DNA of 64,000 nucleotides from Mucilaginibacter empetricola (lineage in GTDB: Bacteria; Bacteroidota; Bacteroidia; Sphingobacteriales; Sphingobacteriaceae), in contig NZ_JANUBZ010000001.1 of assembly GCF_024808665.1 (NCBI RefSeq), forward strand, positions 682,001-746,000, in the 5' to 3' direction. Positions 1 to 64,000 of the stretch are shown here, piece after piece. Position 1 is the stretch's first letter. Each line of letters starts with the position of its first letter. Under the pieces are notes generated by a model. The model was not told the DNA's origin. It made no database searches and saw only the letters and a list, made by a program, of their open reading frames with translations. Made by a program: the position numbers and the translations under genes.

Positions 1-53
1 CAACCGGCAATGATCAGCAACAGTGGAATATATTTCTTATAAGGCGACTGCAT
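1..53 (-). CDS. N-terminus of a membrane or secreted protein (cut by window edge)
   Basis: An ATG at 53-51 lies 2 bases after the stop codon of the oleate hydratase gene and opens a frame that stays open to the left edge. Its first 17 codons give MQSPYKKYIPLLLIIAG, a short basic stretch followed by a hydrophobic helix, as in a signal anchor or first membrane segment. The tight spacing suggests translation from the oleate hydratase transcript. Too little is visible to name a family. Confidence 0.5.
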   Translation of the reverse strand, partial: MQSPYKKYIPLLLIIAG

Positions 54-55
54 GG

Positions 56-1648
56 TTACCGTAACATCGTTTTCATCGCGTCGAATAAAACACCGGGATG
101 ATGATCACCGTGGTACATTGGCGTCGGCTCTTTATCCATATTCAGTAGTTTATAAACAGCGGTTTGTGCTGTCCTGACCGAATATTCAACTGTAAACACG
201 ACATCTTCCGGTACCTCGGCAAACTGACCGATAAAGGCCAGGTTCGAGGTGATCTCAGGAACAACCTGGGGACGGTCCCCCGGTTCACGGGTTAAGAACT
301 GGCTGGTGATATAGGGAAGCATGCAAGGAATGCAAATACATTCTTTTAATAATTGCTCCCTGACAGCGTCGAATTTTAAATGGGAAAGCAATTCCGTCAT
401 AATTTCTTCGCCGGTACAATCTGCCATTTTCTTGTGGACAAAGTTTCCTTTATTATCGGGAAATAATCCATAGCCCCAAAAAACGGTTACGTTTTCAGGC
501 TGGCCAATATAATGCGGCTGATAAGCTAAGAGGATAGACATTAGCCAGTTGGAGCTTTTAAAAGTGACCAGGCCACCGGTTCCGGCGGAATTCCCTGAAA
601 ATTCTTCCATCAGCTCAAAAAAGGTGGTGCCCTGGAAGGTCACCGTAAAAGACTCCCACTTGGATTCCCCGACACGGCTGTCAAATACAAATGGACGGCC
701 GAATTCAGGGCTCACTTTCGCAATGTTTTCCCATAGCTTCCAGCTGCCGTCCTTTTTATCGGTGATCAGCTTTGGGGCAGAATGCATGGAACCGAGACTG
801 GAGTCAGCAGTCATCGACCCGATGGTCACGAGCACAAGGTCATCTTCCTTCAACTGGATCTGCTGATTGATCTCATCTTTTAAATAATGTATCCGGTCAA
901 CAAATATTTGTTCTCCTGATTCTATAAAATTCAGGTCGGTCACCTGGTAACCCATTAAAAAATTGACGCCGTTGTCTTTCAGCCATTTGATCAGTGGCTT
1001 GGCCAGTGAATCAAACTGGTTGTAAGGCGTGCGGTCAACGCCGGCCAGCGTATTGATGCGTACAAATTCGTGGATGAACCTATGCAGGTAACGTTTGAAT
1101 TCCACTGCGCTGTGCCAGGGCTGAAAAGCAAACATCGTGTCCCACATGTACCAGAAATTTGTTTCAAAAAAGGCCGGTTCGAACCACTGGTCGATTCGTT
1201 TATTACCTAAATGATCTTCGCTTGCCGCCATCATCTCGATCAGGTCAAGCCTGTCCTGGTTACTAAAGCCCATGGAAGACACATCCAGGATCTCTCCATT
1301 TTCTACCACACGTGCAAGGGAATGGGTTTTAACTTTATGGTTAAAATCCTTGATCTCATCCAGTACGGTAATTGTGGGATTGGTGAGGGATGGAATAAAT
1401 GAAAAAAGATCGTAGGTGCACAAACAACTGAAGTTCAGCATCCGTCCGCCACGCATCACGTAACCGCTTTCAGGAGAACCGGAACCGTCAAGGCTGCCGC
1501 CGGCAATATCCAGCTCTTCCAATATGTAGATCTGGTTGGCAGGTATATGCCCATCCCTGATAAAATAGGCCGCGCTGGCTAAGGAAGCTATGCCGCCACC
1601 TACCAGATAAACATTGCGGTGCCTGTTTGAGTTAAATGAATCTTTCAT
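56..1648 (-). CDS. ohyA: Oleate hydratase (FAD-dependent fatty acid double-bond hydratase)
   Basis: A 530-residue member of the oleate hydratase (MCRA) family, the usual length. Such enzymes add water to the cis-9 double bond of unsaturated fatty acids, giving 10-hydroxy acids, and are linked to membrane fatty acid detoxification. Visible signs are the N-terminal FAD fold with GGGIASLASA (about residues 17-26), the acidic end of the second strand (LEELD), and RGGRM (66-70). In the best-studied subfamily this last motif reads RGGRE; Met at position 70 places this protein in the other type, so activity should not be taken for granted. The ATG at 1648 lies 50 bp from a tandem Crp/Fnr-type operator (1699-1732), so it appears to have its own promoter despite following adhP on the same strand. 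Confidence 0.93.
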   Translation of the reverse strand: MKDSFNSNRHRNVYLVGGGIASLASAAYFIRDGHIPANQIYILEELDIAGGSLDGSGSPESGYVMRGGRMLNFSCLCTYDLFSFIPSLTNPTITVLDEIKDFNHKVKTHSLARVVENGEILDVSSMGFSNQDRLDLIEMMAASEDHLGNKRIDQWFEPAFFETNFWYMWDTMFAFQPWHSAVEFKRYLHRFIHEFVRINTLAGVDRTPYNQFDSLAKPLIKWLKDNGVNFLMGYQVTDLNFIESGEQIFVDRIHYLKDEINQQIQLKEDDLVLVTIGSMTADSSLGSMHSAPKLITDKKDGSWKLWENIAKVSPEFGRPFVFDSRVGESKWESFTVTFQGTTFFELMEEFSGNSAGTGGLVTFKSSNWLMSILLAYQPHYIGQPENVTVFWGYGLFPDNKGNFVHKKMADCTGEEIMTELLSHLKFDAVREQLLKECICIPCMLPYITSQFLTREPGDRPQVVPEITSNLAFIGQFAEVPEDVVFTVEYSVRTAQTAVYKLLNMDKEPTPMYHGDHHPGVLFDAMKTMLR

Positions 1649-1698
1649 AGGAGAAATATTGATTTAACGAAGCTAAGGGTAAGGCCCACCTTAAAACA

Positions 1699-1732
1699 TG
1701 ATGGACATCACATTTTAAAATGAGCCATATTA
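1699..1732 (-). promoter_or_regulatory. Tandem Crp/Fnr-type operator upstream of ohyA
   Basis: On the plus strand TGATGGACATCA is followed, after a 10-base AT-rich spacer, by TGAGCCATATTA. The two TGA starts (1699 and 1721) are exactly 22 bp apart, the register seen in ten other places in this window. The gene-proximal site is a good TGA-N6-TCA palindrome; the distal site has a decayed outer half. It ends 50 bp before the ohyA start codon. Proposed target of the receiver-Crp regulator at 29468-30520 (inference). Confidence 0.75.
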
Positions 1733-1736
1733 TAAA

Positions 1737-2771
1737 TTAAGGCGCTGCAATTTCCAGCACTATCCTGCCGCTGATGTCACCTTTTTTCATCTCTTCAAAC
1801 ACCGAATTGATATCTTCCAGTTTAGCAGCGTGTACCGTGGTTTTTACTTTTCCTTCCAAAGCGAAGGAGATCGCTTCTTCCATATCCTTACGCGTTCCTA
1901 CAATCGATCCCCTGATGGTCGTGCCGTTGATGACCGTATCGAAAATTGAAAGGTCGAAACTTCCCGCAGGCAAACCATTCAGCGACATCACGCCTTTACG
2001 GCGCAACGCACCCAGGCCCTGTTTAAAAGCGATGGGAGATGGTGCGGTAACCAATACGCCATGCATGCCGCCGGTTTCCTTTTTTAGAAATTCACCCGGG
2101 TCCTGCTCTTTTGCGTTTACCGCCAGGTCTGCGCCAAGGCTTTTAGCCAGCGCTAATTTATCATCGGCAATATCGATAGCGGCCACATGCAGCCCCATCG
2201 CTTTGGCATACTGTACAGCCAGGTGGCCCAAGCCGCCGATACCTGAAATGGCTACCCATTCACCGGGTTTCGCATCGGTTTGTTTTAATCCTTTGTAAAC
2301 AGTGACACCGGCACAGATGATCGGAGCCATTTCTGTAAAATTTATCTTAGATGGGAAATGGGCTACGTACCTGGAGTCGGCTACCACATATTCCGCAAAG
2401 CCGCCGTCAACACTATAACCACCGTTTTGCTGGGTTTCACAAAGGGTTTCCCAACCGGTATAACAGTAGTCACAATGGCCGCAGGCACTGTACAACCAGG
2501 GCACACCAACAATATCTCCTTCTTTTATAAGTTGTACGCCATGGCCCATGGCGACCACATAGCCTAAAGCTTCATGGCCCGGAATTAAGGGCATCTTTGG
2601 TTTTGCGGGCCAGTCGCCCTGGCAGGCATGCAGATCGGTATGGCAAACGCCACAGGCGATCACTTTTACCAATATCTCGTTTTCACCAGGCTCTCTCACC
2701 GGCATCTCTTCAATATGCAGGGGCTGCCCGTATCCGTGGATCACGGCAGCTTTCATTTTTTTTGGGATCAT
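1737..2771 (-). CDS. adhP: Zinc-dependent alcohol dehydrogenase, AdhP type
   Basis: A 344-residue medium-chain dehydrogenase of the normal length for NAD-dependent ethanol dehydrogenases. It has catalytic zinc ligands GVCHTDLH (Cys43) and GHE (His66-Glu67), the four-cysteine structural zinc loop (Cys97, 100, 103, 111), and the Rossmann motif GIGGLG. It would reduce acetaldehyde or another aldehyde and so reoxidise NADH when respiration is limited, which fits the neighbouring fermentation genes and the Crp/Fnr-type operator upstream. Start taken at 2771; a second Met six codons in (MKAAV) is an alternative and is the commoner start in this family. The separate operator between this gene and ohyA suggests two transcription units. 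Confidence 0.93.
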   Translation of the reverse strand: MIPKKMKAAVIHGYGQPLHIEEMPVREPGENEILVKVIACGVCHTDLHACQGDWPAKPKMPLIPGHEALGYVVAMGHGVQLIKEGDIVGVPWLYSACGHCDYCYTGWETLCETQQNGGYSVDGGFAEYVVADSRYVAHFPSKINFTEMAPIICAGVTVYKGLKQTDAKPGEWVAISGIGGLGHLAVQYAKAMGLHVAAIDIADDKLALAKSLGADLAVNAKEQDPGEFLKKETGGMHGVLVTAPSPIAFKQGLGALRRKGVMSLNGLPAGSFDLSIFDTVINGTTIRGSIVGTRKDMEEAISFALEGKVKTTVHAAKLEDINSVFEEMKKGDISGRIVLEIAAP

Positions 2772-3110
2772 AATTTTTCAGTTTATTTTAAGATTGATGT
2801 TTGTGGTATTCATAATTCATCCAGACAACGTGCAGTACGGAGATTTCCTGTGTTGACATCATGTATTTGCTTGATTTGTGCGCCGTAAAGTTCAGCTGAT
2901 TAATAGCCTGCTGTGATGACACGCGTCACTTGAAAAGATGACGTGCATCACTTCGCAGCAACATATCCATGCAGGATCACATTACTCCTCCTTTCCGGTT
3001 CAATGCCTCCGATAATTAACTATTCCATGGCTGTCGTTTCCATAATGCGATGCAAAGGGTCGTATTAGAATTTGCAGGTCAAACCACGCAATTAGCTCGA
3101 TCAGTAGGAT
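2772..3110. other. Intergenic region between adhP and the cupin gene
   Basis: No convincing gene is seen here. The stretch separates two divergent units and holds the adhP operator (2917-2950); the motif-2 promoter of the cupin gene starts at 3111. Open frames crossing it are shadows without recognisable protein features. Confidence 0.5.
2917..2950 (-). promoter_or_regulatory. Tandem Crp/Fnr-type operator upstream of adhP
   Basis: TGACACGCGTCA (2917) and TGACGTGCATCA (2939) are both full TGA-N6-TCA palindromes, 22 bp apart and separated by CTTGAAAAGA. This is one of the best-preserved pairs. It lies about 145 bp from the adhP start codon, further than the usual 50-60 bp, so either the leader is longer or the true start site differs. 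Confidence 0.75.
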
Positions 3111-3147
3111 GTGTGAATCATGCAACTAATTCTAAAAGTTGTGTAAC
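3111..3147 (+). promoter_or_regulatory. Motif-2 promoter/operator upstream of the cupin gene
   Basis: GTGTGAATCATGCAACT followed by AGTTGTGTAAC. CAAC (3123) and TAAC (3144) are 21 bp apart, as in the three other copies (before nuoA, before slipin and divergent to slipin). CAACT and AGTTG form an inverted repeat. It could be an ECF-sigma-like promoter (CAAC as -35, GTGTAAC as -10) or a repressor/activator site; the sequence does not decide. Confidence 0.6.
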
Positions 3148-3205
3148 ATTCAAGCCGTTACGGCCGCGCATATTTGTATTATAAATCTTTTGTAAACCCA
3201 TTCTA

Positions 3206-3571
3206 ATGAATAATAACTGCATGGATTCAAAATCGGGAAATTTAGAGTTGGAAAAAGCGAAGTCGCATATCATTGTAGAAATTATCGAATATGTTCCAAA
3301 TGCTGTGGTAATCAAAACTATCATTAAAAAGTCTACGGGAAATATCAGCATCATGTCATTTGACAGTGGCGAAGGCCTGACGGAGAAAACTTCGCCGTTC
3401 GACACCTTTGCGCAGATAATTGAAGGAAAAGCTGAAATTGTTATAGACCATATATCAACTATTATCGAGGCTGGTCAGGGAATTATCATACCTGCCCACC
3501 TGTCCAATTTTATCCGGCCTAACGGCAGGTTCAAAATGATCCAGACCGTTATAAAAAGCGGCTATGAATAA
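3206..3571 (+). CDS. Small cupin-fold protein
   Basis: A 121-residue protein with the single conserved beta-barrel pattern of small cupins: SFDSGEGLTEKTSPFDTFAQIIEGKAEIVID, split by the typical glycine turns, then a second strand set ending in IIIPAHLSNF. In related cupins the first motif carries a metal-binding His (E-H-T-x-P); here it is Lys (EKTSPFD), so metal binding may be lost. Function unknown; such proteins often accompany stress or redox genes. It lies 151 bp before nuoA, and both genes have their own copy of the same 40-bp motif, so it is probably co-regulated rather than strictly co-transcribed. A later start at MDSKS is also possible. Confidence 0.7.
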   Translation: MNNNCMDSKSGNLELEKAKSHIIVEIIEYVPNAVVIKTIIKKSTGNISIMSFDSGEGLTEKTSPFDTFAQIIEGKAEIVIDHISTIIEAGQGIIIPAHLSNFIRPNGRFKMIQTVIKSGYE

Positions 3572-3587
3572 ATCATTCGCACAGCCA

Positions 3588-3626
3588 GTGTGGGAATTAT
3601 GCAACATATAGGAACAATTGTATAAC
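3588..3626 (+). promoter_or_regulatory. Motif-2 promoter/operator upstream of nuoA
   Basis: GTGTGGGAATTATGCAAC followed by ATTGTATAAC. CAAC (3602) and TAAC (3623) keep the 21-bp distance of the other copies, while the GTGTG box is 2 bp further upstream. It lies about 97 bp before nuoA and is the only candidate control site seen for the complex I operon, which lacks the Crp/Fnr-type operator. Confidence 0.55.
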
Positions 3627-3722
3627 GCCGGCGATACTTAATCCCTCAACTTTATAAACCAGACAACACACCAATAAAGACATTAAAAAGGTGCAGTTTA
3701 TGGTATTATTTATTTATCAAAT

Positions 3723-4169
3723 ATGGCACGTCCTGATAGCACCACTTTATTATGGCCCCTCCTGGTATATGGAACAGCCGTCGTATTATTAGTAAGCGGC
3801 ATGTTATTGTTGTCTTATTTCTTAGGCGAGAAACATAAGGAACCGGCTACAGGCGATGTATATGAAGGAGGAGTAATTGCCGACGGAACGGCCAGGATGC
3901 TCTTTCCGGTCCACTTCTATATCATCGCCCTGTTCTTTGTGATTTTCGACGTACAAGCCGTTTTTATTTTCGCCTGGGCAGTATCGGTTAAAACATTGGG
4001 ATGGGCAGGATATATCAGTATCTGCGTATTTATCGGCATATCAGCCTGCGTAATGATCTATGAATGGTCGATAGGCGCACTTGAATTTGGGCCCGACACA
4101 AAAAAGATCCTAGCGGCTTATCATCAAAAAATTAAAAGGAAGAAAAATTATGACGTGGTGGACAAGTAA
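3723..4169 (+). CDS. nuoA: NADH-quinone oxidoreductase subunit A
   Basis: A 148-residue protein with three membrane helices. The loop after the first helix ([16 protein letters not shown]) and the second helix region [21 protein letters not shown] carry the acidic and aromatic pattern typical of NuoA. It is part of the membrane arm next to the quinone site. First gene of a 13-gene operon; its end overlaps nuoB by 20 bp in another frame, which argues for translational coupling. Start at ATG 3723 after a long leader carrying motif 2. Confidence 0.95.
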
Positions 4170-4785
4170 GGTAAACGATCCTGCGGCTATCAGCGGGAAC
4201 AGTTCTTTTGAAGAAACTGTTCAACAATCCATCGTACTCACCAATATGGAAAGCATGGTGGCCTGGGGTAGAAAAAACTCTGTCTGGCCGTTCAATTTTG
4301 GCCTTTCCTGCTGCTACGTAGAAATGGCGACCAGTTTGACCAGTAAATACGACATCGCCCGGTTTGGCAGTGAAGTAATCAGGGGAACGCCCAGGGAAGC
4401 CGACATGATGATCGTGGCAGGAACTGTTTTTATTAAAATGGCCCCGGTGATCAGGCAGCTTTATGAACAAATGATGGCGCCCCGGTGGGTGATCTCCATG
4501 GGTTCATGCGCCAACTCCGGGGGTATGTATGATATCTACAGCGTGGTTCAGGGTGTAGATAAATTCATGCCGGTTGATGTTTATGTGACGGGCTGCCCGC
4601 CACGGCCTGATGCTTTTATGGAAGGCCTTTTGCTCATGCGCGACCAGATCGGCCAGGAAAGAAGGCCGCTTAACTGGGTAGTCGGCCCACAGGGAATCAT
4701 CAAACCGCCGGAAATTTCCTTAAAAGAAACCAAGAGAGAAGAAAGAATGCGGATGACCAGTTTGAGGTCACCCGACGAAATATAA
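4150..4785 (+). CDS. nuoB: NADH-quinone oxidoreductase subunit B (N2 cluster)
   Basis: A 211-residue peripheral-arm subunit holding the terminal iron-sulfur cluster N2, which passes electrons to quinone. The ligands are visible: adjacent cysteines in LSCCYVEM (54-55), Cys in [10 protein letters not shown], and Cys in [10 protein letters not shown]. The arginine-rich C-terminal tail is longer than in many homologues. Overlaps nuoA and is followed after 49 bp by the fused nuoCD gene. Confidence 0.96.
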
Positions 4786-4834
4786 CAATAAATAGTTTAC
4801 AGCAAAAAACAGCCACCTGTTTAAAAGAAATTAA

Positions 4835-6571
4835 ATGCCCGATATTGTTTCCATACTAAAAGATAAGTTCCCGCAGGGAATACTTTCTGTTCAACTCACG
4901 AAGGATGAATTTCCTACGTTATGGGCTGAAGCCGGAAGTATTATCAGCATACTCAGTTTTTTAAAAAAAGAAGCGGATCAACCTTACAGCATGTTATATG
5001 ACCTGACGGCTATAGATGAACAGGCAAAAAACAACCGGGGGGAACATCCTGAAAGCATTTACACCATCGTTTATCAATTGTTGTCCTTTGAACGGAATAG
5101 CTTTATTCGCATCAAAGTGCCTTTAACTGCTCAAACGGTCATTCCCTCGATCACAGCGGTCTGGCCTTCGGCCAATTGGTACGAAAGGGAGGTATATGAC
5201 CTCTTTGGTATAAAGTTCACCGGTCATCCCGACTTGCGCCGTATTTTGATGCCCAAAACCTGGATCGGCCATCCCCTGCAAAAATGCCACCCGGCCCGTG
5301 CTACCGAAATGGCACCATTTCAATTGCCGGAAGCAAAACAGGTGGCCGAACAAGCTGCCATGCAGTTCAAACCGGAAGAATGGGGGCTGGAAAAAACCAT
5401 CGCAGATGACGAATTGATGTTCCTTAACCTCGGGCCGCAGCATCCGGGTACACATGGTATTTTGCGGCTGGTGGTACAACTGGACGGAGAAGATATTGTA
5501 AATGTCGTGCCCGATATCGGGTTCCACCACCGGGGCGCTGAAAAGATGGGCGAACGCCAATCCTGGCATTCCTACATCCCCTATACCGACCGGGTGGAAT
5601 ACCTTGGCGGCGTGATGAATAATTTCCCGTATGTCATGGCGGTAGAAAAACTGGGCGGCATCATTGTACCCGAGCGGGCGCAGATGATCCGGATCATGAT
5701 GAGCGAATTGTTCCGAATATCCAGTCACCTGGTTTGGTACGGCACGTTTGCAGGTGACCTGGGAATGTTAAGCCCGGTATTTTTCATGTTTAATGACCGG
5801 GAAAAAGTATTCGATATAGTAGAAGCGATATGTGGTGCAAGGATGCATCCCAGCTGGTTTCGTATAGGGGGCGTTACACAGGACCTGCCTAACGGCTGGA
5901 AAAATTTAATTCAGGACTTTATTGACTACTTCCCTAAGCGCTTGGATGAATACGACGGGATGGTGATGAAGAACAGCATTTTCAAAGCCCGCACTGTTGG
6001 TATCGGAATTTATACCACAGCAGAAGCTATTGAGTGGGGTATCACCGGACCCGGCCTTAGGGCTACCGGCTTTGAGTGGGATTTCAGAAAAAAGCAGCCC
6101 TATTCGGGTTACGAAAATTTTGAATTTGATGTCCCGACCGGGAAGAACGGTGATTGTTACGACCGTGCGGGCGTACGGGTGGAAGAGATGCGCCAAAGCC
6201 TGCGCATCATCCAGCAGTGCGTGAACAATATGCCCGATGGGCCTTATAAATCCGATCACCCGCTGACCACCCCGCCGGTAAAGAAAAATACGCTGGAGGA
6301 TATTGAAACCCTGATCCATCATTTTTTAAATGTAAGCTGGGGGCCTGTTATTCCGCCCGGGGAAGCCTTCTGCAGCGTAGAAGCTACCAAGGGAAATAAC
6401 GGCTATTACCTGATCTCGGATGGTAATATCACTTCTTACCGGACCAGGATCAGGACACCCTCTTTCCCGGCCATGCAACTGGTGCCTTTAATAGCACAAG
6501 GGTATACTTTGCCTGATCTCATGGCGATACTGGGCAGTGTGGATTATGTATTATCAGATGTTGACCGCTAA
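4835..6571 (+). CDS. nuoCD: NADH-quinone oxidoreductase subunit C/D fusion
   Basis: A single 578-residue chain joins NuoC (about residues 1-180, with [24 protein letters not shown]) to NuoD (about 190-578, beginning [12 protein letters not shown]). NuoD forms the quinone pocket with NuoB. The fusion is known from Escherichia coli and some other bacteria; it differs from the separate genes usual in Bacteroidota core complex I operons, which supports this being a second, acquired copy. Its last codons are followed closely by nuoE. Confidence 0.96.
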
Positions 6572-6575
6572 AATA

Positions 6576-7058
6576 ATGACGATGACAGAGAAAGTTTTAA
6601 CCAGCGGAGATATCAGTGAGATAGAAAAGGCCTATCAGCATTTTCCGTTAAGGAGCGCGGCGTGTATTGAAGGCTTAAAGATCATACAAAAAAACCATCG
6701 CTGGGTTTCTGACGATGCGGTAAAGGAACTTGCGGAACTACTGGAAATGTCCCCGGCTGCGATTGACAGTATAGCCACTTATTACAGTTTGATATTTCGC
6801 AAACCAGTAGGTAGGCATGTGATCATGGTATGTGACAGCGTAAGCTGCTGGATTATGGGTTACGAAGGGATTTTAAATCACCTGAAAAACCGGCTAAACA
6901 TAGGCTATGGTGAAACAACGCAGGAAGACAGGTTCACCCTCTTATCGATTTGCTGCCTGGGTACCTGCGACCATGCGCCCGCTATCATGATCAATAATGA
7001 CCTGCACCGCGATCTGACACCTGATAAACTCGATGCGATCTTAGAAACCTACAAATAA
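6576..7058 (+). CDS. nuoE: NADH-quinone oxidoreductase subunit E
   Basis: A thioredoxin-fold [2Fe-2S] subunit of the NADH module. The four cluster cysteines are visible as C-x4-C (VCDSVSCW) and C-x3-C (CCLGTC). The frame is open from a GTG at 6537 inside nuoCD, but the ATG at 6576, four bases after the nuoCD stop, gives the family-like start MTMTEKVL; a second ATG follows two codons later. About 160 residues, the normal length. Confidence 0.93.
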   Translation: MTMTEKVLTSGDISEIEKAYQHFPLRSAACIEGLKIIQKNHRWVSDDAVKELAELLEMSPAAIDSIATYYSLIFRKPVGRHVIMVCDSVSCWIMGYEGILNHLKNRLNIGYGETTQEDRFTLLSICCLGTCDHAPAIMINNDLHRDLTPDKLDAILETYK

Positions 7059-7065
7059 TTGAACA

Positions 7066-8361
7066 ATGTATCCAATCAACGATAATATAGAGAAGCCACT
7101 AACGCAGCATATCAAAAATGATGGCAGCTGGCTCACGTTGAAAGAATATGAAAGTACCGGAGGCTACCAGGCTTTGAAGAAAGCGCTGCAAATGAAACCT
7201 GCGGAGATCATCCAGGTAGTGCTGGATTCCGGGCTGAAGGGCCGCGGCGGGGCAGGGTTTCCAACCGGGAAAAAGTGGTCAACCATCGATATCAGCGAAA
7301 ACGCTTCCTCCATAAAATATTTGGTCGCCAACGCGGACGAAATGGAACCGGGGTCCTTTAAAGATAGATTCCTCCTGGAGGGAAACCCCCACCAACTGAT
7401 CGAAGGGATCATCATTGGCGCTTATGCCATTCAGGCGAGTTTTAGCTATATTTTTTTAAGGTGGGCCTACCACCTGGCCGGAAAAGCCTTAACCCAATCT
7501 ATACAGGAAGCATATGACGCCGGGTATTTAGGAAAAAACATCGGGGGAAGCGGTTTTAACCTGGACATGTCCCTGCATATCAGCGTAGGACGGTACATGT
7601 GCGGAGAAGAAACCGCCCTACTCAACGCGTTGGAAGGTAAAAGATCCAACCCGAGGGCAAAACCTCCCTATCCCAGCAATAGCGGACTTTTTGGAAAACC
7701 TACGATTGTCAACAATGTGGAAACGTTAAGTAATGTTCCTCACATTATTATGAAGGGTGCAAATTGGTTTATGAACCTGAGCAAAACAGGTGAGGGCGGC
7801 ACCAAATTATATGGTGCGAGCGGCAAGGTAAAAAGCCCTGGTTTATGGGAGCTTCCTTTAGGTATTTCATTGAGGGAATTATTAGAAGATTACGCAGGCG
7901 GGATGGCCGATGGCTATCGATTTAAAGGCGTGCTACCGGGTGGAGGATCAACCGATTTTTTAGTGGAAGAACATTTGGACGTCGCGATGGATTATGCCAG
8001 CGTCGCCAAAGCCGGAAGCCGCCTCGGTACGGGCACCATCATCGTCCTGGACGATAAAACCTGCCCGGTGGGCATGGTGCATAACCTGGAACGTTTTTTT
8101 GCGCAGGAATCCTGCGGCTGGTGCACCCCCTGCAGGGAAGGCTTACCGTGGACGGCCAAAATATTGTATGCACTGGAAACCGGCGCGGGTAAAACGGAGG
8201 ATCTGAATATTCTGGAGTTTCACACGCATTATATGGCTCCCGGAAACACTTTTTGCGCATTGGCGCCGGGTGCGATGGAGCCGCTGCAAAGTGCTTTAAA
8301 GTATTTCAAAGCTGACTTTGAAATGCATATTCATCAACATAAATGTCCCTGGAACTCATGA
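7066..8361 (+). CDS. nuoF: NADH-quinone oxidoreductase subunit F (NADH/FMN-binding)
   Basis: A 431-residue subunit that oxidises NADH with FMN and holds cluster N3. It carries the glycine-rich GLKGRGGAGFPTGKKW, the FMN-binding region around YMCGEETALLNALEG, and the N3 motif ESCGWCTPCREG plus a later Cys near NTFCALAPGA. Presence of E, F and G shows a full NADH-oxidising complex rather than the 11-subunit ferredoxin-type version. The stop TGA overlaps the nuoG start (ATGA). Confidence 0.96.
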   Translation: MYPINDNIEKPLTQHIKNDGSWLTLKEYESTGGYQALKKALQMKPAEIIQVVLDSGLKGRGGAGFPTGKKWSTIDISENASSIKYLVANADEMEPGSFKDRFLLEGNPHQLIEGIIIGAYAIQASFSYIFLRWAYHLAGKALTQSIQEAYDAGYLGKNIGGSGFNLDMSLHISVGRYMCGEETALLNALEGKRSNPRAKPPYPSNSGLFGKPTIVNNVETLSNVPHIIMKGANWFMNLSKTGEGGTKLYGASGKVKSPGLWELPLGISLRELLEDYAGGMADGYRFKGVLPGGGSTDFLVEEHLDVAMDYASVAKAGSRLGTGTIIVLDDKTCPVGMVHNLERFFAQESCGWCTPCREGLPWTAKILYALETGAGKTEDLNILEFHTHYMAPGNTFCALAPGAMEPLQSALKYFKADFEMHIHQHKCPWNS

Positions 8362-11060
8362 TGGCGAAAATATTTATCGATGACAAGCCTTACGAGGTAG
8401 ATGGTAGCAAAAACTTGCTGGAAACCGCTTTATCTATCGGGCTCAATCTTCCTTATTTCTGCTGGCACCCGGCCATGCATTCGGTGGGTGCCTGCCGCCA
8501 ATGTGCCATTATTAAATATAAGGATGACGATGATAAAAAAGGGAAATTAGTGATGGCCTGCATGGAACCAGTAGCCGATAACCTGCATATTTCCATCGAA
8601 GCGCCGGAAGCACATGCCTTTCGGGCCGGAAATGTAGAAGCTTTAATGACCAACCACCCGCATGACTGCCCGGTTTGTGACGAAGGCGGCGAGTGCCACT
8701 TGCAGGATATGACGGTAATGACCGGCCATAATGAAAGAAGATATTGTTACACCAAGCGGACGCACAACAACCAGTATCTGGGACCTTTTGTGAATCACGA
8801 AATGAACCGCTGCATCCAGTGCTATCGCTGCGTCCGGTTCTATAAAGATTATGCGGGCGGTAAAGACCTGGATGTGTTTGCCGCGCATAACGATGTGTAT
8901 TTTGGCCGGCAGGAAGAAGGCGTGCTCGAAAGTGAATTCAGCGGCAACCTGGTGGAAGTATGCCCGACCGGGGTTTTTACTGATAAAACCTTAAAGAAAC
9001 ATTATACCCGTAAATGGGACCTCACCAATGCGCCTTCTGTTTGCCACCAGTGCAGTTTGGGCTGTAATATCATAGCCAGTGAAAGGTATGGTACGATCAG
9101 GAGGGTACTGAGCCGCTTTAATGGAGATGTGAACGGCTATTTTTTGTGCGACAGGGGAAGATTCGGGTACGAATATATAAATAGTAAAAATAGAATCATA
9201 ACACCTGCCAGATTAGTAAACGGATCATTCGCGGCTATAACAGCGGGCGATGCGGTTCAGGAAATAAAGGCCATCATCAATACGGAAAATAATACCATCG
9301 GCATTGGTTCGCCCAAAGCTTCGATGGAATCAAATTTTCTATTACGGGAACTGGTCGGCCCTGCGAATTTTTACGCAGGTGTTCCTGCCCGCGAGGGCAA
9401 ACTGATCCGGCAGGTCATTGCTATCCTGGACAATGGTAAAGTCAAGACCCCCTCATTAAGTGAGGCAAAAACTTATGATGCCGTGTTCATTCTCGGAGAA
9501 GATCTAACTAACACCGCGCCGATGCTGGCCCTGTCGCTGCGGCAAGCGGCGAAAAATGAGCCGAATGAAATAGCCAGGGCAGTAAAGATTCCTGACTGGA
9601 ACGATGCGGCGACGCGGGAAGCCGTGCAGGGGGCAACCGGTCCGTTCTTTATTGCCGCTGCCCACGATACGAAATTGGACGATATCGCTACCGGTATCTA
9701 TCATGCATCCCCTGATCAAATTGCGGGTTTTGGCAATGCCGTAGCAGGAAACATCAACAGGCAATTGAATTTTGTTGCCGCTGATGCGGAAATTGAAAAG
9801 TTATCCGATACCATTTCCGCCGCTTTGCTTGCGGCAAAAAAACCGTTGATCGTTGCAGGAACAAGCCTTTATAACGAAGCTATTGTCCAGGCTGCCGCCA
9901 ATATAGCTTACGCGTTGAAAGACCGGGGAAAGGATGCCGGGCTCATATACATTCTTCCTGAAGCGAATTCCATCGGATCGGCTCTGCTTGCGGATCAATA
10001 TTTAGAGGATGCTTTCGCTCAAGCCAGTCCTAAGGAAGCCAAATCAGTGATCATTCTTGAAAACGACCTGTATCAACGAATGGATAAAACGGCTACCGAT
10101 ACTTTTTTGCAATATTTCACAAACGTCATTTCGCTGGATTACCTGGAAAATGCGACCACCCGTAACTCCACTTTGCTACTGCCGGCCGGAACATTCGCGG
10201 AAGCGGACGGAACCATTATCAGCAATGAAGGCAGGGCACAGCGGTTTTACCAGGTTCATGTACCTAAAAATGACGTCAGGAGCAGCTGGAAATGGCTGGC
10301 TGAACTAATGGCTGCTTATGATAGTTCCCCGATAAATTTGGACGCCGTAATTGATCGTCTGACCGCTGCCTTCCCGGCCTTGCAGGCTATTCAATACGTG
10401 GCGCCTTCCGCCGGATTCCGGGAAGATACCCAAAAAATCCCGCGGTCACCGCAACGCTATAGCGGCAGGACAGCCATAAATGCGGATATGCATGTAAGCG
10501 AGCCACGGCCGCCTGCTGACCCCGATTCTGCTTTATCTTATACTATGGAGGGATATGTGGGCATACCTCCTCCTGCTTTGACGCCATTTTACTGGTCTCC
10601 GGGATGGAACTCCGCACAGGCGATCAACAAATACCAGATCGAGGTAGGCGGTGAACTCCACGGGGGAAATCCGGGCAAACGTCTTTTTGAGCCTGACCCA
10701 AACAGTAAAGCTGCATATTTTAATAGTACGCCATCAGCCTGTTCCCCAAAAGAAGGGCAATATATGGTACTGCCGCTTTACCATATTTTCGGGTCCGATG
10801 AACTGAGCGCGCAAAGTCCTGCCGTAGCGGAGAGGGTACCACAGCCATATATCGCATTAAATGATTCAGATGCTGGTAAAGCAGGCATTGTTGAGGGAGC
10901 CATCATAGAAATCCTGTTAAGCGGAAACAAAAAGTGGCTGCCAGTTAAATTAAAAATGGGCCTGCCGCAAGGCACAGCCGGATTGCCGAAAGGCCTCCAG
11001 GAGACCGCTGGAATAATATATCCTTTTTACACCACCATTAAAATCGCCGGTAATGATTGA
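8358..11060 (+). CDS. nuoG: NADH-quinone oxidoreductase subunit G
   Basis: About 900 residues. The N-terminus is a plant-ferredoxin-like [2Fe-2S] domain ([19 protein letters not shown]), followed by the His-Cys3 cluster region ([12 protein letters not shown]), two further four-cysteine sites around [10 protein letters not shown] and VCPTGVF, and a molybdopterin-oxidoreductase-like C-terminal part starting at CHQCSLGCN. It carries electrons from NuoF towards NuoB. Candidate ATGs are at 8343, 8358 and 8361; 8358 was chosen because its ATGA overlap with the nuoF stop is typical of coupled genes and MMAKIFID matches the family start. Confidence 0.94.
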
Positions 11061-12012
11061 CATCCTGCTGCATATCGCATTGGTTATTGGTATCATGCTT
11101 GGGCTGGTAATGATCGCGGCCGGCTTGATCTGGCTGGAAAGAAGAACACTTGCCTTATGGCAGGACCGTTACGGGCCAAACCGGACCGGCCTTTTTGGAA
11201 CCCTCCAGGTCGTGGCGGATATGATCAAGATATTTTTTAAGGAAGATTGGATACCCCCGTTTGCCGATAAGAAGATATTTGTTGTCGCCCCGGCTATTTT
11301 GATGATATCCATTTTGCTGAGTTTTGCGGTTGTTCCCTTTACGCCGCTAATAGGCGTAGTGAACCTCAACATTGGCCTTTTATTTTTCCTGGGCATGTCC
11401 TCTTTCGGGGCTTACAGCATTGTTCTTGCCGGCTGGTCATCCAATAATAAATATTCACTGATCGGGGCGGTACGCGCAGCATCGCAGATGATCTCTTACG
11501 AAGTATTCATGGGCCTGTCACTGATGGGCGTGGTTATGCTTTCAGGCTCCTTCAATATGCGTGATATTGTGCTGGCGCAGCAGGGCAGATGGTTTTTTAT
11601 CCCGCAATTTTTAGGGTTCATTATATTTTTTATTGCAGGTATCGCGGAAACACGGCGCCTGCCCTTTGACATTCCGGAAGCGGAAAGCGAACTGGTGGCC
11701 GGTTATCACTCAGAATATTCGGGGATGAAATTCGGGATGTTCTTCGTCGGGGAATACCTGGGGATCACGCTGATCTCTGCCATGACCACTACCTTATTTT
11801 TGGGGGGTTGGCTGGGGCCTGCCTTTTTACCGCCGATTTTTTGGTTCCTGATCAAGATGTTCGCGTTTATCCTGTTCTTCATCCTGTTAAGGGCATCGTT
11901 GCCAAGACCAAGGTCGGACCAATTGATGGCATTAGGCTGGAAAGTCCTCTTTCCGCTTTCCATGCTCAATGTACTGGTAACCGGGGCGCTTGTTTTATAT
12001 TTTAAATTATAA
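11053..12012 (+). CDS. nuoH: NADH-quinone oxidoreductase subunit H
   Basis: A 319-residue, eight-helix membrane subunit at the junction of the two arms. Diagnostic pieces are [18 protein letters not shown] near the N-terminus, the acidic loop [20 protein letters not shown], which lines the quinone channel, and [18 protein letters not shown] near the end. Its start overlaps the end of nuoG by 8 bp. Confidence 0.96.
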
Positions 12013-12030
12013 GGTCATAAATCATTAATC

Positions 12031-12546
12031 ATGTTCAGCATTTTAAGATCGATCTGGCTCACCTTCATACACATGTTCCATAAAAGGGTCACGGTTGAAT
12101 ACCCGGAAAAAAAGAACTATCTGCCGCCCCGGCACCGCGGCCGGATCGTGCTGACCCGCGATCCGGATAACCAGGAACGCTGTGTAGGCTGTTATTTATG
12201 TGCCGTTGCCTGCCCGGTGGATTGTATCTCCCTGCAGGCAACCGAAGATGAAAATGGCCGGCGATCGGCAGAGTTCTTTCGGATCAATTTTTCCAGATGT
12301 ATTCTCTGCGGCTATTGTGAGGAAGCCTGTCCCACAGATGCGATACAGCTCATTCCGGACTTTGAAATGGCCGAATATAACCGGCAGAACCTGGTCTATG
12401 AAAAGGAGGATCTGCTCATCGACGGTCAGGGAAAATATCCTGGTTATAACTTCTTTAAGCATGCCGGGGTAGATGCCGGGGTTAAAGCTAAAGGAGAAGG
12501 AATTGATGAAGAAAAACCGGTAGACATTAAAAAATTAATGCCATGA
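12031..12546 (+). CDS. nuoI: NADH-quinone oxidoreductase subunit I
   Basis: A 171-residue subunit with two [4Fe-4S] motifs, [15 protein letters not shown] and [12 protein letters not shown], which carry clusters N6a and N6b between NuoG and NuoB. The N-terminal helix anchors it to the membrane arm. The end overlaps nuoJ by 4 bp (ATGA). Confidence 0.96.
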
Positions 12547-13076
12547 ACATCATATTTTACATCGCATCTGCGCTGGCGGTCTTCGCCACTATAAAAGTCG
12601 TCACAGGCAAAATTGCTATTCATTGCTTGCTATACCTAATTGCGTCACTATTAGCGATTGCTGTCGTTCTTTTCATACTCGGTGCCCCGTTTATCGCGGC
12701 GCTGGAAGTAATCATTTACGCGGGTGCCATCATGGTACTATTTGTCTTCGTCATGATGATGCTCAATCTGGGCCAAGCCAGTGAAAATGCCGAAAGCGGA
12801 CTGCTAGATAAAAAAATGTGGATAGGCCCTTCGGTTATTTCCCTGATCCTTCTCGGGGAAATGATATACGTGCCGCTAAATCAAAGGGCAATGCCACTGA
12901 CCTTGACGATTATAACCCCTGCCGCAGTCGGTCAGCTGCTATTTACAAAATACCTGCTGGTGGTAGAACTGGCCGCGTTCCTGCTGATGGCAGGCATCCT
13001 GGGGGCTTATCACCTGGGGGAAAAGAAAAAGCAGGTTTACCACAGGTTTTTGAAGAAAGGAAATGATATCAAATGA
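12543..13076 (+). CDS. nuoJ: NADH-quinone oxidoreductase subunit J
   Basis: A 177-residue membrane subunit with five predicted helices. The third helix segment [22 protein letters not shown] is the hallmark of NuoJ, where a pi-bulge takes part in coupling. ATGA overlaps join it to nuoI and nuoK. Confidence 0.95.
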
Positions 13077-13378
13077 ATATCCAACTGGAACAAGGCATGC
13101 TGCTGGCTGCCGTTTTATTTTTAACAGGATTAACGGGGTTGCTGGTGCGGAGAAATATCCTTTTTATGTTGATGTCCGTCGAAATAATGTTAAATGCTGC
13201 CGGCCTGGCCTTTATTGTGGCCGGCTATGCCTGGGGTAAGGCCGACGGGCAGGTGATGTTCATATTTATTATAACCATGGCTGCGGCGGAGGTTGCGGTG
13301 GGACTGGCTTTAATTATGCAAATGTTTGCCAAATTCAAGTCGGTAGACACGAACAGGATCAATACAATGAAAGGATAA
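13073..13378 (+). CDS. nuoK: NADH-quinone oxidoreductase subunit K
   Basis: A 101-residue, three-helix subunit, standard length. It has the conserved membrane glutamates of the proton path: one in LMSVEIMLNAAGL and one in TMAAAEVAVGLAL. Overlaps nuoJ by 4 bp; 6 bp before nuoL. Confidence 0.95.
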   Translation: MNIQLEQGMLLAAVLFLTGLTGLLVRRNILFMLMSVEIMLNAAGLAFIVAGYAWGKADGQVMFIFIITMAAAEVAVGLALIMQMFAKFKSVDTNRINTMKG

Positions 13379-13384
13379 AAGAAT

Positions 13385-15274
13385 ATGGATAGCATGAAAG
13401 AACTTCTTTGGTTGATCGTAGCGTTACCTTTTGCCGGGTCATTGATCCTCACCGTTGCCGGTAAGCAATTATCCCGCCTGGCCAGTGTCTTTATCGGCGT
13501 AGGGTCAGTTTCTTTATCCGCTATATTAACTTTAATGGTCGGCATTAGCTTTTTACAGGGTAATCCCGGCGGGGTACCTTATGTGGAGTCCATCTGGCAA
13601 TGGATGAATGTTGCCGGCTTATCACCCGATATCGCTTTTCACCTGGATGGGATTTCACTGACTTTTATATTTGTAGTGACATTTGTAGGTTCGCTGATTC
13701 ACCTTTATTCCGCCCAGTTTATGTGGAAGGATGAAGGTTTAAGGCGTTTCTTTATCTATATGAACTTGTTTGTGGGCTTTATGCTTACGCTTGTACTGGC
13801 TGATAATATGCTCCTATTATACCTCGGCTGGGAAGGCGTGGGCTTATGCAGTTATCTGCTCATAGGCTTTTGGTATAAGGAACCGGCTAACGGCTATGCC
13901 GCAAGAAAAGCTTTTATTGTTACTCGGGTGGGTGATTTTGCCATGACCATCGGGCTTTTTGTGCTTTTCATGAATTTTCATACGCTGAATATTCATGCGA
14001 TCTTAATTGCTGCGCCAGGCATGTGGCCTGTGGGTTCCGGAATTGCTTTGGTAACCGCGTTACTTTTATTGGGTGGCGCATTGGGTAAATCTGCCCAGTT
14101 GCCCTTACAAACCTGGCTCCCGGATGCGATGGCCGGGCCTTCGCCTGTTTCCGCACTCATACACTCAGCTACAATGGTAACCGCCGGGGTGTACCTCATT
14201 GCGAGGACACATGTCCTGTTTGAACTGGCACCGGTAGCACAAGCTACCGTGGCCATCATAGGCGCTATAACTTTGTTAGTTGCCGGGCTGGCTGCCCTGA
14301 ACCAGCATGATATTAAAAGAGTGCTGGCCTATTCCACCATTTCGCAAATTGGTTATATGTTCCTGGCCCTGGGTGTCGGTGCGTGGTCCGCTGCAATTTT
14401 TCACTTTATGATTCATGCCTTTTTCAAGGCGTTACTCTTCCTGGGTGCCGGTATTGTGATATGGTCGCTGGACGAGGAACATAATATGTTCAAAATGGGC
14501 GGGCTCCGGAAAAAACTTCCGGTCACTTTCTGGACTTTTTTAATCGGTGCCGCATCCTTATCGGCACTACCGCTCATTACAGCCGGCTTTTACAGTAAGG
14601 ACGAGATCCTATGGCTGTCTTATGCCAGCGATAAAGGTTCGATTTGGCTATGGCTGGCCGGGTTAGCAGGCGCGTTCCTGACGGCCCTTTATGCTTTCAG
14701 AATGGTATTCCTGACTTTTTTCGGCAGCGTAAAAAAAGAGCCTTCGCAGCTTCCGGGGTTAACGATGACCATCCCGCTGATTGTACTAAGCGTTTTGTCT
14801 ATTATGGGCGGCTTTATCGAAATGCCCGGTGATATGGGACATTTTACGGCGTTTTCAGATTTTATTGAAAAAGCATTGCCGGTCACATTGGTAAATGCAT
14901 CCGGACATTATACGGAACTGCTGTTTCAATTAACGAGCGGACTGATCGCTGTCGCGGGTATCGGAACGGCCTGCGTTTTTTATTATGGCAAGCCTTTCGC
15001 CGCTGCCGAGCCTCAGCGCAATGCGGTTCAGCAGTTCTTTTACCGGGGATGGAATTTTGATCTATTGTATGATACGCTGATCGTCAGGCCGGTAGTCTTT
15101 TTTGCGCAGATTGATAAAGACGATGTCATCGACCGGTTCTACAATGGTTTGGCATCACTGGCCTTGTGGTTCAATAAAATATTGAGTGCCACCCAAAATG
15201 GCCGGGTGCGCAGGTATGCCGTTATGCTGGCCATCGGTGCTATTATTACGTTAACTATAATATTATACTTATGA
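13385..15274 (+). CDS. nuoL: NADH-quinone oxidoreductase subunit L
   Basis: A 629-residue antiporter-like proton-pumping subunit with about 16 helices. The motifs LYLGWEGVGLCSYLLIG, LPLQTWLPDAMAGPSPVSAL and IHSATMVTAGVY are characteristic, including the functional Glu in helix 5 and Lys/His residues further on. The C-terminal lateral helix is present, so it is not a truncated copy. Overlaps nuoM by 4 bp. Confidence 0.96.
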   Translation: MDSMKELLWLIVALPFAGSLILTVAGKQLSRLASVFIGVGSVSLSAILTLMVGISFLQGNPGGVPYVESIWQWMNVAGLSPDIAFHLDGISLTFIFVVTFVGSLIHLYSAQFMWKDEGLRRFFIYMNLFVGFMLTLVLADNMLLLYLGWEGVGLCSYLLIGFWYKEPANGYAARKAFIVTRVGDFAMTIGLFVLFMNFHTLNIHAILIAAPGMWPVGSGIALVTALLLLGGALGKSAQLPLQTWLPDAMAGPSPVSALIHSATMVTAGVYLIARTHVLFELAPVAQATVAIIGAITLLVAGLAALNQHDIKRVLAYSTISQIGYMFLALGVGAWSAAIFHFMIHAFFKALLFLGAGIVIWSLDEEHNMFKMGGLRKKLPVTFWTFLIGAASLSALPLITAGFYSKDEILWLSYASDKGSIWLWLAGLAGAFLTALYAFRMVFLTFFGSVKKEPSQLPGLTMTIPLIVLSVLSIMGGFIEMPGDMGHFTAFSDFIEKALPVTLVNASGHYTELLFQLTSGLIAVAGIGTACVFYYGKPFAAAEPQRNAVQQFFYRGWNFDLLYDTLIVRPVVFFAQIDKDDVIDRFYNGLASLALWFNKILSATQNGRVRRYAVMLAIGAIITLTIILYL

Positions 15275-16863
15275 TACTGGCAGGATTGATCATTTTATTG
15301 ATGGGCTGCGGGGTGTTGGCCTGGCTCGCAGGCCGTTGGAACAATACGCTACCAAGGATAATTAGCCTCTTTGGTATCTCCATCCAGCTTTTGGTGGTTG
15401 TCTGGATCTGGCTGACACATCAGCAAGGCTCGGTTACCGGTCAATGGATCATGACCTATACCCATTCCTGGATTCCCGCTTTCGGCATCCAGATCAAGTT
15501 TGGTATTGATGGATTAAGTTTATTGATGATCGCGCTGACTGCGTTCCTCGGCTTGCTATCTGTACTGACTTCCTGGAAGGAAATCAATAACCGGGTCGGC
15601 TTTTTTCATTTTAACCTCTTATTCGTACTGGCTGGAATCACCGGTGTATTTTTATCGCTCGATCTTTTCCTCTTTTATTTTTCATGGGAAGTGATGCTGA
15701 TCCCCATGTATTTCCTGATCAGTATATGGGGAAACGAGAACCGCACTTATGCTTCTTATAAATTCTTCCTGTTTACACAGGGAAGCGGATTGCTGATGTT
15801 CCTTTCCATATTAGGATTATACCTTATCCACGGGCACAATACAGGTATTTTTACATTCGATTATGAGCAGTTATTAGGAACCGTCATGCAGCCTCAAACA
15901 GCCTTCCTGCTGATGCTGGGTTTCGTACTCGCTTTCATAGTCAAGCTGTCAACGGTTCCTTTTCACTCCTGGCTGCCTGATGCGCATACACAAGCACCTA
16001 CGGCGGGCAGCGTCATACTCGCCGGCTTGTTATTAAAGACAGGGGTCTACGGGTTGATCCGTTTTGTATTGCCCTTGTTCCCGCAGGCTTCGCACCAGTT
16101 TGCGCCGGTAGCCATGGTGTTGGGTGTTGTCAGTATTCTATATGGCGCGAAACTGGCATTCGCGCAAACCGACCTCAAACGCCTCATTGCCTATATCAGC
16201 GTGAGCCATATGGGATTTATTTTGTTGGGCATTTACGCGTTCAACGAAATGGCTATGCAGGGTGTGGTTATGCAAATGGTTGCGCACGGGATCAGTACCG
16301 GCGCGTTGTTCATTATCGCCGGTACGCTGCATGAACGTATTCAAACCCGTGACCTTGGGCAAATGGGCGGCCTCTGGGCAAAGATCCCTAAAATGGGCGC
16401 TTTGGGACTGGTGTTTGTGATGGCCTCGCTTGGATTTCCCGGTTTAGGGAACTTCGTCGCGGAATTTCTAATACTTAACGGTTCATTTATGGCCAATCAA
16501 AAACTCACTATTATTGCGACGCTGGGACTGGTTGCAGCTACTATTTATGCACTACGGATCATGCAGAAAGTGTTTTACGGGAAGGAACAAAAAACATGGG
16601 TGATCGCTGATTTCAGCATCCGCGAAATGGGCATCATGATAACCCTCGTTATCGCAGTGGTATGGATGGGCCTGTTCCCTTCGGCCGTTTTAACAGTTTC
16701 CAGGCCTTCCGTTCTTAAAGTAATCGAAAGTGTAGCTGACAGGAAAGCTCAAACGCGGGAAGCGCAGCTGCACCGGCAGACAACCTTGGAGCAGAATATT
16801 ACGATGACCGGCGCAAGTTTGCCTGGACATCATTGGAATACTAACTCTAAAAAAGCAAACTAA
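15271..16863 (+). CDS. nuoM: NADH-quinone oxidoreductase subunit M
   Basis: A 530-residue antiporter-like subunit. FYFSWEVMLIPMYFLI holds the helix-5 Glu, and VPFHSWLPDAHTQAPTAGS and LIAYISVSHMGF are typical of NuoM. The polar C-terminal tail (about 45 residues after the last helix) is longer than usual and low in recognisable features. One base separates its stop from nuoN. Confidence 0.96.
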   Translation: MILAGLIILLMGCGVLAWLAGRWNNTLPRIISLFGISIQLLVVVWIWLTHQQGSVTGQWIMTYTHSWIPAFGIQIKFGIDGLSLLMIALTAFLGLLSVLTSWKEINNRVGFFHFNLLFVLAGITGVFLSLDLFLFYFSWEVMLIPMYFLISIWGNENRTYASYKFFLFTQGSGLLMFLSILGLYLIHGHNTGIFTFDYEQLLGTVMQPQTAFLLMLGFVLAFIVKLSTVPFHSWLPDAHTQAPTAGSVILAGLLLKTGVYGLIRFVLPLFPQASHQFAPVAMVLGVVSILYGAKLAFAQTDLKRLIAYISVSHMGFILLGIYAFNEMAMQGVVMQMVAHGISTGALFIIAGTLHERIQTRDLGQMGGLWAKIPKMGALGLVFVMASLGFPGLGNFVAEFLILNGSFMANQKLTIIATLGLVAATIYALRIMQKVFYGKEQKTWVIADFSIREMGIMITLVIAVVWMGLFPSAVLTVSRPSVLKVIESVADRKAQTREAQLHRQTTLEQNITMTGASLPGHHWNTNSKKAN

Positions 16864-16864
16864 G

Positions 16865-18301
16865 ATGTCAGCAGCAGATATATTGAGTTTATTACCCATG
16901 GTTATCTTAGCCGGGGGTATATTACTGACTTTGATCCTGATCGCACTAAGGCGCAGCCATCTGTTGATCTTTACAGCTGCTGAAATTATTATCTTAGCTG
17001 CGATAGTTGCTGCTTTATTGCATTTAAATCAAGAGCCACAAATCATCGGAGATATCATTGTAGTTGACCGTTTTGGCCTGTATTATCAAATATTGCTGTT
17101 GTCGGCAACCCTGGTCATCAGTATATTCAGTTATATCAGTCTGGAGCGGTTATTTCCGGATAAGCGAAAAGAGGAATATTATGTGTTATTGATGCTGGCG
17201 ACACTCGGCTCTTCGATGATGGTGATCAGTACCCATTTTATCTCCTTTTTTGTAAGCATAGAAGTATTAACCATTTCCCTATATACCCTGATCAGTTACT
17301 ACCGTGAACGGGATAAAGCTATAGAAGCCGGATTAAAATATTTAGTATTGGCCGCCATGTCCTCCGCCTTTTTATTATTTGGAATGGCGCTGATCTACGC
17401 GGTTTCCGGGCAAATGTCTTTCCATGCTTTGTTTGCTGTCGCTACCAATTACAGCGGTAGTTCCAATGTTATGTTGATAGCGGGAGCTGGCCTGATGATA
17501 GTCGGGATCGGATTTAAACTGGCTTTAGTGCCTTTCCATATGTGGGCGCCGGATGTCTATGAAGGTGCCTCATCCCCTGTATCTGCGTTTGTTGCGACAG
17601 TTTCAAAGGGCGGGGTGGTCGCTTTATTGCTCCGTTTTTTTACGATGACCGATCTTTACCGTTATCAAAATGTCATGCTGGCATTCACGGTGATCGCTTT
17701 ATTATCTATGCTGGCTGGGAACCTTTTGGCCCTGCAACAAAGGAATGTTAAACGCCTGCTGGCCTATTCTTCCATTGCGCATTTAGGCTATCTGTTAGTG
17801 GCCTTTATTGCCGGGAAAGGGATGGGTGTCCAGGCTGCGACATTTTATATAACGATCTATATGCTTACCATCCTGGGGGCTTTCGGCGTGGTTACCATCC
17901 TGTCTAAAACTGATAGTGAGGCTGATGGAACAGAATACTATAAAGGCCTGTTTTGGCGCAGGCCCCTGCTGGCCGCCTTGTTTACCCTGTTTTTGCTTTC
18001 ACTGGCTGGTATACCGCTTACCGCCGGTTTTATCGGGAAATATTTTCTACTAACGGCAGGCTTAGGTAACAGACAATGGCTGCTTGCCTTTGTTTTGGTG
18101 GCCAGTAGTGTCATCGGACTTTTTTATTATCTGCGCCTGATCGTAACCATGATCAGCCAGGACGAGGATTACCAAAAGGGTTTATCGCCAGGTATACCTT
18201 CTAAAGGCGGACTGTTAACATTGATGGTATTGGGGATTTTAGTACTTGGTTTGGGCTTGAGTCCTGGTTGGCTCATCGATCTGGTCAGAACATTGCCGTA
18301 A
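16865..18301 (+). CDS. nuoN: NADH-quinone oxidoreductase subunit N
   Basis: A 478-residue antiporter-like membrane subunit, third of the set. Key segments are SIEVLTISLYTLISY, VPFHMWAPDVYEGASSPVSAF and LLAYSSIAHLGYLL. It closes the canonical complex I gene order A-B-CD-E-F-G-H-I-J-K-L-M-N, with no missing subunit. Confidence 0.96.
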   Translation: MSAADILSLLPMVILAGGILLTLILIALRRSHLLIFTAAEIIILAAIVAALLHLNQEPQIIGDIIVVDRFGLYYQILLLSATLVISIFSYISLERLFPDKRKEEYYVLLMLATLGSSMMVISTHFISFFVSIEVLTISLYTLISYYRERDKAIEAGLKYLVLAAMSSAFLLFGMALIYAVSGQMSFHALFAVATNYSGSSNVMLIAGAGLMIVGIGFKLALVPFHMWAPDVYEGASSPVSAFVATVSKGGVVALLLRFFTMTDLYRYQNVMLAFTVIALLSMLAGNLLALQQRNVKRLLAYSSIAHLGYLLVAFIAGKGMGVQAATFYITIYMLTILGAFGVVTILSKTDSEADGTEYYKGLFWRRPLLAALFTLFLLSLAGIPLTAGFIGKYFLLTAGLGNRQWLLAFVLVASSVIGLFYYLRLIVTMISQDEDYQKGLSPGIPSKGGLLTLMVLGILVLGLGLSPGWLIDLVRTLP

Positions 18302-18361
18302 TTTATGAATAAGAATATTTGAAGAATTCAAAGATGATGAATTGTACAAACTTAAATTATC

Positions 18362-18502
18362 ATGGAAATCAATTATTGGTGGCTTAGTTTGATTCTTCTA
18401 CTTTTGGCGGCATTGGTATATTGGTTGATCAAAAAGAACAGGAAAGATGAAAAAGTTTTTGAGAAAGAACTCGACGGAAAAAAACGTAAGCCGGAAGACT
18501 GA
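18362..18502 (+). CDS. Small single-helix membrane protein after nuoN
   Basis: A 46-residue frame starting MEINYWWLSLILLLLAALVYW: one strong membrane helix, then a highly charged Lys/Glu/Asp tail ending RKPED. It lies 60 bp after nuoN on the same strand and stops 12 bp before the convergent stress protein gene. The helix plus charged tail and a start at a good ATG make it likely to be real; a very similar layout is seen in small conserved Sphingobacteriaceae membrane proteins (from memory, not searched). It could be an accessory of complex I or simply ride along in the operon. Confidence 0.6.
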   Translation: MEINYWWLSLILLLLAALVYWLIKKNRKDEKVFEKELDGKKRKPED

Positions 18503-18514
18503 ACAATTAAATGT

Positions 18515-19366
18515 TCATCCCTTAATGACAAGCAGCGGAACAGAGAGCTGATTTTCCAGGGTTGTGGTTTCGCTTTCATGTAGAAGCTGATCAAAGAAAT
18601 TATCCGGACGATTAATGACCACCAATATGTCAGTCTCATCACGCTCGTATAAGCCAGCTAACACCTTGATCTGTCCGCTATGCTTCATCGTGTAATTAAT
18701 GTGAGGATGCTCCTCATTCGATAATTTTAGCAGCGCATTATTCATACGAAGTTCAAATTCAAGTGACGTTTCCTTGCTGCCTTCATCCAGGCAGGAGACC
18801 GTTAACCCTGATTCCAGCTGTTTAGCCAGCAATAATATTTGAGCAATAAATTTAAGATCGGAGTTGCAATTTTTAATATCTGTGATGAAGTTGATGTTCT
18901 TTATTGCTGAGAATTTTGCTGCTGAAGGGATCATCAGTAATGGCTTGTGCGCCGTTTTGATCATGTTCATGCAGCGGCTGTCAAAAAGAAAGGTATGCAC
19001 CTGGTCGCCGCTGTGGGTGCCCATGACCACTAAATCAACTTGCGTTTGGTCCAGTGTGTCATCCAATACATGGATCAACGAACCCGGGTCGCTGACAAAG
19101 ATCATCGTCGGCTGGTATTTGCCGGTATGGTTACCTGATTCCAGGTGTGCTTTTAATAAGGTTATTTCTTCCTGGCTATTCTGAAGATAGGTATCACGCT
19201 CTTCCAACGGCCAGGACGCCAGGCCCGCCAATGGAATATCGGAGGCGACAATAGCCGCATTACATAAAATGATGTCAGCTTTAAGTTGTATTGCCAATCT
19301 GTAACCATAAAGGGCCGCATGGTTGGCAGTGGCTGAAAAGTCGGTCAGGATAAGCAATTTTTTCAT
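18515..19366 (-). CDS. Universal stress protein, tandem UspA domains
   Basis: A 283-residue protein made of two UspA domains, the first starting MKKLLILTDFSATANHAALYGY. The first domain has the ATP-type signature DLVVMGTHSGDQVHTFLFDS; the second is more degenerate. Tandem Usp proteins of this size are common in Bacteroidota and rise under starvation and oxygen limitation. Transcribed convergently to the nuo operon, from a tandem Crp/Fnr-type operator ending 55 bp before the ATG. Confidence 0.9.
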   Translation of the reverse strand: MKKLLILTDFSATANHAALYGYRLAIQLKADIILCNAAIVASDIPLAGLASWPLEERDTYLQNSQEEITLLKAHLESGNHTGKYQPTMIFVSDPGSLIHVLDDTLDQTQVDLVVMGTHSGDQVHTFLFDSRCMNMIKTAHKPLLMIPSAAKFSAIKNINFITDIKNCNSDLKFIAQILLLAKQLESGLTVSCLDEGSKETSLEFELRMNNALLKLSNEEHPHINYTMKHSGQIKVLAGLYERDETDILVVINRPDNFFDQLLHESETTTLENQLSVPLLVIKG

Positions 19367-19421
19367 TTTCAGATCGGTGCTTGTATAACGTAAAGTACGT
19401 TAATTCAGCTTGTGTAAATAA

Positions 19422-19455
19422 TGACGCCGCTCACTATTTAACATGATTTTCATAA
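19422..19455 (-). promoter_or_regulatory. Tandem Crp/Fnr-type operator upstream of the first Usp gene
   Basis: TGACGCCGCTCA (19422) and TGATTTTCATAA (19444), 22 bp apart with spacer CTATTTAACA. The gene-proximal site is intact; the outer site keeps one good half. The site is 55 bp from the start codon. Confidence 0.7.
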
Positions 19456-19561
19456 CATATTTCTTTCTCCTGGCGATAAAAACAGCGTCTTTCTATTAAT
19501 CAGACCTTCGCCGTTTAAGTTAAAAATCAGCGTAGATGATTGGAGAGTTTTACTTAGGATG

Positions 19562-20170
19562 CTAAATTGCTTTCATATTCATATGGAATTCGACACTAAG
19601 CTCATCTTTGGTCTTGATCATGCCGCCTAATTTTCGCGGTGGTACCAGATTGAAATCAGAAAAGTCAATCACACGTGAACCCACTAAATGAATGGTTTTT
19701 TGATTATCCCGGTCAATTTGATATTTGATCTCAAAGTGCTTACTGACCCCGGCGATTTCGATAATGACCATGCCTGTTATCCCCTCCGGTTGAGCAGTCA
19801 ATACCGGAAGTTTATTTAAAGACAGGAAGCGGATATGCAGCAGCGGAAATTGCTTTTCGTTGAGTGTTTTACGGAGCTGCTTCGTCATACCTGAATTGTG
19901 GCAGTCAAAACTGCTGATATTAAGACCTATATTCCCTGACAAGGTCACTCCATGATCTTTTTTACTGCCGACCGTCAGCGTATCGATCCGGTCATAAGCA
20001 GGAATAACGCAGGAAAATTTATTAACATTTGTACTGCCGTTAACGCTCAGGCTGCTATTCTGGCTGATCATCCATTTTATGGGCGCATTTTCCCTTTCCG
20101 GCTGCGTTGGTGAATTAAAACCGGTGACGAAAAGAAATACCAGGACCAGGCAGACGTTATTAAGCAGCAT
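19562..20170 (-). CDS. YceI-like periplasmic lipid-binding protein (second copy)
   Basis: A 202-residue protein with an N-terminal signal peptide (NNVCLVLVFLFVTGFNS) and the lipocalin-like YceI barrel: WMISQNSSLSVNGSTNVNKFSC at the front and GSRVIDFSDFNLVPPRKLGG near the end, where the family usually has a similar motif. YceI proteins bind isoprenoid or fatty acyl chains. It is the last gene of a four-gene operon (YceI, porin, membrane protein, YceI) and is quite diverged from the first copy at 21997. Confidence 0.82.
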   Translation of the reverse strand: MLLNNVCLVLVFLFVTGFNSPTQPERENAPIKWMISQNSSLSVNGSTNVNKFSCVIPAYDRIDTLTVGSKKDHGVTLSGNIGLNISSFDCHNSGMTKQLRKTLNEKQFPLLHIRFLSLNKLPVLTAQPEGITGMVIIEIAGVSKHFEIKYQIDRDNQKTIHLVGSRVIDFSDFNLVPPRKLGGMIKTKDELSVEFHMNMKAI

Positions 20171-20181
20171 CGTATGATTTA

Positions 20182-20589
20182 TTAGGGGTTAATTTTGGCG
20201 AACACCAATCCGGCAATAATGGCCTGTGCCAGTCCATATAAAAACCAGCTGGCCACCATGATAACCGTAATATCCAGCGAGCTGAAGGATATCCACATTA
20301 CAGGTAAAAGCGCGATTATGGCATAAACCACACCGAACTCTAAGCCCCTCATGATCAGTGTGCCTTTAAACATCGTCTTAAACCTGGCCCAAAACCAGGA
20401 TAAAGCAAAACTGATGATGAAGGCGTGCAGGTAGAACAGTATATCCCGGCTGCCGTCTGAATTGAATAAAGGGTTGTCATAATCCACAAACAATCCCGGG
20501 AAATATCTTACGCCAAGGTACAGGCCGCCATAGCTGAGTATAAATAATATACAGCCGACGATTAATCCTGTGATCAATATTTTTTTCAT
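20182..20589 (-). CDS. Four-helix membrane protein of unknown function
   Basis: A 135-residue protein with about four hydrophobic helices (residues 4-28, 50-67, 84-102, 108-130) and few charged residues. No family recognised. It sits between the porin and the second YceI gene, 11 bp from the latter, so it is almost certainly co-transcribed. A role with the YceI/porin pair in envelope or lipid traffic is only a guess from context. Confidence 0.75.
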   Translation of the reverse strand: MKKILITGLIVGCILFILSYGGLYLGVRYFPGLFVDYDNPLFNSDGSRDILFYLHAFIISFALSWFWARFKTMFKGTLIMRGLEFGVVYAIIALLPVMWISFSSLDITVIMVASWFLYGLAQAIIAGLVFAKINP

Positions 20590-20621
20590 TTTAAATAGTT
20601 AAGCGATAGTGACCGCAGAAA

Positions 20622-21967
20622 TTAGAAACCTATTGAGGCTTCCAATACTGCACCATGAAAATTACCGCCGTTAAGGATATTGGCCGATGGATAACCCTGG
20701 TAGTCCTGGTTCACATATTCGGCTTTTGCCATGATGTTTTTAGTGATGAACCATCCTATTGATCCTGCTTCACGGTTAACAGTGATATTAGAGGTGAAAC
20801 CCTGCAACAACGCAGTTACAGTGTTATATCTAAAACCTACCCAAAAGTTTTCTTTGCCTTGTGGGAAACGGTAGATCAGGTCGGCAGCGTATTGCGTTGC
20901 TTTGCGTTCATTGACTTCTGTTATGGCGCGTCCCTTAGCCTCTTCGGCAGTTCCGAAAAACTCCAGCCCTTTGTATTTCAGGAACAGGTTTCCCATAGCG
21001 GTATGTAATTCTTCGCTAAAACCAGGATTTAACCGACCTGAGAATGCACTGTAATCATTTTCGTTGCTAATTACTGTGCCACTTGCAATAGCGGGGTTTT
21101 CCATTACATCAAAATAATGCGAACCTGTGCGGTCGCCACCGAACAACGTATTACTATTGTCGCTGTTAACGGTATAAAATGAGCCGGTCACCCTAAACCT
21201 GAAATCTTGATTAACCTGTCTATCAAAGCCAATTTTTCCATGAAACGCAGCATCAAATTTATTTGGCTGCCCGGTTGCTGAATCAATTTTGGTACTTGTA
21301 ATTACGGTAGGGTCAAGTTCGCCATTGGAGATACCACCCATCAAAAATAAACCGGACTTATTATGATAATAAATTTCAGCGCCGATTTCCGTAGCGAATT
21401 CGTCCATTATATAATTTTCCACGAACGGATTGTATATAGTATTACCTCCGTCAGATCGTCTGTAATGCTGATCTCCATAGTCGATATCGTTTTGACCGAT
21501 CTTAATGGTAACGCTTTTCATAATGTTATTGATAACATCACTATGAAGGAATAATAGTTTATCAAATTGGATATACCCGCCTTTCACCCATGTATCCTCG
21601 TGATGCCTGGTAGCAAGATAGATTGTTAGGTTCATACGGATTCCGTCTGCTATCTGCGCGTCAACATTCAAGTTCGCCATAGGCAGGTCGAAGCCATTAG
21701 TTAGCTTATCAAGGCTGTTAACATTTCCGGTGAAACCAGTCTTGATCAATGGTGTTGCGGTATTAAAGTTCCTTCGTCCCTGGAATTCCATTTCGAAATT
21801 TCCGCCGACTTTTACTTTTAAACCGGTGAATGGTATAGTATCTGCTTTTGAGGTTTCAAATATATTGATGCCCTCATATCGTTGGGGCGAAAGAATTGCA
21901 GTGGTTCCTGCTGCGCTTTTACAATACTCGTAACCAGGCAAAAAAGCAGGATAAGTTTAATTTTCAT
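20622..21967 (-). CDS. Outer-membrane porin, apparently frameshifted near the N-terminus
   Basis: The main frame (20622 to about 21870) encodes a beta-barrel with alternating aromatic strands and a terminal Phe (EASIGF), as in porins. Its own frame has no ATG start upstream, only a TTG at 21941. A proper start with signal peptide lies in another frame at 21967: MKIKLILLFCLVTSIVKA, then QQEPLQFFRPNDMR. The family motif FFRPND-x-RGINIFET is split across the two frames at a run of three C on the plus strand (21871-21873). One extra G in the coding strand would restore RGINIFET. So the gene is either inactivated, carries a sequencing error, or varies by slippage. It lies 29 bp after the YceI gene in the same operon. 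Confidence 0.75.
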
Positions 21968-21996
21968 GATGAATAAATATTAAAATGTTAATTATC

Positions 21997-22602
21997 TTAT
22001 GCCTTGGTGTAGACCAGTTTAAAATCCAGGGTTATCGCATCACCGGTCTTCATCGCACCTAGCATGAATTTTGGAGGTTTAACCGCGTAGTCGGTCATAT
22101 TCAATATTTTGGAACCTGTACAAGTTATATTTCCATTCTTATTTACAACGCAATGGACATCCATTACAACTTCTTTGGTGACGCCCGCAATGGTTAAATT
22201 GCCATGTGCCTTGATCAGGAATTTATTTTCGCCTTCAGACGTTATGGTCGCCGATAACAATTTATAGTCGATGTCCTTGTACTCCTTTGTGTTCAATGCT
22301 TTGTAAGCATTCTTATCCAGGCCGCTTTCGCCGCTTTTAAGATCGGCTACAGCCAGCGAGAATGTTAAAGATTTGATTGAAGAAAGTCCTGTTGCGTTAC
22401 CGGACTTAAAACCGAAATCAGCATTTCCTGAAAACGTCTTAGCATCCATGCTCCATTTGTGCAGGGTAGATGTTCCGGACAATTTCATGTCGATATCCTT
22501 CGAGTCATTTATTTTGTAAATCGATTGCGCTTGCAGCATGCTGCTGAATCCCAGTATACAGATTGCGGTAAGTATGAGGGGGTTTTTAAAGTTCTTTTTC
22601 AT
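21997..22602 (-). CDS. YceI-like periplasmic lipid-binding protein
   Basis: A 201-residue YceI-family protein with a clear signal peptide (NPLILTAICILGFSSMLQAQ). The barrel signature appears as MKLSGTSTLHKWSMDAKTFSG, then NLTIAGVTKEVVMD, and KMTDYAVKPPKFMLGAMKTGD-like strands near the end (here LNMTDYAVKPPKFMLGAMKT). First gene of the YceI/porin/membrane protein/YceI operon. A tandem Crp/Fnr-type operator lies 68 bp upstream. Known YceI proteins bind long isoprenoids or amphiphiles and are often induced by stress. Confidence 0.88.
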   Translation of the reverse strand: MKKNFKNPLILTAICILGFSSMLQAQSIYKINDSKDIDMKLSGTSTLHKWSMDAKTFSGNADFGFKSGNATGLSSIKSLTFSLAVADLKSGESGLDKNAYKALNTKEYKDIDYKLLSATITSEGENKFLIKAHGNLTIAGVTKEVVMDVHCVVNKNGNITCTGSKILNMTDYAVKPPKFMLGAMKTGDAITLDFKLVYTKA

Positions 22603-22670
22603 GGAAATAGTTATTAATTATTTGTTTTTTAATGCATTACAAACGTATTGGTAATTCATCGGGTAGTAAA

Positions 22671-22704
22671 TGACGCTGCTTATAGTTTAAAATGACTTTA
22701 ATCA
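22671..22704 (-). promoter_or_regulatory. Tandem Crp/Fnr-type operator upstream of the YceI-porin operon
   Basis: TGACGCTGCTTA (22671) and TGACTTTAATCA (22693), 22 bp apart with spacer TAGTTTAAAA. Here the gene-distal site is the perfect one and the proximal site has one weak half. Confidence 0.7.
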
Positions 22705-22859
22705 CTAACGTGACAAAAGCCTGGATTTGAGTCTCAGCACTACGGCTGATCCGGGAAACGGACTTTTTGTAATGCCGGCTCTGCACTGGAACGACATAAA
22801 AAATGGCCGACTCTCTGGTTAGGACGGCCATCTTGAATTACCCGGCTTGATAAATAAAG

Positions 22860-23738
22860 TTAAAACACAGGCAAGACTTCAGCCACAGTCGAGTAAGGGA
22901 AAATCAAAAGGGGCTTGGCCGGATGATCTGCCATCTTTTTAATGACACTGCCTTCCGTTATCTTTTGAAAGAGGTTTTGTTTCCGGTGAACCAGCACGAC
23001 CATGTCTATTTCAACATGCTGTGATAACCAACGGAGGCTGTCGCCCACGCTTTTGCTTTTTATCGCTTTATAAAGAATTTTCGGATTATTTATTTTTAAC
23101 ACTTCCTGCCCAAAGAATTGCTTTAATGATTTTTCTTCTTCCCTGGCAGCAGAATCGTCGTTAGAAACATTGGTGATCAGTATCTCGGAGTCCGAATAGC
23201 TGGCCAGTGTGCTTAAAGAACGCAGCACATCCGTATCGGTTTCTGCCAGGTCAGTTGCAAAGGCTATGGTTTTATAATCTTTGTATCGTACCTGGTAGGG
23301 AATGATCAAAACCGGAAAATTAGCATGCTCAATAATGTCTTTCGTGTGGTTTTCAGAAAAAATGGTGCTTAAATAACAGGCGCTGTGCATACTGATAATA
23401 GCCATGAATATGTTGTTTTTTGCGGCAACTTCGTTAATGATATCCTGGACTAAACCTTCTTCGCTGCATTGATTGATCTCTGGCCGGAAGTCGCTCTCCG
23501 GGCCGGCATCTATCTGCGTCTTCAAACGGGCAAGTAACTCGCCGAGGTCTTCAATGCTTTCTTCTTCGTGTCTGCCCGGAGGCCATACCTTCGGGTCAGG
23601 ATTCCTATCATTTGGAGGAACCGTGTATATATTACAAAGCAGCAGGTTGGCTTCTATTTTTTGAGCAAACTTTAAAGCATAATGAGCGGCATAATCCGCG
23701 TTTATAGAAAAGTCTGTTAATACTAATATCGTTTTCAT
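22860..23738 (-). CDS. Universal stress protein, tandem UspA domains
   Basis: A 292-residue two-domain UspA protein starting MKTILVLTDFSINADYAAHYAL. Domain one ends around FPVLIIPYQVRYKDYKTIAFATDL, where domain two begins. The usual G-x2-G-x9-G ATP signature is not well kept in either half, so it may be a non-nucleotide-binding type. Preceded by its own tandem Crp/Fnr-type operator at 23791-23824, 52 bp from the ATG. Confidence 0.88.
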   Translation of the reverse strand: MKTILVLTDFSINADYAAHYALKFAQKIEANLLLCNIYTVPPNDRNPDPKVWPPGRHEEESIEDLGELLARLKTQIDAGPESDFRPEINQCSEEGLVQDIINEVAAKNNIFMAIISMHSACYLSTIFSENHTKDIIEHANFPVLIIPYQVRYKDYKTIAFATDLAETDTDVLRSLSTLASYSDSEILITNVSNDDSAAREEEKSLKQFFGQEVLKINNPKILYKAIKSKSVGDSLRWLSQHVEIDMVVLVHRKQNLFQKITEGSVIKKMADHPAKPLLIFPYSTVAEVLPVF

Positions 23739-23790
23739 GTTTCGGGTAATTTGTCAACGTAAAATTGGTTTATCTGCCTGGCTGAAATAA

Positions 23791-23824
23791 TGACGTCATT
23801 TACTTCTTAAAATGAGTCTACTCA
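23791..23824 (-). promoter_or_regulatory. Tandem Crp/Fnr-type operator upstream of the second Usp gene
   Basis: TGACGTCATTTA (23791) and TGAGTCTACTCA (23813), 22 bp apart with spacer CTTCTTAAAA. The second is a perfect longer palindrome, AATGAGT-CT-ACTCATT. Confidence 0.7.
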
Positions 23825-23840
23825 TTATTCATGGGCTTTA

Positions 23841-24392
23841 TTAAATTCCTGCCCGCGGCTGATATTTAAGCTTTTTGAAATTTGATGGGGTTAAGCCCGT
23901 CGTTCTTTTGAATTGATTGCATAAATGAGCGACACTGCAGTAATGCAGCTGATAGGATATTTCCGTAAGTGAAAGTTCATCATATACCAATAATTCTTTT
24001 ACCCTTTCTATCTTATGATTAATGATAAAATGCTCAATTGTAATACCTTCCGTTTCTGAAAATAAGTTTGCCAGGTAAGTATAATCATGGGATAGTTTAG
24101 CACTGAGAAAGGTAGAAAAATTCGTCTTTAAGGGTTCATCAGAATAATGGATCAGTTCAACAATTACGCCCTTGATTTTTTCAATCAGGATACTTTTCTT
24201 ATCATCCATCAGTTCCAATCCGAACTTCAATAAAGCGGTTTTCAATTCTTCTTTTTGATTCAGCGTAATATTTTCAGTGATCTCGGCATTTCCCAAATTA
24301 ACGATAAGATAGTGATACCCCAGATTGGTTAGCACCTGCTTCACGATGATTTTACAGCGGATACAGACCATGTTTTTGATGTGGAACTTCAT
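23841..24392 (-). CDS. AraC-type regulator with N-terminal metal-binding-like domain
   Basis: A 183-residue protein. Residues 1-70 resemble a heavy-metal-associated (HMA) fold with MVCIRCKIIV (Cys10 and Cys13), and the C-terminal 100 residues form an AraC helix-turn-helix pair (LSLTEISYQLHYCSVAHLCNQFKRTTGLTPSNFKK). This short HMA-like/AraC layout recurs in Bacteroidota, often near metal or redox genes. It follows xfp by 39 bp and could be co-transcribed with ackA-xfp; no operator of its own is seen. Target unknown. Confidence 0.82.
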   Translation of the reverse strand: MKFHIKNMVCIRCKIIVKQVLTNLGYHYLIVNLGNAEITENITLNQKEELKTALLKFGLELMDDKKSILIEKIKGVIVELIHYSDEPLKTNFSTFLSAKLSHDYTYLANLFSETEGITIEHFIINHKIERVKELLVYDELSLTEISYQLHYCSVAHLCNQFKRTTGLTPSNFKKLKYQPRAGI

Positions 24393-24431
24393 AGAGATAT
24401 TTTTTTGCCGGATTACATTTTTTTGCCATTA

Positions 24432-26840
24432 TTATTTTTCGGGATTAACGGTTTTAATAGCGTCCCATCTCCAATTAAGTATTTCGGGCATATCTTTGCC
24501 GTTAGCACCTATGTAATGTTTATGTTCGATCAGCTTATCCTGAAGTAACTGTTTCAGGTACACCCCTTTAGTGCCGGTCTGCGGTAAACGGTCAATCACG
24601 TCCATCACCAGGTGAAACCTGTCCATTTCATTCAATACGGTCATATCAAAAGAAGTTGTGATTGTCCCTTCTTCCTTGTAACCGCGAACATGCATATTAA
24701 CATTATTGGCACGGTTATACGTCAAACGGTGCACCAGCCAAGGATAACCATGAAAGGCAAACACCACTGGTTTATCAGTAGTGAATAACGCGTTATAATC
24801 TGCATCCGTTAAGCCGTGTGTATGCTCGGTGCTTTTCTCAAGTTTAAATAGGTCGACTACATTAATAACCCTGATTTTCAGTTCCGGCAAATGCTCATGT
24901 AAAATGGTAACGGCCGCCAAAATTTCCAGTGTCGGTACATCGCCGCAGCAGGCCATCACCACGTCTGGTCCAGCTTCCTGATCGTTGCTGGCGAAATTGA
25001 AAATCCCTATTCCCCTGGTGCAATGTTCAATGGCTTCATTCATGTTCAGCCATTGCGGAGCAGGATGTTTTCCCGCTACAATGACATTTACATAATGATA
25101 GCTGCGAAGGCAATGATCCATGACCGATAACAGGCAGTTTGCGTCAGGCGGAAGGTAAACCCTGACAATTGTAGCCTTCTTGTTAACCACATGATCAATA
25201 AAGCCGGGATCCTGGTGAGTAAACCCGTTATGGTCCTGTCGCCACACCGTAGAAGTAAGCAATATATTCAGCGATGCGATTTTGCGCCGCCATGGCAGTT
25301 CAAGGCACATCTTTAACCATTTGGCATGCTGGTTGAACATCGAATCGATGATATGTATGAATGCTTCGTAGCAGTTAAACAGCCCGTGCCTGCCGGTTAG
25401 TAAATATCCTTCCAACCAGCCTTCGCACTGATGCTCACTCAGCATTTCCACAACGCTGCCTTCCGGCGCTAAAAACTCATCTGATTGAACAACCGGCGCT
25501 ATCCATTGCCGGTTTGTGGCTTCAAACACGCGGTCAAGCCGGTTGGATACCGTTTCATCCGGCCCGAAAAGCCTGAAATTTCGTTTTACCTGGTTTTCTT
25601 TAATCACATCTTTCAGGAATCTTCCGCAGGTATAGGTGTCACCCTCGCCATCAGCTCCGGGAGCGGATACCGTCAAAGCATAATTGCGGAAATCCGGCAG
25701 TCGCAGGTCTTTTAATAGCTGTCCGCCGTTGGTATGCGGGTTAGCGCCCATTCGACGATCTCCTTTAGGCGCCAGTTCCTGCAATTCAGGCTTAAGCCTT
25801 CCCATACCATCAAAAAGTTCCTCCGGCTTATAGCTTTTCATCCAGTCTTCCAGCATTTGCAGATGTTCCGGCGGCGCGGATGCAGACACGGCGAGCGGGA
25901 TCTGATGCGCGCGGAAATTGCCTTCTATTTTATAGCCATCTACTTCCTTCGGTCCTGTCCAGCCCTTGGGTGATCTTAAAATGATCATTGGCCAGCGCGG
26001 GCGGCTGGTATCTTCTTTAGCAAGGGCATCGCTTTTAATCTGGTGGATCTTCGCGATCACTTTATCCAGGGCCGCAGCCATGGCCTGGTGCATTGCTTCC
26101 GGTTCGTCGCCTTCCACAAAGTAGGGTGTCCAGCCATAGCCCAGAAACAACTGCTCCAGTTCTTCGTGGCTGATCCTGGCTAAAACAGCAGGATTGGAAA
26201 TTTTGTACCCGTTTAAATGCAGGATAGGCAGCACGGCACCATCCGTGACCGGGTTCAGGAATTTATTGGAATGCCAGGCGGTGGCCAGCGGCCCGGTCTC
26301 TGCTTCACCATCACCCACTACGCAGGCGACGATCAGGTCGGGATTATCCATAACCGCGCCAAAGGAATGGCTTAGTGAATAACCCAGTTCCCCGCCTTCA
26401 TGAATTGAACCTGGCGTTTGGGGTGAAGCGTGGCTGGAAATACCGCCGGGATAAGAGAATTGTGTAAATAATCTTTTCAGCCCGTCTTCGTCCTGAGTGA
26501 TATTCGGGTAGACCTCGGTGTAAGTCCCTTCAAGGTAAGTACTGCCTACCACTGCCGGGCCGCCATGGCCGGGGCCGGAAACGTAGAACATGTTCAGGTC
26601 ATATTGCTTAATAACCCTGTTCAGGTGAGTGTATATGAAGTTCTGACCCGGGGTAGTGCCCCAGTGACCGAGGAGCATATGTTTCACATCTGATAATTTC
26701 AGCGGTTCTTTCAGCAAGGGGTTATTGCGTAAATAAAGCTGGCCGACCGAAATATAGTTAGCTGCACGCCAGTAAGCGTTGATTCTTTGAAGTAATTCCG
26801 GTGATAAGGTTTCCACCTCATTGATCAATTCTGTTTCCAT
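24432..26840 (-). CDS. xfp: Xylulose-5-phosphate/fructose-6-phosphate phosphoketolase
   Basis: An 802-residue thiamine-diphosphate enzyme, normal length. It splits xylulose 5-phosphate or fructose 6-phosphate with phosphate, giving acetyl phosphate. Diagnostic stretches are [18 protein letters not shown], the cofactor motif [20 protein letters not shown], and [21 protein letters not shown]. Its start is 3 bp after the acetate kinase stop, so the two form one operon that turns sugar phosphates into acetate and ATP without oxygen. Confidence 0.96.
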
Positions 26841-26843
26841 GGG

Positions 26844-28049
26844 TTATTGTTTAATAGCGTAGTTAAAGACACTGCATACCAGCCTGGCGATCATTAATTC
26901 CTCATTGGTTTTGATCACGCGGACGGATACTTTGCCGGTAGATATATGTAGTTCATTGTTGTCGTTTTTTTGCTTATCCAGTTCGATCCCGATAAAGCCG
27001 AGTCCGTGACAGATCCGCTCACGTATGACCGCGGAGTTTTCACCGATGCCGCCGGTAAATATCAGCATGTCCAGTCCGCCCATACCGGTAGCAAGCGCCC
27101 CGATGTTTTTCGTGGCAGCATAACAAAACATTTTTAGTGCTTCTTCGGCCAAACGGTTTTCAGGTTCTGCCTGTAGCAGCTCCTGGATATCGCTTATGCC
27201 CGCAATGGCTTTTAGCCCGGACTGCTTACTCAGTAAATCGTCCAGCTCATCAGCTGTCAGCTTGGTCTGTTTAAGCAGGAAGACAATAACCCCGGGATCC
27301 AGGTCACCCGGCCGGGTTCCCATGACGAGTCCACCAAGCGGGCTAAGCCCCATCGTGGTATCTATACCGGATCCATTTTTCACAGCCGCCATACTGGCAC
27401 CATTGCCTAAATGGGCGATGATTACCTTTTGCTCCGCAACCGGCAAATACTGTTTTGCCAGCTCCTGCATGATAAATTCATAGGATAAGCCGTGAAAGCC
27501 ATATTTTATTAAGCCTTGTTTCTTATACGCCGCCGGCAGCGGATAGTCTTTAACGTAGGAAGGCATATCGCGGTGAAAACAGGTGTCGAAACAGGCCACC
27601 TGTTTAATTTCGGGATACGCAGCCTGGAAAGCTTTGATGGCGCTTATCTCATCGGGTAAATGATTTGGGGCAAGGTAAACCATATCATCAAGAGACTTTA
27701 TCAGGTCATCATTGACGATCGTGGGTTTAAAATGTGTAGGCCCTCCCTGTACAATGCGATGGCCGATAGCCATCAACGGGTATTTTTCCTGTTTGCTTTT
27801 CAGCCAGGCGATGACCTCTGAAACAGCCGCGTTGAAATTTTTATAATGTTTATCATGGCGCTCCAGGATGTGACCGGCAGCATCCCTGATCTTCAGATGC
27901 GCCTTTTTCTCATCGATACGCGTAATGGTTCCTGCCCATTCCAGGTTAGTGGAGAGCGCATGGTACAGGCTGAATTTCAGGCTGGATGACCCGCAGTTAA
28001 GACTTAGTATAAAGGTCTTTGATCGGTCACATTCGGCTGCTGTCTGCAT
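26844..28049 (-). CDS. ackA: Acetate kinase
   Basis: A 401-residue acetate kinase with the ASKHA-fold signatures LSLNCGSSSLKFSLY, GFHGLSYEFI (catalytic His/Arg region), and TTMGLSPLGGLVMGTRPGDLDPG. It makes ATP and acetate from acetyl phosphate, the product of the phosphoketolase encoded downstream. First gene of the ackA-xfp operon; a tandem Crp/Fnr-type operator ends 48 bp before the ATG. Confidence 0.96.
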   Translation of the reverse strand: MQTAAECDRSKTFILSLNCGSSSLKFSLYHALSTNLEWAGTITRIDEKKAHLKIRDAAGHILERHDKHYKNFNAAVSEVIAWLKSKQEKYPLMAIGHRIVQGGPTHFKPTIVNDDLIKSLDDMVYLAPNHLPDEISAIKAFQAAYPEIKQVACFDTCFHRDMPSYVKDYPLPAAYKKQGLIKYGFHGLSYEFIMQELAKQYLPVAEQKVIIAHLGNGASMAAVKNGSGIDTTMGLSPLGGLVMGTRPGDLDPGVIVFLLKQTKLTADELDDLLSKQSGLKAIAGISDIQELLQAEPENRLAEEALKMFCYAATKNIGALATGMGGLDMLIFTGGIGENSAVIRERICHGLGFIGIELDKQKNDNNELHISTGKVSVRVIKTNEELMIARLVCSVFNYAIKQ

Positions 28050-28097
28050 GATTAAAAGCGTTTAAACAAACCTACGGAGGCAGGACACACTATAAAA

Positions 28098-28131
28098 TGA
28101 TGGCCAGCATAGTAAAAAATGATAATGGTCA
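28098..28131 (-). promoter_or_regulatory. Tandem Crp/Fnr-type operator upstream of ackA-xfp
   Basis: TGATGGCCAGCA (28098) and TGATAATGGTCA (28120), 22 bp apart with spacer TAGTAAAAAA. The distal site is a full palindrome, the proximal one is weaker in one half. A second pair for the divergent sensor kinase gene lies only 55 bp away. Confidence 0.7.
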
Positions 28132-28186
28132 CTAATCTTCAAAAAGGGTGGAAACTAAATTTTAGATGGTCATTAAGAGGAAAAAG

Positions 28187-28220
28187 TGACCCAGGTCACT
28201 TTTTAAAATGAACTTAATCA
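28187..28220 (+). promoter_or_regulatory. Tandem Crp/Fnr-type operator upstream of the sensor kinase operon
   Basis: TGACCCAGGTCA (28187), a perfect palindrome extending to AAGTGACC/GGTCACTT, and TGAACTTAATCA (28209), 22 bp apart with spacer CTTTTTAAAA. It lies 63 bp before the kinase start and is followed by TATAATG. If the co-encoded Crp-type regulator binds here, the system is autoregulated. Confidence 0.75.
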
Positions 28221-28283
28221 TATAATGCACAGTTGTTAATGATGATATTTGTTAAATGTGATCATATCAGGTCATGATCACCT

Positions 28284-29471
28284 ATGGAAAACACCGCGCT
28301 GTTAATCGCCATTATCCAAAATGCCATTGACGGCATTATCACAATTGATGAAAATGGCCTGATCGAACTCATTAATCCCGCTGCCTGTACGCTTTTTGAT
28401 TACGAGTCTGATGAAGTTATCGGCAATAATATTTCCATGCTGATGCCGCAGCCCGATAAGGACGCGCATGACGATTATATTTTTCGCCACCGGCAAACGG
28501 GCAAAGCAAATATCATTGGGATAGGCCGGGAGGTAGTTGGATTGCGAAAAGACGGCACCCTATTCCCGTTCCGGTTAGGATTAAGCGAGGTACAGCATGC
28601 AGGACGAAAGATATACACTGGATTTATCCATGACCTGAGCAAGGAAAAGGAAGCCGAGCGGCGGCTTAAGGATTATGCATCAAACCTGGAAGAACTGGTT
28701 GAAGAAAGGACGTTGTCACTGAAGAAGACAGTCAAGGCTTTAGAATATGCGAAAGAAGAGCTTAGCCTGTCGCTCGAAAAGGAAAAGGAGTTGGGGCAAT
28801 TAAAAAGCCGCTTCGTTTCCATGGCTTCCCACGAGTTCCGGACACCGCTGACCTCGATAAAACTTTCGGCTTCCCTGATTGAAAAATATGCCGAGCCGCT
28901 GGCAAGCCCCAACGTAAGCAAGCATGTAAATAAGATAAAACATGCGGTGAGCAGCCTGACCATCATCCTGAATGATTTTCTCTCTCTGGAAAAGCTTGAA
29001 GCCGGCAAAGAAGAAGTCAGCTATAACGAATTCGACCTGGTTAAGTTTTCAGAGGAGATCGCCGAAGAGATGCAGGTGATGGCCAAGCAAGACCAAAATA
29101 TTATCTACCAGCATACCGGGACCAAAAGCACCATCAACCTGGACGAAAAACTGTTGAAAAACTGTATTAATAACCTCATCACCAATGCGATCAAATATTC
29201 AGGAGAAAATACCTTTATCGATTTCACTACTGAAATTGATGATCAGCACTGTATCATTACTGTTAAAGACAATGGCATCGGAATCCCGGAAGCTGACCAG
29301 AAACATTTGTTTGAAGCGTTTTTTCGGGCACATAATACCGGGACGATACCGGGTACGGGCCTGGGGTTAAATATCGTGACGCGCTATGCAGGCCTGATGA
29401 ATGGCAAAGTCGATTTTAAGAGCGTAATTAACCAGGGCACATTATTCACTATTACATTCCCACTATCATGA
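28284..29471 (+). CDS. FixL-like heme-PAS sensor histidine kinase
   Basis: A 395-residue soluble kinase: PAS (about 5-120), coiled linker (120-172), HisKA with ASHEFRTPL (His183), and HATPase with N box (LITNAIKYS), DNGIGIP and GTGLGL. The PAS domain closely follows rhizobial FixL. Aligned by eye to Bradyrhizobium FixL, the heme-ligand His200 is His62 (AHDDYI), Arg206 is Arg68, the distal Arg220 is Arg82 (IIGIGR), and the pocket Leu236/Ile238 are Leu98/Leu100; His214 is Asn76. This predicts an O2- (or NO/CO-) responsive heme sensor, an inference from residues. No membrane segments, as in some FixL. The gene overlaps the regulator gene by 4 bp. Confidence 0.9.
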   Translation: MENTALLIAIIQNAIDGIITIDENGLIELINPAACTLFDYESDEVIGNNISMLMPQPDKDAHDDYIFRHRQTGKANIIGIGREVVGLRKDGTLFPFRLGLSEVQHAGRKIYTGFIHDLSKEKEAERRLKDYASNLEELVEERTLSLKKTVKALEYAKEELSLSLEKEKELGQLKSRFVSMASHEFRTPLTSIKLSASLIEKYAEPLASPNVSKHVNKIKHAVSSLTIILNDFLSLEKLEAGKEEVSYNEFDLVKFSEEIAEEMQVMAKQDQNIIYQHTGTKSTINLDEKLLKNCINNLITNAIKYSGENTFIDFTTEIDDQHCIITVKDNGIGIPEADQKHLFEAFFRAHNTGTIPGTGLGLNIVTRYAGLMNGKVDFKSVINQGTLFTITFPLS

Positions 29472-30520
29472 ACAAAACAGTGCTGATCATTGAAGACAAT
29501 AATGATATCCGCGAGAATATCTTTGAAATACTGCAATTGGCAGACTATATCGTTTATGAGGCCCAAAACGGCAAAGCCGGTGTGGAACTTGCAATTAAGC
29601 ATAAGCCCGATATTATCCTGTGCGATATCATGATGCCCGAACTCGACGGCTATGGCGTATTGTATATACTGAACAAAAATCCGGAAACCGCAAATATTCC
29701 GTTTATTTTCCTGACCGCAAGGGCGGAAAGGCTCGATCTCCGAAAGGGAATGGAAATGGGCGCTGATGATTACCTGACCAAGCCCTTTGACGATATGGAA
29801 CTTTTAAACGCCATTGAAATCAGGCTTAAAAAAAAGGTTGCCCAGCAGGATTTTTACAGCAAATCCCTGGACCGCCTGAGCAGCCTGATATCCAACAAGG
29901 ACGGCCTTGCCGAACTGAAAAAGATCATCCAGGAGCGCCGCACCAGGCAATTCAAAAAGGGACAGGTCATTTATTATGAGGGGGATAAAGGTGCTGTCCT
30001 GAACTTACTGATCAGCGGGAAGGCAAAAAGCGTTAAACTCGCTACAGACGGACGTGAACTGATGACCGGGATTTACGCGCCCGATGACTATATGGGTATC
30101 AACTCCATGCTATTAAACGAGGCGCATTCAGATACCGCGACCGCGATGGAAGACAGCCTGGTTTGCCTGATCCCCAGGGAGCAACTGGAAGAATTAATGA
30201 ACCGTTATCCCGACGTGGCAAGGGAGTTTATAAAACTGCTGGCTAAGGACGTCAAGGACAAGGAAGAGCACCTCCTGCAGATGGCCTACAACTCTGTAAG
30301 AAAAAAAATGGCTGATGCGATGATCCGCTTGCAAAAACAGCAAAATGAAGGAGATGAGGGATTTAAGATCACCCGCGAAGACTTGGCCGCCATGACCGGG
30401 ATGGCCACCGAAACGGTTAGCCGAACGCTGTCAGATTTCAAGGATGAAGGATTGATCGAAAAGAAAGGCAGCGTTATCAAGGTGATCAACTTCGAAAGCC
30501 TGCTAAAAATGAAAAACTAA
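29468..30520 (+). CDS. Receiver domain fused to Crp/Fnr-type transcription factor
   Basis: A 350-residue protein in three parts. First is a CheY-like receiver (1-120; phospho-acceptor Asp53, Thr83, Lys105). Next is a cyclic-nucleotide-binding-like beta-roll (about 155-245, with YYEGDKGAVLNLLISGKAK). Last is an HTH_Crp domain (280-345) whose recognition helix reads TETVSRTLSDF. The E-x2-S-R pattern (Glu315, Ser318, Arg319) is that of Fnr/FixK proteins, which read TGA-N6-TCA half-sites, exactly the operator found eleven times here. No Fnr-type N-terminal cysteines, so sensing is left to the partner kinase. It looks like a FixJ receiver and FixK in one chain. Confidence 0.92.
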   Translation: MNKTVLIIEDNNDIRENIFEILQLADYIVYEAQNGKAGVELAIKHKPDIILCDIMMPELDGYGVLYILNKNPETANIPFIFLTARAERLDLRKGMEMGADDYLTKPFDDMELLNAIEIRLKKKVAQQDFYSKSLDRLSSLISNKDGLAELKKIIQERRTRQFKKGQVIYYEGDKGAVLNLLISGKAKSVKLATDGRELMTGIYAPDDYMGINSMLLNEAHSDTATAMEDSLVCLIPREQLEELMNRYPDVAREFIKLLAKDVKDKEEHLLQMAYNSVRKKMADAMIRLQKQQNEGDEGFKITREDLAAMTGMATETVSRTLSDFKDEGLIEKKGSVIKVINFESLLKMKN

Positions 30521-30524
30521 GCCA

Positions 30525-32489
30525 ATGTTAATGAACAGCTCAGGCGCGGACCATCACGCAATGATGATCGCCGACTTTAAAAAACGTTTTTATGTAGTAG
30601 TTATCCTAACGGCTCCTATTATGTTATTATCAGGAATGATACAGCAGTTTTTAGGTCTGCACTGGCAATTTACCGGCTCATCCTATATTTTGTTTTCACT
30701 TTCCTCTATCGTGTTTGTTTATGGCGGCTGGCCCTTTCTAACCGGGCTGGTTGACGAAGTGAAAGCGAAAACCCCTGGGATGATGTTCCTGATCGGCTTT
30801 GCCATAACTGTTGCGTATAGCTATAGCACAGCTATCGTATTCGGGCTGAAAGGAATGGATTTTTTTTGGGAATTGGATACTTTGATCCTGGTCATGCTGT
30901 TGGGGCATTGGATCGAAATGAGATCAGTAACCGGTGCATCAAAAGATCTCGAGTTACTGGTTGCTTTGATGCCCGATAACGCCCATCTTGTTTTTGGAAA
31001 TGATACAAAAGAAGTAAAAACGGATACCCTGAAAGAAAATGACCTGATATTAATTAAACCCGGTGAAAAAGTAGCAGCGGACGGAGTTATTTCGGATGGG
31101 GAAAGCTACCTGAATGAGAGTATGTTAACCGGAGAGTCAAAACCCGTGAAAAAAGTTACCGGGGATAAAGTGATCGCAGGTTCTATAAACGGAAATAGTG
31201 CTTTTAAAGTCAGGGTTTCCCATGCCGCTAAGGACTCTTTTCTGTCCCAGGTTGTCAAGCTGGTGAGCGATGCGCAGCAGTCAAAATCACAAACACAATT
31301 GCTGGCGGATACGGCAGCGAAATGGTTGACCATTATTGCGCTGGTTAGCGGGATATCCACCTTTTTATATTGGTATTTGACAGGGCAATCTCTGGCTTTT
31401 GCTATGGAAAGAATGGTGACCGTTATCGTCATCTGCTGCCCCCACGCGTTGGGCCTGGCGGTGCCGCTCGTCGTTGCCAAATCGACAACTTTATCAGCTA
31501 AACATGGTTTACTGATAAAGAACCGGACCGCATTTGAAAATTCGAGAAAGATAACAACAGTGGTTTTCGATAAAACGGGAACGCTAACTATTGGAAAGTT
31601 CGAAGTATCTGCTGTAATTTCGCTTGAAAAGACATTGAAAGAGAATGATATCCTAACGTTGGCTGCGGCCCCGGAACAAAATTCAGAGCACCCCATTGCC
31701 ACGGGTATCCTCCAAAAGATAAAAGAACTGAAGATCATAGCTCCCACAGTAACACATTTTAAAGCCATAACCGGTCAGGGCGTTGAAGGTACTGTAAACG
31801 GTAAGAAGATTTTAGTGGTCAGCCCGGGCTACCTTAAAGCAAATAAGGTAGCGCTTCCCGACGGGTTTACGACAAATGACACAGACACAGTCGTATTTGT
31901 GATTATCGGCGATCAGCTTTCCGGTTATGTCGCCTTATCTGACCGGATAAGGCCGGAATCAGCGGCAGCCATTGACGCCTTGAAAAAGGAAAATATCAAA
32001 TCCATTTTACTGACAGGAGATAACAAAAAGGTAGCGGCAAGTGTCAGCAAAACCTTAGGTATGGATAGCTTTATTTCCGAAGTATTACCCGGTCAGAAAC
32101 TGGATAAGATCAAAGAACTCCAAGAGAAAGGAGAGTTTGTCGCAATGACGGGTGATGGCGTGAATGATGCGCCTGCGCTTGCACAGGCGGACATTGGCAT
32201 CGCAGTCGGTTCAGGAAGTGACATAGCCGCAGAAACAGCCGGCATTATACTGGTGAACAGTGATCCGAACGATGTTGTCAGCTTGATCCGCTTTGGCAAA
32301 GCAACACACAGAAAGATGGTTCAGAACCTGATCTGGGCCACCGGCTACAATGTCATTGCGCTGCCATTGGCGGCAGGCGTTCTATATAACTACGGAATAT
32401 TGCTCAATCCTGCCGCAGGTGCAGCACTAATGGCGCTGAGCACCATCGTCGTGGCCGTTAATGCCAGCTTTCTAAAAGTAAAACCCTAA
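30525..32489 (+). CDS. copB: CPH-type (P1B-3, CopB-like) heavy-metal ATPase
   Basis: A 654-residue P1B-type ATPase. It has the actuator loop LTGESKPVKK, phosphorylation site DKTGT, hinge GDGVNDAPAL, and the transmembrane metal motif CPH (Cys305-His307). CPH together with NVIALPLAAG and the final-helix pattern ALSTIVVAVNASF marks the CopB-like group, associated with copper (possibly Cu2+ or Ag+) export. The N-terminus has only a short His-containing tail (DHHAMM) and no HMA domains. It starts 4 bp after the receiver-Crp gene, so it is in the sensor operon, a position recalling fixI near fixLJ/fixK, although FixI has a CPC motif. Confidence 0.88.
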   Translation: MLMNSSGADHHAMMIADFKKRFYVVVILTAPIMLLSGMIQQFLGLHWQFTGSSYILFSLSSIVFVYGGWPFLTGLVDEVKAKTPGMMFLIGFAITVAYSYSTAIVFGLKGMDFFWELDTLILVMLLGHWIEMRSVTGASKDLELLVALMPDNAHLVFGNDTKEVKTDTLKENDLILIKPGEKVAADGVISDGESYLNESMLTGESKPVKKVTGDKVIAGSINGNSAFKVRVSHAAKDSFLSQVVKLVSDAQQSKSQTQLLADTAAKWLTIIALVSGISTFLYWYLTGQSLAFAMERMVTVIVICCPHALGLAVPLVVAKSTTLSAKHGLLIKNRTAFENSRKITTVVFDKTGTLTIGKFEVSAVISLEKTLKENDILTLAAAPEQNSEHPIATGILQKIKELKIIAPTVTHFKAITGQGVEGTVNGKKILVVSPGYLKANKVALPDGFTTNDTDTVVFVIIGDQLSGYVALSDRIRPESAAAIDALKKENIKSILLTGDNKKVAASVSKTLGMDSFISEVLPGQKLDKIKELQEKGEFVAMTGDGVNDAPALAQADIGIAVGSGSDIAAETAGIILVNSDPNDVVSLIRFGKATHRKMVQNLIWATGYNVIALPLAAGVLYNYGILLNPAAGAALMALSTIVVAVNASFLKVKP

Positions 32490-32512
32490 AAAATCTGGGT
32501 TTAACGAAAAAC

Positions 32513-32546
32513 TGACCAGGATCATTTTTATAGCTGACTCCGCTCA
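32513..32546 (+). promoter_or_regulatory. Tandem Crp/Fnr-type operator upstream of ldhA
   Basis: TGACCAGGATCA (32513) and TGACTCCGCTCA (32535), 22 bp apart with spacer TTTTTATAGC. Both sites are full TGA-N6-TCA. It ends 50 bp before the dehydrogenase ATG and starts 23 bp after the ATPase stop. Confidence 0.75.
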
Positions 32547-32596
32547 TCCTTATCCGCGGCCGTTAACGGTAATTTCGATGAATAAATACTTCACCA

Positions 32597-33577
32597 ATGA
32601 AAGTGGTAGCTTATAGCATCAAACCCTTCGAAAAAGAATACCTGGCTATCGCCAATCAGAAAAGGCACGACATTACTTTAATATCGAATGCCCTTAGTCT
32701 GGATACTGCCTCTTATGCAGCGGGTAAAGAAGCCGTGATCGTCGCTACCAATGATGATGTTTCAGGTAAAGTTATAGACAAATTAGCCCTGTTGGGCGTT
32801 AAATATATCATTACCCGTTCTACCGGGACGGACCAGATCGATAAAGCCGCGGCGGCGCGGCAGGACATTAAATGGTCTAATGTGCCTTATTATGCTCCCC
32901 AGGCGATAGCTGAACATGCTGTAGCGCTGGCTCTTGCGTTGAGCCGTCACCTGGTAGAGGCAGACCGCGACAGTCATCATTTTGATTTCAGGAACGACAA
33001 TCTCATCGGGTTTAATTTTTCCGGGAAAACGGTAGGCTTGATCGGTTTGGGCCATACTGGGCTGGCAGTTGCCAGCATCTATAAGGGTATGGGCTGCAGA
33101 GTGATCGCTTTTGATCCTGCTTTTCCCAAAAATGCCCCGGAGATCGAAGAGGTTACTTTGGAAGAGCTACTGACTGGTGCCGATATCATATCGTTACATC
33201 TACCTTTATCGGTATCGAGCAGGCACCTGATCAATAAGACGACGCTGTACCAAATGAAAGATGGCGTAATGCTGATCAATACCTCCAGGGGGGCCATCAT
33301 CAAAACGGTTGACGCCATTACCGCTTTGGAAAAAGGCAAACTGGGTTACCTCGGATTGGATGTTTATGAATTTGAAAAGGGCCTCTTTTATGAAGATCAT
33401 GAACACGATGCCCATAAAGATCCTTTACTTGAAAAATTAATGAATAACAAAAATGTCCTGATCACACCCCATCAGGCATATCTGACCAGGGAAGCACTCC
33501 AGGGAATTGCAGATCAGACCATTAAAAACCTGGATATGTTTAGTGAAACTATAACTCCTCTAATCGCAGAATTATAA
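32597..33577 (+). CDS. ldhA: D-lactate dehydrogenase-like 2-hydroxyacid dehydrogenase
   Basis: A 326-residue NAD-dependent D-2-hydroxyacid dehydrogenase, normal length. Cofactor motif GLIGLGHTGLAVASIYKGMG with Asp after the second strand, then SLHLPLSVSSRHLI, the catalytic Arg in NTSRGAIIKT, the Glu in GLDVYEFEKG, and the catalytic His in LITPHQAYLT. The tail matches fermentative LdhA. It would convert pyruvate and NADH to D-lactate. Own Crp/Fnr-type operator upstream; followed after 14 bp by a small unknown gene. Confidence 0.92.
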   Translation: MKVVAYSIKPFEKEYLAIANQKRHDITLISNALSLDTASYAAGKEAVIVATNDDVSGKVIDKLALLGVKYIITRSTGTDQIDKAAAARQDIKWSNVPYYAPQAIAEHAVALALALSRHLVEADRDSHHFDFRNDNLIGFNFSGKTVGLIGLGHTGLAVASIYKGMGCRVIAFDPAFPKNAPEIEEVTLEELLTGADIISLHLPLSVSSRHLINKTTLYQMKDGVMLINTSRGAIIKTVDAITALEKGKLGYLGLDVYEFEKGLFYEDHEHDAHKDPLLEKLMNNKNVLITPHQAYLTREALQGIADQTIKNLDMFSETITPLIAEL

Positions 33578-33591
33578 TCTAAATAATCTAT

Positions 33592-33885
33592 ATGACCATC
33601 ATTAAAAATGTAACAGCGCTCTCCGCAGAGAACATCTACTTGCTGTTAAAAAAGGACTTTACCGACTATATCAATCATCAACTGGATTCCAACCTCAGCA
33701 TTGACTTCGCACATGTCTATGATGTGATCAATGTGTTGTTCCCGGAAGTTATCGAAGGTACAGCTTTGACCGTTACAGTTACCGGGGAGGAAATTACTGT
33801 CTCCGATAATGCCAGGGGTGCAGTTTATAATACTGAATTGCTGGAAAAACACCTGGTAGATTTCATCACGCGGACGTGTAGCTGA
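33592..33885 (+). CDS. Small protein of unknown function downstream of ldhA
   Basis: A 97-residue soluble protein, mixed alpha/beta, no signal peptide, no recognised family. It follows ldhA closely and is likely co-transcribed. The TGA stop at 33883-33885 is directly followed in the same frame by 35 more sense codons beginning TTG GCA AAG, ending at a TAA near 33993, so an older longer protein or readthrough cannot be excluded. Confidence 0.65.
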   Translation: MTIIKNVTALSAENIYLLLKKDFTDYINHQLDSNLSIDFAHVYDVINVLFPEVIEGTALTVTVTGEEITVSDNARGAVYNTELLEKHLVDFITRTCS

Positions 33886-34064
33886 TTGGCAAAGGCGCTG
33901 ATCAGTGTTAGTGAAGAAGTATTGGGTTTACGACCGGAGCTGCTTAATTTGGTATTCACCCCGCGTGCAGGTGAAATATGTATCATCTCTTAATGAGGGG
34001 TTAAGCGAAGACTGGAAACCTGATGAAGCCTAAAATCATCAACTCACAACATGGTTTTTTTAGC

Positions 34065-34092
34065 AAAGGGGTTTGAGCGATCAGGCCCCTTT
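34065..34092. terminator. Hairpin between the ldhA unit and yoaK
   Basis: AAAGGGG (34065-34071) pairs with CCCCTTT (34086-34092) around a 14-base loop, followed on the plus strand by CTTACTTTT. It overlaps the last codons of the convergent yoaK gene. It could stop the ldhA transcript; the U-run is poor. Confidence 0.4.
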
Positions 34093-34827
34093 CTTACTTT
34101 TAGTTGGGTATTGTAACCGGTGGAAAAGGTGCGTCATCCTGATCCTGAAAATATCCGAAAGCAGCGTGAATATCAAAATAGCGACCGGTACGAGAAAGGC
34201 ATGAAATCGAAAGCAGCGGAACAGATAAGCGCCCGCTAATGCACCACAGAGGAAAAAGAAGATGATGGCACACCTGAGTTTTATTCGCGTTTGCAGGGCA
34301 GCCTTCTCTGGAGTGTTTTGCTGCAGGACCTGGGCCAGCTCTATTCCCAGGTCAGTGAAAGTTCCGGTAAGGTGCGTGGTACGCACCACGGAGCCTGAAA
34401 CGATAGAGACCAGCGAATTTTGCATACCCATCGCAAACAGTAAGCTCCCGGCAAAGAGTTCTTTTGAAACTAAACTATGATCGTAGCGGGTACCCGTTAG
34501 GGATACGGTTAAGAGTATTCCGGCTTCGATCAATATCGGAATAACATAAGAATAGCGCTGGTTACGCCCCAGCCGGGAAACGATAAGGCTGGATATAAAA
34601 GCACCGGCTAAAAACAGGAACATCCATAGTGCCACAACCCTTGCCGTCTTCCAGTCCTCCATGGCGATCCGTTCGGCGAAAAGTGCGGCGTGACCCGTTA
34701 CGTTAGTCGTCAACACGGCAAACGCCAGGAAGCCCGCTGCATTCACAAAACCTGCCGTTATGCCAAGCAATGTCGCCAGTTTAACATTATGGCCATAGGT
34801 TCTTTTTGTACCCAGGTGCCTTAACAT
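34081..34827 (-). CDS. YoaK/DUF1275 family membrane protein
   Basis: A 248-residue protein with six predicted helices. The DUF1275 pattern is clear: TAGFVNAAGFLAFAVLTTNVTGHAA near the N-terminus, ALWMFLFLAGAFISSLIV, AMGMQNSLVSIVSGSVVRTTHLTGTFTDLGIELAQ in the middle. Function in bacteria is not established. No Crp/Fnr-type operator is seen; an 18-bp perfect palindrome lies 12 bp before the start codon. Confidence 0.88.
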   Translation of the reverse strand: MLRHLGTKRTYGHNVKLATLLGITAGFVNAAGFLAFAVLTTNVTGHAALFAERIAMEDWKTARVVALWMFLFLAGAFISSLIVSRLGRNQRYSYVIPILIEAGILLTVSLTGTRYDHSLVSKELFAGSLLFAMGMQNSLVSIVSGSVVRTTHLTGTFTDLGIELAQVLQQNTPEKAALQTRIKLRCAIIFFFLCGALAGAYLFRCFRFHAFLVPVAILIFTLLSDIFRIRMTHLFHRLQYPTKSKKGA

Positions 34828-34838
34828 GCGCTTGTAAG

Positions 34839-34856
34839 GGTAAGCGTACGCTTACC
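34839..34856. repeat. 18-bp perfect palindrome before yoaK
   Basis: GGTAAGCGTACGCTTACC reads the same on both strands. It sits 12 bp upstream of the yoaK start codon (minus strand), so it may be an operator of a dimeric repressor covering the promoter or translation start. There is no T-run on either side, which argues against a terminator. Confidence 0.55.
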
Positions 34857-34911
34857 TTCATTTTTTCTTCTAAAATATCGGCGAGAATAAATAGTTGTTG
34901 TGATCACTTGT

Positions 34912-36234
34912 TTACTTGTTTTTAGCACTTAAGCCCAGCGCCAGGGTGTTGGTGACATTGTATAGCTTCATTTCCAGGTTTTGATCCAGCTGGTAAACAT
35001 CATTATACATCACGAGGACACCTTCATCCACGGCGCAGGTAATATAGGTTACTTTAAAAGGTATTTTTTGCTTTAAGACAAATTTCCGCACTTCATTTTT
35101 CTTCAGGGCTTTAGCGATCAAAGGAACACTTTTAAGGTTGCCGTCATTGACCAGCAGCATCGCTGCCAGCTTTTGCGCGTGTTCAACATTCAATGTTCCG
35201 TTACTCACAGCCCGGTCTTCCTGTTTAAAAGACGACTGTTCAGGGGTATTTCCAAGATAAATTCCCGCTCTGTTATAAAAAGTGAAGTAGATTCGCCTGG
35301 AGGACGCACTCCAGCCTTTTGATATTTGGATGGTGTTAATCGCACTCTCCAATGAAGCGGTCGGGGTAGCAGGATTTCCAGCTAAAACCCGGAACTGATA
35401 AATGGTATCCGGCCGGTGGAATTCAAGCATAAAAGAAGGGATGTTTACTGCGATATAGGTGACGTTATCGTTTTCTGACCAACGCAGGCGTTCCATATTA
35501 ATGGCCATTTTTTTAATATCTGACTCAGGGAACTCATAGTTGTCACCGGTATATACGCCGGTAATTAAATGCATATGATACTGAAGGTTGGTGTAAGCCT
35601 TTGCCTTCGGCTGTACATTTTCGATGGCACTCAAGAAATCTTCCTGATTTAAGGTACTTAAGGCATTTGCCAGTTCAAGATCCGCATGACAGCCATTAAA
35701 GTTCCCGGCATCCAATTTCTCAGGCGGAAAATTTGCATTAAGCTTTCCAAAATGCAGGTTATTGATCAGGGCGATCATCGCGTCAGTCAACAGGATATCA
35801 TAATCCGCCTTTTGGCTTTCGGTTACCTTTTCCGGGTGTTCGACCAGCAGGTGTAATTGGTCATAGGTCAGTTCCGCCGGATGATAGTCCGTTGGAATCA
35901 GACCGTATTGTACGACGCAATCCAGCAATAACATCGCATCCCAGTTATGCGTTTGTAACCTTTCCGGTGCTATCCATACCAGCTTATTGCCGTTTTTTGC
36001 ATAGAGCCGTTCCACCGAAAGCGGATAAAGCAAGCCCCCAGTTGTTTTAGCGGTTTGGATTGCCGAGATTACGGAGCTATCCGGCCAGGCAACAAGCGTG
36101 TATTTGGTTGTTGAATGTTGCGCAGCAGCTTTTGCTGCCCCTGAGATTTGCAGGAAAAAGAAGATAATGCCCATGATGACACCGACCTTTAATCCTAATT
36201 TTAAAAACGGAATTACTTTGATGGGCTTTTGCAT
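34912..36234 (-). CDS. L,D-transpeptidase-like protein lacking catalytic residues
   Basis: A 440-residue protein with an N-terminal membrane/signal helix (about 11-34), the scaffold domain of YcbB-type L,D-transpeptidases (SVERLYAKNGNKLVWIAPER; peptidoglycan-binding-like helices) and a YkuD-like domain (about 257-420). The usual active-site stretch IYLHDTP...RAxSHGCIRV is recognisable here as IYLGNTPE and RAVSNGTLNV. The His before DTP is Gly328, the SHGC His is Asn345, the catalytic Cys is Thr347 and the Arg is Asn349. It cannot work as a transpeptidase by the known mechanism and may act as a binding or regulatory paralogue in the periplasm. A tandem Crp/Fnr-type operator lies 50 bp upstream. 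Confidence 0.85.
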   Translation of the reverse strand: MQKPIKVIPFLKLGLKVGVIMGIIFFFLQISGAAKAAAQHSTTKYTLVAWPDSSVISAIQTAKTTGGLLYPLSVERLYAKNGNKLVWIAPERLQTHNWDAMLLLDCVVQYGLIPTDYHPAELTYDQLHLLVEHPEKVTESQKADYDILLTDAMIALINNLHFGKLNANFPPEKLDAGNFNGCHADLELANALSTLNQEDFLSAIENVQPKAKAYTNLQYHMHLITGVYTGDNYEFPESDIKKMAINMERLRWSENDNVTYIAVNIPSFMLEFHRPDTIYQFRVLAGNPATPTASLESAINTIQISKGWSASSRRIYFTFYNRAGIYLGNTPEQSSFKQEDRAVSNGTLNVEHAQKLAAMLLVNDGNLKSVPLIAKALKKNEVRKFVLKQKIPFKVTYITCAVDEGVLVMYNDVYQLDQNLEMKLYNVTNTLALGLSAKNK

Positions 36235-36284
36235 TTTCTTTTGATTAGCAATGCAAATGACCTGAATATCAGCCGGTTAAAGAA

Positions 36285-36318
36285 TGACAACAGTCATTAT
36301 AAAAACTGATCTAAAACA
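36285..36318 (-). promoter_or_regulatory. Tandem Crp/Fnr-type operator upstream of the transpeptidase-like gene
   Basis: TGACAACAGTCA (36285), a full palindrome, and TGATCTAAAACA (36307), 22 bp apart with spacer TTATAAAAAC. The outer site keeps only one half well. Confidence 0.7.
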
Positions 36319-36357
36319 TTCAGGTGGCAGCCTGTCCCGTACAGGTAAAGCATACCC

Positions 36358-37212
36358 TTAATCCTGAAAAATAAGCAAGGGAATACTAACCTGCCCCGCC
36401 ATTTTTTTGGTGTCGCTGCCGTGCAGCAGATCATCAAAAAAACCATGCCGCCGGTGCACCATCGCCAGCAAATCTACCTGCCCGTGCTCGCATAACCAGT
36501 CCAGACCCCTTTCTGTCCCCGCGTTTTTGACCATCCGGTAATAAATGTTTGGATAGTTGGCGGTTCCTGACAATTCTACTAAAAAGTTTTTGATCCAGTG
36601 CTCAAACTCCGGCGACTGGTACTTGCCGTCATAAACATGGGTTAGCAATATCTCCGCATTCAGTTGTTTGGCCAGCGGGATCAGGATATAGATAAATTTT
36701 AGGTCATCATCTGGATTTTTAAAATCGGTAGCAAAAGCGATCTTTTTGATCGGCGCGAACTTCGCTTTTGGCGGGATCAGGATTAAGGGCTTGTTCGTAC
36801 TGTCGATAACATTTTTGCAATGGTCTCCGAAAAGAAAAGAACTTAATCTCCCGCGGTGGTGGGTACCCATCAATATCAGATCAATATCCTGGCTTTTTAC
36901 AAAGTGGGCTACAGCATTGGTTACGGTACCCGCCTCGCTGGCAAAGGTTATCGCCGGCCTGAACGTTGCAGAATGATCATTTTGTTCCATGTGCGCTTTC
37001 AACCGTTTTAGCTCTTTTTCACTGTCCTCCAATAAGGTATCGCTTTCTTCCATCGGCAAGGCAACCATGCCGGACTGTGGTATTTCGGCGGGAACGATGA
37101 TGGCATTGCCCAACACGATATCTGCCTTTATTTGCTTTGCCAATTGATAGCCATATTCAGCCGCATGTTTCGCATCCGTCGTAAAATCAATTAAAAAGAG
37201 TACTTTTTTCAT
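36358..37212 (-). CDS. Universal stress protein, tandem UspA domains
   Basis: Two UspA domains in 284 residues. The frame extends to an ATG at 37257, but the ATG at 37212 gives MKKVLFLIDFTTDAKHAAEYGY, which matches the starts of the other two stress proteins and leaves the operator (37270-37303) at the usual distance of 57 bp. Domain one keeps the nucleotide-binding pattern LILMGTHHRGRLSSFLFGD, and domain two starts at KKIAFATDFKNPDDDL. It resembles the protein at 18515 more than the one at 22860. Confidence 0.9.
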   Translation of the reverse strand: MKKVLFLIDFTTDAKHAAEYGYQLAKQIKADIVLGNAIIVPAEIPQSGMVALPMEESDTLLEDSEKELKRLKAHMEQNDHSATFRPAITFASEAGTVTNAVAHFVKSQDIDLILMGTHHRGRLSSFLFGDHCKNVIDSTNKPLILIPPKAKFAPIKKIAFATDFKNPDDDLKFIYILIPLAKQLNAEILLTHVYDGKYQSPEFEHWIKNFLVELSGTANYPNIYYRMVKNAGTERGLDWLCEHGQVDLLAMVHRRHGFFDDLLHGSDTKKMAGQVSIPLLIFQD

Positions 37213-37269
37213 TTTTTGAGGTTGATGATTTACAATGGTAAAAATGATCAATCCCATGTGGCAAAATAA

Positions 37270-37303
37270 TGATGCCCGTCATTATTTAAGATGATTCTGC
37301 CCC
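37270..37303 (-). promoter_or_regulatory. Tandem Crp/Fnr-type operator upstream of the third Usp gene
   Basis: TGATGCCCGTCA (37270), intact, and TGATTCTGCCCC (37292), 22 bp apart with spacer TTATTTAAGA. The outer site has lost its second half. It lies between divergent genes and could in principle also serve the gene at 37448. Confidence 0.65.
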
Positions 37304-37447
37304 CGAAAAGGCTGCTTTTCGCTGTCCGTTTTTTTATTGGCTTCGTGATGATGATCATGGTGCTTTGTGCGGGATATCATTTTTTTCAGCCTTGGTGTAG
37401 CCGATTTTTGCAGGCGTAAAGAACAATTATTTCCTTTATTTATAACG

Positions 37448-37696
37448 ATGAGATTTCTCAGATTTAACTTTAATCATCCCATTAAGGGCAAAGCCTGCTT
37501 AATGCAGTTGTTGACCGTGAACCCTGTTATCAAAAATATAGTTGTGGATAGCAAACTCAGTAACCTGGTGGAGATTCCTATCCATGACTGTCGGTGTGGC
37601 AAATGGCGAATTATCCTGGACTGGGATCATGACGGCAGGGTTTTCACACACCAGGAAGATTTTGAGGTGCTGAAAAAGAGAAGAGTCCTGTTGTAA
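37448..37696 (+). CDS. Small protein of unknown function
   Basis: About 82 residues from the ATG at 37448 (MRFLRFNFNHPIKG); the frame is open further upstream, but that part looks non-coding. It contains HDCRCGKWRIILDWDHDGRVFTHQEDFEVLKKRRVLL, a compact charged C-terminal half with Cys-x-Cys. No family recognised. It lies between a Usp gene and the CheB-CheR hybrid gene. Confidence 0.5.
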   Translation: MRFLRFNFNHPIKGKACLMQLLTVNPVIKNIVVDSKLSNLVEIPIHDCRCGKWRIILDWDHDGRVFTHQEDFEVLKKRRVLL

Positions 37697-37886
37697 ACGG
37701 CCTTAAGTTAAGCGCATTATGAGCGCTTGTAACTTTGTTATAGGTTTTACCTACAGGATTAACTTTCCCCCCTTTTGTATAGCTTTATAAGACTTATTTT
37801 CAATATTTTAGTTATATCTTTGATAGTCTTTTTTACCTCTCTAAAAGAATTGCTACAATTCTAAATACGCTCTTTAAATTACTGAC

Positions 37887-40800
37887 ATGCTGAAAGTCGA
37901 TCCCCTGTATATCATTGCAATTGGCGCCTCTGCAGGCGGCATGGAAGAAATAAACTCTTTTTTTGATCACACTCCTCTGGACGGTGTATCGTATATTATT
38001 ATTCAACATCTTTCTCCGGACTTCAAAAGCCGTATGGTGGAGCTGCTGGCCAAGCATAGTAAGCTGGTTGTCAGCGAAGCCAAAAACGCGATGAAGGTCA
38101 TGAGCAACCAGGTCTATTTGATCCCCAATGATAAATTCATGACCATCAAAGGCGGTAAATTGTATTTATCCGATAAGGAAACGGTAAAAGGGCCGCACCT
38201 GACGATCAACGCTTTTTTCAAATCGCTTGCCGATGATTACGGTAAAAAAGTAATCGGGGTTGTCCTTTCAGGACTGGGTTCGGACGGTACGGAGGGAATA
38301 AAAGCGATAAAGAAAGCCGGCGGTATGGTGATCGCCCGAAATCCTGAAACCACTGAATTTGGCAGCATGCCGTCGAATGCTATTGCCACCGGACTCGTCG
38401 ATTTCGTTTTGGAACCTGCGTTAATGCCTGACGCTATAGAAGATTATGTCAAACAGGGAGGGGAACTGATCGCCGACGATAAGGACGATGAGCTTCATAT
38501 CAAAGCGATTATCGACCTGATCAAAGAAAGGTCTCCACTTGATTTTTCAGATTATAAGCTGCCTACTTTGCTGAGAAGAACGAAAAGACGGGCTGCCTAC
38601 GGCAATTTTAATTCGCTTGCCAGCTATCTTGATTTTTTAAAAGTTACTCCTGCGGAAGTAGAAGCCCTGACCAAGGATTTTCTGATCAGTGTAACTTCAT
38701 TTTTCAGGGATAAGGAGGCTTTCACCTATATCCAGAAACACATTTTGCCAACTATACTGGCGGGTTTAGCGACCGGGGAAGAATTGAAAATGTGGGTGGC
38801 GGGCTGCGCGACCGGGGAAGAAGCATATTCACTGGGGATATTGATCGCAGAACAGTTAACGGGCAAATACAAGGATACGGTAGTGAAAATATTTGCGACC
38901 GATATCGATAGCGCCGCGCTGGCGCATGCCGGTAAAGGGATTTATAACGGGGAGATCACCAAGAGCGTTTCTGAAGATCGGCTTGATAAATATTTCATTA
39001 AAGAGAGTGAACATTTCCGGGTTAGGCAGGAAGTGCGTAGCATGATCATCTTTGCGCAGCACGACCTGGTCAAAAACCCGCCTTACTGCAACATGCAGTT
39101 TATCAGCTGCCGGAACCTGCTGATCTATATGACGCCGATCCTCCAGAAGAAGATATTTTCTATGATGCTTTTCGGATTAAAAAGGGAGGGATATTTGTTC
39201 CTGGGCTCCAGTGAAAACCCGATACCGGTCATCAAGAACCTGGAAGTGGTCAACAAAAAATGGAAGATATATAAAAACCTGAAAGCAAAGCGGGACGTGA
39301 GTTTTGACGTTTTTGCCCTTCCGGAATTGCTGGATATCAAACGTACGCCATCTATCGCCCACGATATTCTTTCCCAGAATTACGGGAACTCCATTTCCGA
39401 AGCGATGCAGGTTTCCCTGGCCGATGACCAGGACTACTTAGCGATCTGCATCGACGAGCATAACTTGGTTGTGAAAGCCTACGGTGATAAGAAAAAATAC
39501 TTATTGCAAGAATACTTCACAACAAACTTGGTGGAGCTATTACCTAAACCACTTGCAATAGCATTTAATACGCTTATCAAAAGGGTTGGCCAGACAAAAA
39601 AACTGGTCTCTGTAAGCGGGATAAAAATAAAAAATGGTATAACTATCGTTAAAGTCAGGTTATCCATATGCCCGCTTAAGGTTAACAAAGGCGAACAAAA
39701 GTTACTGATGGTTACTTTCAATCCGGATACTTCCGATGCCTCACCGGTCAAGGATGATATTATTTTTGACGAAAAAATATATCACGACCAATACACAGAA
39801 AATTTGGAAGAAGAGTTGAAGGAGATGAAGATCAAGCTCCATTCTGCCTACGAAAGGCTGGACGCATCCAATGAAAATATGCAGTCTTTCAACGAAGAAC
39901 TTATTTCTGCTAACGAAGAGATGCAAAGCACTAACGAGGAAATGCAATCGGTTAACGAAGAATTGCATACCATCAATGCTGACTATCAGTTAAAAAATAA
40001 AGAGCTGCTGGAAATCAATGATGACCTGAATAATTATTTCAGAAGTAATATCAATGGGCAGCTGTTTATCAATAATGAATTGTTGCTGATGAAATTCTCA
40101 CCGGGAACAGTTAAACAGATCAACCTGCTCGAAACGGATATCGGGCGGCCGCTGAGCAATATTTCAACCAATATCAAATTTGAGACCATCATTGAGGACA
40201 TCAAGCAGGTATTGGCCGAAGGCATCGTGATCACCAAGGAGATCGAAACGAATAACGGTAAATGGTACCAGATTATGACGATGCCGTATGTGCAGCAGAT
40301 CGACCAGAAACGAAATGGGGCTATCGTAACGTTTAATGACATTACCGAATTAAAATCCACACAACTTGACCTGGATAATAAAAATGCCAGCCTGACCAGG
40401 ATCAATGCCGATCTGGATAATTTCGTATACACGGCTTCCCATGACCTCCTGGCACCACTGGCTAATATAGAAACCAGTATCGGGGTAATGAACCTGATTA
40501 AGGTTGCCGACCCCGGTATGTTAAAGTTTTTAGCCATTATCAACTCTTCAGTAAAAAAATTCCGTACGCTTATTAAAGATATTTCTGTTATCGCCCGGTT
40601 AGAAGGCGATATGCTCAACATGGAAATGGTTGATATGGCTGAAATTATCAAGAATATTGAATGGAGCCTGGAAAATAAAATCAAATCGTCTGGCGCAATA
40701 ATTACGCAACGTTTAGAGGTGAAAGAGATCCTTTTTTCTAAAAAGAATCTGCGGAGTATCCTCTTTAACCTGGTATCCAACGGTATCAAGTTTAATGACA

Positions 40801-41093
40801 GCAAAGACCCCTTGATCCATATAGATATCTCCAGGAATAATGAACACATCATATTGTCTGTACAGGATAATGGAAAAGGGATCGCAAAAAATGAGATGAA
40901 TATCATATTCGATATGTATGGCAGGCTGCATAAGGAAGTTGACGGGCAGGGGATCGGACTTTACCTGGCCAAAAAAATAATTGATGCCGCGCATGGAAGT
41001 ATTATCGTTGAGAGCGAAATAGGAAAAGGCAGTAAATTTATTATCTACTTAAAAACTGAAGCGTTAAAGGTTAACACGGCGGTTCTGGCCTGA
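37887..41093 (+). CDS. CheB-CheR-PAS-histidine kinase hybrid
   Basis: A 1068-residue fusion. CheB methylesterase (about 1-190; GASAGGMEEI with the catalytic Ser, later VVLSGLGSDGTEG); CheR methyltransferase (about 205-470; WVAGCATGEEAYSLG for S-adenosylmethionine, then ISCRNLLIYM). A long coiled coil of near-heptad repeats follows (about 640-720; NEEMQSTNEEMQSVNEEL), then a PAS-like segment, and a HisKA/HATPase pair (TASHDLLAPL; DNGKGI; GQGIGLYLAKKI). No chemoreceptors or flagellar genes are near, so it is probably a stand-alone sensor whose methyl-cycle domains have been reused. A Bacteroidota-like -7 element, TATCTTTG, lies about 70 bp upstream; no Crp/Fnr-type operator is seen. No response regulator is adjacent. 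Confidence 0.92.
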   Translation: MLKVDPLYIIAIGASAGGMEEINSFFDHTPLDGVSYIIIQHLSPDFKSRMVELLAKHSKLVVSEAKNAMKVMSNQVYLIPNDKFMTIKGGKLYLSDKETVKGPHLTINAFFKSLADDYGKKVIGVVLSGLGSDGTEGIKAIKKAGGMVIARNPETTEFGSMPSNAIATGLVDFVLEPALMPDAIEDYVKQGGELIADDKDDELHIKAIIDLIKERSPLDFSDYKLPTLLRRTKRRAAYGNFNSLASYLDFLKVTPAEVEALTKDFLISVTSFFRDKEAFTYIQKHILPTILAGLATGEELKMWVAGCATGEEAYSLGILIAEQLTGKYKDTVVKIFATDIDSAALAHAGKGIYNGEITKSVSEDRLDKYFIKESEHFRVRQEVRSMIIFAQHDLVKNPPYCNMQFISCRNLLIYMTPILQKKIFSMMLFGLKREGYLFLGSSENPIPVIKNLEVVNKKWKIYKNLKAKRDVSFDVFALPELLDIKRTPSIAHDILSQNYGNSISEAMQVSLADDQDYLAICIDEHNLVVKAYGDKKKYLLQEYFTTNLVELLPKPLAIAFNTLIKRVGQTKKLVSVSGIKIKNGITIVKVRLSICPLKVNKGEQKLLMVTFNPDTSDASPVKDDIIFDEKIYHDQYTENLEEELKEMKIKLHSAYERLDASNENMQSFNEELISANEEMQSTNEEMQSVNEELHTINADYQLKNKELLEINDDLNNYFRSNINGQLFINNELLLMKFSPGTVKQINLLETDIGRPLSNISTNIKFETIIEDIKQVLAEGIVITKEIETNNGKWYQIMTMPYVQQIDQKRNGAIVTFNDITELKSTQLDLDNKNASLTRINADLDNFVYTASHDLLAPLANIETSIGVMNLIKVADPGMLKFLAIINSSVKKFRTLIKDISVIARLEGDMLNMEMVDMAEIIKNIEWSLENKIKSSGAIITQRLEVKEILFSKKNLRSILFNLVSNGIKFNDSKDPLIHIDISRNNEHIILSVQDNGKGIAKNEMNIIFDMYGRLHKEVDGQGIGLYLAKKIIDAAHGSIIVESEIGKGSKFIIYLKTEALKVNTAVLA

Positions 41094-41160
41094 TTCGCTG
41101 CCTGCCGCCTATTTATTCCGATACTATTTACTAAAAGCCGTTTCAGGCGTCGCATAATAG

Positions 41161-41194
41161 TGATGCCTGTCATTTTTTCATATGACGATAGTCA
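41161..41194 (+). promoter_or_regulatory. Tandem Crp/Fnr-type operator upstream of the PNPOx-CHAD-Mla operon
   Basis: TGATGCCTGTCA (41161) and TGACGATAGTCA (41183), 22 bp apart with spacer TTTTTTCATA. Both sites are full palindromes, one of the best pairs. The site is 87 bp from the ATG at 41282. Confidence 0.75.
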
Positions 41195-41281
41195 TAGCTT
41201 TGGCAACGTGCTATCCCGACATTTACATCAATAATTTATCGAATATCCCGCTGATGTCTGCGGGTGTTTATAGTTCTAACG

Positions 41282-41704
41282 ATGGAAAATGTAACTGAAA
41301 TGTCGGACAGGTCCGCAGAATATCATGTGATCGCTAAACGCTGGAAATCCGACCTTGAATTTTTTAAAATCGAGTCTGCCTTCCTGTCCCGTCTTAAACA
41401 GGATTATTATTTCAGCCGCCTGAAAGACTACAATAATACTGAACAATTGCAAAAAGCCGGAGAGCACCTCTTAAAGCTGCAAATGGAGATACTTCAGGCG
41501 GAAACCGAGGTAAATACACAACTTCACCAGTTAGCGGAGGTCGCCGAGAATAATTTAGCCGAAAATGCCAAAAATCTCGCGCTTACCAACGCCACGGTAG
41601 GTCATTTGATGATCCGTCTTACCCACGAATACCAGGAGGTAAAAAAAGAATTTTTTACAGCGGTAGAAAGTATTTTCCGCGAATTGGAAACGCTCGCCAA
41701 TTAA
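41282..41704 (+). CDS. Helical protein of unknown function, first gene of operon
   Basis: About 140 residues from the ATG at 41282 (MENVTEMSDRSAEYHVIAKRW); the longer frame begins at a GTG at 41264. Almost wholly alpha-helical with heptad-like spacing (LLKLQMEILQAETEVNTQLHQLAEV), no signal peptide or membrane helix. No family recognised. It directly follows the tandem operator and starts a run of seven same-strand genes with gaps below 50 bp. Confidence 0.7.
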   Translation: MENVTEMSDRSAEYHVIAKRWKSDLEFFKIESAFLSRLKQDYYFSRLKDYNNTEQLQKAGEHLLKLQMEILQAETEVNTQLHQLAEVAENNLAENAKNLALTNATVGHLMIRLTHEYQEVKKEFFTAVESIFRELETLAN

Positions 41705-41750
41705 TTAACGGGCGTCACCTCCTAATTTTACCAAATTAATTAAAACCGAA

Positions 41751-42203
41751 ATGTTAAGAGAACTCAACGATAACCAGATTGAAGATTTATTGAAAGAACA
41801 GGTGATCGGTCGCATCGGCTGCCATTCCGCGGAAACCATGTACGTGGTACCTGTAAATTATGTATATGACGGCGTGAGCATCTATTGCCATTCTGCCCAG
41901 GGCATGAAAATAGATATGATGCGGAAAAATCCGCAGGTCTGCTTTGAAGTCGACAAGATCAAGGATGTGACCAACTGGGAAAGTGTGATCGCCTGGGGAA
42001 AGTTCGAGGAGATCACGGACATGGAGGAAAAACAACAGGTACTTCAAAAGCTGGTTAACCGTATTACCCCTTATATTATCGATGATTCCGTTACCCGTGA
42101 ACATGGTTTTGTAGATGAAGAAAGCGACGTCGGAACGACAGTAGAACTGATCATGTATAAGATCGTCGTCAGCAAAAAAACAGGCCGTTTTGAAGACAGG
42201 TAG
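41751..42203 (+). CDS. PNPOx-like FMN-binding split-barrel protein
   Basis: A 150-residue protein of the pyridoxamine-phosphate-oxidase-like superfamily: LLKEQVIGRIGCHSAETMYVVPVNYVYDG, then GMKIDMMRKNPQVCFEVDKI, and VIAWGKFEEITD. Such small flavin-binding proteins are common stress or oxygen-limitation genes, several being in the mycobacterial DosR regulon. Substrate unknown; unlikely to be a true PdxH because the pyridoxal-site residues are not evident. Confidence 0.86.
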   Translation: MLRELNDNQIEDLLKEQVIGRIGCHSAETMYVVPVNYVYDGVSIYCHSAQGMKIDMMRKNPQVCFEVDKIKDVTNWESVIAWGKFEEITDMEEKQQVLQKLVNRITPYIIDDSVTREHGFVDEESDVGTTVELIMYKIVVSKKTGRFEDR

Positions 42204-42250
42204 ATCATTTCGTTTTCAATGAAGATCCAGCAGCCAATTAAATAACAAGC

Positions 42251-42772
42251 ATGAGTGAACAACTGAAAAATCCGGTAACGAATAAAGATCATACCCGGGG
42301 TCCAGAAACAGCACCTTTGGAATTGGTAGAATACGGTGATTACCAATGTCCTTCTTGTGGTGAGGCTTACCTTGTTTTAAAGGGTGTTCAGCAACAGTTG
42401 GGTAACCAGGTGAAATTTATATTCAGGAATTTTCCGTTAGCGGAACACCCGGACGCTTTTGGTGCTGCGATGGCTGCCGAGGCTGCCGGATTGCAGCATA
42501 AATTCTGGGAAATGTATGATCTGTTGTACAATAACCAGCTTTACCTGGGAAGCAATGATATTTTAGGTTACGCAGAGCAGATCGGTTTGGATATGCAGCG
42601 GTTCGAAAGAGATATCCGCAGTGAAGCGCTGGCTTCAAAAATACAGGCCGACTTTGGTGGCGGAGAAAGTAGCGGCGTCACCGGAACGCCTAACTTTTAT
42701 ATTAACGGTGAAAAGTATGACGGGGATTGGGAAGGCGAAGGACTGCTCCTTCATTTAAAAAGACTCCTCTGA
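42251..42772 (+). CDS. DsbA-fold thioredoxin-like protein
   Basis: A 173-residue protein with a DsbA/Thioredoxin_4 fold: EYGDYQCPSCGEAYL gives a CPSC active site, followed by the helical insert (FGAAMAAEAAGLQHKFWEMYDLLY) and the cis-Pro region SGVTGTPNFYINGEKYDG. No signal peptide is seen, so it probably acts in the cytoplasm, unlike classical DsbA. It is close to the type often encoded beside Na+/H+ antiporters or stress genes. Confidence 0.88.
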   Translation: MSEQLKNPVTNKDHTRGPETAPLELVEYGDYQCPSCGEAYLVLKGVQQQLGNQVKFIFRNFPLAEHPDAFGAAMAAEAAGLQHKFWEMYDLLYNNQLYLGSNDILGYAEQIGLDMQRFERDIRSEALASKIQADFGGGESSGVTGTPNFYINGEKYDGDWEGEGLLLHLKRLL

Positions 42773-42815
42773 TAAACAGGGCTTTAACTTATCAATTACA
42801 TCAACAAGATAAATT

Positions 42816-43673
42816 ATGAAACATCTGAAAATAGAGGAAATCATTGAGAAAAGGTTTGAGAAATTAAATCAGGCCTTTGGCCAGGCCATGCTGCATTGCC
42901 AGGAAGACGATATCCGGGTTTTCCGGGTGAAGGTTAAAAAATTGTCGGCCATTCTACAATTGTTGGATAGCGCAAAAGCGCACGGGCATCCGATCAAAAT
43001 GCCGCAAAAAATGATCAGGCTTAGCCGGCTGCTCGGTACTATCCGAACACTTCAGATGCAGCAAAACCACATTCAGGAGCGTATCAGAGAAAAGAATATC
43101 GGATCCCCGGAGGTCTATTTAAGATTGATAAGTGATCAGATCCTTCAACATATGGAGAATGCCGTAAAACATATAAAAGGTACAAAGTCATTCAAAAAAG
43201 AAGAAGAAAAATTATCAGGCTTACTTCCGAAACAGTTGAGCCGGGAGGCGATCCTGCAATTCGTACGTTCGGAAGGCGACATCCTGGAAGCATTATTTAC
43301 CCCGGTGTTTCCTGCTGACAAAGCCTTTCATGAAGCCAGGAAGCACTTTAAAAACTTGTTATACCTATCTCCTTATATTGATCTGGAAATCGCCGACTTG
43401 TCACCGTACAAGCTGTTATGCAGCTTTGAATCCATTGATGAGTTTACCAGGCTGTTAGGCAAATTTCAGGATTTGAATATCGCCCTGGACAGCTTATATC
43501 AATCGGTACCCAAGATGGAAATAGACGAAAATGAAACAGCAATTTTACGACAGCTCGAACAAATATGGGTAGAAGCGAGAGAGTCTCTCCGCGTTCAGAT
43601 CTATGAAGAAATGGAAAAAATTACCGCTTCAGGGCGAACTGCCGAAGCCCCGGTTGAATGGGTTGTGATGTAA
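42816..43673 (+). CDS. CHAD domain protein (polyphosphate-binding)
   Basis: A 285-residue all-helical protein with the two four-helix halves of CHAD domains. Conserved basic/His positions are seen in IRVFRVKVKKLSAILQLL and FHEARKHFKNLLYLS, with FTRLLGKFQDLNIALD near the end of the domain. CHAD proteins bind inorganic polyphosphate through such Lys/Arg/His patches. A polyphosphate kinase 2 gene at 48832 makes a polyphosphate link plausible. Part of the operator-controlled operon. Confidence 0.85.
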   Translation: MKHLKIEEIIEKRFEKLNQAFGQAMLHCQEDDIRVFRVKVKKLSAILQLLDSAKAHGHPIKMPQKMIRLSRLLGTIRTLQMQQNHIQERIREKNIGSPEVYLRLISDQILQHMENAVKHIKGTKSFKKEEEKLSGLLPKQLSREAILQFVRSEGDILEALFTPVFPADKAFHEARKHFKNLLYLSPYIDLEIADLSPYKLLCSFESIDEFTRLLGKFQDLNIALDSLYQSVPKMEIDENETAILRQLEQIWVEARESLRVQIYEEMEKITASGRTAEAPVEWVVM

Positions 43674-43701
43674 ATCTTATAGCAGATCAAAACAAAGAAA
43701 G

Positions 43702-44472
43702 ATGCCTTTAATACAAGATACCAGCGATTTTTTCGACGAAACGGGTAACATGGCGAAATTTACCGGCCACTTCTTTTCACATGGGCTGCGGCCCAGATTT
43801 GAAGTTAAGGAACTGTTTGCCCAGTGCTATACCATCGGCTACAAATCGTTCCCGCTGATCGGCCTCACCGGCTTTATCATGGGTTTGGTTTTGACGATGC
43901 AGTTAAGGCCCTCGCTGGTGAGTTATGGCGTGCAGTCGGAACTGCCGGTGATGGTAGGTGTCGCCATTGTCCGGGAGATCGGGCCGGTGATCACCGCCCT
44001 GATTTTTGCCGGGAAGATCGGTAGCAGCATTGGCGCTGAACTCGGCTCTATGAAAGTGACCGAGCAGATAGATGCCATGGAAGTGAGCGGGACAAATCCC
44101 TACAAATACCTCGTGGCTACCCGCGTTCTGGCAACTACCCTTATGCTTCCGCTGCTGACCATATTAGGCGATGCGATTTCCTTATTCGGCGCTTATATCG
44201 GCGTCAACATTAGTTCGGTAACTACCATTCATTTGTTTTTTGCACAGGTATTTCAAAGCCTCAGCTTCAGCGACATTTTACCCGCTATCACCAAAACCTT
44301 TTTCTTTGGTTTCGCGGTAGGCATCATCGGCTGTTATAAAGGATTCAACTCCAGTAAAGGAACACAGGGAGTCGGCGTTTCTGCAAATTCAGCGGTTGTC
44401 CTTTCATCGGTATTGATATTCATCATAGACCTGCTGGCTGTTCAGTTCACCAATTTATTAGGATTAAACTAA
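43702..44472 (+). CDS. mlaE: MlaE-type ABC transporter permease
   Basis: A 256-residue permease with about five to six helices. Family signatures are GLTGFIMGLVLTMQ, IVREIGPVITALIFAGKIGSSIGAELGSMKVTEQIDAMEVSG and GVGVSANSAVVLSS. It is the membrane part of the Mla lipid transporter, which moves phospholipids between the membranes. Start codon one base before the next operon partner's region: mlaF begins 2 bp after its stop. Confidence 0.93.
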   Translation: MPLIQDTSDFFDETGNMAKFTGHFFSHGLRPRFEVKELFAQCYTIGYKSFPLIGLTGFIMGLVLTMQLRPSLVSYGVQSELPVMVGVAIVREIGPVITALIFAGKIGSSIGAELGSMKVTEQIDAMEVSGTNPYKYLVATRVLATTLMLPLLTILGDAISLFGAYIGVNISSVTTIHLFFAQVFQSLSFSDILPAITKTFFFGFAVGIIGCYKGFNSSKGTQGVGVSANSAVVLSSVLIFIIDLLAVQFTNLLGLN

Positions 44473-44473
44473 G

Positions 44474-45259
44474 GTGATGACAACCGCAATAAATACCAAA
44501 ATTAAACCGGAAGATAACATCGCCAAAGGGGCTCCGGTAATCGTCATTGAGCATTTGTTTAAGCGATTCGGAAAAAACGTTGTATTGAAAGATTTTAACC
44601 TGACCGTACATGGCGAAGAAAACGTTGTGGTATTGGGAAAATCAGGTGCCGGGAAATCGGTACTGATCAAGTGTATCATTGGCTTATTAAAACCCGATAG
44701 CGGGAAAATACTCGTGTTTGGAGAGAATGTACCGGGCATGAATCCTGACGAGCTGGACAAAGTAAGAACTAAAATAGGTTTCCTGTTCCAGGCCAATGCC
44801 CTTTATGATTCCATGACTGTCCGGGAGAACCTTGAATTTCCTTTGCGCAGGCACTGGATAGATCTTTCCCAAAAGCAGGTCGATCAAATGGTTTCGGAGG
44901 CGCTTGAAAATGTTGGGCTGAAAAATACGGGCGACATGATGCCTTCTGAATTATCCGGCGGCATGCTTAAAAGAATTGCACTGGCCAGGACACTGATCCT
45001 GAAACCGGAAGTGATCTTATACGACGAACCCACTACCGGCCTTGACCCGGTTACTTCAAGGGAGATCGACCGCCTCATCCTGACCTTACAGAAAAAATAC
45101 CATACTTCTTCCATCGTCATTTCACATGATATGAATTGTGTTAAAAATATCGCCGACAGGGTGATACTCTTACTGGATGGGGTCTGCTATGCGGACGGGA
45201 CATACGAAGAGCTGGAACAATCCGGCGATGAAAAAATAAAACAATTTTTTGAGCAATAG
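44474..45259 (+). CDS. mlaF: MlaF-type ABC transporter ATPase
   Basis: A 261-residue ABC ATPase: Walker A GKSGAGKS, Q loop in FLFQANALYDSMTV, signature LSGGMLKR (with Met after GG, usual for MlaF), Walker B VILYDEPTTGLDP, switch His in VISHDM. Together with mlaE and mlaD it forms the inner-membrane MlaFED core. Confidence 0.94.
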   Translation: MMTTAINTKIKPEDNIAKGAPVIVIEHLFKRFGKNVVLKDFNLTVHGEENVVVLGKSGAGKSVLIKCIIGLLKPDSGKILVFGENVPGMNPDELDKVRTKIGFLFQANALYDSMTVRENLEFPLRRHWIDLSQKQVDQMVSEALENVGLKNTGDMMPSELSGGMLKRIALARTLILKPEVILYDEPTTGLDPVTSREIDRLILTLQKKYHTSSIVISHDMNCVKNIADRVILLLDGVCYADGTYEELEQSGDEKIKQFFEQ

Positions 45260-45262
45260 ATC

Positions 45263-46243
45263 ATGGCGAAACAGGGTGAAAATAATATAAAATTGGGGGT
45301 CTTTGTCCTCACCGGCTTACTAGTCGTGATGGTTGCTTTTTATATGATCGGCAGTAACACCAGCATGTTTGGCAGCAGCTTTAAGCTTAAGGCCCGTTTT
45401 TCCAATTTAAGCGGATTAATGGAAGGTAATAATGTGCTTTTTTCGGGCATACAGGCAGGCACAGTAAAGAGCATTGAAATTATTAATGATACCACTATCG
45501 AGGTGACCATGGTCATTAACAGCAAAGTGAGTGCTTACATACATAACAATGCAGAAGCGGCTATCGGCACGGATGGTTTAATGGGTAATAAAGTAATCAA
45601 TATACAGCCGGAAAAAATCAACAGCCCTTTGGCTAAAGATGGAGACTTATTACCTGCGCAGAAACTGACCAGTATGGATGCCATGCTGCAGACCTTGTCT
45701 AAAACAAATAATAACATTGCCACCATATCAGAGGCTTTAAAAACGACTGTGCTGCGATTGGACACCAGCGAAATATTCAAAGTTTTGAATGACAAAACCA
45801 TTGGTATCAGCATAAGAGCTTCCTTGAAAAGCATCAATAACGCCAGTGACAATGCCAGTGAAATGACCGGGGGATTCAATGACATCGTCGGACAGATCAA
45901 ACGGGGCAAGGGTGCCGCCGGGGTGTTATTAACGGATACCGGTTTTGCGGGTAATTTAAAAACTGCGATGGTTAAGTTAAGGTCCGCAAGCGATAATGCC
46001 AATAAAATGACTTTGCAGCTAAATCACGATCTCGCCTATGGTAAAGGGCCATTGCACGCACTTTTACGCGACTCCTCAATAAGCCAAAGATTAAATACCA
46101 GCATGGAGAATGTCCAAAAAGGGACCGATGGATTTAACCAGATCGTAACGGCGCTAAAACACAATTTCCTGGTGCGGGGCTATTTCAAAACACAGGAAAA
46201 GAAGCGACTGAAAGATAGTGTCAACCGGCAGGCTGTTAAATAA
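45263..46243 (+). CDS. mlaD: MlaD-type MCE-domain lipid carrier
   Basis: A 326-residue protein: one N-terminal membrane helix (KLGVFVLTGLLVVMVAFYMIG), an MCE domain (about 38-115, LKARFSNLSGLMEGNNVLFSGIQAGTVKSIEI), and a long helical C-terminal region with repeated Asn/Ser-rich heptads (INNASDNASEMTGGFNDI, RSASDNANKMTLQLN). It forms the hexameric ring that shuttles lipids. No mlaB, mlaC or mlaA is adjacent, as usual in Bacteroidota. Last gene of the operon. Confidence 0.93.
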   Translation: MAKQGENNIKLGVFVLTGLLVVMVAFYMIGSNTSMFGSSFKLKARFSNLSGLMEGNNVLFSGIQAGTVKSIEIINDTTIEVTMVINSKVSAYIHNNAEAAIGTDGLMGNKVINIQPEKINSPLAKDGDLLPAQKLTSMDAMLQTLSKTNNNIATISEALKTTVLRLDTSEIFKVLNDKTIGISIRASLKSINNASDNASEMTGGFNDIVGQIKRGKGAAGVLLTDTGFAGNLKTAMVKLRSASDNANKMTLQLNHDLAYGKGPLHALLRDSSISQRLNTSMENVQKGTDGFNQIVTALKHNFLVRGYFKTQEKKRLKDSVNRQAVK

Positions 46244-46310
46244 ATAGTTAGGCCTTTGATAAAGCTGTGGTTCACCAATCATAATGCCTGCTGTGTAAAA
46301 TTTAGCCCAC

Positions 46311-46745
46311 CTAGTAGGTAAGACCTTTAATGGGGACAGGAAATATAAAGCCCTCCAGCACATTCCAATGGGCTGCTGAAACATGCTCTTTAAATGACTG
46401 CATGCTTTCGTGCATGGTTTGCGCATAGCTTTTATCGAATTTTAGTAAGAACGTTTCGAGCTTGGCAAGCTTCGCCTTTATAGCTGTATCCCGCTCCTCT
46501 TTTCCTTTTGGCAGCTCGTTGTCTGTTTCGGTGAAGTTTTTGGCAAATGCCTTATCTGCCTTATCATAAAAGCCGGACAGCGCCGGCTTGCAGGTATAGG
46601 TCTTCATGTGGTCGAACGCTATTGCGGTTTTCTTTTCCTTCGCATCCGTATCCCCGTCCTGGTTGGCAGCGAGTAAAGATATATATACCGGAAACTTTAA
46701 AAATTCCTGTTGCTCTGCGTTTGAAAGATTTTCGAATATGTTCAT
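46311..46745 (-). CDS. Small helical protein, possibly TerB-like
   Basis: A 144-residue soluble protein. SLLAANQDGDTDAKEKKTAIAF near residue 30 resembles the acidic first repeat of TerB-like domains, but the similarity is weak and read by eye. The rest is helical and rich in Lys and Glu. It is divergent from slipin and has a copy of motif 2 about 210 bp upstream, so it may be co-regulated with slipin-PPK2-N-ATPase and nuo. Confidence 0.6.
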   Translation of the reverse strand: MNIFENLSNAEQQEFLKFPVYISLLAANQDGDTDAKEKKTAIAFDHMKTYTCKPALSGFYDKADKAFAKNFTETDNELPKGKEERDTAIKAKLAKLETFLLKFDKSYAQTMHESMQSFKEHVSAAHWNVLEGFIFPVPIKGLTY

Positions 46746-46956
46746 TTTTGTTTGATAATTATTAAAAATAATGCCTTTGATGTATCGGTGAGGCCGTCGC
46801 AGATAAAAACAGGATAGATGTCTAACTATTCCATTTATTTCCGTTCAACCGGAGTTCAAAATCTAAACGCTATCCCAAACTATATAAAGCATGGAAAGGG
46901 AGCGATTTTAGGTGTGCCTGAGCATTTTATAAAGATGGATATGAATTTTGGTACCC
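46746..46956. other. Leader region between the 46745 gene and its motif-2 site
   Basis: About 210 bp without a recognisable gene. It would be the 5' untranslated leader of the minus-strand gene if transcription starts at the motif-2 copy at 46957-46998. No obvious strong hairpin was seen. Confidence 0.35.
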
Positions 46957-46998
46957 GTCTTACATAATCTTGGAAATAGGTTGCATGATTCACACATT
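46957..46998 (-). promoter_or_regulatory. Motif-2 promoter/operator, minus-strand copy
   Basis: Read on the minus strand: GTGTGAATCATGCAACC then ATTATGTAAG. CAAC and TAAG are again 21 bp apart and GTGTG is 12 bp before CAAC, as in the copy at 47036. It points toward the gene at 46745. Confidence 0.55.
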
Positions 46999-47046
46999 TT
47001 CAAGCGGCTGTATTCAAATTGATTTTAGTAAAAATGTGTGAATCAT
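46985..47046. repeat. Perfect 16-bp inverted repeat in the divergent promoter
   Basis: ATGATTCACACATTTT (46985-47000) and its exact reverse complement AAAATGTGTGAATCAT (47031-47046) flank a 30-bp spacer. Each arm is the upstream part of a motif-2 copy, so the two promoters are mirrored and may share a regulator or loop. Confidence 0.75.
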
Positions 47047-47072
47047 ACAACTAATACCCAAAGTTGTATAAC
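47036..47072 (+). promoter_or_regulatory. Motif-2 promoter/operator upstream of slipin
   Basis: GTGTGAATCATACAACT then AGTTGTATAAC; CAAC (47048) and TAAC (47069) are 21 bp apart. TACAACT and AGTTGTA form a perfect 7-bp inverted repeat with a 9-bp centre. It would drive slipin and probably the whole unit down to atpG. Confidence 0.6.
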
Positions 47073-47145
47073 AATTCCGGTTGAGAGAGCAAGTACCTTC
47101 GTTACACCTGTCAGGTGATTATCATTAACAAGCAGGGTAATACTC

Positions 47146-48066
47146 ATGCAAAATAAAAGCTTTTTATCTGCTGTCCTGTTTGTGATCATTTTCGGTGCCG
47201 GACTCGCTGTTTCCTACGCCATGCACGGCGTTACTACCTCCGCCGGAAGCATTATCATTTCTGCTGTTGCATTTATTGTGGCAGCATTTGTGTCTTCATC
47301 CGTTAACATCGCCAATCCCTGGGATAAGGCTGTGGTATTGCGCCTGGGTAAATTCCAGGCACTCCGGGGACCCGGCTTATTTTTTATTATCCCTATCCTG
47401 GATACGATACCATACTGGATCGATACCCGCGTGATCACCACCTCTTTTAAAGCTGAAAAGACATTGACCAAAGACACTGTCCCGGTGGACGTGGATGCGG
47501 TATTGTTCTGGAAAGTGCTCGACCCTCAGAAAGCGGCACTGGAAGTGGCTGATTACATCAGTGCCATCAGCTGGGCATCCCAGACCGCATTGCGTGATGT
47601 GATCGGCAAGACCATGTTGTCGGATATGCTGGAAGGCAGGGATAAGATCAGCGGTGTTCTGCAAAAGATCATCGATGAAAGAACAGAACCCTGGGGTATT
47701 ACGGTCAATTCAGTGGAGGTGAAGGACGTGTTGATCCCCGCCTCATTGGAGAACGCCATGTCCATGCAGGCACAGGCCGAGCGCGAACGTCAGGCACGTG
47801 TGATCCTCGGTGATTCTGAAAGGCAGGTAGCAGAAAAATTTGGGGAAGCGGCAAAAACCTATGCCAATAACCCGGTGGCCCTGCATTTAAGGGCGATGAA
47901 TATGCTGTATGAGGGTTTGAAACAAAATTCTACGATAGTAATTGTGCCAAGCTCTGCCGTGGAAACGATGGGTTTGGGAAGTATGGCCGGTTTAACCGCT
48001 TTAACGATGGGTATTGGCCAGGATAAAATTGCTAAGGAAAACGAAACCGTGCAGGAAGCCGGATAA
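47146..48066 (+). CDS. Slipin/stomatin-type SPFH (Band 7) membrane protein
   Basis: A 306-residue protein with two N-terminal hydrophobic segments (about 7-24 and 30-50) and an SPFH domain: GKFQALRGPGLFFIIPILDT, then DVDAVLFWKVLDPQKAALEV, and a helical tail QAQAERERQARVILGDSERQ. These proteins scaffold membrane microdomains and regulate proteases or channels. It has no adjacent NfeD partner. It heads the unit leading into PRC-barrel, PPK2 and N-ATPase genes. Confidence 0.92.
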   Translation: MQNKSFLSAVLFVIIFGAGLAVSYAMHGVTTSAGSIIISAVAFIVAAFVSSSVNIANPWDKAVVLRLGKFQALRGPGLFFIIPILDTIPYWIDTRVITTSFKAEKTLTKDTVPVDVDAVLFWKVLDPQKAALEVADYISAISWASQTALRDVIGKTMLSDMLEGRDKISGVLQKIIDERTEPWGITVNSVEVKDVLIPASLENAMSMQAQAERERQARVILGDSERQVAEKFGEAAKTYANNPVALHLRAMNMLYEGLKQNSTIVIVPSSAVETMGLGSMAGLTALTMGIGQDKIAKENETVQEAG

Positions 48067-48109
48067 ACGGTAACGGCATAGCAGCAATAAAGATTAACAG
48101 ATATATAAC

Positions 48110-48831
48110 ATGGAGCACAACATCAATAATTTATTACTTTATACCATGGAGGCCACTGACGGTTTGATTGGCGATGTAACAGATTTTTACTTCGATGACA
48201 AAACCTGGCACATCCGTTACCTCATTGTAAAAACCGGCGGCTGGCTATCGGGGCGTGAGGTGTTGATATCGCCCGTCGCATTGCTGAATGAAAAATGGCG
48301 CAACGGATTGTTTCCCGTTGATCTTACGAAAAAGCAAATCAGCAGTAGCCCGGATATCGATACAGACAAACCTGTCGCCCGGCAAAGGGAGATAGAATTA
48401 TATGGTCATTACCAATGGGAAAGTTATTGGGGCAGCGGTTTTTATGGCGGCGGCTCGATGGGCCCCAGCATGCCTTTCCCGGTAATCGATCGAAAAGTGC
48501 TGATCGAGGCCGACAAAAACGATAAACGGGAGGATGATGACAACCATTTGCGCAGTACGGCGATCATAACAGGCTATCACATTCACGCTACAGACGGAGA
48601 GATCGGCCATGTCAATGATTTCATTATGGATGATACAAACTGGCAGATCAAATTTATCGTCGTGGACACCCACAACTGGTTCGGCGGCAAAAAGGTAATG
48701 GTGCCGGTCGGTCTCATCAAAAAAATAGAATGGAGCGATAACAGGGTGTATTTAGATACGACCATGGCCGCTGTTAAAAAATGCAAACTATTTGATGAAG
48801 ACGGCCTCAACCGTTTGCAACCGGCCAAATC

Positions 48832-48835
<4 letters not shown>
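48110..48835 (+). CDS. Double PRC-barrel protein
   Basis: A 241-residue protein with two PRC-barrel domains in tandem: GLIGDVTDFYFDDKTWHIRYLIVKTGGWLSGREVLISP and GEIGHVNDFIMDDTNWQIKFIVVDTHNWFGGKKVMVP. They are joined by a Gly/Ser-rich linker. Such proteins may bind RNA, membranes or photosynthetic complexes; here the role is unknown. Overlaps the PPK2 start by 4 bp. Confidence 0.88.
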
Positions 48836-51085
<2,250 letters not shown>

Positions 51086-51086
51086 T

Positions 51087-51482
51087 ATGGAAAGCGTACT
51101 CATGGATTTAAAAATTTTGCTGCCCTTTAAGATTTTCGCTGAAGTGAAAAATGTAAGGTCGGTAACTGCTGATACCAATGCAGGTTCTTATGGTTTTTTA
51201 CCACAAAGGCTCGACTGCGTGGCTATTCTGGTCCCGGGAATATTTTCCTACGAAACGGATAGTGTCCATTACCTCGCGGTCGATGAAGGGATTCTGATAA
51301 AAACCGGGTCCCAGGTACTGATATCGGTAAGGAATGCCATTGGCGGGGCTGATCTTGGGAAATTAGGGGACGCTGTAAAAAATGAGTTTTTGAAAATAGG
51401 TGAAAGCGAAAAGAACGTCAGTTATCTCGCGTCCAAACTGGAAAGCGGACTGATGAACCGGCTGAAAAAATTTCATCAGTAA
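51087..51482 (+). CDS. atpC: N-type ATPase epsilon subunit
   Basis: A 131-residue epsilon subunit with the N-terminal beta-sandwich (GSYGFLPQRLDCVAILVPGIFSYE, HYLAVDEGILI) and a short C-terminal helical part. The Met at residue 6 (MDLKILLPF) is the more usual family start. It begins 1 bp after atpD. Confidence 0.9.
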   Translation: MESVLMDLKILLPFKIFAEVKNVRSVTADTNAGSYGFLPQRLDCVAILVPGIFSYETDSVHYLAVDEGILIKTGSQVLISVRNAIGGADLGKLGDAVKNEFLKIGESEKNVSYLASKLESGLMNRLKKFHQ

Positions 51483-51483
51483 C

Positions 51484-51771
51484 ATGTCTTCCACCTATAA
51501 AAAAAATGAAAATAATTTCGGCCGGCAGGTTGCTGAAAAAGAGAACCGGAAGTTGAAATACCTCCGGGAAAAAAAGGAAAGTGCCTGGTCGGGTTTTGGA
51601 ATGTTCGGAATGGTGGGCTGGTCCGTTGCAGTGCCCGTATTGTTGGGTACTGCGTTAGGTATTTGGCTGGATAAAAGCTATCCGCAATCCTTTTCCTGGA
51701 CATTGACCTGCTTATTATCAGGACTTTTAATAGGCTGCATTATCGCCTGGAACTGGATAAATAACGAATAA
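51484..51771 (+). CDS. atpQ: N-type ATPase AtpQ subunit (AtpI-like)
   Basis: A 95-residue protein with a charged N-terminal half and two membrane helices (GWSVAVPVLLGTALGIWLD and a second one ending AWNWINNE). Its place between atpC and atpR and its AtpI-like helices identify AtpQ, which is specific to N-ATPase operons and is thought to assist assembly of the c-ring. Confidence 0.85.
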   Translation: MSSTYKKNENNFGRQVAEKENRKLKYLREKKESAWSGFGMFGMVGWSVAVPVLLGTALGIWLDKSYPQSFSWTLTCLLSGLLIGCIIAWNWINNE

Positions 51772-51782
51772 TAAAAGAAAAT

Positions 51783-52091
51783 ATGATCACCACTGACAAT
51801 ATCCTATTATCATCAATTACAGGGATCACCCTGGGCTTCCTGTTTTTTGGCGGGCTTTGGTTAACGGTTAAGATGGCGGTTAGCTCAGCTTATGCTGCCT
51901 TCTGGGTACTGGCCAGTTCGCTGCTGCGCATGGGGATCGTCTTAACCGGATTATATTTTATTGCCGGTGGCAGCTGGCAAAGACTGCTCATCGCGGTACT
52001 TGGATTTATTGCCGCCCGCTTTGCGGTCATGTGGCTCACCAGGCATTATGATCACAAACAATTACGGTTAAGTAAAGCTGATCCATCATGA
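51783..52091 (+). CDS. atpR: N-type ATPase AtpR subunit
   Basis: A 102-residue protein with three hydrophobic segments and conserved Arg within the membrane part (SSLLRMGIVLTGLYF and AARFAVMW). AtpR occurs only in N-ATPase operons; its membrane arginines have been proposed to interact with the c subunit carboxylates. Ends 4 bp inside atpB. Confidence 0.84.
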   Translation: MITTDNILLSSITGITLGFLFFGGLWLTVKMAVSSAYAAFWVLASSLLRMGIVLTGLYFIAGGSWQRLLIAVLGFIAARFAVMWLTRHYDHKQLRLSKADPS

Positions 52092-52798
52092 ATATGACCC
52101 CTGATCAGACTGTTTTTTGGAGCCACGGCTTTGTGACCATTAACCTCACGCTGGTCACGACCTGGGGAATTATGTTATTTATGGTGATCGGGGCGAAACT
52201 GATCACCCGTAACCTGAGATCGAATAATAAAATATCCCGCTGGCAGTGCATGCTGGAAATGATCGTGACCGGAATTAATGAGCAGATCAATGAGGTGGGT
52301 CTGGCCAAACCCGAATTGTATATCGGTTTTATCGGTACCTTGTTTTTGTTTGTGGTGATGTGCAATTTCTGGATCATTTTACCCTGGTACGTACCACCGA
52401 CCGGCTCCCTGTCAACCACTACGGCACTGGCACTTTGTGTTTTCCTGTCCGTGCCTTATTTCGGCATACAAAAAAGCGGTATCGGCGGCTACCTGAAGAC
52501 TTATATCCAGCCCACTTTCATCATGCTGCCTTTCAACATCATCAGTGAGTTATCGCGAACACTTGCACTGGCCGTCAGGCTGTTCGGTAATATCATGAGC
52601 GGTGTGATGATCATAGGCATTTTACTGAGCATTACCCCCTTGTTTATTCCGATAGTAATGAAAGCACTCGGCTTGCTCACCGGTATGGTACAGGCCTATA
52701 TATTCAGCATACTGGCAACAGTCTACATTGCCGCAGCGGTGCAGGAGAGCGTTAAAAAGGATAAAAAAATTAAACAGCAAAATCAAACAACTAACTAA
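52088..52798 (+). CDS. atpB: N-type ATPase a subunit
   Basis: A 236-residue membrane subunit. The essential stator arginine is Arg164 in LALAVRLFGN, followed by the last helix AYIFSILATVYIAAAVQE. It forms the two half-channels beside the c-ring. Sixteen bases separate its stop from atpE. Confidence 0.94.
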   Translation: MNMTPDQTVFWSHGFVTINLTLVTTWGIMLFMVIGAKLITRNLRSNNKISRWQCMLEMIVTGINEQINEVGLAKPELYIGFIGTLFLFVVMCNFWIILPWYVPPTGSLSTTTALALCVFLSVPYFGIQKSGIGGYLKTYIQPTFIMLPFNIISELSRTLALAVRLFGNIMSGVMIIGILLSITPLFIPIVMKALGLLTGMVQAYIFSILATVYIAAAVQESVKKDKKIKQQNQTTN

Positions 52799-52813
52799 AA
52801 GGAGAATATCAAC

Positions 52814-53083
52814 ATGGATAAAGATACCGCAATAGCGATCGCATCAATCATTACCGCCGGTTTAACAACAGGAATAGGCTGCATGTTTCCCGCTTTAAGC
52901 GAAGGGAAATCGGTAGCGACCGCATTAAGTTCCATCGCACAGCAGCCGGATGCCGCACCTACCATCACCAGAACCTTATTCGTTGGTCTAGCGATGATCG
53001 AATCCACTGCGATCTACTGTTTCGTGGTTTCCATGATCCTCATATTCGCCAACCCGTTCTGGAATCACGTCATCGCTAAATAA
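52814..53083 (+). CDS. atpE: N-type ATPase c subunit with two membrane carboxylates
   Basis: An 89-residue hairpin of two helices. The second helix reads MIESTAIY, the E-S-x2-I-Y motif of Na+-binding rotors (Glu63, Ser64, Tyr68). In the first helix, where the Ilyobacter Na+ rotor has Gln32, this protein has Glu30 (LSEGKS), by alignment on the shared QP loop. Two carboxylates per hairpin are known from Fusobacterium and N-ATPase rotors. Ion choice (Na+ or H+) cannot be settled from sequence alone. Confidence 0.93.
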   Translation: MDKDTAIAIASIITAGLTTGIGCMFPALSEGKSVATALSSIAQQPDAAPTITRTLFVGLAMIESTAIYCFVVSMILIFANPFWNHVIAK

Positions 53084-53090
53084 TCACCCT

Positions 53091-53882
53091 ATGCAAATTA
53101 ACTGGTTCACCGTCATCGCGCAAATACTGAACTTTTTGGTGTTGGTATGGTTGATGAAGCGTTATCTCTATAAGCCCATCCTGGACATGATCGACGCTCG
53201 TGAAAAAAAAATAGCGGGGCAGCTTGCGGACGCGAAAGCCACAAAAAGTGAAGCAAAAGCGGAGCAGGATGAATTCAACAAAAAAAACCGGGTTTTTGAT
53301 CAGCAAAAGAACGCCTTGATGGATAAAGCCATTGCAGAGGTCGGCGTGCAAAGCCAAAAACTGTTAGCGGAGGCGAAGAATAATGCCAGAGCATTACAGG
53401 ATAAGCTGGAAAAGGCAGCTAAAGATCAGCAGGCAGATGTGAACCATCAAAGGGAAAAAGAAACCGAAAAGGAGGTTTTTGCGATCACTAAAAAAGTGCT
53501 TGCCGATCTGGCTGACGTTGATTTTGAGGCTCAATCCGTCCACACGTTTATCAAGCGTATCAATGGTATAAAAGAGGCAGAGAAAGCTACTTTTATTAAA
53601 GCGCTTCATTCAGCTTCCGGCCCAATACTGGTGCAGTCCGCATTTGATCTGCCGGAAAAGCAACAAGCCGAAATTAAAAGCGCGGTCACCAAAATACTCG
53701 GGGCTCAACCATCATTTGAATTTAAAACCGCTCCCGGGCTGATTGGCGGCATTGAGTTAACGACAAAAGGTTACACCCTGGGCTGGAGTATTACCGCCTA
53801 TGTCAATTCCTTTGAAAAAAGCATCGGCGAAGCAGGAAAACAAATACCAGTAACAGGAAAAAAACATCATGCTATTAAATGA
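53091..53882 (+). CDS. atpF: N-type ATPase b subunit with delta-like C-terminal domain
   Basis: A 263-residue protein, about 100 longer than an ordinary b subunit. Residues 1-30 are the membrane anchor, then a long charged coiled coil (35-145). The end (about 175-240: [19 protein letters not shown], then [21 protein letters not shown]) resembles the C-terminal half of the delta subunit. As no atpH is present, this fusion probably supplies the stator link. Overlaps atpA by 14 bp. Confidence 0.9.
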
Positions 53883-55407
53883 TCTCCTAAAAAACACTTT
53901 TGGCCGGCTGGAAGAAGGTGTCAAAGACTTTGACTTTCCATTTGTCCCGCGTGAGGTTGGCTATGTCACCGGAGTGGCGACCGGTATCGTCAAGGTATCC
54001 GGGCTACCCGGGGCCGGTTTTGAAGAATTATTGAAGTTTCCCGGAAACCTGTTTGGTATTGCCTATAATATCGATAAAGATGAGATAGGTGTTATTCTTT
54101 TAGGAGAGGACACCTTACTCAATGCAGGAGATGAAGTAGAGCGGACCGGGCGCGTCATGGATGTACCCGTGGGAGATGCCTTGATAGGCCGGGTGATCAA
54201 CCCCCTGGGAGAACCGATCGACGGCAAAGGTACTATCGCGTATACTGAACGCCTACCCATAGAACGGCCCGCCCACGCCATTATGGACCGCTCGCCGGTA
54301 AATACGCCTTTACAAACCGGCCTGAAGGTAGTAGACGCGCTTATTCCCATAGGACGCGGTCAGCGTGAGCTGATCCTCGGCGACCGACAGACCGGCAAGA
54401 CCGCCATAGCAATAGACACCATACTGAACCAGCATGATAAAAAGGTGCTTTGTATCTATTGCGCCATCGGTCAGCGGGCATCAGCCGTAGCAAAAGTAGT
54501 GGCTAACCTCGAAGCCAAAGGCGCCATGGAATATACGGTTGTCGTGGTAGCTGAAGGAAACAATTCGGCCGGTTTGAAATATATCGCTCCCTACGCAGCT
54601 ACCAGCATTGCTGAACACTTTATGGAACAAGGCAAAGATGTGCTGATCATCTACGATGACCTTACCGAACACGCCCGTTCTTATCGGGAACTGTCGTTGT
54701 TGTTAAAAAGGCCGCCCGGGCGCGAGGCATTCCCGGGTGATATTTTTTATATTCATTCCAGGCTTCTGGAAAGATCTACCCACTTGGGTAAAGCACTGAA
54801 AGGCGGATCGCTTACCGCGCTGCCTATTATTGAAACGGAAGCACAGGATATTTCGGCATACATTCCTACCAACCTGATATCAATCACCGACGGACAGATC
54901 TATTTGTCCCCGACACTATTTGAATCTGGTATTTTACCTGCGGTAGACGTAGGCAAATCCGTCTCACGTGTCGGCGGGAACGCGCAGTTGCCGGCTTTCC
55001 GTACTATTTCCGATCTGAAATTGCAATATTCTCAATTTGAGGAGCTGGAGTCTTTTGCACGTTTTGGTACCCGGCTCGACGAGAACACACAAAAAACCAT
55101 CAACCATGGTAATCGTATCCGCGAATGCCTGAAACAAAATGAGTTATGCCCCTTGTCGGTTTCGGAAGAGATCATTGTTTTGTTAAGCCTGACCAGCGGG
55201 CTCCTGGATGATGTCGCCATTGAAAAAATACCGGATGCAGAGCAAGCGCTAATAAGCCAGATGAATGCGTTCCCTGCGGAATTGCTTAAAAGCTTATTGT
55301 CAGACAAGCCAATAACTGATCAGGACAAAGCGGCCGTTTTGAAGACAGCCGGTGAATTGATCGCTCCTTTTAAAAAGAAAACCGAACCACCCCAAACTAC
55401 CAGCTAA
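53869..55407 (+). CDS. atpA: N-type ATPase alpha subunit
   Basis: A 512-residue alpha subunit with P-loop [29 protein letters not shown] and the arginine-finger region [10 protein letters not shown]. Residues 40-60 ([19 protein letters not shown]) match the N-ATPase branch. Its stop overlaps the atpG start by one base. Confidence 0.95.
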
Positions 55408-56297
55408 TGGATACTTTAGAGGATCTGCGTAAAAAATTATCCGGGGCAAAGGACATCAAGTCAGTAGTGAGGGCAATGAAGGCCATGGCCGCCTCTAATA
55501 TCACGCAATATGAAGCCGCCGTAAGTTCGCTGGGTGATTATTATCACACCGTGTCGCTGGGTATAGTAGCCTGGCTGATCCATGAAAAAATAAATGGGGT
55601 AACCGATAATAAAGTTCCGGGAAGAAGCAACGGCAAATCGGTTTGTGCTATCGTATTCGGGTCGGATCAGGGACTGGTAGGCCGTTTCAATAATGTCATG
55701 GCCGACTTTGTAAAGCGATCTTTAGATGCTTTGCCTGGAAACAAAACGCTTTGGGTAATCGGCGAGCGTGTTCAGTTATTACTCGCAGACGCAGGCTTAA
55801 TGGCCGCAAAAACCTTTGCGGTACCCAACGCCATCGACGCCGTTACGCCGCTGATCGGCCAGATTTTAGCAGCGATCGGGGACCTGACCGAAAGACAGCC
55901 TGAAACGCAATTTTATATCTTTCATAACCAGCCCAAACCATTAGCGGGCTACGAACCGGCAGTGCAGCGTTTATTGCCGCTTGACGAACGATGGAGGCAC
56001 GATTTTGATCAGGTTAAATGGCCGACAAGTAAACTGCCTGAACTCATCGGAGATCCCGGGCCGGCTTTACTGGCCCTCATTAATGAATATCTTTTTGTCT
56101 CTTTATTTAAAGCCTGCGCCGAGTCCCTCGCCAGTGAAAACGCCAGCAGGCTGGAAGCTATGCAGCGGGCGGATAAAAATATCGGGAACTTACTGGACAG
56201 CCTTGGCCATAAGTTCCAGCGGCTGCGGCAAAGTTCCATCGATGAAGAATTATTTGATGTCGTCTCTGGATTCGAAGCATTAAACGCGGGTGAATAA
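55407..56297 (+). CDS. atpG: N-type ATPase gamma subunit
   Basis: A 296-residue gamma subunit with the long N- and C-terminal helices ([31 protein letters not shown] and SLASENASRLEAMQRADKNI) and the central Rossmann-like domain (IVFGSDQGLVGRFNN). Last gene of the N-ATPase operon; the C-terminal helix is complete. Confidence 0.94.
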   Translation: MDTLEDLRKKLSGAKDIKSVVRAMKAMAASNITQYEAAVSSLGDYYHTVSLGIVAWLIHEKINGVTDNKVPGRSNGKSVCAIVFGSDQGLVGRFNNVMADFVKRSLDALPGNKTLWVIGERVQLLLADAGLMAAKTFAVPNAIDAVTPLIGQILAAIGDLTERQPETQFYIFHNQPKPLAGYEPAVQRLLPLDERWRHDFDQVKWPTSKLPELIGDPGPALLALINEYLFVSLFKACAESLASENASRLEAMQRADKNIGNLLDSLGHKFQRLRQSSIDEELFDVVSGFEALNAGE

Positions 56298-56582
56298 TGC
56301 GTTAAATTTTAAATCCAAATTAAATACTGTTGTCATCCTACCCGTCAACTTCAATTTCCGCTCCAATTATGGCACCCCCTTCGGGCCCGGCTATTCGCTG
56401 TATCTGCTTCGCAGGATGCCGCTGCTATCCATAGTGCAATTAATACATAGGCACTTTTACTTTCTGCAAGAGTTTATGCAACGGGCAGAATAAAAAACGG
56501 GGATAGGAACAGCATTTGTTGACCACGCTTCATTTCATTCGCCGGGTCAAGCTACATTTGCCATATTACCGTATTTTATGAA
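56298..56582. other. Region after atpG without a supported gene
   Basis: A plus-strand frame begins within the last bases of atpG and runs to 56493 (67 codons), but its composition is unlike a protein and it has no recognisable family. No clear terminator for the N-ATPase operon was found here. Confidence 0.35.
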
Positions 56583-56783
56583 TTATAAGTTTGAATTAAA
56601 ACGGGATAAGCGTTGCAGGTTACTTCCTGCTATTCTTTTTAGATAGGATTCCACATGCTTTGGGGAGTTGCCCACCGCATTAACGGCCGCTTTCAATTTA
56701 ACCTTGGTTACATCAAACTTACTGGCCCAGGCCCTTAAGTGGGTATTCTGCTGAAATTGATCAGGTAATATGAGATAAAGGGG
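56583..56783 (-). pseudogene. Remnant of a DUF3606-type small protein
   Basis: The minus-strand frame reads HLRAWASKFDVTKVKLKAAV followed by NAVGNSPKHVESYLKR, very like the core of DUF3606 proteins (LRxWAxKFGVTxxxLxxAVxxVGxSxxxVxxYL). The frame is closed by a TGA at 56784-56786, only a few codons before the homologous part, and no ATG start exists, so the N-terminus is gone. Probably a decayed gene in the island's end region. Confidence 0.5.
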
Positions 56784-57007
56784 TCAGGCGTTCCGGCGCA
56801 AATTGGCAGAGCATGTTTCGATGAAGTATTTTATCAAAGCAAATATCAGGAAATTAGCTAATTGATGGAAGGCGAAAAACCAAAATAAATGTTGAGCTGA
56901 TCAATTCCTGATTTTAGCTCATTTGAGATTAATCGATTTTAATACCCTACATTTATTTAGTATAAGCTTACCACTAATTGTTTTGTCGCATTATTAAATT
57001 GTAACGA
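56784..57007. other. Intergenic stretch before the small gene at 57008
   Basis: AT-rich, with no supported gene. It probably contains the promoter of the 57008 gene, but no clear -33/-7 pair was recognised. Confidence 0.3.
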
Positions 57008-57235
57008 ATGAGTTGTGAAATCCTGTTAACCGATGGCGTTATGGTAATGTTGCAAATTACTGCCGCAACATTTAAAACCTGGAAAGTATGGCGCGTTCAA
57101 TTTGTAGATGGCCGGGAAGTGATGCTTTACAAATGTGGTGAGGAATGGGTACAGCGCAATGAAGATCATTTGGACAAAGACGCTATTATCGCGATAGGAA
57201 AATGCATCGATGGTATCGGTCAAAAAAAGGCATAA
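57008..57235 (+). CDS. Small conserved-looking protein of unknown function
   Basis: A 75-residue soluble protein (MSCEILLTDGVMVMLQITAAT at the start; REVMLYKCGEEWVQRNEDHLDKDAIIAIGKCID at the end). The strand-rich first half and helical second half look like a real small domain, and similar short proteins are common in this group of bacteria (recollection, not searched). No named family. Confidence 0.55.
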   Translation: MSCEILLTDGVMVMLQITAATFKTWKVWRVQFVDGREVMLYKCGEEWVQRNEDHLDKDAIIAIGKCIDGIGQKKA

Positions 57236-57627
57236 TAGCCTATTGATAACGACTAAGAAATCTCAACACATTCCACAATCTTCCCTTTGAGGGATAGAAT
57301 AAAATCGCGATGCTCCAGTTTTACAATGGATCTGGATAAGTAGAAGATATTTTAGAAGCTACGAATTTAGAATTTAAAAAAACTATAAATGATATTGATT
57401 GGAAGGTACAAAATAATTAAAACAAAATGATCCGATATGAGCCGATAGTATCCGATAATGAGCCGTTACAATAAAGGATTTTAATAGCATTTTAGGTTTC
57501 ACAATCGGTCATGAACTTGGTCATTACAAATTGACGCTGTCGCAATACCCGATTAGAGATTCTTAAAATTAATCCTAAGACGACAGGTAAGTATGAGGTG
57601 TTCGCACAACACGAACACCAAGTTTCA
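57236..57627. other. Remnant-like intergenic region before the integrase end
   Basis: About 390 bp without an intact gene. On the minus strand a 31-codon tail ending at 57253 reads SIVKLEHRDFILSLKGKIVE, which looks like the C-terminus of a lost protein. At 57430-57465 two near-identical copies of ATCCGATA(A)TGAGCCG lie in direct repeat. Both could be debris of earlier insertions or recombinase arm sites. Confidence 0.35.
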
Positions 57628-58851
57628 CTACATCTGCATTTCTAATTTTTTGCGTAGCGTGTTCATATCTTCACTTATTTTCAGATCAACGATTTTCGCA
57701 TAATGCTGTGTTTGTTTAAGTGACTTATGCCCTAACATTTTTGACACCGTTTCTATAGGTACGCCATTCGTGAGTGTTACTGTAGTAGCAAACGTATGCC
57801 TGGCAATGTGAAAGGTTAGTTTCTTTCCTATGCCGCATAGGTCAGCGATCTCCTTCAAGTACGAATTCGTTTTTTGATTCGTCAATACCGGGAGCACAGT
57901 ACCTTTGCTTGCACATTTAGGATGGTCCTGGTATTTGGCAAGAATCGCTATTGCATTGGGAAGTAAAGGAAGCCTTGTACTTGAGTTGGTCTTTTGCCTC
58001 GTTGTAGTAATCCACATGCCGCCATCTATGCCGATCACTATGTCGGTGCTACGTAACTTGTATGCATCAATATAAGCTAAGCCTGTATAACAACTGAATA
58101 GGAATATATCGCGAACATGATCAAGCCTTTCGATATCAAATTTCTTATTCGTGATTTTTATTAGCTCTTCCTTGGTTAAAGCAACAGGGATCACTTCATT
58201 TCGCTTACTCTTGAAGCCCAGGAATGGGTCGGTGGTCAGTAAACCCCTTTTCATGCATTCCAGCACAATTTTCTTGAAATTACCTAAATACTTTATAGAG
58301 GCGTTATGACCGCATTTTCTTTCACTTTTAAGCCAGAATACAAACTGTGAGATAAACTCATAATTTAAATCTTTAATCTCAAAATCATTCTTCTGATACT
58401 TCCATTTGATATAGTTGCTTAAATGTGCGCATGCTGTCTTGTAGCGGGTTAAAGTAGCCGGGGCAAACTCTTTGCCTATCAAAGCTTTCATCTGTCTGTT
58501 ATGTTCCTGGAACGCTTCCAGAATGAAATACTTCTTTTCTCCTCTGCCTGTAAGAATGTTTTTAATGTTTTCCGCAGTTAGCAGCTTACCGTCATCGATC
58601 AGATTTCTTTTTATCTGATGAACCTTGTTGGAAATGGTATCCAGATACCAGTTCAATTCGTTTGCCTCTTCGTTGATTTCCCTTGCTCGTCCTGTTTTTG
58701 TGTTCCATAGATCAGAAATCCATTGCCTTTTGATGGATATTTCCCGGCGCTCGCCGTCTACCGTAATGCGCAGGTATACATACCTTCTTTGTTCTTTTTG
58801 ATTTTTTGCTTGCTTTAAATAATAAAACAAACCGAAGCTTTTTTCTAACAT
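57628..58851 (-). CDS. Tyrosine recombinase (island integrase)
   Basis: A 407-residue Bacteroidota-type phage/transposon integrase: arm-binding domain (about 5-100), SAM-like core-binding domain (105-205) and catalytic domain (220-395). Catalytic residues visible: Lys in RQKTNSS, H-x2-R (His348, Arg351 in HIARHTFATT), His375 in LGHKS and nucleophile Tyr384 in TQHYAKI. The first catalytic Arg, normally in TGLRY, is Ala259 (TGLAYID), as in several integrases of conjugative transposons such as IntDOT, which has Ser there. It lies 395 bp from the 3' end of the tRNA-Asp gene, the usual place for an island integrase. Confidence 0.92.
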   Translation of the reverse strand: MLEKSFGLFYYLKQAKNQKEQRRYVYLRITVDGERREISIKRQWISDLWNTKTGRAREINEEANELNWYLDTISNKVHQIKRNLIDDGKLLTAENIKNILTGRGEKKYFILEAFQEHNRQMKALIGKEFAPATLTRYKTACAHLSNYIKWKYQKNDFEIKDLNYEFISQFVFWLKSERKCGHNASIKYLGNFKKIVLECMKRGLLTTDPFLGFKSKRNEVIPVALTKEELIKITNKKFDIERLDHVRDIFLFSCYTGLAYIDAYKLRSTDIVIGIDGGMWITTTRQKTNSSTRLPLLPNAIAILAKYQDHPKCASKGTVLPVLTNQKTNSYLKEIADLCGIGKKLTFHIARHTFATTVTLTNGVPIETVSKMLGHKSLKQTQHYAKIVDLKISEDMNTLRKKLEMQM

Positions 58852-59040
58852 TATAAATTTTTAAATGTCGCTAAAGCTTAAAAGCGCTCACCTCAAATCA
58901 AAATAATATGACTAAAAGCTGAGGCAATATCCAAACAGGTTGCATTGTAACCGTCTGATTATCAATGCCAAAGGAATGCATTTATAGCAAATTGTCAAAT
59001 AATCACAAAACGTTCATTTTCAATCTGTTACAAATTAAAA

Positions 59041-59068
59041 AGCGTCTTTTTTTGAGAAAAAAGACGCT
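59041..59068. repeat. Strong 12-bp stem hairpin upstream of the integrase
   Basis: AGCGTCTTTTTT, loop TGAG, AAAAAAGACGCT form a perfect 12-bp stem. It lies between the integrase promoter side and the tRNA terminator and could be a terminator or insulating structure. A partial copy of one arm (AAAAGACGC) follows immediately. Confidence 0.55.
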
Positions 59069-59203
59069 ACAAAAGACGCAATAGAATATAATGCATTTTC
59101 GATGATTTCAACAGAGCCGAAATTCAAAAACCGCTTAATTTCGCTAATTAGGGGGTTTTACAATTTTAAAGGGAAAGGGTTCAAGTCTTTTGAGGACAAG
59201 AAA

Positions 59204-59236
59204 AAAGCCCCGTAAATTCTTGATTTACAGGGCTTT
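59204..59236 (-). terminator. Intrinsic terminator of the tRNA-Asp gene
   Basis: AAAGCCC-c-GTAAAT, loop TCTTG, ATTTAC-a-GGGCTTT forms a long stem with one mismatch. It starts 10 bp beyond the tRNA 3' end on the minus strand and is followed on that strand by TTTTTTC, fitting an intrinsic terminator. Confidence 0.75.
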
Positions 59237-59245
59237 AACTTTTTA

Positions 59246-59321
59246 GCGGAATGGACGGGACTCGAACCCGCGACCCCATGCGTGACAGGCATGTATTCTA
59301 ACCAGCTGAACTACCACTCCG
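59246..59321 (-). tRNA. tRNA-Asp (anticodon GTC)
   Basis: The minus strand folds as a full cloverleaf. The acceptor stem CGGAGTG pairs with CATTCCG with one G-U, the D arm has AGTTCAGCTGGTTAGAAT, the anticodon loop reads CTGTCAC with GTC, and the T arm is GCGGGTTCGAGTCCCGT. No CCA is encoded, as usual in Bacteroidota. The integrase lies next to its 3' end, which makes it the likely attachment gene of the island. Confidence 0.95.
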
Positions 59322-59331
59322 TTTGGGACTG

Positions 59332-59362
59332 CAAATATACGAACCTATTTTTATTGTGCAAA
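59332..59362 (-). promoter_or_regulatory. Bacteroidota sigma-ABfr promoter of tRNA-Asp
   Basis: On the minus strand TTTG (59362-59359) and TATATTTG (59339-59332) are separated by 19 bp, the consensus -33/-7 pair of Bacteroidota. The tRNA starts 11 bp further on. Confidence 0.85.
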
Positions 59363-59780
59363 TCCTTTTTAAAAAAAGTTTATTTATTGCGTTTTTGAAG
59401 CTTAAACAGCGTTTTTCGCCCATTTATCGCCATAAAATCATCCTTTTAAAATATAAACCACCAGCATCATTTGCTTAACTACGGCAAATCAACCGCTTAA
59501 TTTAAGCGCATGCAATAATTACATTGATCAAATGAAAGTATAACTGAAACATTCTCAATAGTTTTACATGATTGATAAAATATTTTCAAAAAATTTACTT
59601 ATTTTCTAAAATTTCATCTTTTCTTCATAAATGCTATTTTGTTATCAAATTAAATTTGTTTTTCTCAATTTAAAACTTGTAAATTTATAGCCTAGATTAA
59701 ATAAACCCCGACAATATTACATCTAGTTCAATGTAACATTCCGGGGCGCTGATAAAATTTTAATTGTAAGTTTTTTGGGG
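59363..59780. other. AT-rich intergenic region right of tRNA-Asp
   Basis: No gene is seen. One imperfect hairpin lies at 59706-59746: CCCCG and CGGGG enclose TTACAT/ATGTAA. It may end a transcript coming from the right, or be a small structured RNA element, but nothing else supports a gene. Confidence 0.4.
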
Positions 59781-59811
59781 AAAGCCGTCCGCTATTGTAG
59801 CAGACGGCTTT
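59781..59811 (-). terminator. Hairpin after the emrB stop
   Basis: AAAGCCGTC (59781-59789) pairs with GACGGCTTT (59803-59811), with inner GCT/AGC pairing. It starts 8 bp beyond the last gene of the tolC-emrA-emrB operon. The U-tract is weak on the minus strand. Confidence 0.6.
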
Positions 59812-59818
59812 TCACTTT

Positions 59819-61366
59819 TTAGTGGGCATCTACCGGCATTTTAACTGCCTTTTTAAATGGCTGTAAATAAAGCAACGGTATAGAGAATAGCATCACCAAG
59901 CCTGATATCCAATAGGCATCATCGTAGGTCAATAATAACGATTGTCTTGTTACGGCGCCTTCAATGGCCGCATAGGCCATGTGCAAGGCATCATAGGCAG
60001 ATTTACCTCTTGACATAAACCCTTGCTGTAGCATATTCAGCCTTTGGTTAAAGGCGTTGTTATAGGGGTTGACATTAGTTAACAGATTGCTTCTGTGTGT
60101 AGCTGTTCTGATGTGGATAATGGTAGTCAACACTGCAATACCAAATGAACCGCCTAACTGGCGCATCATGTTGTTTAAGCCGGTGCCTTGTCCCAATTCA
60201 GGCCCTTTTAAGTCGGCAATGGCCAGGGTAGTAAGCGGCACAAATAACAGCGCCATACCAACACCTCTTATCAATAGCGGTATCAATACGTCCTGCTGAC
60301 CGGTGGCCAATGTGGAGTGGCTTAGCATTGTTGTAAACACAAAGAACAAAAACATACCAATAGTCGCCATAAACTGCGCCGGGATGCCGGCATTCAGCGC
60401 CTTGCCAATAAATGGCATCATTACAATGGTACATAAGCCGCCGGGGAACAAAAGCTCACCGGTTTGCTGCGCCGTAAAGCCCAGCAAATTTTGGCAAAAT
60501 ACCGGGAACACAAAGACCGATCCGTACAACCCGAAGCCCAGCACAAACGAGGTAAACATACCCACGGCAAAACTTCGATGCCGCATAATGCTAAAGTTTA
60601 CTATCGGGTGCTCGGTACTCAACTCGCGCCATATAAAGCAGATAACGCCCAACACCGCGGCTACTGTAAGCACCAGGATATAAGTTTTTGCAAACCAGTC
60701 TTCCGATTCACCTTTTTCTAATATAGTTTGCAAACTGCCCACAGAAATGGCCAGCAGCGCAATACCCCACCAGTCTATCGGTTTTCCTTTCGCATCTTTA
60801 GGTGTTTCCCTTATAAAGGTGTATGCACAAAATGCTGCAATAGCACCTACCGGAATGTTTACATAAAATATCCACCTCCAGGTGGCGTGATCGGTAATAT
60901 AACCGCCTATGGTAGGTCCTACAGTAGGGCCCACAACCGCACCCAGTCCAAATAAGGCTGTTGCTGTACCAATTTGCTCACGCGGCCAGGTTTCAACCAA
61001 AATTGCTTGTGAGGTTGAGATTAATCCGCCCCCGGCAACTCCCTGAATTATCCTGAACAGTACCAGCTCGTTTAAGCCCGTAGCATTACCGCATAAAAAA
61101 GAGGCTATGGTAAATACAATGATGGATGTTATAAAGTATTGTTTACGCCCAAACCGACTTCCTAACCAGCCAGACATGGGCAATATAATTACGTTTGCCA
61201 CCGAGTAACCGGTAACCACCCAGGCAACATCCTCAAGGGTCGCGCCTAAATTACCCTGTATTTGGGGTAAGGATACATTCACAATTGTGGTATCAATAAG
61301 CTCCAGTAACGAAGCCACGATAACCGTAATGGTGATGATCCATTTTTTAAAGCCAGTTTCAGCCAT
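59819..61366 (-). CDS. emrB: EmrB/QacA-type MFS drug efflux pump (DHA2, 14 helices)
   Basis: A 515-residue transporter with about 14 helices. It has ELIDTTIVNVSLPQIQGNLG (motif D1 region), the motif-A loop GSRFGRKQY, and LGFGAVVGPTVGPTIGGYI-type motif C (here FGLGAVVGPTVGPTIGGYITD). It pumps toxic compounds across the inner membrane with proton uptake and works with the adaptor and TolC-like channel encoded upstream. Confidence 0.93.
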   Translation of the reverse strand: MAETGFKKWIITITVIVASLLELIDTTIVNVSLPQIQGNLGATLEDVAWVVTGYSVANVIILPMSGWLGSRFGRKQYFITSIIVFTIASFLCGNATGLNELVLFRIIQGVAGGGLISTSQAILVETWPREQIGTATALFGLGAVVGPTVGPTIGGYITDHATWRWIFYVNIPVGAIAAFCAYTFIRETPKDAKGKPIDWWGIALLAISVGSLQTILEKGESEDWFAKTYILVLTVAAVLGVICFIWRELSTEHPIVNFSIMRHRSFAVGMFTSFVLGFGLYGSVFVFPVFCQNLLGFTAQQTGELLFPGGLCTIVMMPFIGKALNAGIPAQFMATIGMFLFFVFTTMLSHSTLATGQQDVLIPLLIRGVGMALLFVPLTTLAIADLKGPELGQGTGLNNMMRQLGGSFGIAVLTTIIHIRTATHRSNLLTNVNPYNNAFNQRLNMLQQGFMSRGKSAYDALHMAYAAIEGAVTRQSLLLTYDDAYWISGLVMLFSIPLLYLQPFKKAVKMPVDAH

Positions 61367-61484
61367 GTTTTTTTAATATTATGTTTTGAAGCTGAAAGGC
61401 CAAAGCTGAAAGCTTTTTATTTGCACAGTTAGCAAGTAATTGCTTTCTGCTTTTAGCTTTGACCTTTTAGCTCTCTTCCCGTCC

Positions 61485-62549
61485 TTATTCTTTAACTATT
61501 ACAGACACATTTACGCTCATACCTGGGCGCAGTTTGTCCAGATCTTCTTTGCTTCCGGTAATTTTAATTTTAACAGGGATACGTTGTACCACTTTTACGA
61601 AGTTACCTGTGGCATTATCCGGAGGTAATAAAGAGAATTTAGCACCTGTTGCTGGCGAAAAGTTATAAACGGTACCCGCTAATTTTAATTCAGGGAAAGC
61701 GTCAACCTCAACATCAACTTTTTGCCCGTCGCGAACTTTATCTAATTGTGTTTCTTTAAAGTTAGCAGTGATATAAATGCTATTATCATTTACCACAGAG
61801 AACAAAGTTTGACCCGCCTGTACTAACTGACCAACCTGAACATTCTTTTTTGAAACGATACCACTTGCCGGTGATTTAACTACGGTGTATGATAACTGCA
61901 ATTTTGCATAATCAATATCAACTTGTCTTTGATCAACACCAGTTTGGGTAACATTCAACTGGCTTCTGGTGGTTCCAACTTGTTCAACAGATGCTTTGTA
62001 TTGTTCCTGTGCAGCTCTGTAAGTAGCTTGTGCAACTTCCAGATCAGCCTTAGCTTGGTCAAATTGTTGTTGGGTAACTGATCCGTCTTTTACCAGGTTT
62101 GCATAACGCGCATAATCTTTTTGAGTTTTATCTAAACGTGCAGCAGCTGATTCAACCTGAGCTTTAGCGCTTGATGAGTTAGCAGTATTAGCTATAATTT
62201 GCGATTCGCCAACATTAATGCCTGCGCTTGCGCCTGTTTTTGCAGCCTGAGCTTGCTCTAATTTTACTTTGTAATCACGATCATCAATTTTAACCAACAT
62301 CTGGTCTTTGTTTACGTGGGTGTTTTCTTCAAAGTAAATGCTGTCAACATAACCGCCTACGCGGGCTACAACCGGGCTTATATCGCCATCAACCTGTGCA
62401 TCATCTGTGTCAACGTGTTTGCCGTAATAAATATATTCTTTGATACCGAAAATAATACCAATTACAAGTATGCAACCCAATATAATAGGAAGTACTTTAT
62501 TAGGTTTCTTTTTAGTTTCGTTTTCCTGAGTTTCGTGTGCCTTTGCCAT
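61485..62549 (-). CDS. emrA: EmrA/HlyD-type membrane fusion protein
   Basis: A 354-residue adaptor: one N-terminal membrane helix (VLPIILGCILVIGIIFGI), a split lipoyl domain (VDTDDAQVDGDISPVVARVGGYV and VVKSPASGIVSKKNVQVGQLVQ), a long helical hairpin rich in Ala/Gln between them, and a beta-barrel C-terminal part. It bridges EmrB and the outer membrane channel. It lies 118 bp before emrB. Confidence 0.93.
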   Translation of the reverse strand: MAKAHETQENETKKKPNKVLPIILGCILVIGIIFGIKEYIYYGKHVDTDDAQVDGDISPVVARVGGYVDSIYFEENTHVNKDQMLVKIDDRDYKVKLEQAQAAKTGASAGINVGESQIIANTANSSSAKAQVESAAARLDKTQKDYARYANLVKDGSVTQQQFDQAKADLEVAQATYRAAQEQYKASVEQVGTTRSQLNVTQTGVDQRQVDIDYAKLQLSYTVVKSPASGIVSKKNVQVGQLVQAGQTLFSVVNDNSIYITANFKETQLDKVRDGQKVDVEVDAFPELKLAGTVYNFSPATGAKFSLLPPDNATGNFVKVVQRIPVKIKITGSKEDLDKLRPGMSVNVSVIVKE

Positions 62550-62582
62550 TTTATGTATTTTTTTGTATTGTGAGGTTTCTAA

Positions 62583-63959
62583 TTATTTGTTAAGTTTTCC
62601 GGTAGATTTCAGTAGGGTATAGTAAGCCAGTCCTGCATCAGCTTTAGCTAATTCAAGGTTTATCTGTGCCTGGTAAAGCAAGGTTTCAGCATCTACACGG
62701 TCAGTAGCCGAAGCGATATTGCTTTTGTATTTTGATTCCAGTATTTTATTGTTTTCACCAGCCTGATCAATTGATACTTGTAAAAGGCTGATCTTATCCA
62801 GCGCCTGCTGATAGTTCTGATAATCGCGGTTTACTTCTTTTTTAACATTATCAACAGTGATGTTTTTAGTTTCAATTACTTCTTCACGTTGAATTTGGGC
62901 TTGAGTTACCTTGTTTTTGTTGGTCCACAAGGTTGAGAATTTCCATGATAGATTAAGCCCAAAAACAATCGGTGTTATATAAGTTCCATTCTTTGGAAGC
63001 GGATCAGCGGCAATACCAACATAATAAGCCTGTGCCGATGCTGCCAGGGTAGGCATTTGGTCAGCTTTGATATCTTTAATATTGGTTTCAGCAACCTGTG
63101 TACGCAAATCATATTGTTTAAGCTCAATGCGGTTAGCCATAGCGGTATCAATATAGTTGCTTACCGGCGCCAGCTGACGATTGGCATCAGCAATAACATC
63201 AATAGTTAAGTTGGTGCTTTCGGGCAGGCCAAGCATAATATCAAGGTTATAAACAATAATTTTACGGTTGGTTTCTAAATCAATTCCGTTCAGTTCAATA
63301 TTTGAACGTTGTAATTGAAAACGCAAAACATCATTTTTAGTAACTAATCCCTGGTCAAAAAAACGCTGTGATTGTTTAATCTGCGCATCAATCGACTCCA
63401 GGTTTTGTGCCACTACTTTTTTGCTTTGCAAAACCTTATATAAATTATAATAAGAGTCTATCACATCATAAGTGATCTGGTCTTTATCATTATCAGCATC
63501 CAAACGCGATACCTGGCTCAAGAGCTCTGTTGATTCACGCGCATATTTCAACTTGTGCGCGCCTAAAATGGTTTCGCTTGCTGATACATTACCAAGCCAG
63601 GCATTGTCGTTTTTTGGCAAGCCAATGCTCTCGCTTCCAAACTTAATGGTGTTGGCAGGTATTTCTGCACGGTCGTAACCAAAGCTTGCGCTGGCAGTTG
63701 GCAACGATTTGTCTTTAGCCTGCTCGTACTGCGAAATAGCTTCGTCAATTTTTGATTTGGAAAGCTTTAAAACTTTGCTGTTTTGAATGCCGAGTTTAAC
63801 GGCTTCGTCTAAGGTAATCGTCCTGTCCTGCGCCATTGCTGTTGTGCCAAACAACATGGTTATTATTAAAGCAGGAACGGCGTAATGTTTTAAAATTGTG
63901 ATCACTTTTTTAATTAAATGTGGGTCGGGTTTTGTGTTATTTTGTGTTGTCATTGTCAT
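62583..63959 (-). CDS. tolC: TolC-type outer membrane efflux channel
   Basis: A 458-residue outer-membrane factor. The N-terminal signal (HYAVPALIITMLFGTTAMAQ) is preceded by a long charged start; a Met further in could be the real one. Two long repeated helical regions (TLDEAVKLGIQNSKVLKLSKSKI and the second repeat near the C-terminus) follow the family pattern. First gene of the efflux operon, 33 bp before emrA. Confidence 0.92.
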   Translation of the reverse strand: MTMTTQNNTKPDPHLIKKVITILKHYAVPALIITMLFGTTAMAQDRTITLDEAVKLGIQNSKVLKLSKSKIDEAISQYEQAKDKSLPTASASFGYDRAEIPANTIKFGSESIGLPKNDNAWLGNVSASETILGAHKLKYARESTELLSQVSRLDADNDKDQITYDVIDSYYNLYKVLQSKKVVAQNLESIDAQIKQSQRFFDQGLVTKNDVLRFQLQRSNIELNGIDLETNRKIIVYNLDIMLGLPESTNLTIDVIADANRQLAPVSNYIDTAMANRIELKQYDLRTQVAETNIKDIKADQMPTLAASAQAYYVGIAADPLPKNGTYITPIVFGLNLSWKFSTLWTNKNKVTQAQIQREEVIETKNITVDNVKKEVNRDYQNYQQALDKISLLQVSIDQAGENNKILESKYKSNIASATDRVDAETLLYQAQINLELAKADAGLAYYTLLKSTGKLNK

Positions 63960-64000
63960 TCACTAAGTAAGCTTTTAAGAGTCGTTTCATATACGTTTTT
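63937..64000 (-). CDS. Possible C-terminal end of an upstream gene (cut by window edge)
   Basis: On the minus strand a frame is open from the right edge to a TAA at 63939-63937 and reads KRLLKAYLVNDNDNTK at its end, overlapping the tolC start by 23 bp. Efflux operons of this kind are often preceded by a TetR-type regulator, but too little is visible to say more. Confidence 0.25.
   Translation of the reverse strand, partial: KTYMKRLLKAYLVNDNDNTK

What the first reader, a model, noticed from the sequence alone, without database searches (positions are those of the whole stretch)
1699..41194. Eleven tandem Crp/Fnr-type operators, all with exactly 22-bp phasing, define an island-wide regulon
Pairs of TGA-N6-TCA sites start at 1699/1721, 2917/2939, 19422/19444, 22671/22693, 23791/23813, 28098/28120, 28187/28209, 32513/32535, 36285/36307, 37270/37292 and 41161/41183. 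Each pair has a 10-bp AT-rich spacer and all lie in intergenic regions, mostly ending 48-68 bp before a start codon (87 and 145 bp in two cases). Two helical turns between sites puts two dimers on the same DNA face. The constancy across eleven promoters is far beyond chance and points to cooperative binding by one regulator, most likely the receiver-Crp protein.
Basis: partly seen in the sequence, partly recalled or inferred. Interest (0 to 1): 0.95.

Follow-up and report, generated by a model that had tools for sequence, protein, structure and literature searches.

The report
Oxygen-response operators on mobile gene island
A relative of the soil bacterium Mucilaginibacter carries a gene island, apparently for coping with low oxygen, in which many operons share the same pair of DNA switches, most likely thrown by the island's own haem-type oxygen sensor and its partner protein.

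Summary
All 11 pairs are at the stated places, between genes; 4 are strict TGA-N6-TCA pairs, 6 have one mismatch, 1 has two. At 22 bp the window has 11 pairs with at most one mismatch; 200 shuffles gave mean 0.14, maximum 1. A model built only from relatives, run on the whole 5.83-Mb genome, put its best 15 hits (14 operators) in this island or a second, paralogous one. The genome's only two full-length receiver-Crp genes lie in these islands. New: (1) the partner kinase has a FixL-type haem-PAS with the haem His and Arg, so the pair resembles FixL with FixJ and FixK fused; (2) a -7 promoter element at fixed distance puts the boxes near -41.5 and -63.5, class II activator geometry; (3) in 53 of 80 related loci the first box begins with the regulator gene's stop codon; (4) the T flank of FNR/FixK sites is rare here; (5) the island looks like an integrase-bearing element at tRNA-Asp. 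No wet data; the regulator assignment is inferred, and some genomes have such pairs without this regulator.

The parts
28284..29471 (+). PAS histidine kinase, FixL-like haem-PAS (His in HDDYI, Arg in IIGIGR), HisKA + HATPase_c
29468..30520 (+). receiver + cNMP-like + Crp/FNR-type HTH response regulator (proposed regulator of the tandem operators)
1699..1732 (-). tandem operator (1 mismatch), toward MCRA-family gene 56-1648; -7-like TAGCTTCG at 1668-1675
2917..2950 (-). tandem operator (strict), toward zinc alcohol dehydrogenase 1737-2771; -7-like GAACTTTA
19422..19455 (-). tandem operator (1 mismatch), toward universal stress protein 18515-19366; -7-like GTACTTTA
   Evidence: weak (E=0.30)
22671..22704 (-). 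tandem operator (1 mismatch), toward YceI 21997-22602 and the genes after it; -7 element TACGTTTG at 22640-22647
   Evidence: weak (E=0.11)
23791..23824 (-). tandem operator (1 mismatch), toward universal stress protein 22860-23738
   Evidence: not listed
28098..28131 (-). tandem operator (1 mismatch), toward acetate kinase 26844-28049 and phosphoketolase 24432-26840; -7 element TAGGTTTG at 28067-28074
   Evidence: E=0.03
28187..28220 (+). tandem operator (strict), toward the FixL-like kinase / receiver-Crp operon (proposed autoregulation); -7-like GATATTTG at 28244-28251
32513..32546 (+). tandem operator (strict), toward D-2-hydroxyacid (lactate-type) dehydrogenase 32597-33577; -7-like TAATTTCG at 32570-32577; counterpart of the site that starts with the receiver-Crp stop codon in many relatives
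36285..36318 (-). tandem operator (1 mismatch), toward Scaffold-domain (L,D-transpeptidase-like) gene 34912-36234 and DUF1275 34081-34827
37270..37303 (-). tandem operator, distal box degenerate (2 mismatches), toward universal stress protein 36358-37257
41161..41194 (+). tandem operator (strict), toward 41264-41704 and the genes after it (pyridoxamine-phosphate-oxidase-like 41751-42203 and on)
57628..58851 (-). tyrosine-type phage integrase family protein, 407 aa, 93% identical to a second copy at genome C1:669650-670873
59246..59320 (-). tRNA-Asp; the repeat shared with the left end of the proposed element ends at 59267 inside this gene

Best explanation
The tandem sites are the operators of one low-oxygen regulon carried by the island itself. 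The FixL-like kinase is held off by oxygen on its haem; when oxygen falls it phosphorylates the receiver of the receiver-Crp protein. Two dimers of that protein then bind side by side, on the same face of the DNA, to boxes centred near -63.5 and -41.5. The proximal dimer takes the place of the -33 element and recruits RNA polymerase as a class II activator at TAnnTTTG-type promoters. Targets are its own operon, phosphoketolase and acetate kinase, lactate-type, alcohol and aldehyde dehydrogenases, universal stress proteins, YceI and BON-domain proteins. Shown by computation: sites, spacing, promoter geometry in relatives, co-location and co-occurrence. Inferred: haem binding, phosphotransfer, binding, cooperativity, activation rather than repression.
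For: Spacing: in 80 receiver-Crp loci (1.5 Mb) strict pairs number 75 at 22 bp against 8 at 23 and at most 7 at any other spacing up to 119; other inner widths (2-5, 7-12) reach at most 5 at any spacing; reversed sequence has none at 22 bp (one pair in all, at 113). Forty of the 75 are one orthologous site; without it, 35 at 22 bp against 2 at 23. 70 of 75 are intergenic by my ORF calls. Independent model. Matrix from relatives: recovers 11 of 11 window sites above 12 bits, nothing above 8 in the reversed control, 206.5 kb scanned. Promoter: with sites turned by me toward the nearest gene start, TAnnTTTG begins 23 nt after the proximal box in 30 of 40 stop-codon (LdhA) sites and 8 of 38 other sites; TTTG at the matching place in 17 of 38 against 2 at the next best offset; TAnnTTTG spans -12 to -5 in a mapped flavobacterium (passages read). 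Regulator: only two full-length receiver-Crp proteins in the genome, one per island; family survey mean 3.63 pairs in 123 genomes with a strong hit (E<=1e-112, a cut I chose after seeing the values), 1.67 in 123 with a weaker one, 0.75 in 55 without; genus: 61 of 65 with the gene have a pair, 0 of 4 without. Sensor: BjFixL PAS E=2.4e-31; His in 72 of 76 and Arg in 75 of 76 aligned kinases.
Against: No binding or expression data. 24 of 55 genomes without a receiver-Crp hit have at least one strict pair and 4 have 3 or more; G023 has five, some with a -7-like element at a similar distance, and no receiver-Crp gene at E<=1e-30, so another Crp-family protein can use such operators or that draft genome lacks the gene. 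Four of 65 genus genomes with the gene have no strict pair. Of 9 loci titled Flavobacterium only 2 have a strict pair. Six loci have 23 bp at the orthologous site. The genome has 35 cNMP-binding-domain matches, the two receiver-Crp among them, and two FNR-like proteins with N-terminal cysteines. Only 2 of 11 window sites have a perfect TAnnTTTG. The base before TGA is not strictly kept: T in 0 of 44 in the window's pairs, but 3 of 20 in this genome's five other strict pairs and 34 of 300 in relatives. Survey P values ignore phylogeny.
Confidence: 0.8

Rival explanations
1. The operators belong to a stand-alone FNR/Crp-type regulator elsewhere in the genome (for instance the two cysteine-bearing FNR-like proteins on C4), and the receiver-Crp gene is just one of the targets.
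For: 35 cNMP-binding-domain matches in the genome; two FNR-like proteins at C4:4259-4954 and C4:15930-16622; strict pairs exist in some genomes without receiver-Crp; T before TGA, as in FNR sites, occurs in some pairs.
Against: Sites cluster at the two receiver-Crp genes and not at the C4 genes. The base before TGA is T in 0 of 44 half-sites of the window's pairs, 3 of 20 in five other strict pairs of this genome and 34 of 300 in relatives' 75 pairs, whereas FnrN/FixK sites are TTGA-type (consensus TTGANCNNGATCAANG) and a Crp-gene-rich stretch of the same genome, C1:586-626 kb, has T in 50 of 72.
Confidence: 0.12
2. The pairs are repressor sites: two dimers block the promoter until a signal releases them.
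For: The proximal box lies where the -33 element should be, which would also suit steric repression.
Against: A centre at about -41.5 is the textbook class II activator position for Crp/FNR proteins (recalled); the targets are fermentation and stress genes expected to be switched on at low oxygen (inference).
Confidence: 0.06
3. The constant spacing reflects copies of a few duplicated promoters rather than selection for geometry.
For: The second island is a partial paralogous copy: 13 of 14 ORFs tested have a relative among the window's proteins; one orthologous site supplies 40 of 75 pairs in relatives.
Against: Without that site the 22-bp peak stays 35 against 2; inner bases and surroundings differ between genes while spacing and core bases hold, in several genera.
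Confidence: 0.02

Closest known systems
FixL-FixJ-FixK cascade of rhizobia
   Same: FixL-type haem-PAS kinase, receiver, and a Crp/FNR-type DNA-binding domain in one pathway (FixLJ and FixK described in PMC4999443, passages read)
   Different: Receiver and Crp domains are in one protein, so a two-step cascade would become one step; no LuxR-type FixJ output; boxes seldom have the TTGA flank; targets look like fermentation and stress genes, not nitrogen fixation
DevR/DosR dormancy regulon of mycobacteria
   Same: Hypoxia-linked two-component regulator; cooperative binding to closely packed sites with the start-proximal one overlapping the -35 element (PMC3029386, passages read); a universal stress protein, Rv2623, is among the genes most induced by hypoxia (PMC2682197, start of abstract in a listing)
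   Different: DevR is a NarL-subfamily regulator (listing) with other boxes and other kinases; here the output is Crp-type
Class II Crp/FNR-dependent promoters (recalled from general knowledge)
   Same: Activator box centred near -41.5
   Different: A second, abutting box near -63.5 is part of the site, and the promoter is of the Bacteroidota -7 type

Membership tests
FixL | Haem-PAS with proximal His and the Arg of IGIGR (roles recalled) | tested here: met
   window kinase matches BjFixL PAS E=2.4e-31; His in 72 of 76, Arg in 75 of 76 aligned kinases
FixL | NCBIfam equivalog model for rhizobial FixL above its cut-off | tested here: not met
   153 bits against cut-off 850; FixL-like, not the rhizobial equivalog
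FixL | Binds haem and is inhibited by oxygen | not testable with these tools
   needs purified protein
FixJ | Receiver followed by a LuxR/GerE-type HTH (recalled) | tested here: not met
   Pfam finds Response_reg, cNMP_binding, HTH_Crp_2 and no GerE
FNR/FixK | Crp-type HTH with cNMP-like domain | tested here: met
FNR/FixK | NCBIfam Fnr and FixK models above cut-off | tested here: not met
   Fnr 95.3 of 228 bits, FixK (Caulobacter) 82.8 of 300 bits
FNR/FixK | TTGA-N6-TCAA box | tested here: not met
   T before TGA in 0 of 44 half-sites of the window's pairs; 3 of 20 in five other strict pairs of the genome
Class II Crp/FNR promoter | Activator box centred at about -41.5 | tested here: met
   distance to the -7 element in relatives' sites plus the mapped position of that element in a flavobacterium; start sites not mapped in this species
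DevR/DosR regulon | NarL-type regulator | tested here: not met
   regulator is Crp-type

The most novel reading that the evidence does not exclude
A self-contained oxygen regulon that travels: an integrative element at a tRNA gene carries its own haem sensor, a one-protein FixJ-FixK-like regulator with its own DNA code (tandem TGA-N6-TCA boxes 22 bp apart at -63.5 and -41.5, mostly without the FNR-type T flank), and the fermentation, stress and respiratory genes it switches, so that it largely avoids cross-talk with the host's FNR-type sites. In many relatives the operator begins with the regulator's own stop codon.
Probability: 0.45. Interest if true: 0.85.

Novelty: new variant of a known kind. 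Interest (0 to 1): 0.72.

Why it matters
It would give Bacteroidota a defined oxygen-sensing pathway with a readable operator code, a case where a two-step cascade (FixL-FixJ-FixK) appears as one fused step, and a parallel to the mycobacterial hypoxia regulon built from other parts. The fixed spacing to a -7 element makes class II activation at this phylum's promoters directly testable, and the code lets the regulon be listed in many genomes.

Tried and rejected
Rejected: pure chance (reversed controls in 11, 27, 38, 49). Rejected as sole cause: one duplicated promoter. Not borne out: that every box is TGA-N6-TCA (4 of 11 pairs strict). A single-box pattern with the -7 element gave 83 places with at most one mismatch against 40 in the control: too loose to define a regulon, but it pointed to a TTGA-type cluster at C1:586-626 kb. 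Repeats shared between tRNA-Arg and the rest of L011 were sought and not found at 14 nt or more.

Literature. From the listings (titles and starts of abstracts; 15 of 28 papers listed) none is about a FixL-type kinase with a receiver-Crp partner in Bacteroidota; the library lacks most subscription journals, and one census of response regulators was not held. Not done: structure prediction, protein-database search, phylogenetic correction of the survey.

Limits: searches with covariance models scored 150 of 6140 and 150 of 3441 first-look candidates. In one search the 55 genomes without a hit at E<=1e-60 were taken as those not among the 246 listed with one (20 of 55 were printed). My notebook says 37270 has three mismatches (two is right) and that about 46 of the 75 pairs are the stop-codon site (one search counted 40).
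Full report
Check of the observation. The 11 pairs are at the stated coordinates and all lie between the long ORFs I took as genes. Four are strict, six have one mismatch and one (37270) has two.

Whole genome. The strict pattern occurs 9 times in 5.83 Mb: 6 in C1:677862-723194 (4 in the window, 2 to its left) and 3 in C3:176981-179362; the reversed control occurs 0 times. With one mismatch allowed there are 33 places against 4 in the control; 18 lie in the two islands and 15 elsewhere. The fairer test is a model from 37 sites of other genomes: its 15 best hits, 14 operators since one is hit on both strands, are all in the two islands; the first outside is C8:191207 (E=0.009), followed by a mixture of weak island and outside hits (150 of 3441 candidates scored). 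In that list 19422 and 22671 are weak (E=0.30 and 0.11) and 23791 is missing. Two of the source loci, L053 and L054, are close relatives, so some promoters are not fully independent. A matrix from 67 relatives' sites, run on 206.5 kb of this genome (not the whole), recovers all 11 window sites above 12 bits plus C1:676092, 677862 and 680072 and five on C3 (175931, 176981, 177033, 179329, 181887); it also gives 37346 and a weak C8:191238; nothing exceeds 8 bits in the reversed control. In all I count about 20 sites: 14 on C1 and 6 on C3, the sixth (C3:180206-180265).

Which regulator. Only two full-length receiver-Crp proteins exist in the genome, one in each island, 70% identical. The C3 island is a paralogous mini-island: 13 of 14 of its ORFs tested have a relative among the window's proteins, among them kinase 74%, regulator 70%, YceI 78%, a membrane protein 85% and DUF1275 72%. 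In 301 genomes of the family strict pairs total 693 against 29 for the reversed pattern. Genomes with a strong receiver-Crp hit average 3.63 pairs (116 of 123 have at least one), with a weaker hit 1.67 (97 of 123), without 0.75 (24 of 55) (the cut at 1e-112 was chosen after seeing the values and the tests ignore phylogeny). Within the genus 61 of 65 with the gene have a pair and 0 of 4 without. Against this: G023 has five pairs and no receiver-Crp gene, and only 2 of 9 Flavobacterium-titled loci have a strict pair.

The 80 related loci. Strict pairs peak at 22 bp (75; next 8 at 23, 7 at 66), only for boxes with six inner bases. Forty of the 75 are one orthologous site that starts with the stop codon of the receiver-Crp gene; 53 of 80 loci have the first box there (40 strict at 22 bp, 4 with one mismatch, 6 at 23 bp, 3 with only the first box). 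Outside that site the count is 35 at 22 bp against 2 at 23. By my ORF of 75 are intergenic, in front of lactate-type dehydrogenase, the FixL-like kinase, universal stress, BON-domain, alcohol dehydrogenase and other genes. The window has the same dehydrogenase operator (32513), but a P-type ATPase gene lies between it and the regulator gene.

Promoter geometry. Turned toward the gene, TAnnTTTG begins 23 nt after the proximal box in 30 of 40 stop-codon sites and 8 of 38 others; TTTG at the matching place occurs in 17 of 38 against 2 at the next best offset (the 38 are the 11 window sites and 27 of relatives, two of these in front of LdhA; orientation chosen by me from the nearest start). In a flavobacterium with mapped start sites that element spans -12 to -5 (PMC9723704, two passages read). 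The proximal box is then centred at -41.5 and the distal at -63.5. In the window only 22671 and 28098 have a perfect TAnnTTTG; 9 of 11 have TTT at the right place (read). The -41.5 position of class II activators is recalled.

Specificity. In the 22 boxes of the window's pairs the base before TGA, both strands, is A 29, G 12, C 3, T 0. In five other strict pairs of this genome it is T in 3 of 20, in relatives' 40 stop-codon pairs 15 of 160, in their 35 other pairs 19 of 140. In C1:586-626 kb, which holds other Crp-family genes, TGA-N6-TCA sites have T in 50 of 72 flanks, like the FnrN/FixK consensus TTGANCNNGATCAANG (PMC4999443, passages read). So the T flank is rare here, not absent.

Sensor and regulator. 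The kinase's PAS matches Bradyrhizobium FixL at E=2.4e-31, with His and Arg at the places of the haem-proximal His and the IGIGR Arg (the roles are recalled). In 76 aligned kinases (74 of the 80 loci plus this genome's two) His is kept in 72 and Arg in 75. The regulator has a receiver, a cNMP-like domain and a Crp/FNR HTH; it falls below NCBIfam cut-offs for Fnr and FixK.

The island as an element. The stretch window 57577-59267, with a 407-aa phage-integrase-family protein, is repeated at 90% over 1692 nt at C1:669599-671287; the repeat ends inside tRNA-Asp. A third short copy of that end lies at C1:655144-655170. So the element proposed here is about C1:671288-741267, 70 kb, and it holds all 14 C1 sites. 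Excision or transfer was not tested. No att repeat was found for the C3 island, which ends near a tRNA-Arg.

Mechanism and confidence. Shown: sites, spacing, geometry, clustering, co-occurrence. Inferred: haem and oxygen sensing (about 0.8), receiver-Crp as the binder (about 0.83), cooperative binding of two dimers (about 0.7), activation at low oxygen (about 0.8).

Noticed in passing
window 57577-59320 and L010:5599-7287: Integrase-bearing repeat (90% over 1692 nt) ends inside tRNA-Asp; the whole island looks like an integrative element of about 70 kb, with perhaps a smaller element to its left.
   Followed up: partly
window 49604-56297: An F-type ATPase operon with an AtpR subunit, the mark of N-type ATPases (Pfam).
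   Followed up: partly
window 3723-18301: Complex I operon inside the island (Pfam on six of its ORFs); the nearest tandem pair (2917) scores best toward the alcohol dehydrogenase, away from it.
   Followed up: partly
L011:14398-14793: The lactate-type dehydrogenase gene of the second island is only 131 aa long although a strict tandem operator stands before it.
   Followed up: no
G000 C1:586-626 kb (L146, L147): A stretch with 19 TTGA-N6-TCAA sites and several small Crp-family genes; some sites are at the same distance from a -7 element.
   Followed up: partly
L126, L127 (Dyadobacter): Kinases beside receiver-Crp lack the proximal haem His (Gln in L126) while a one-mismatch tandem pair stands at the regulator's stop codon.
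   Followed up: no
G023 contigs (L138-L142): Five tandem 22-bp pairs in a genome without a receiver-Crp gene; the regulator there is unknown.
   Followed up: partly
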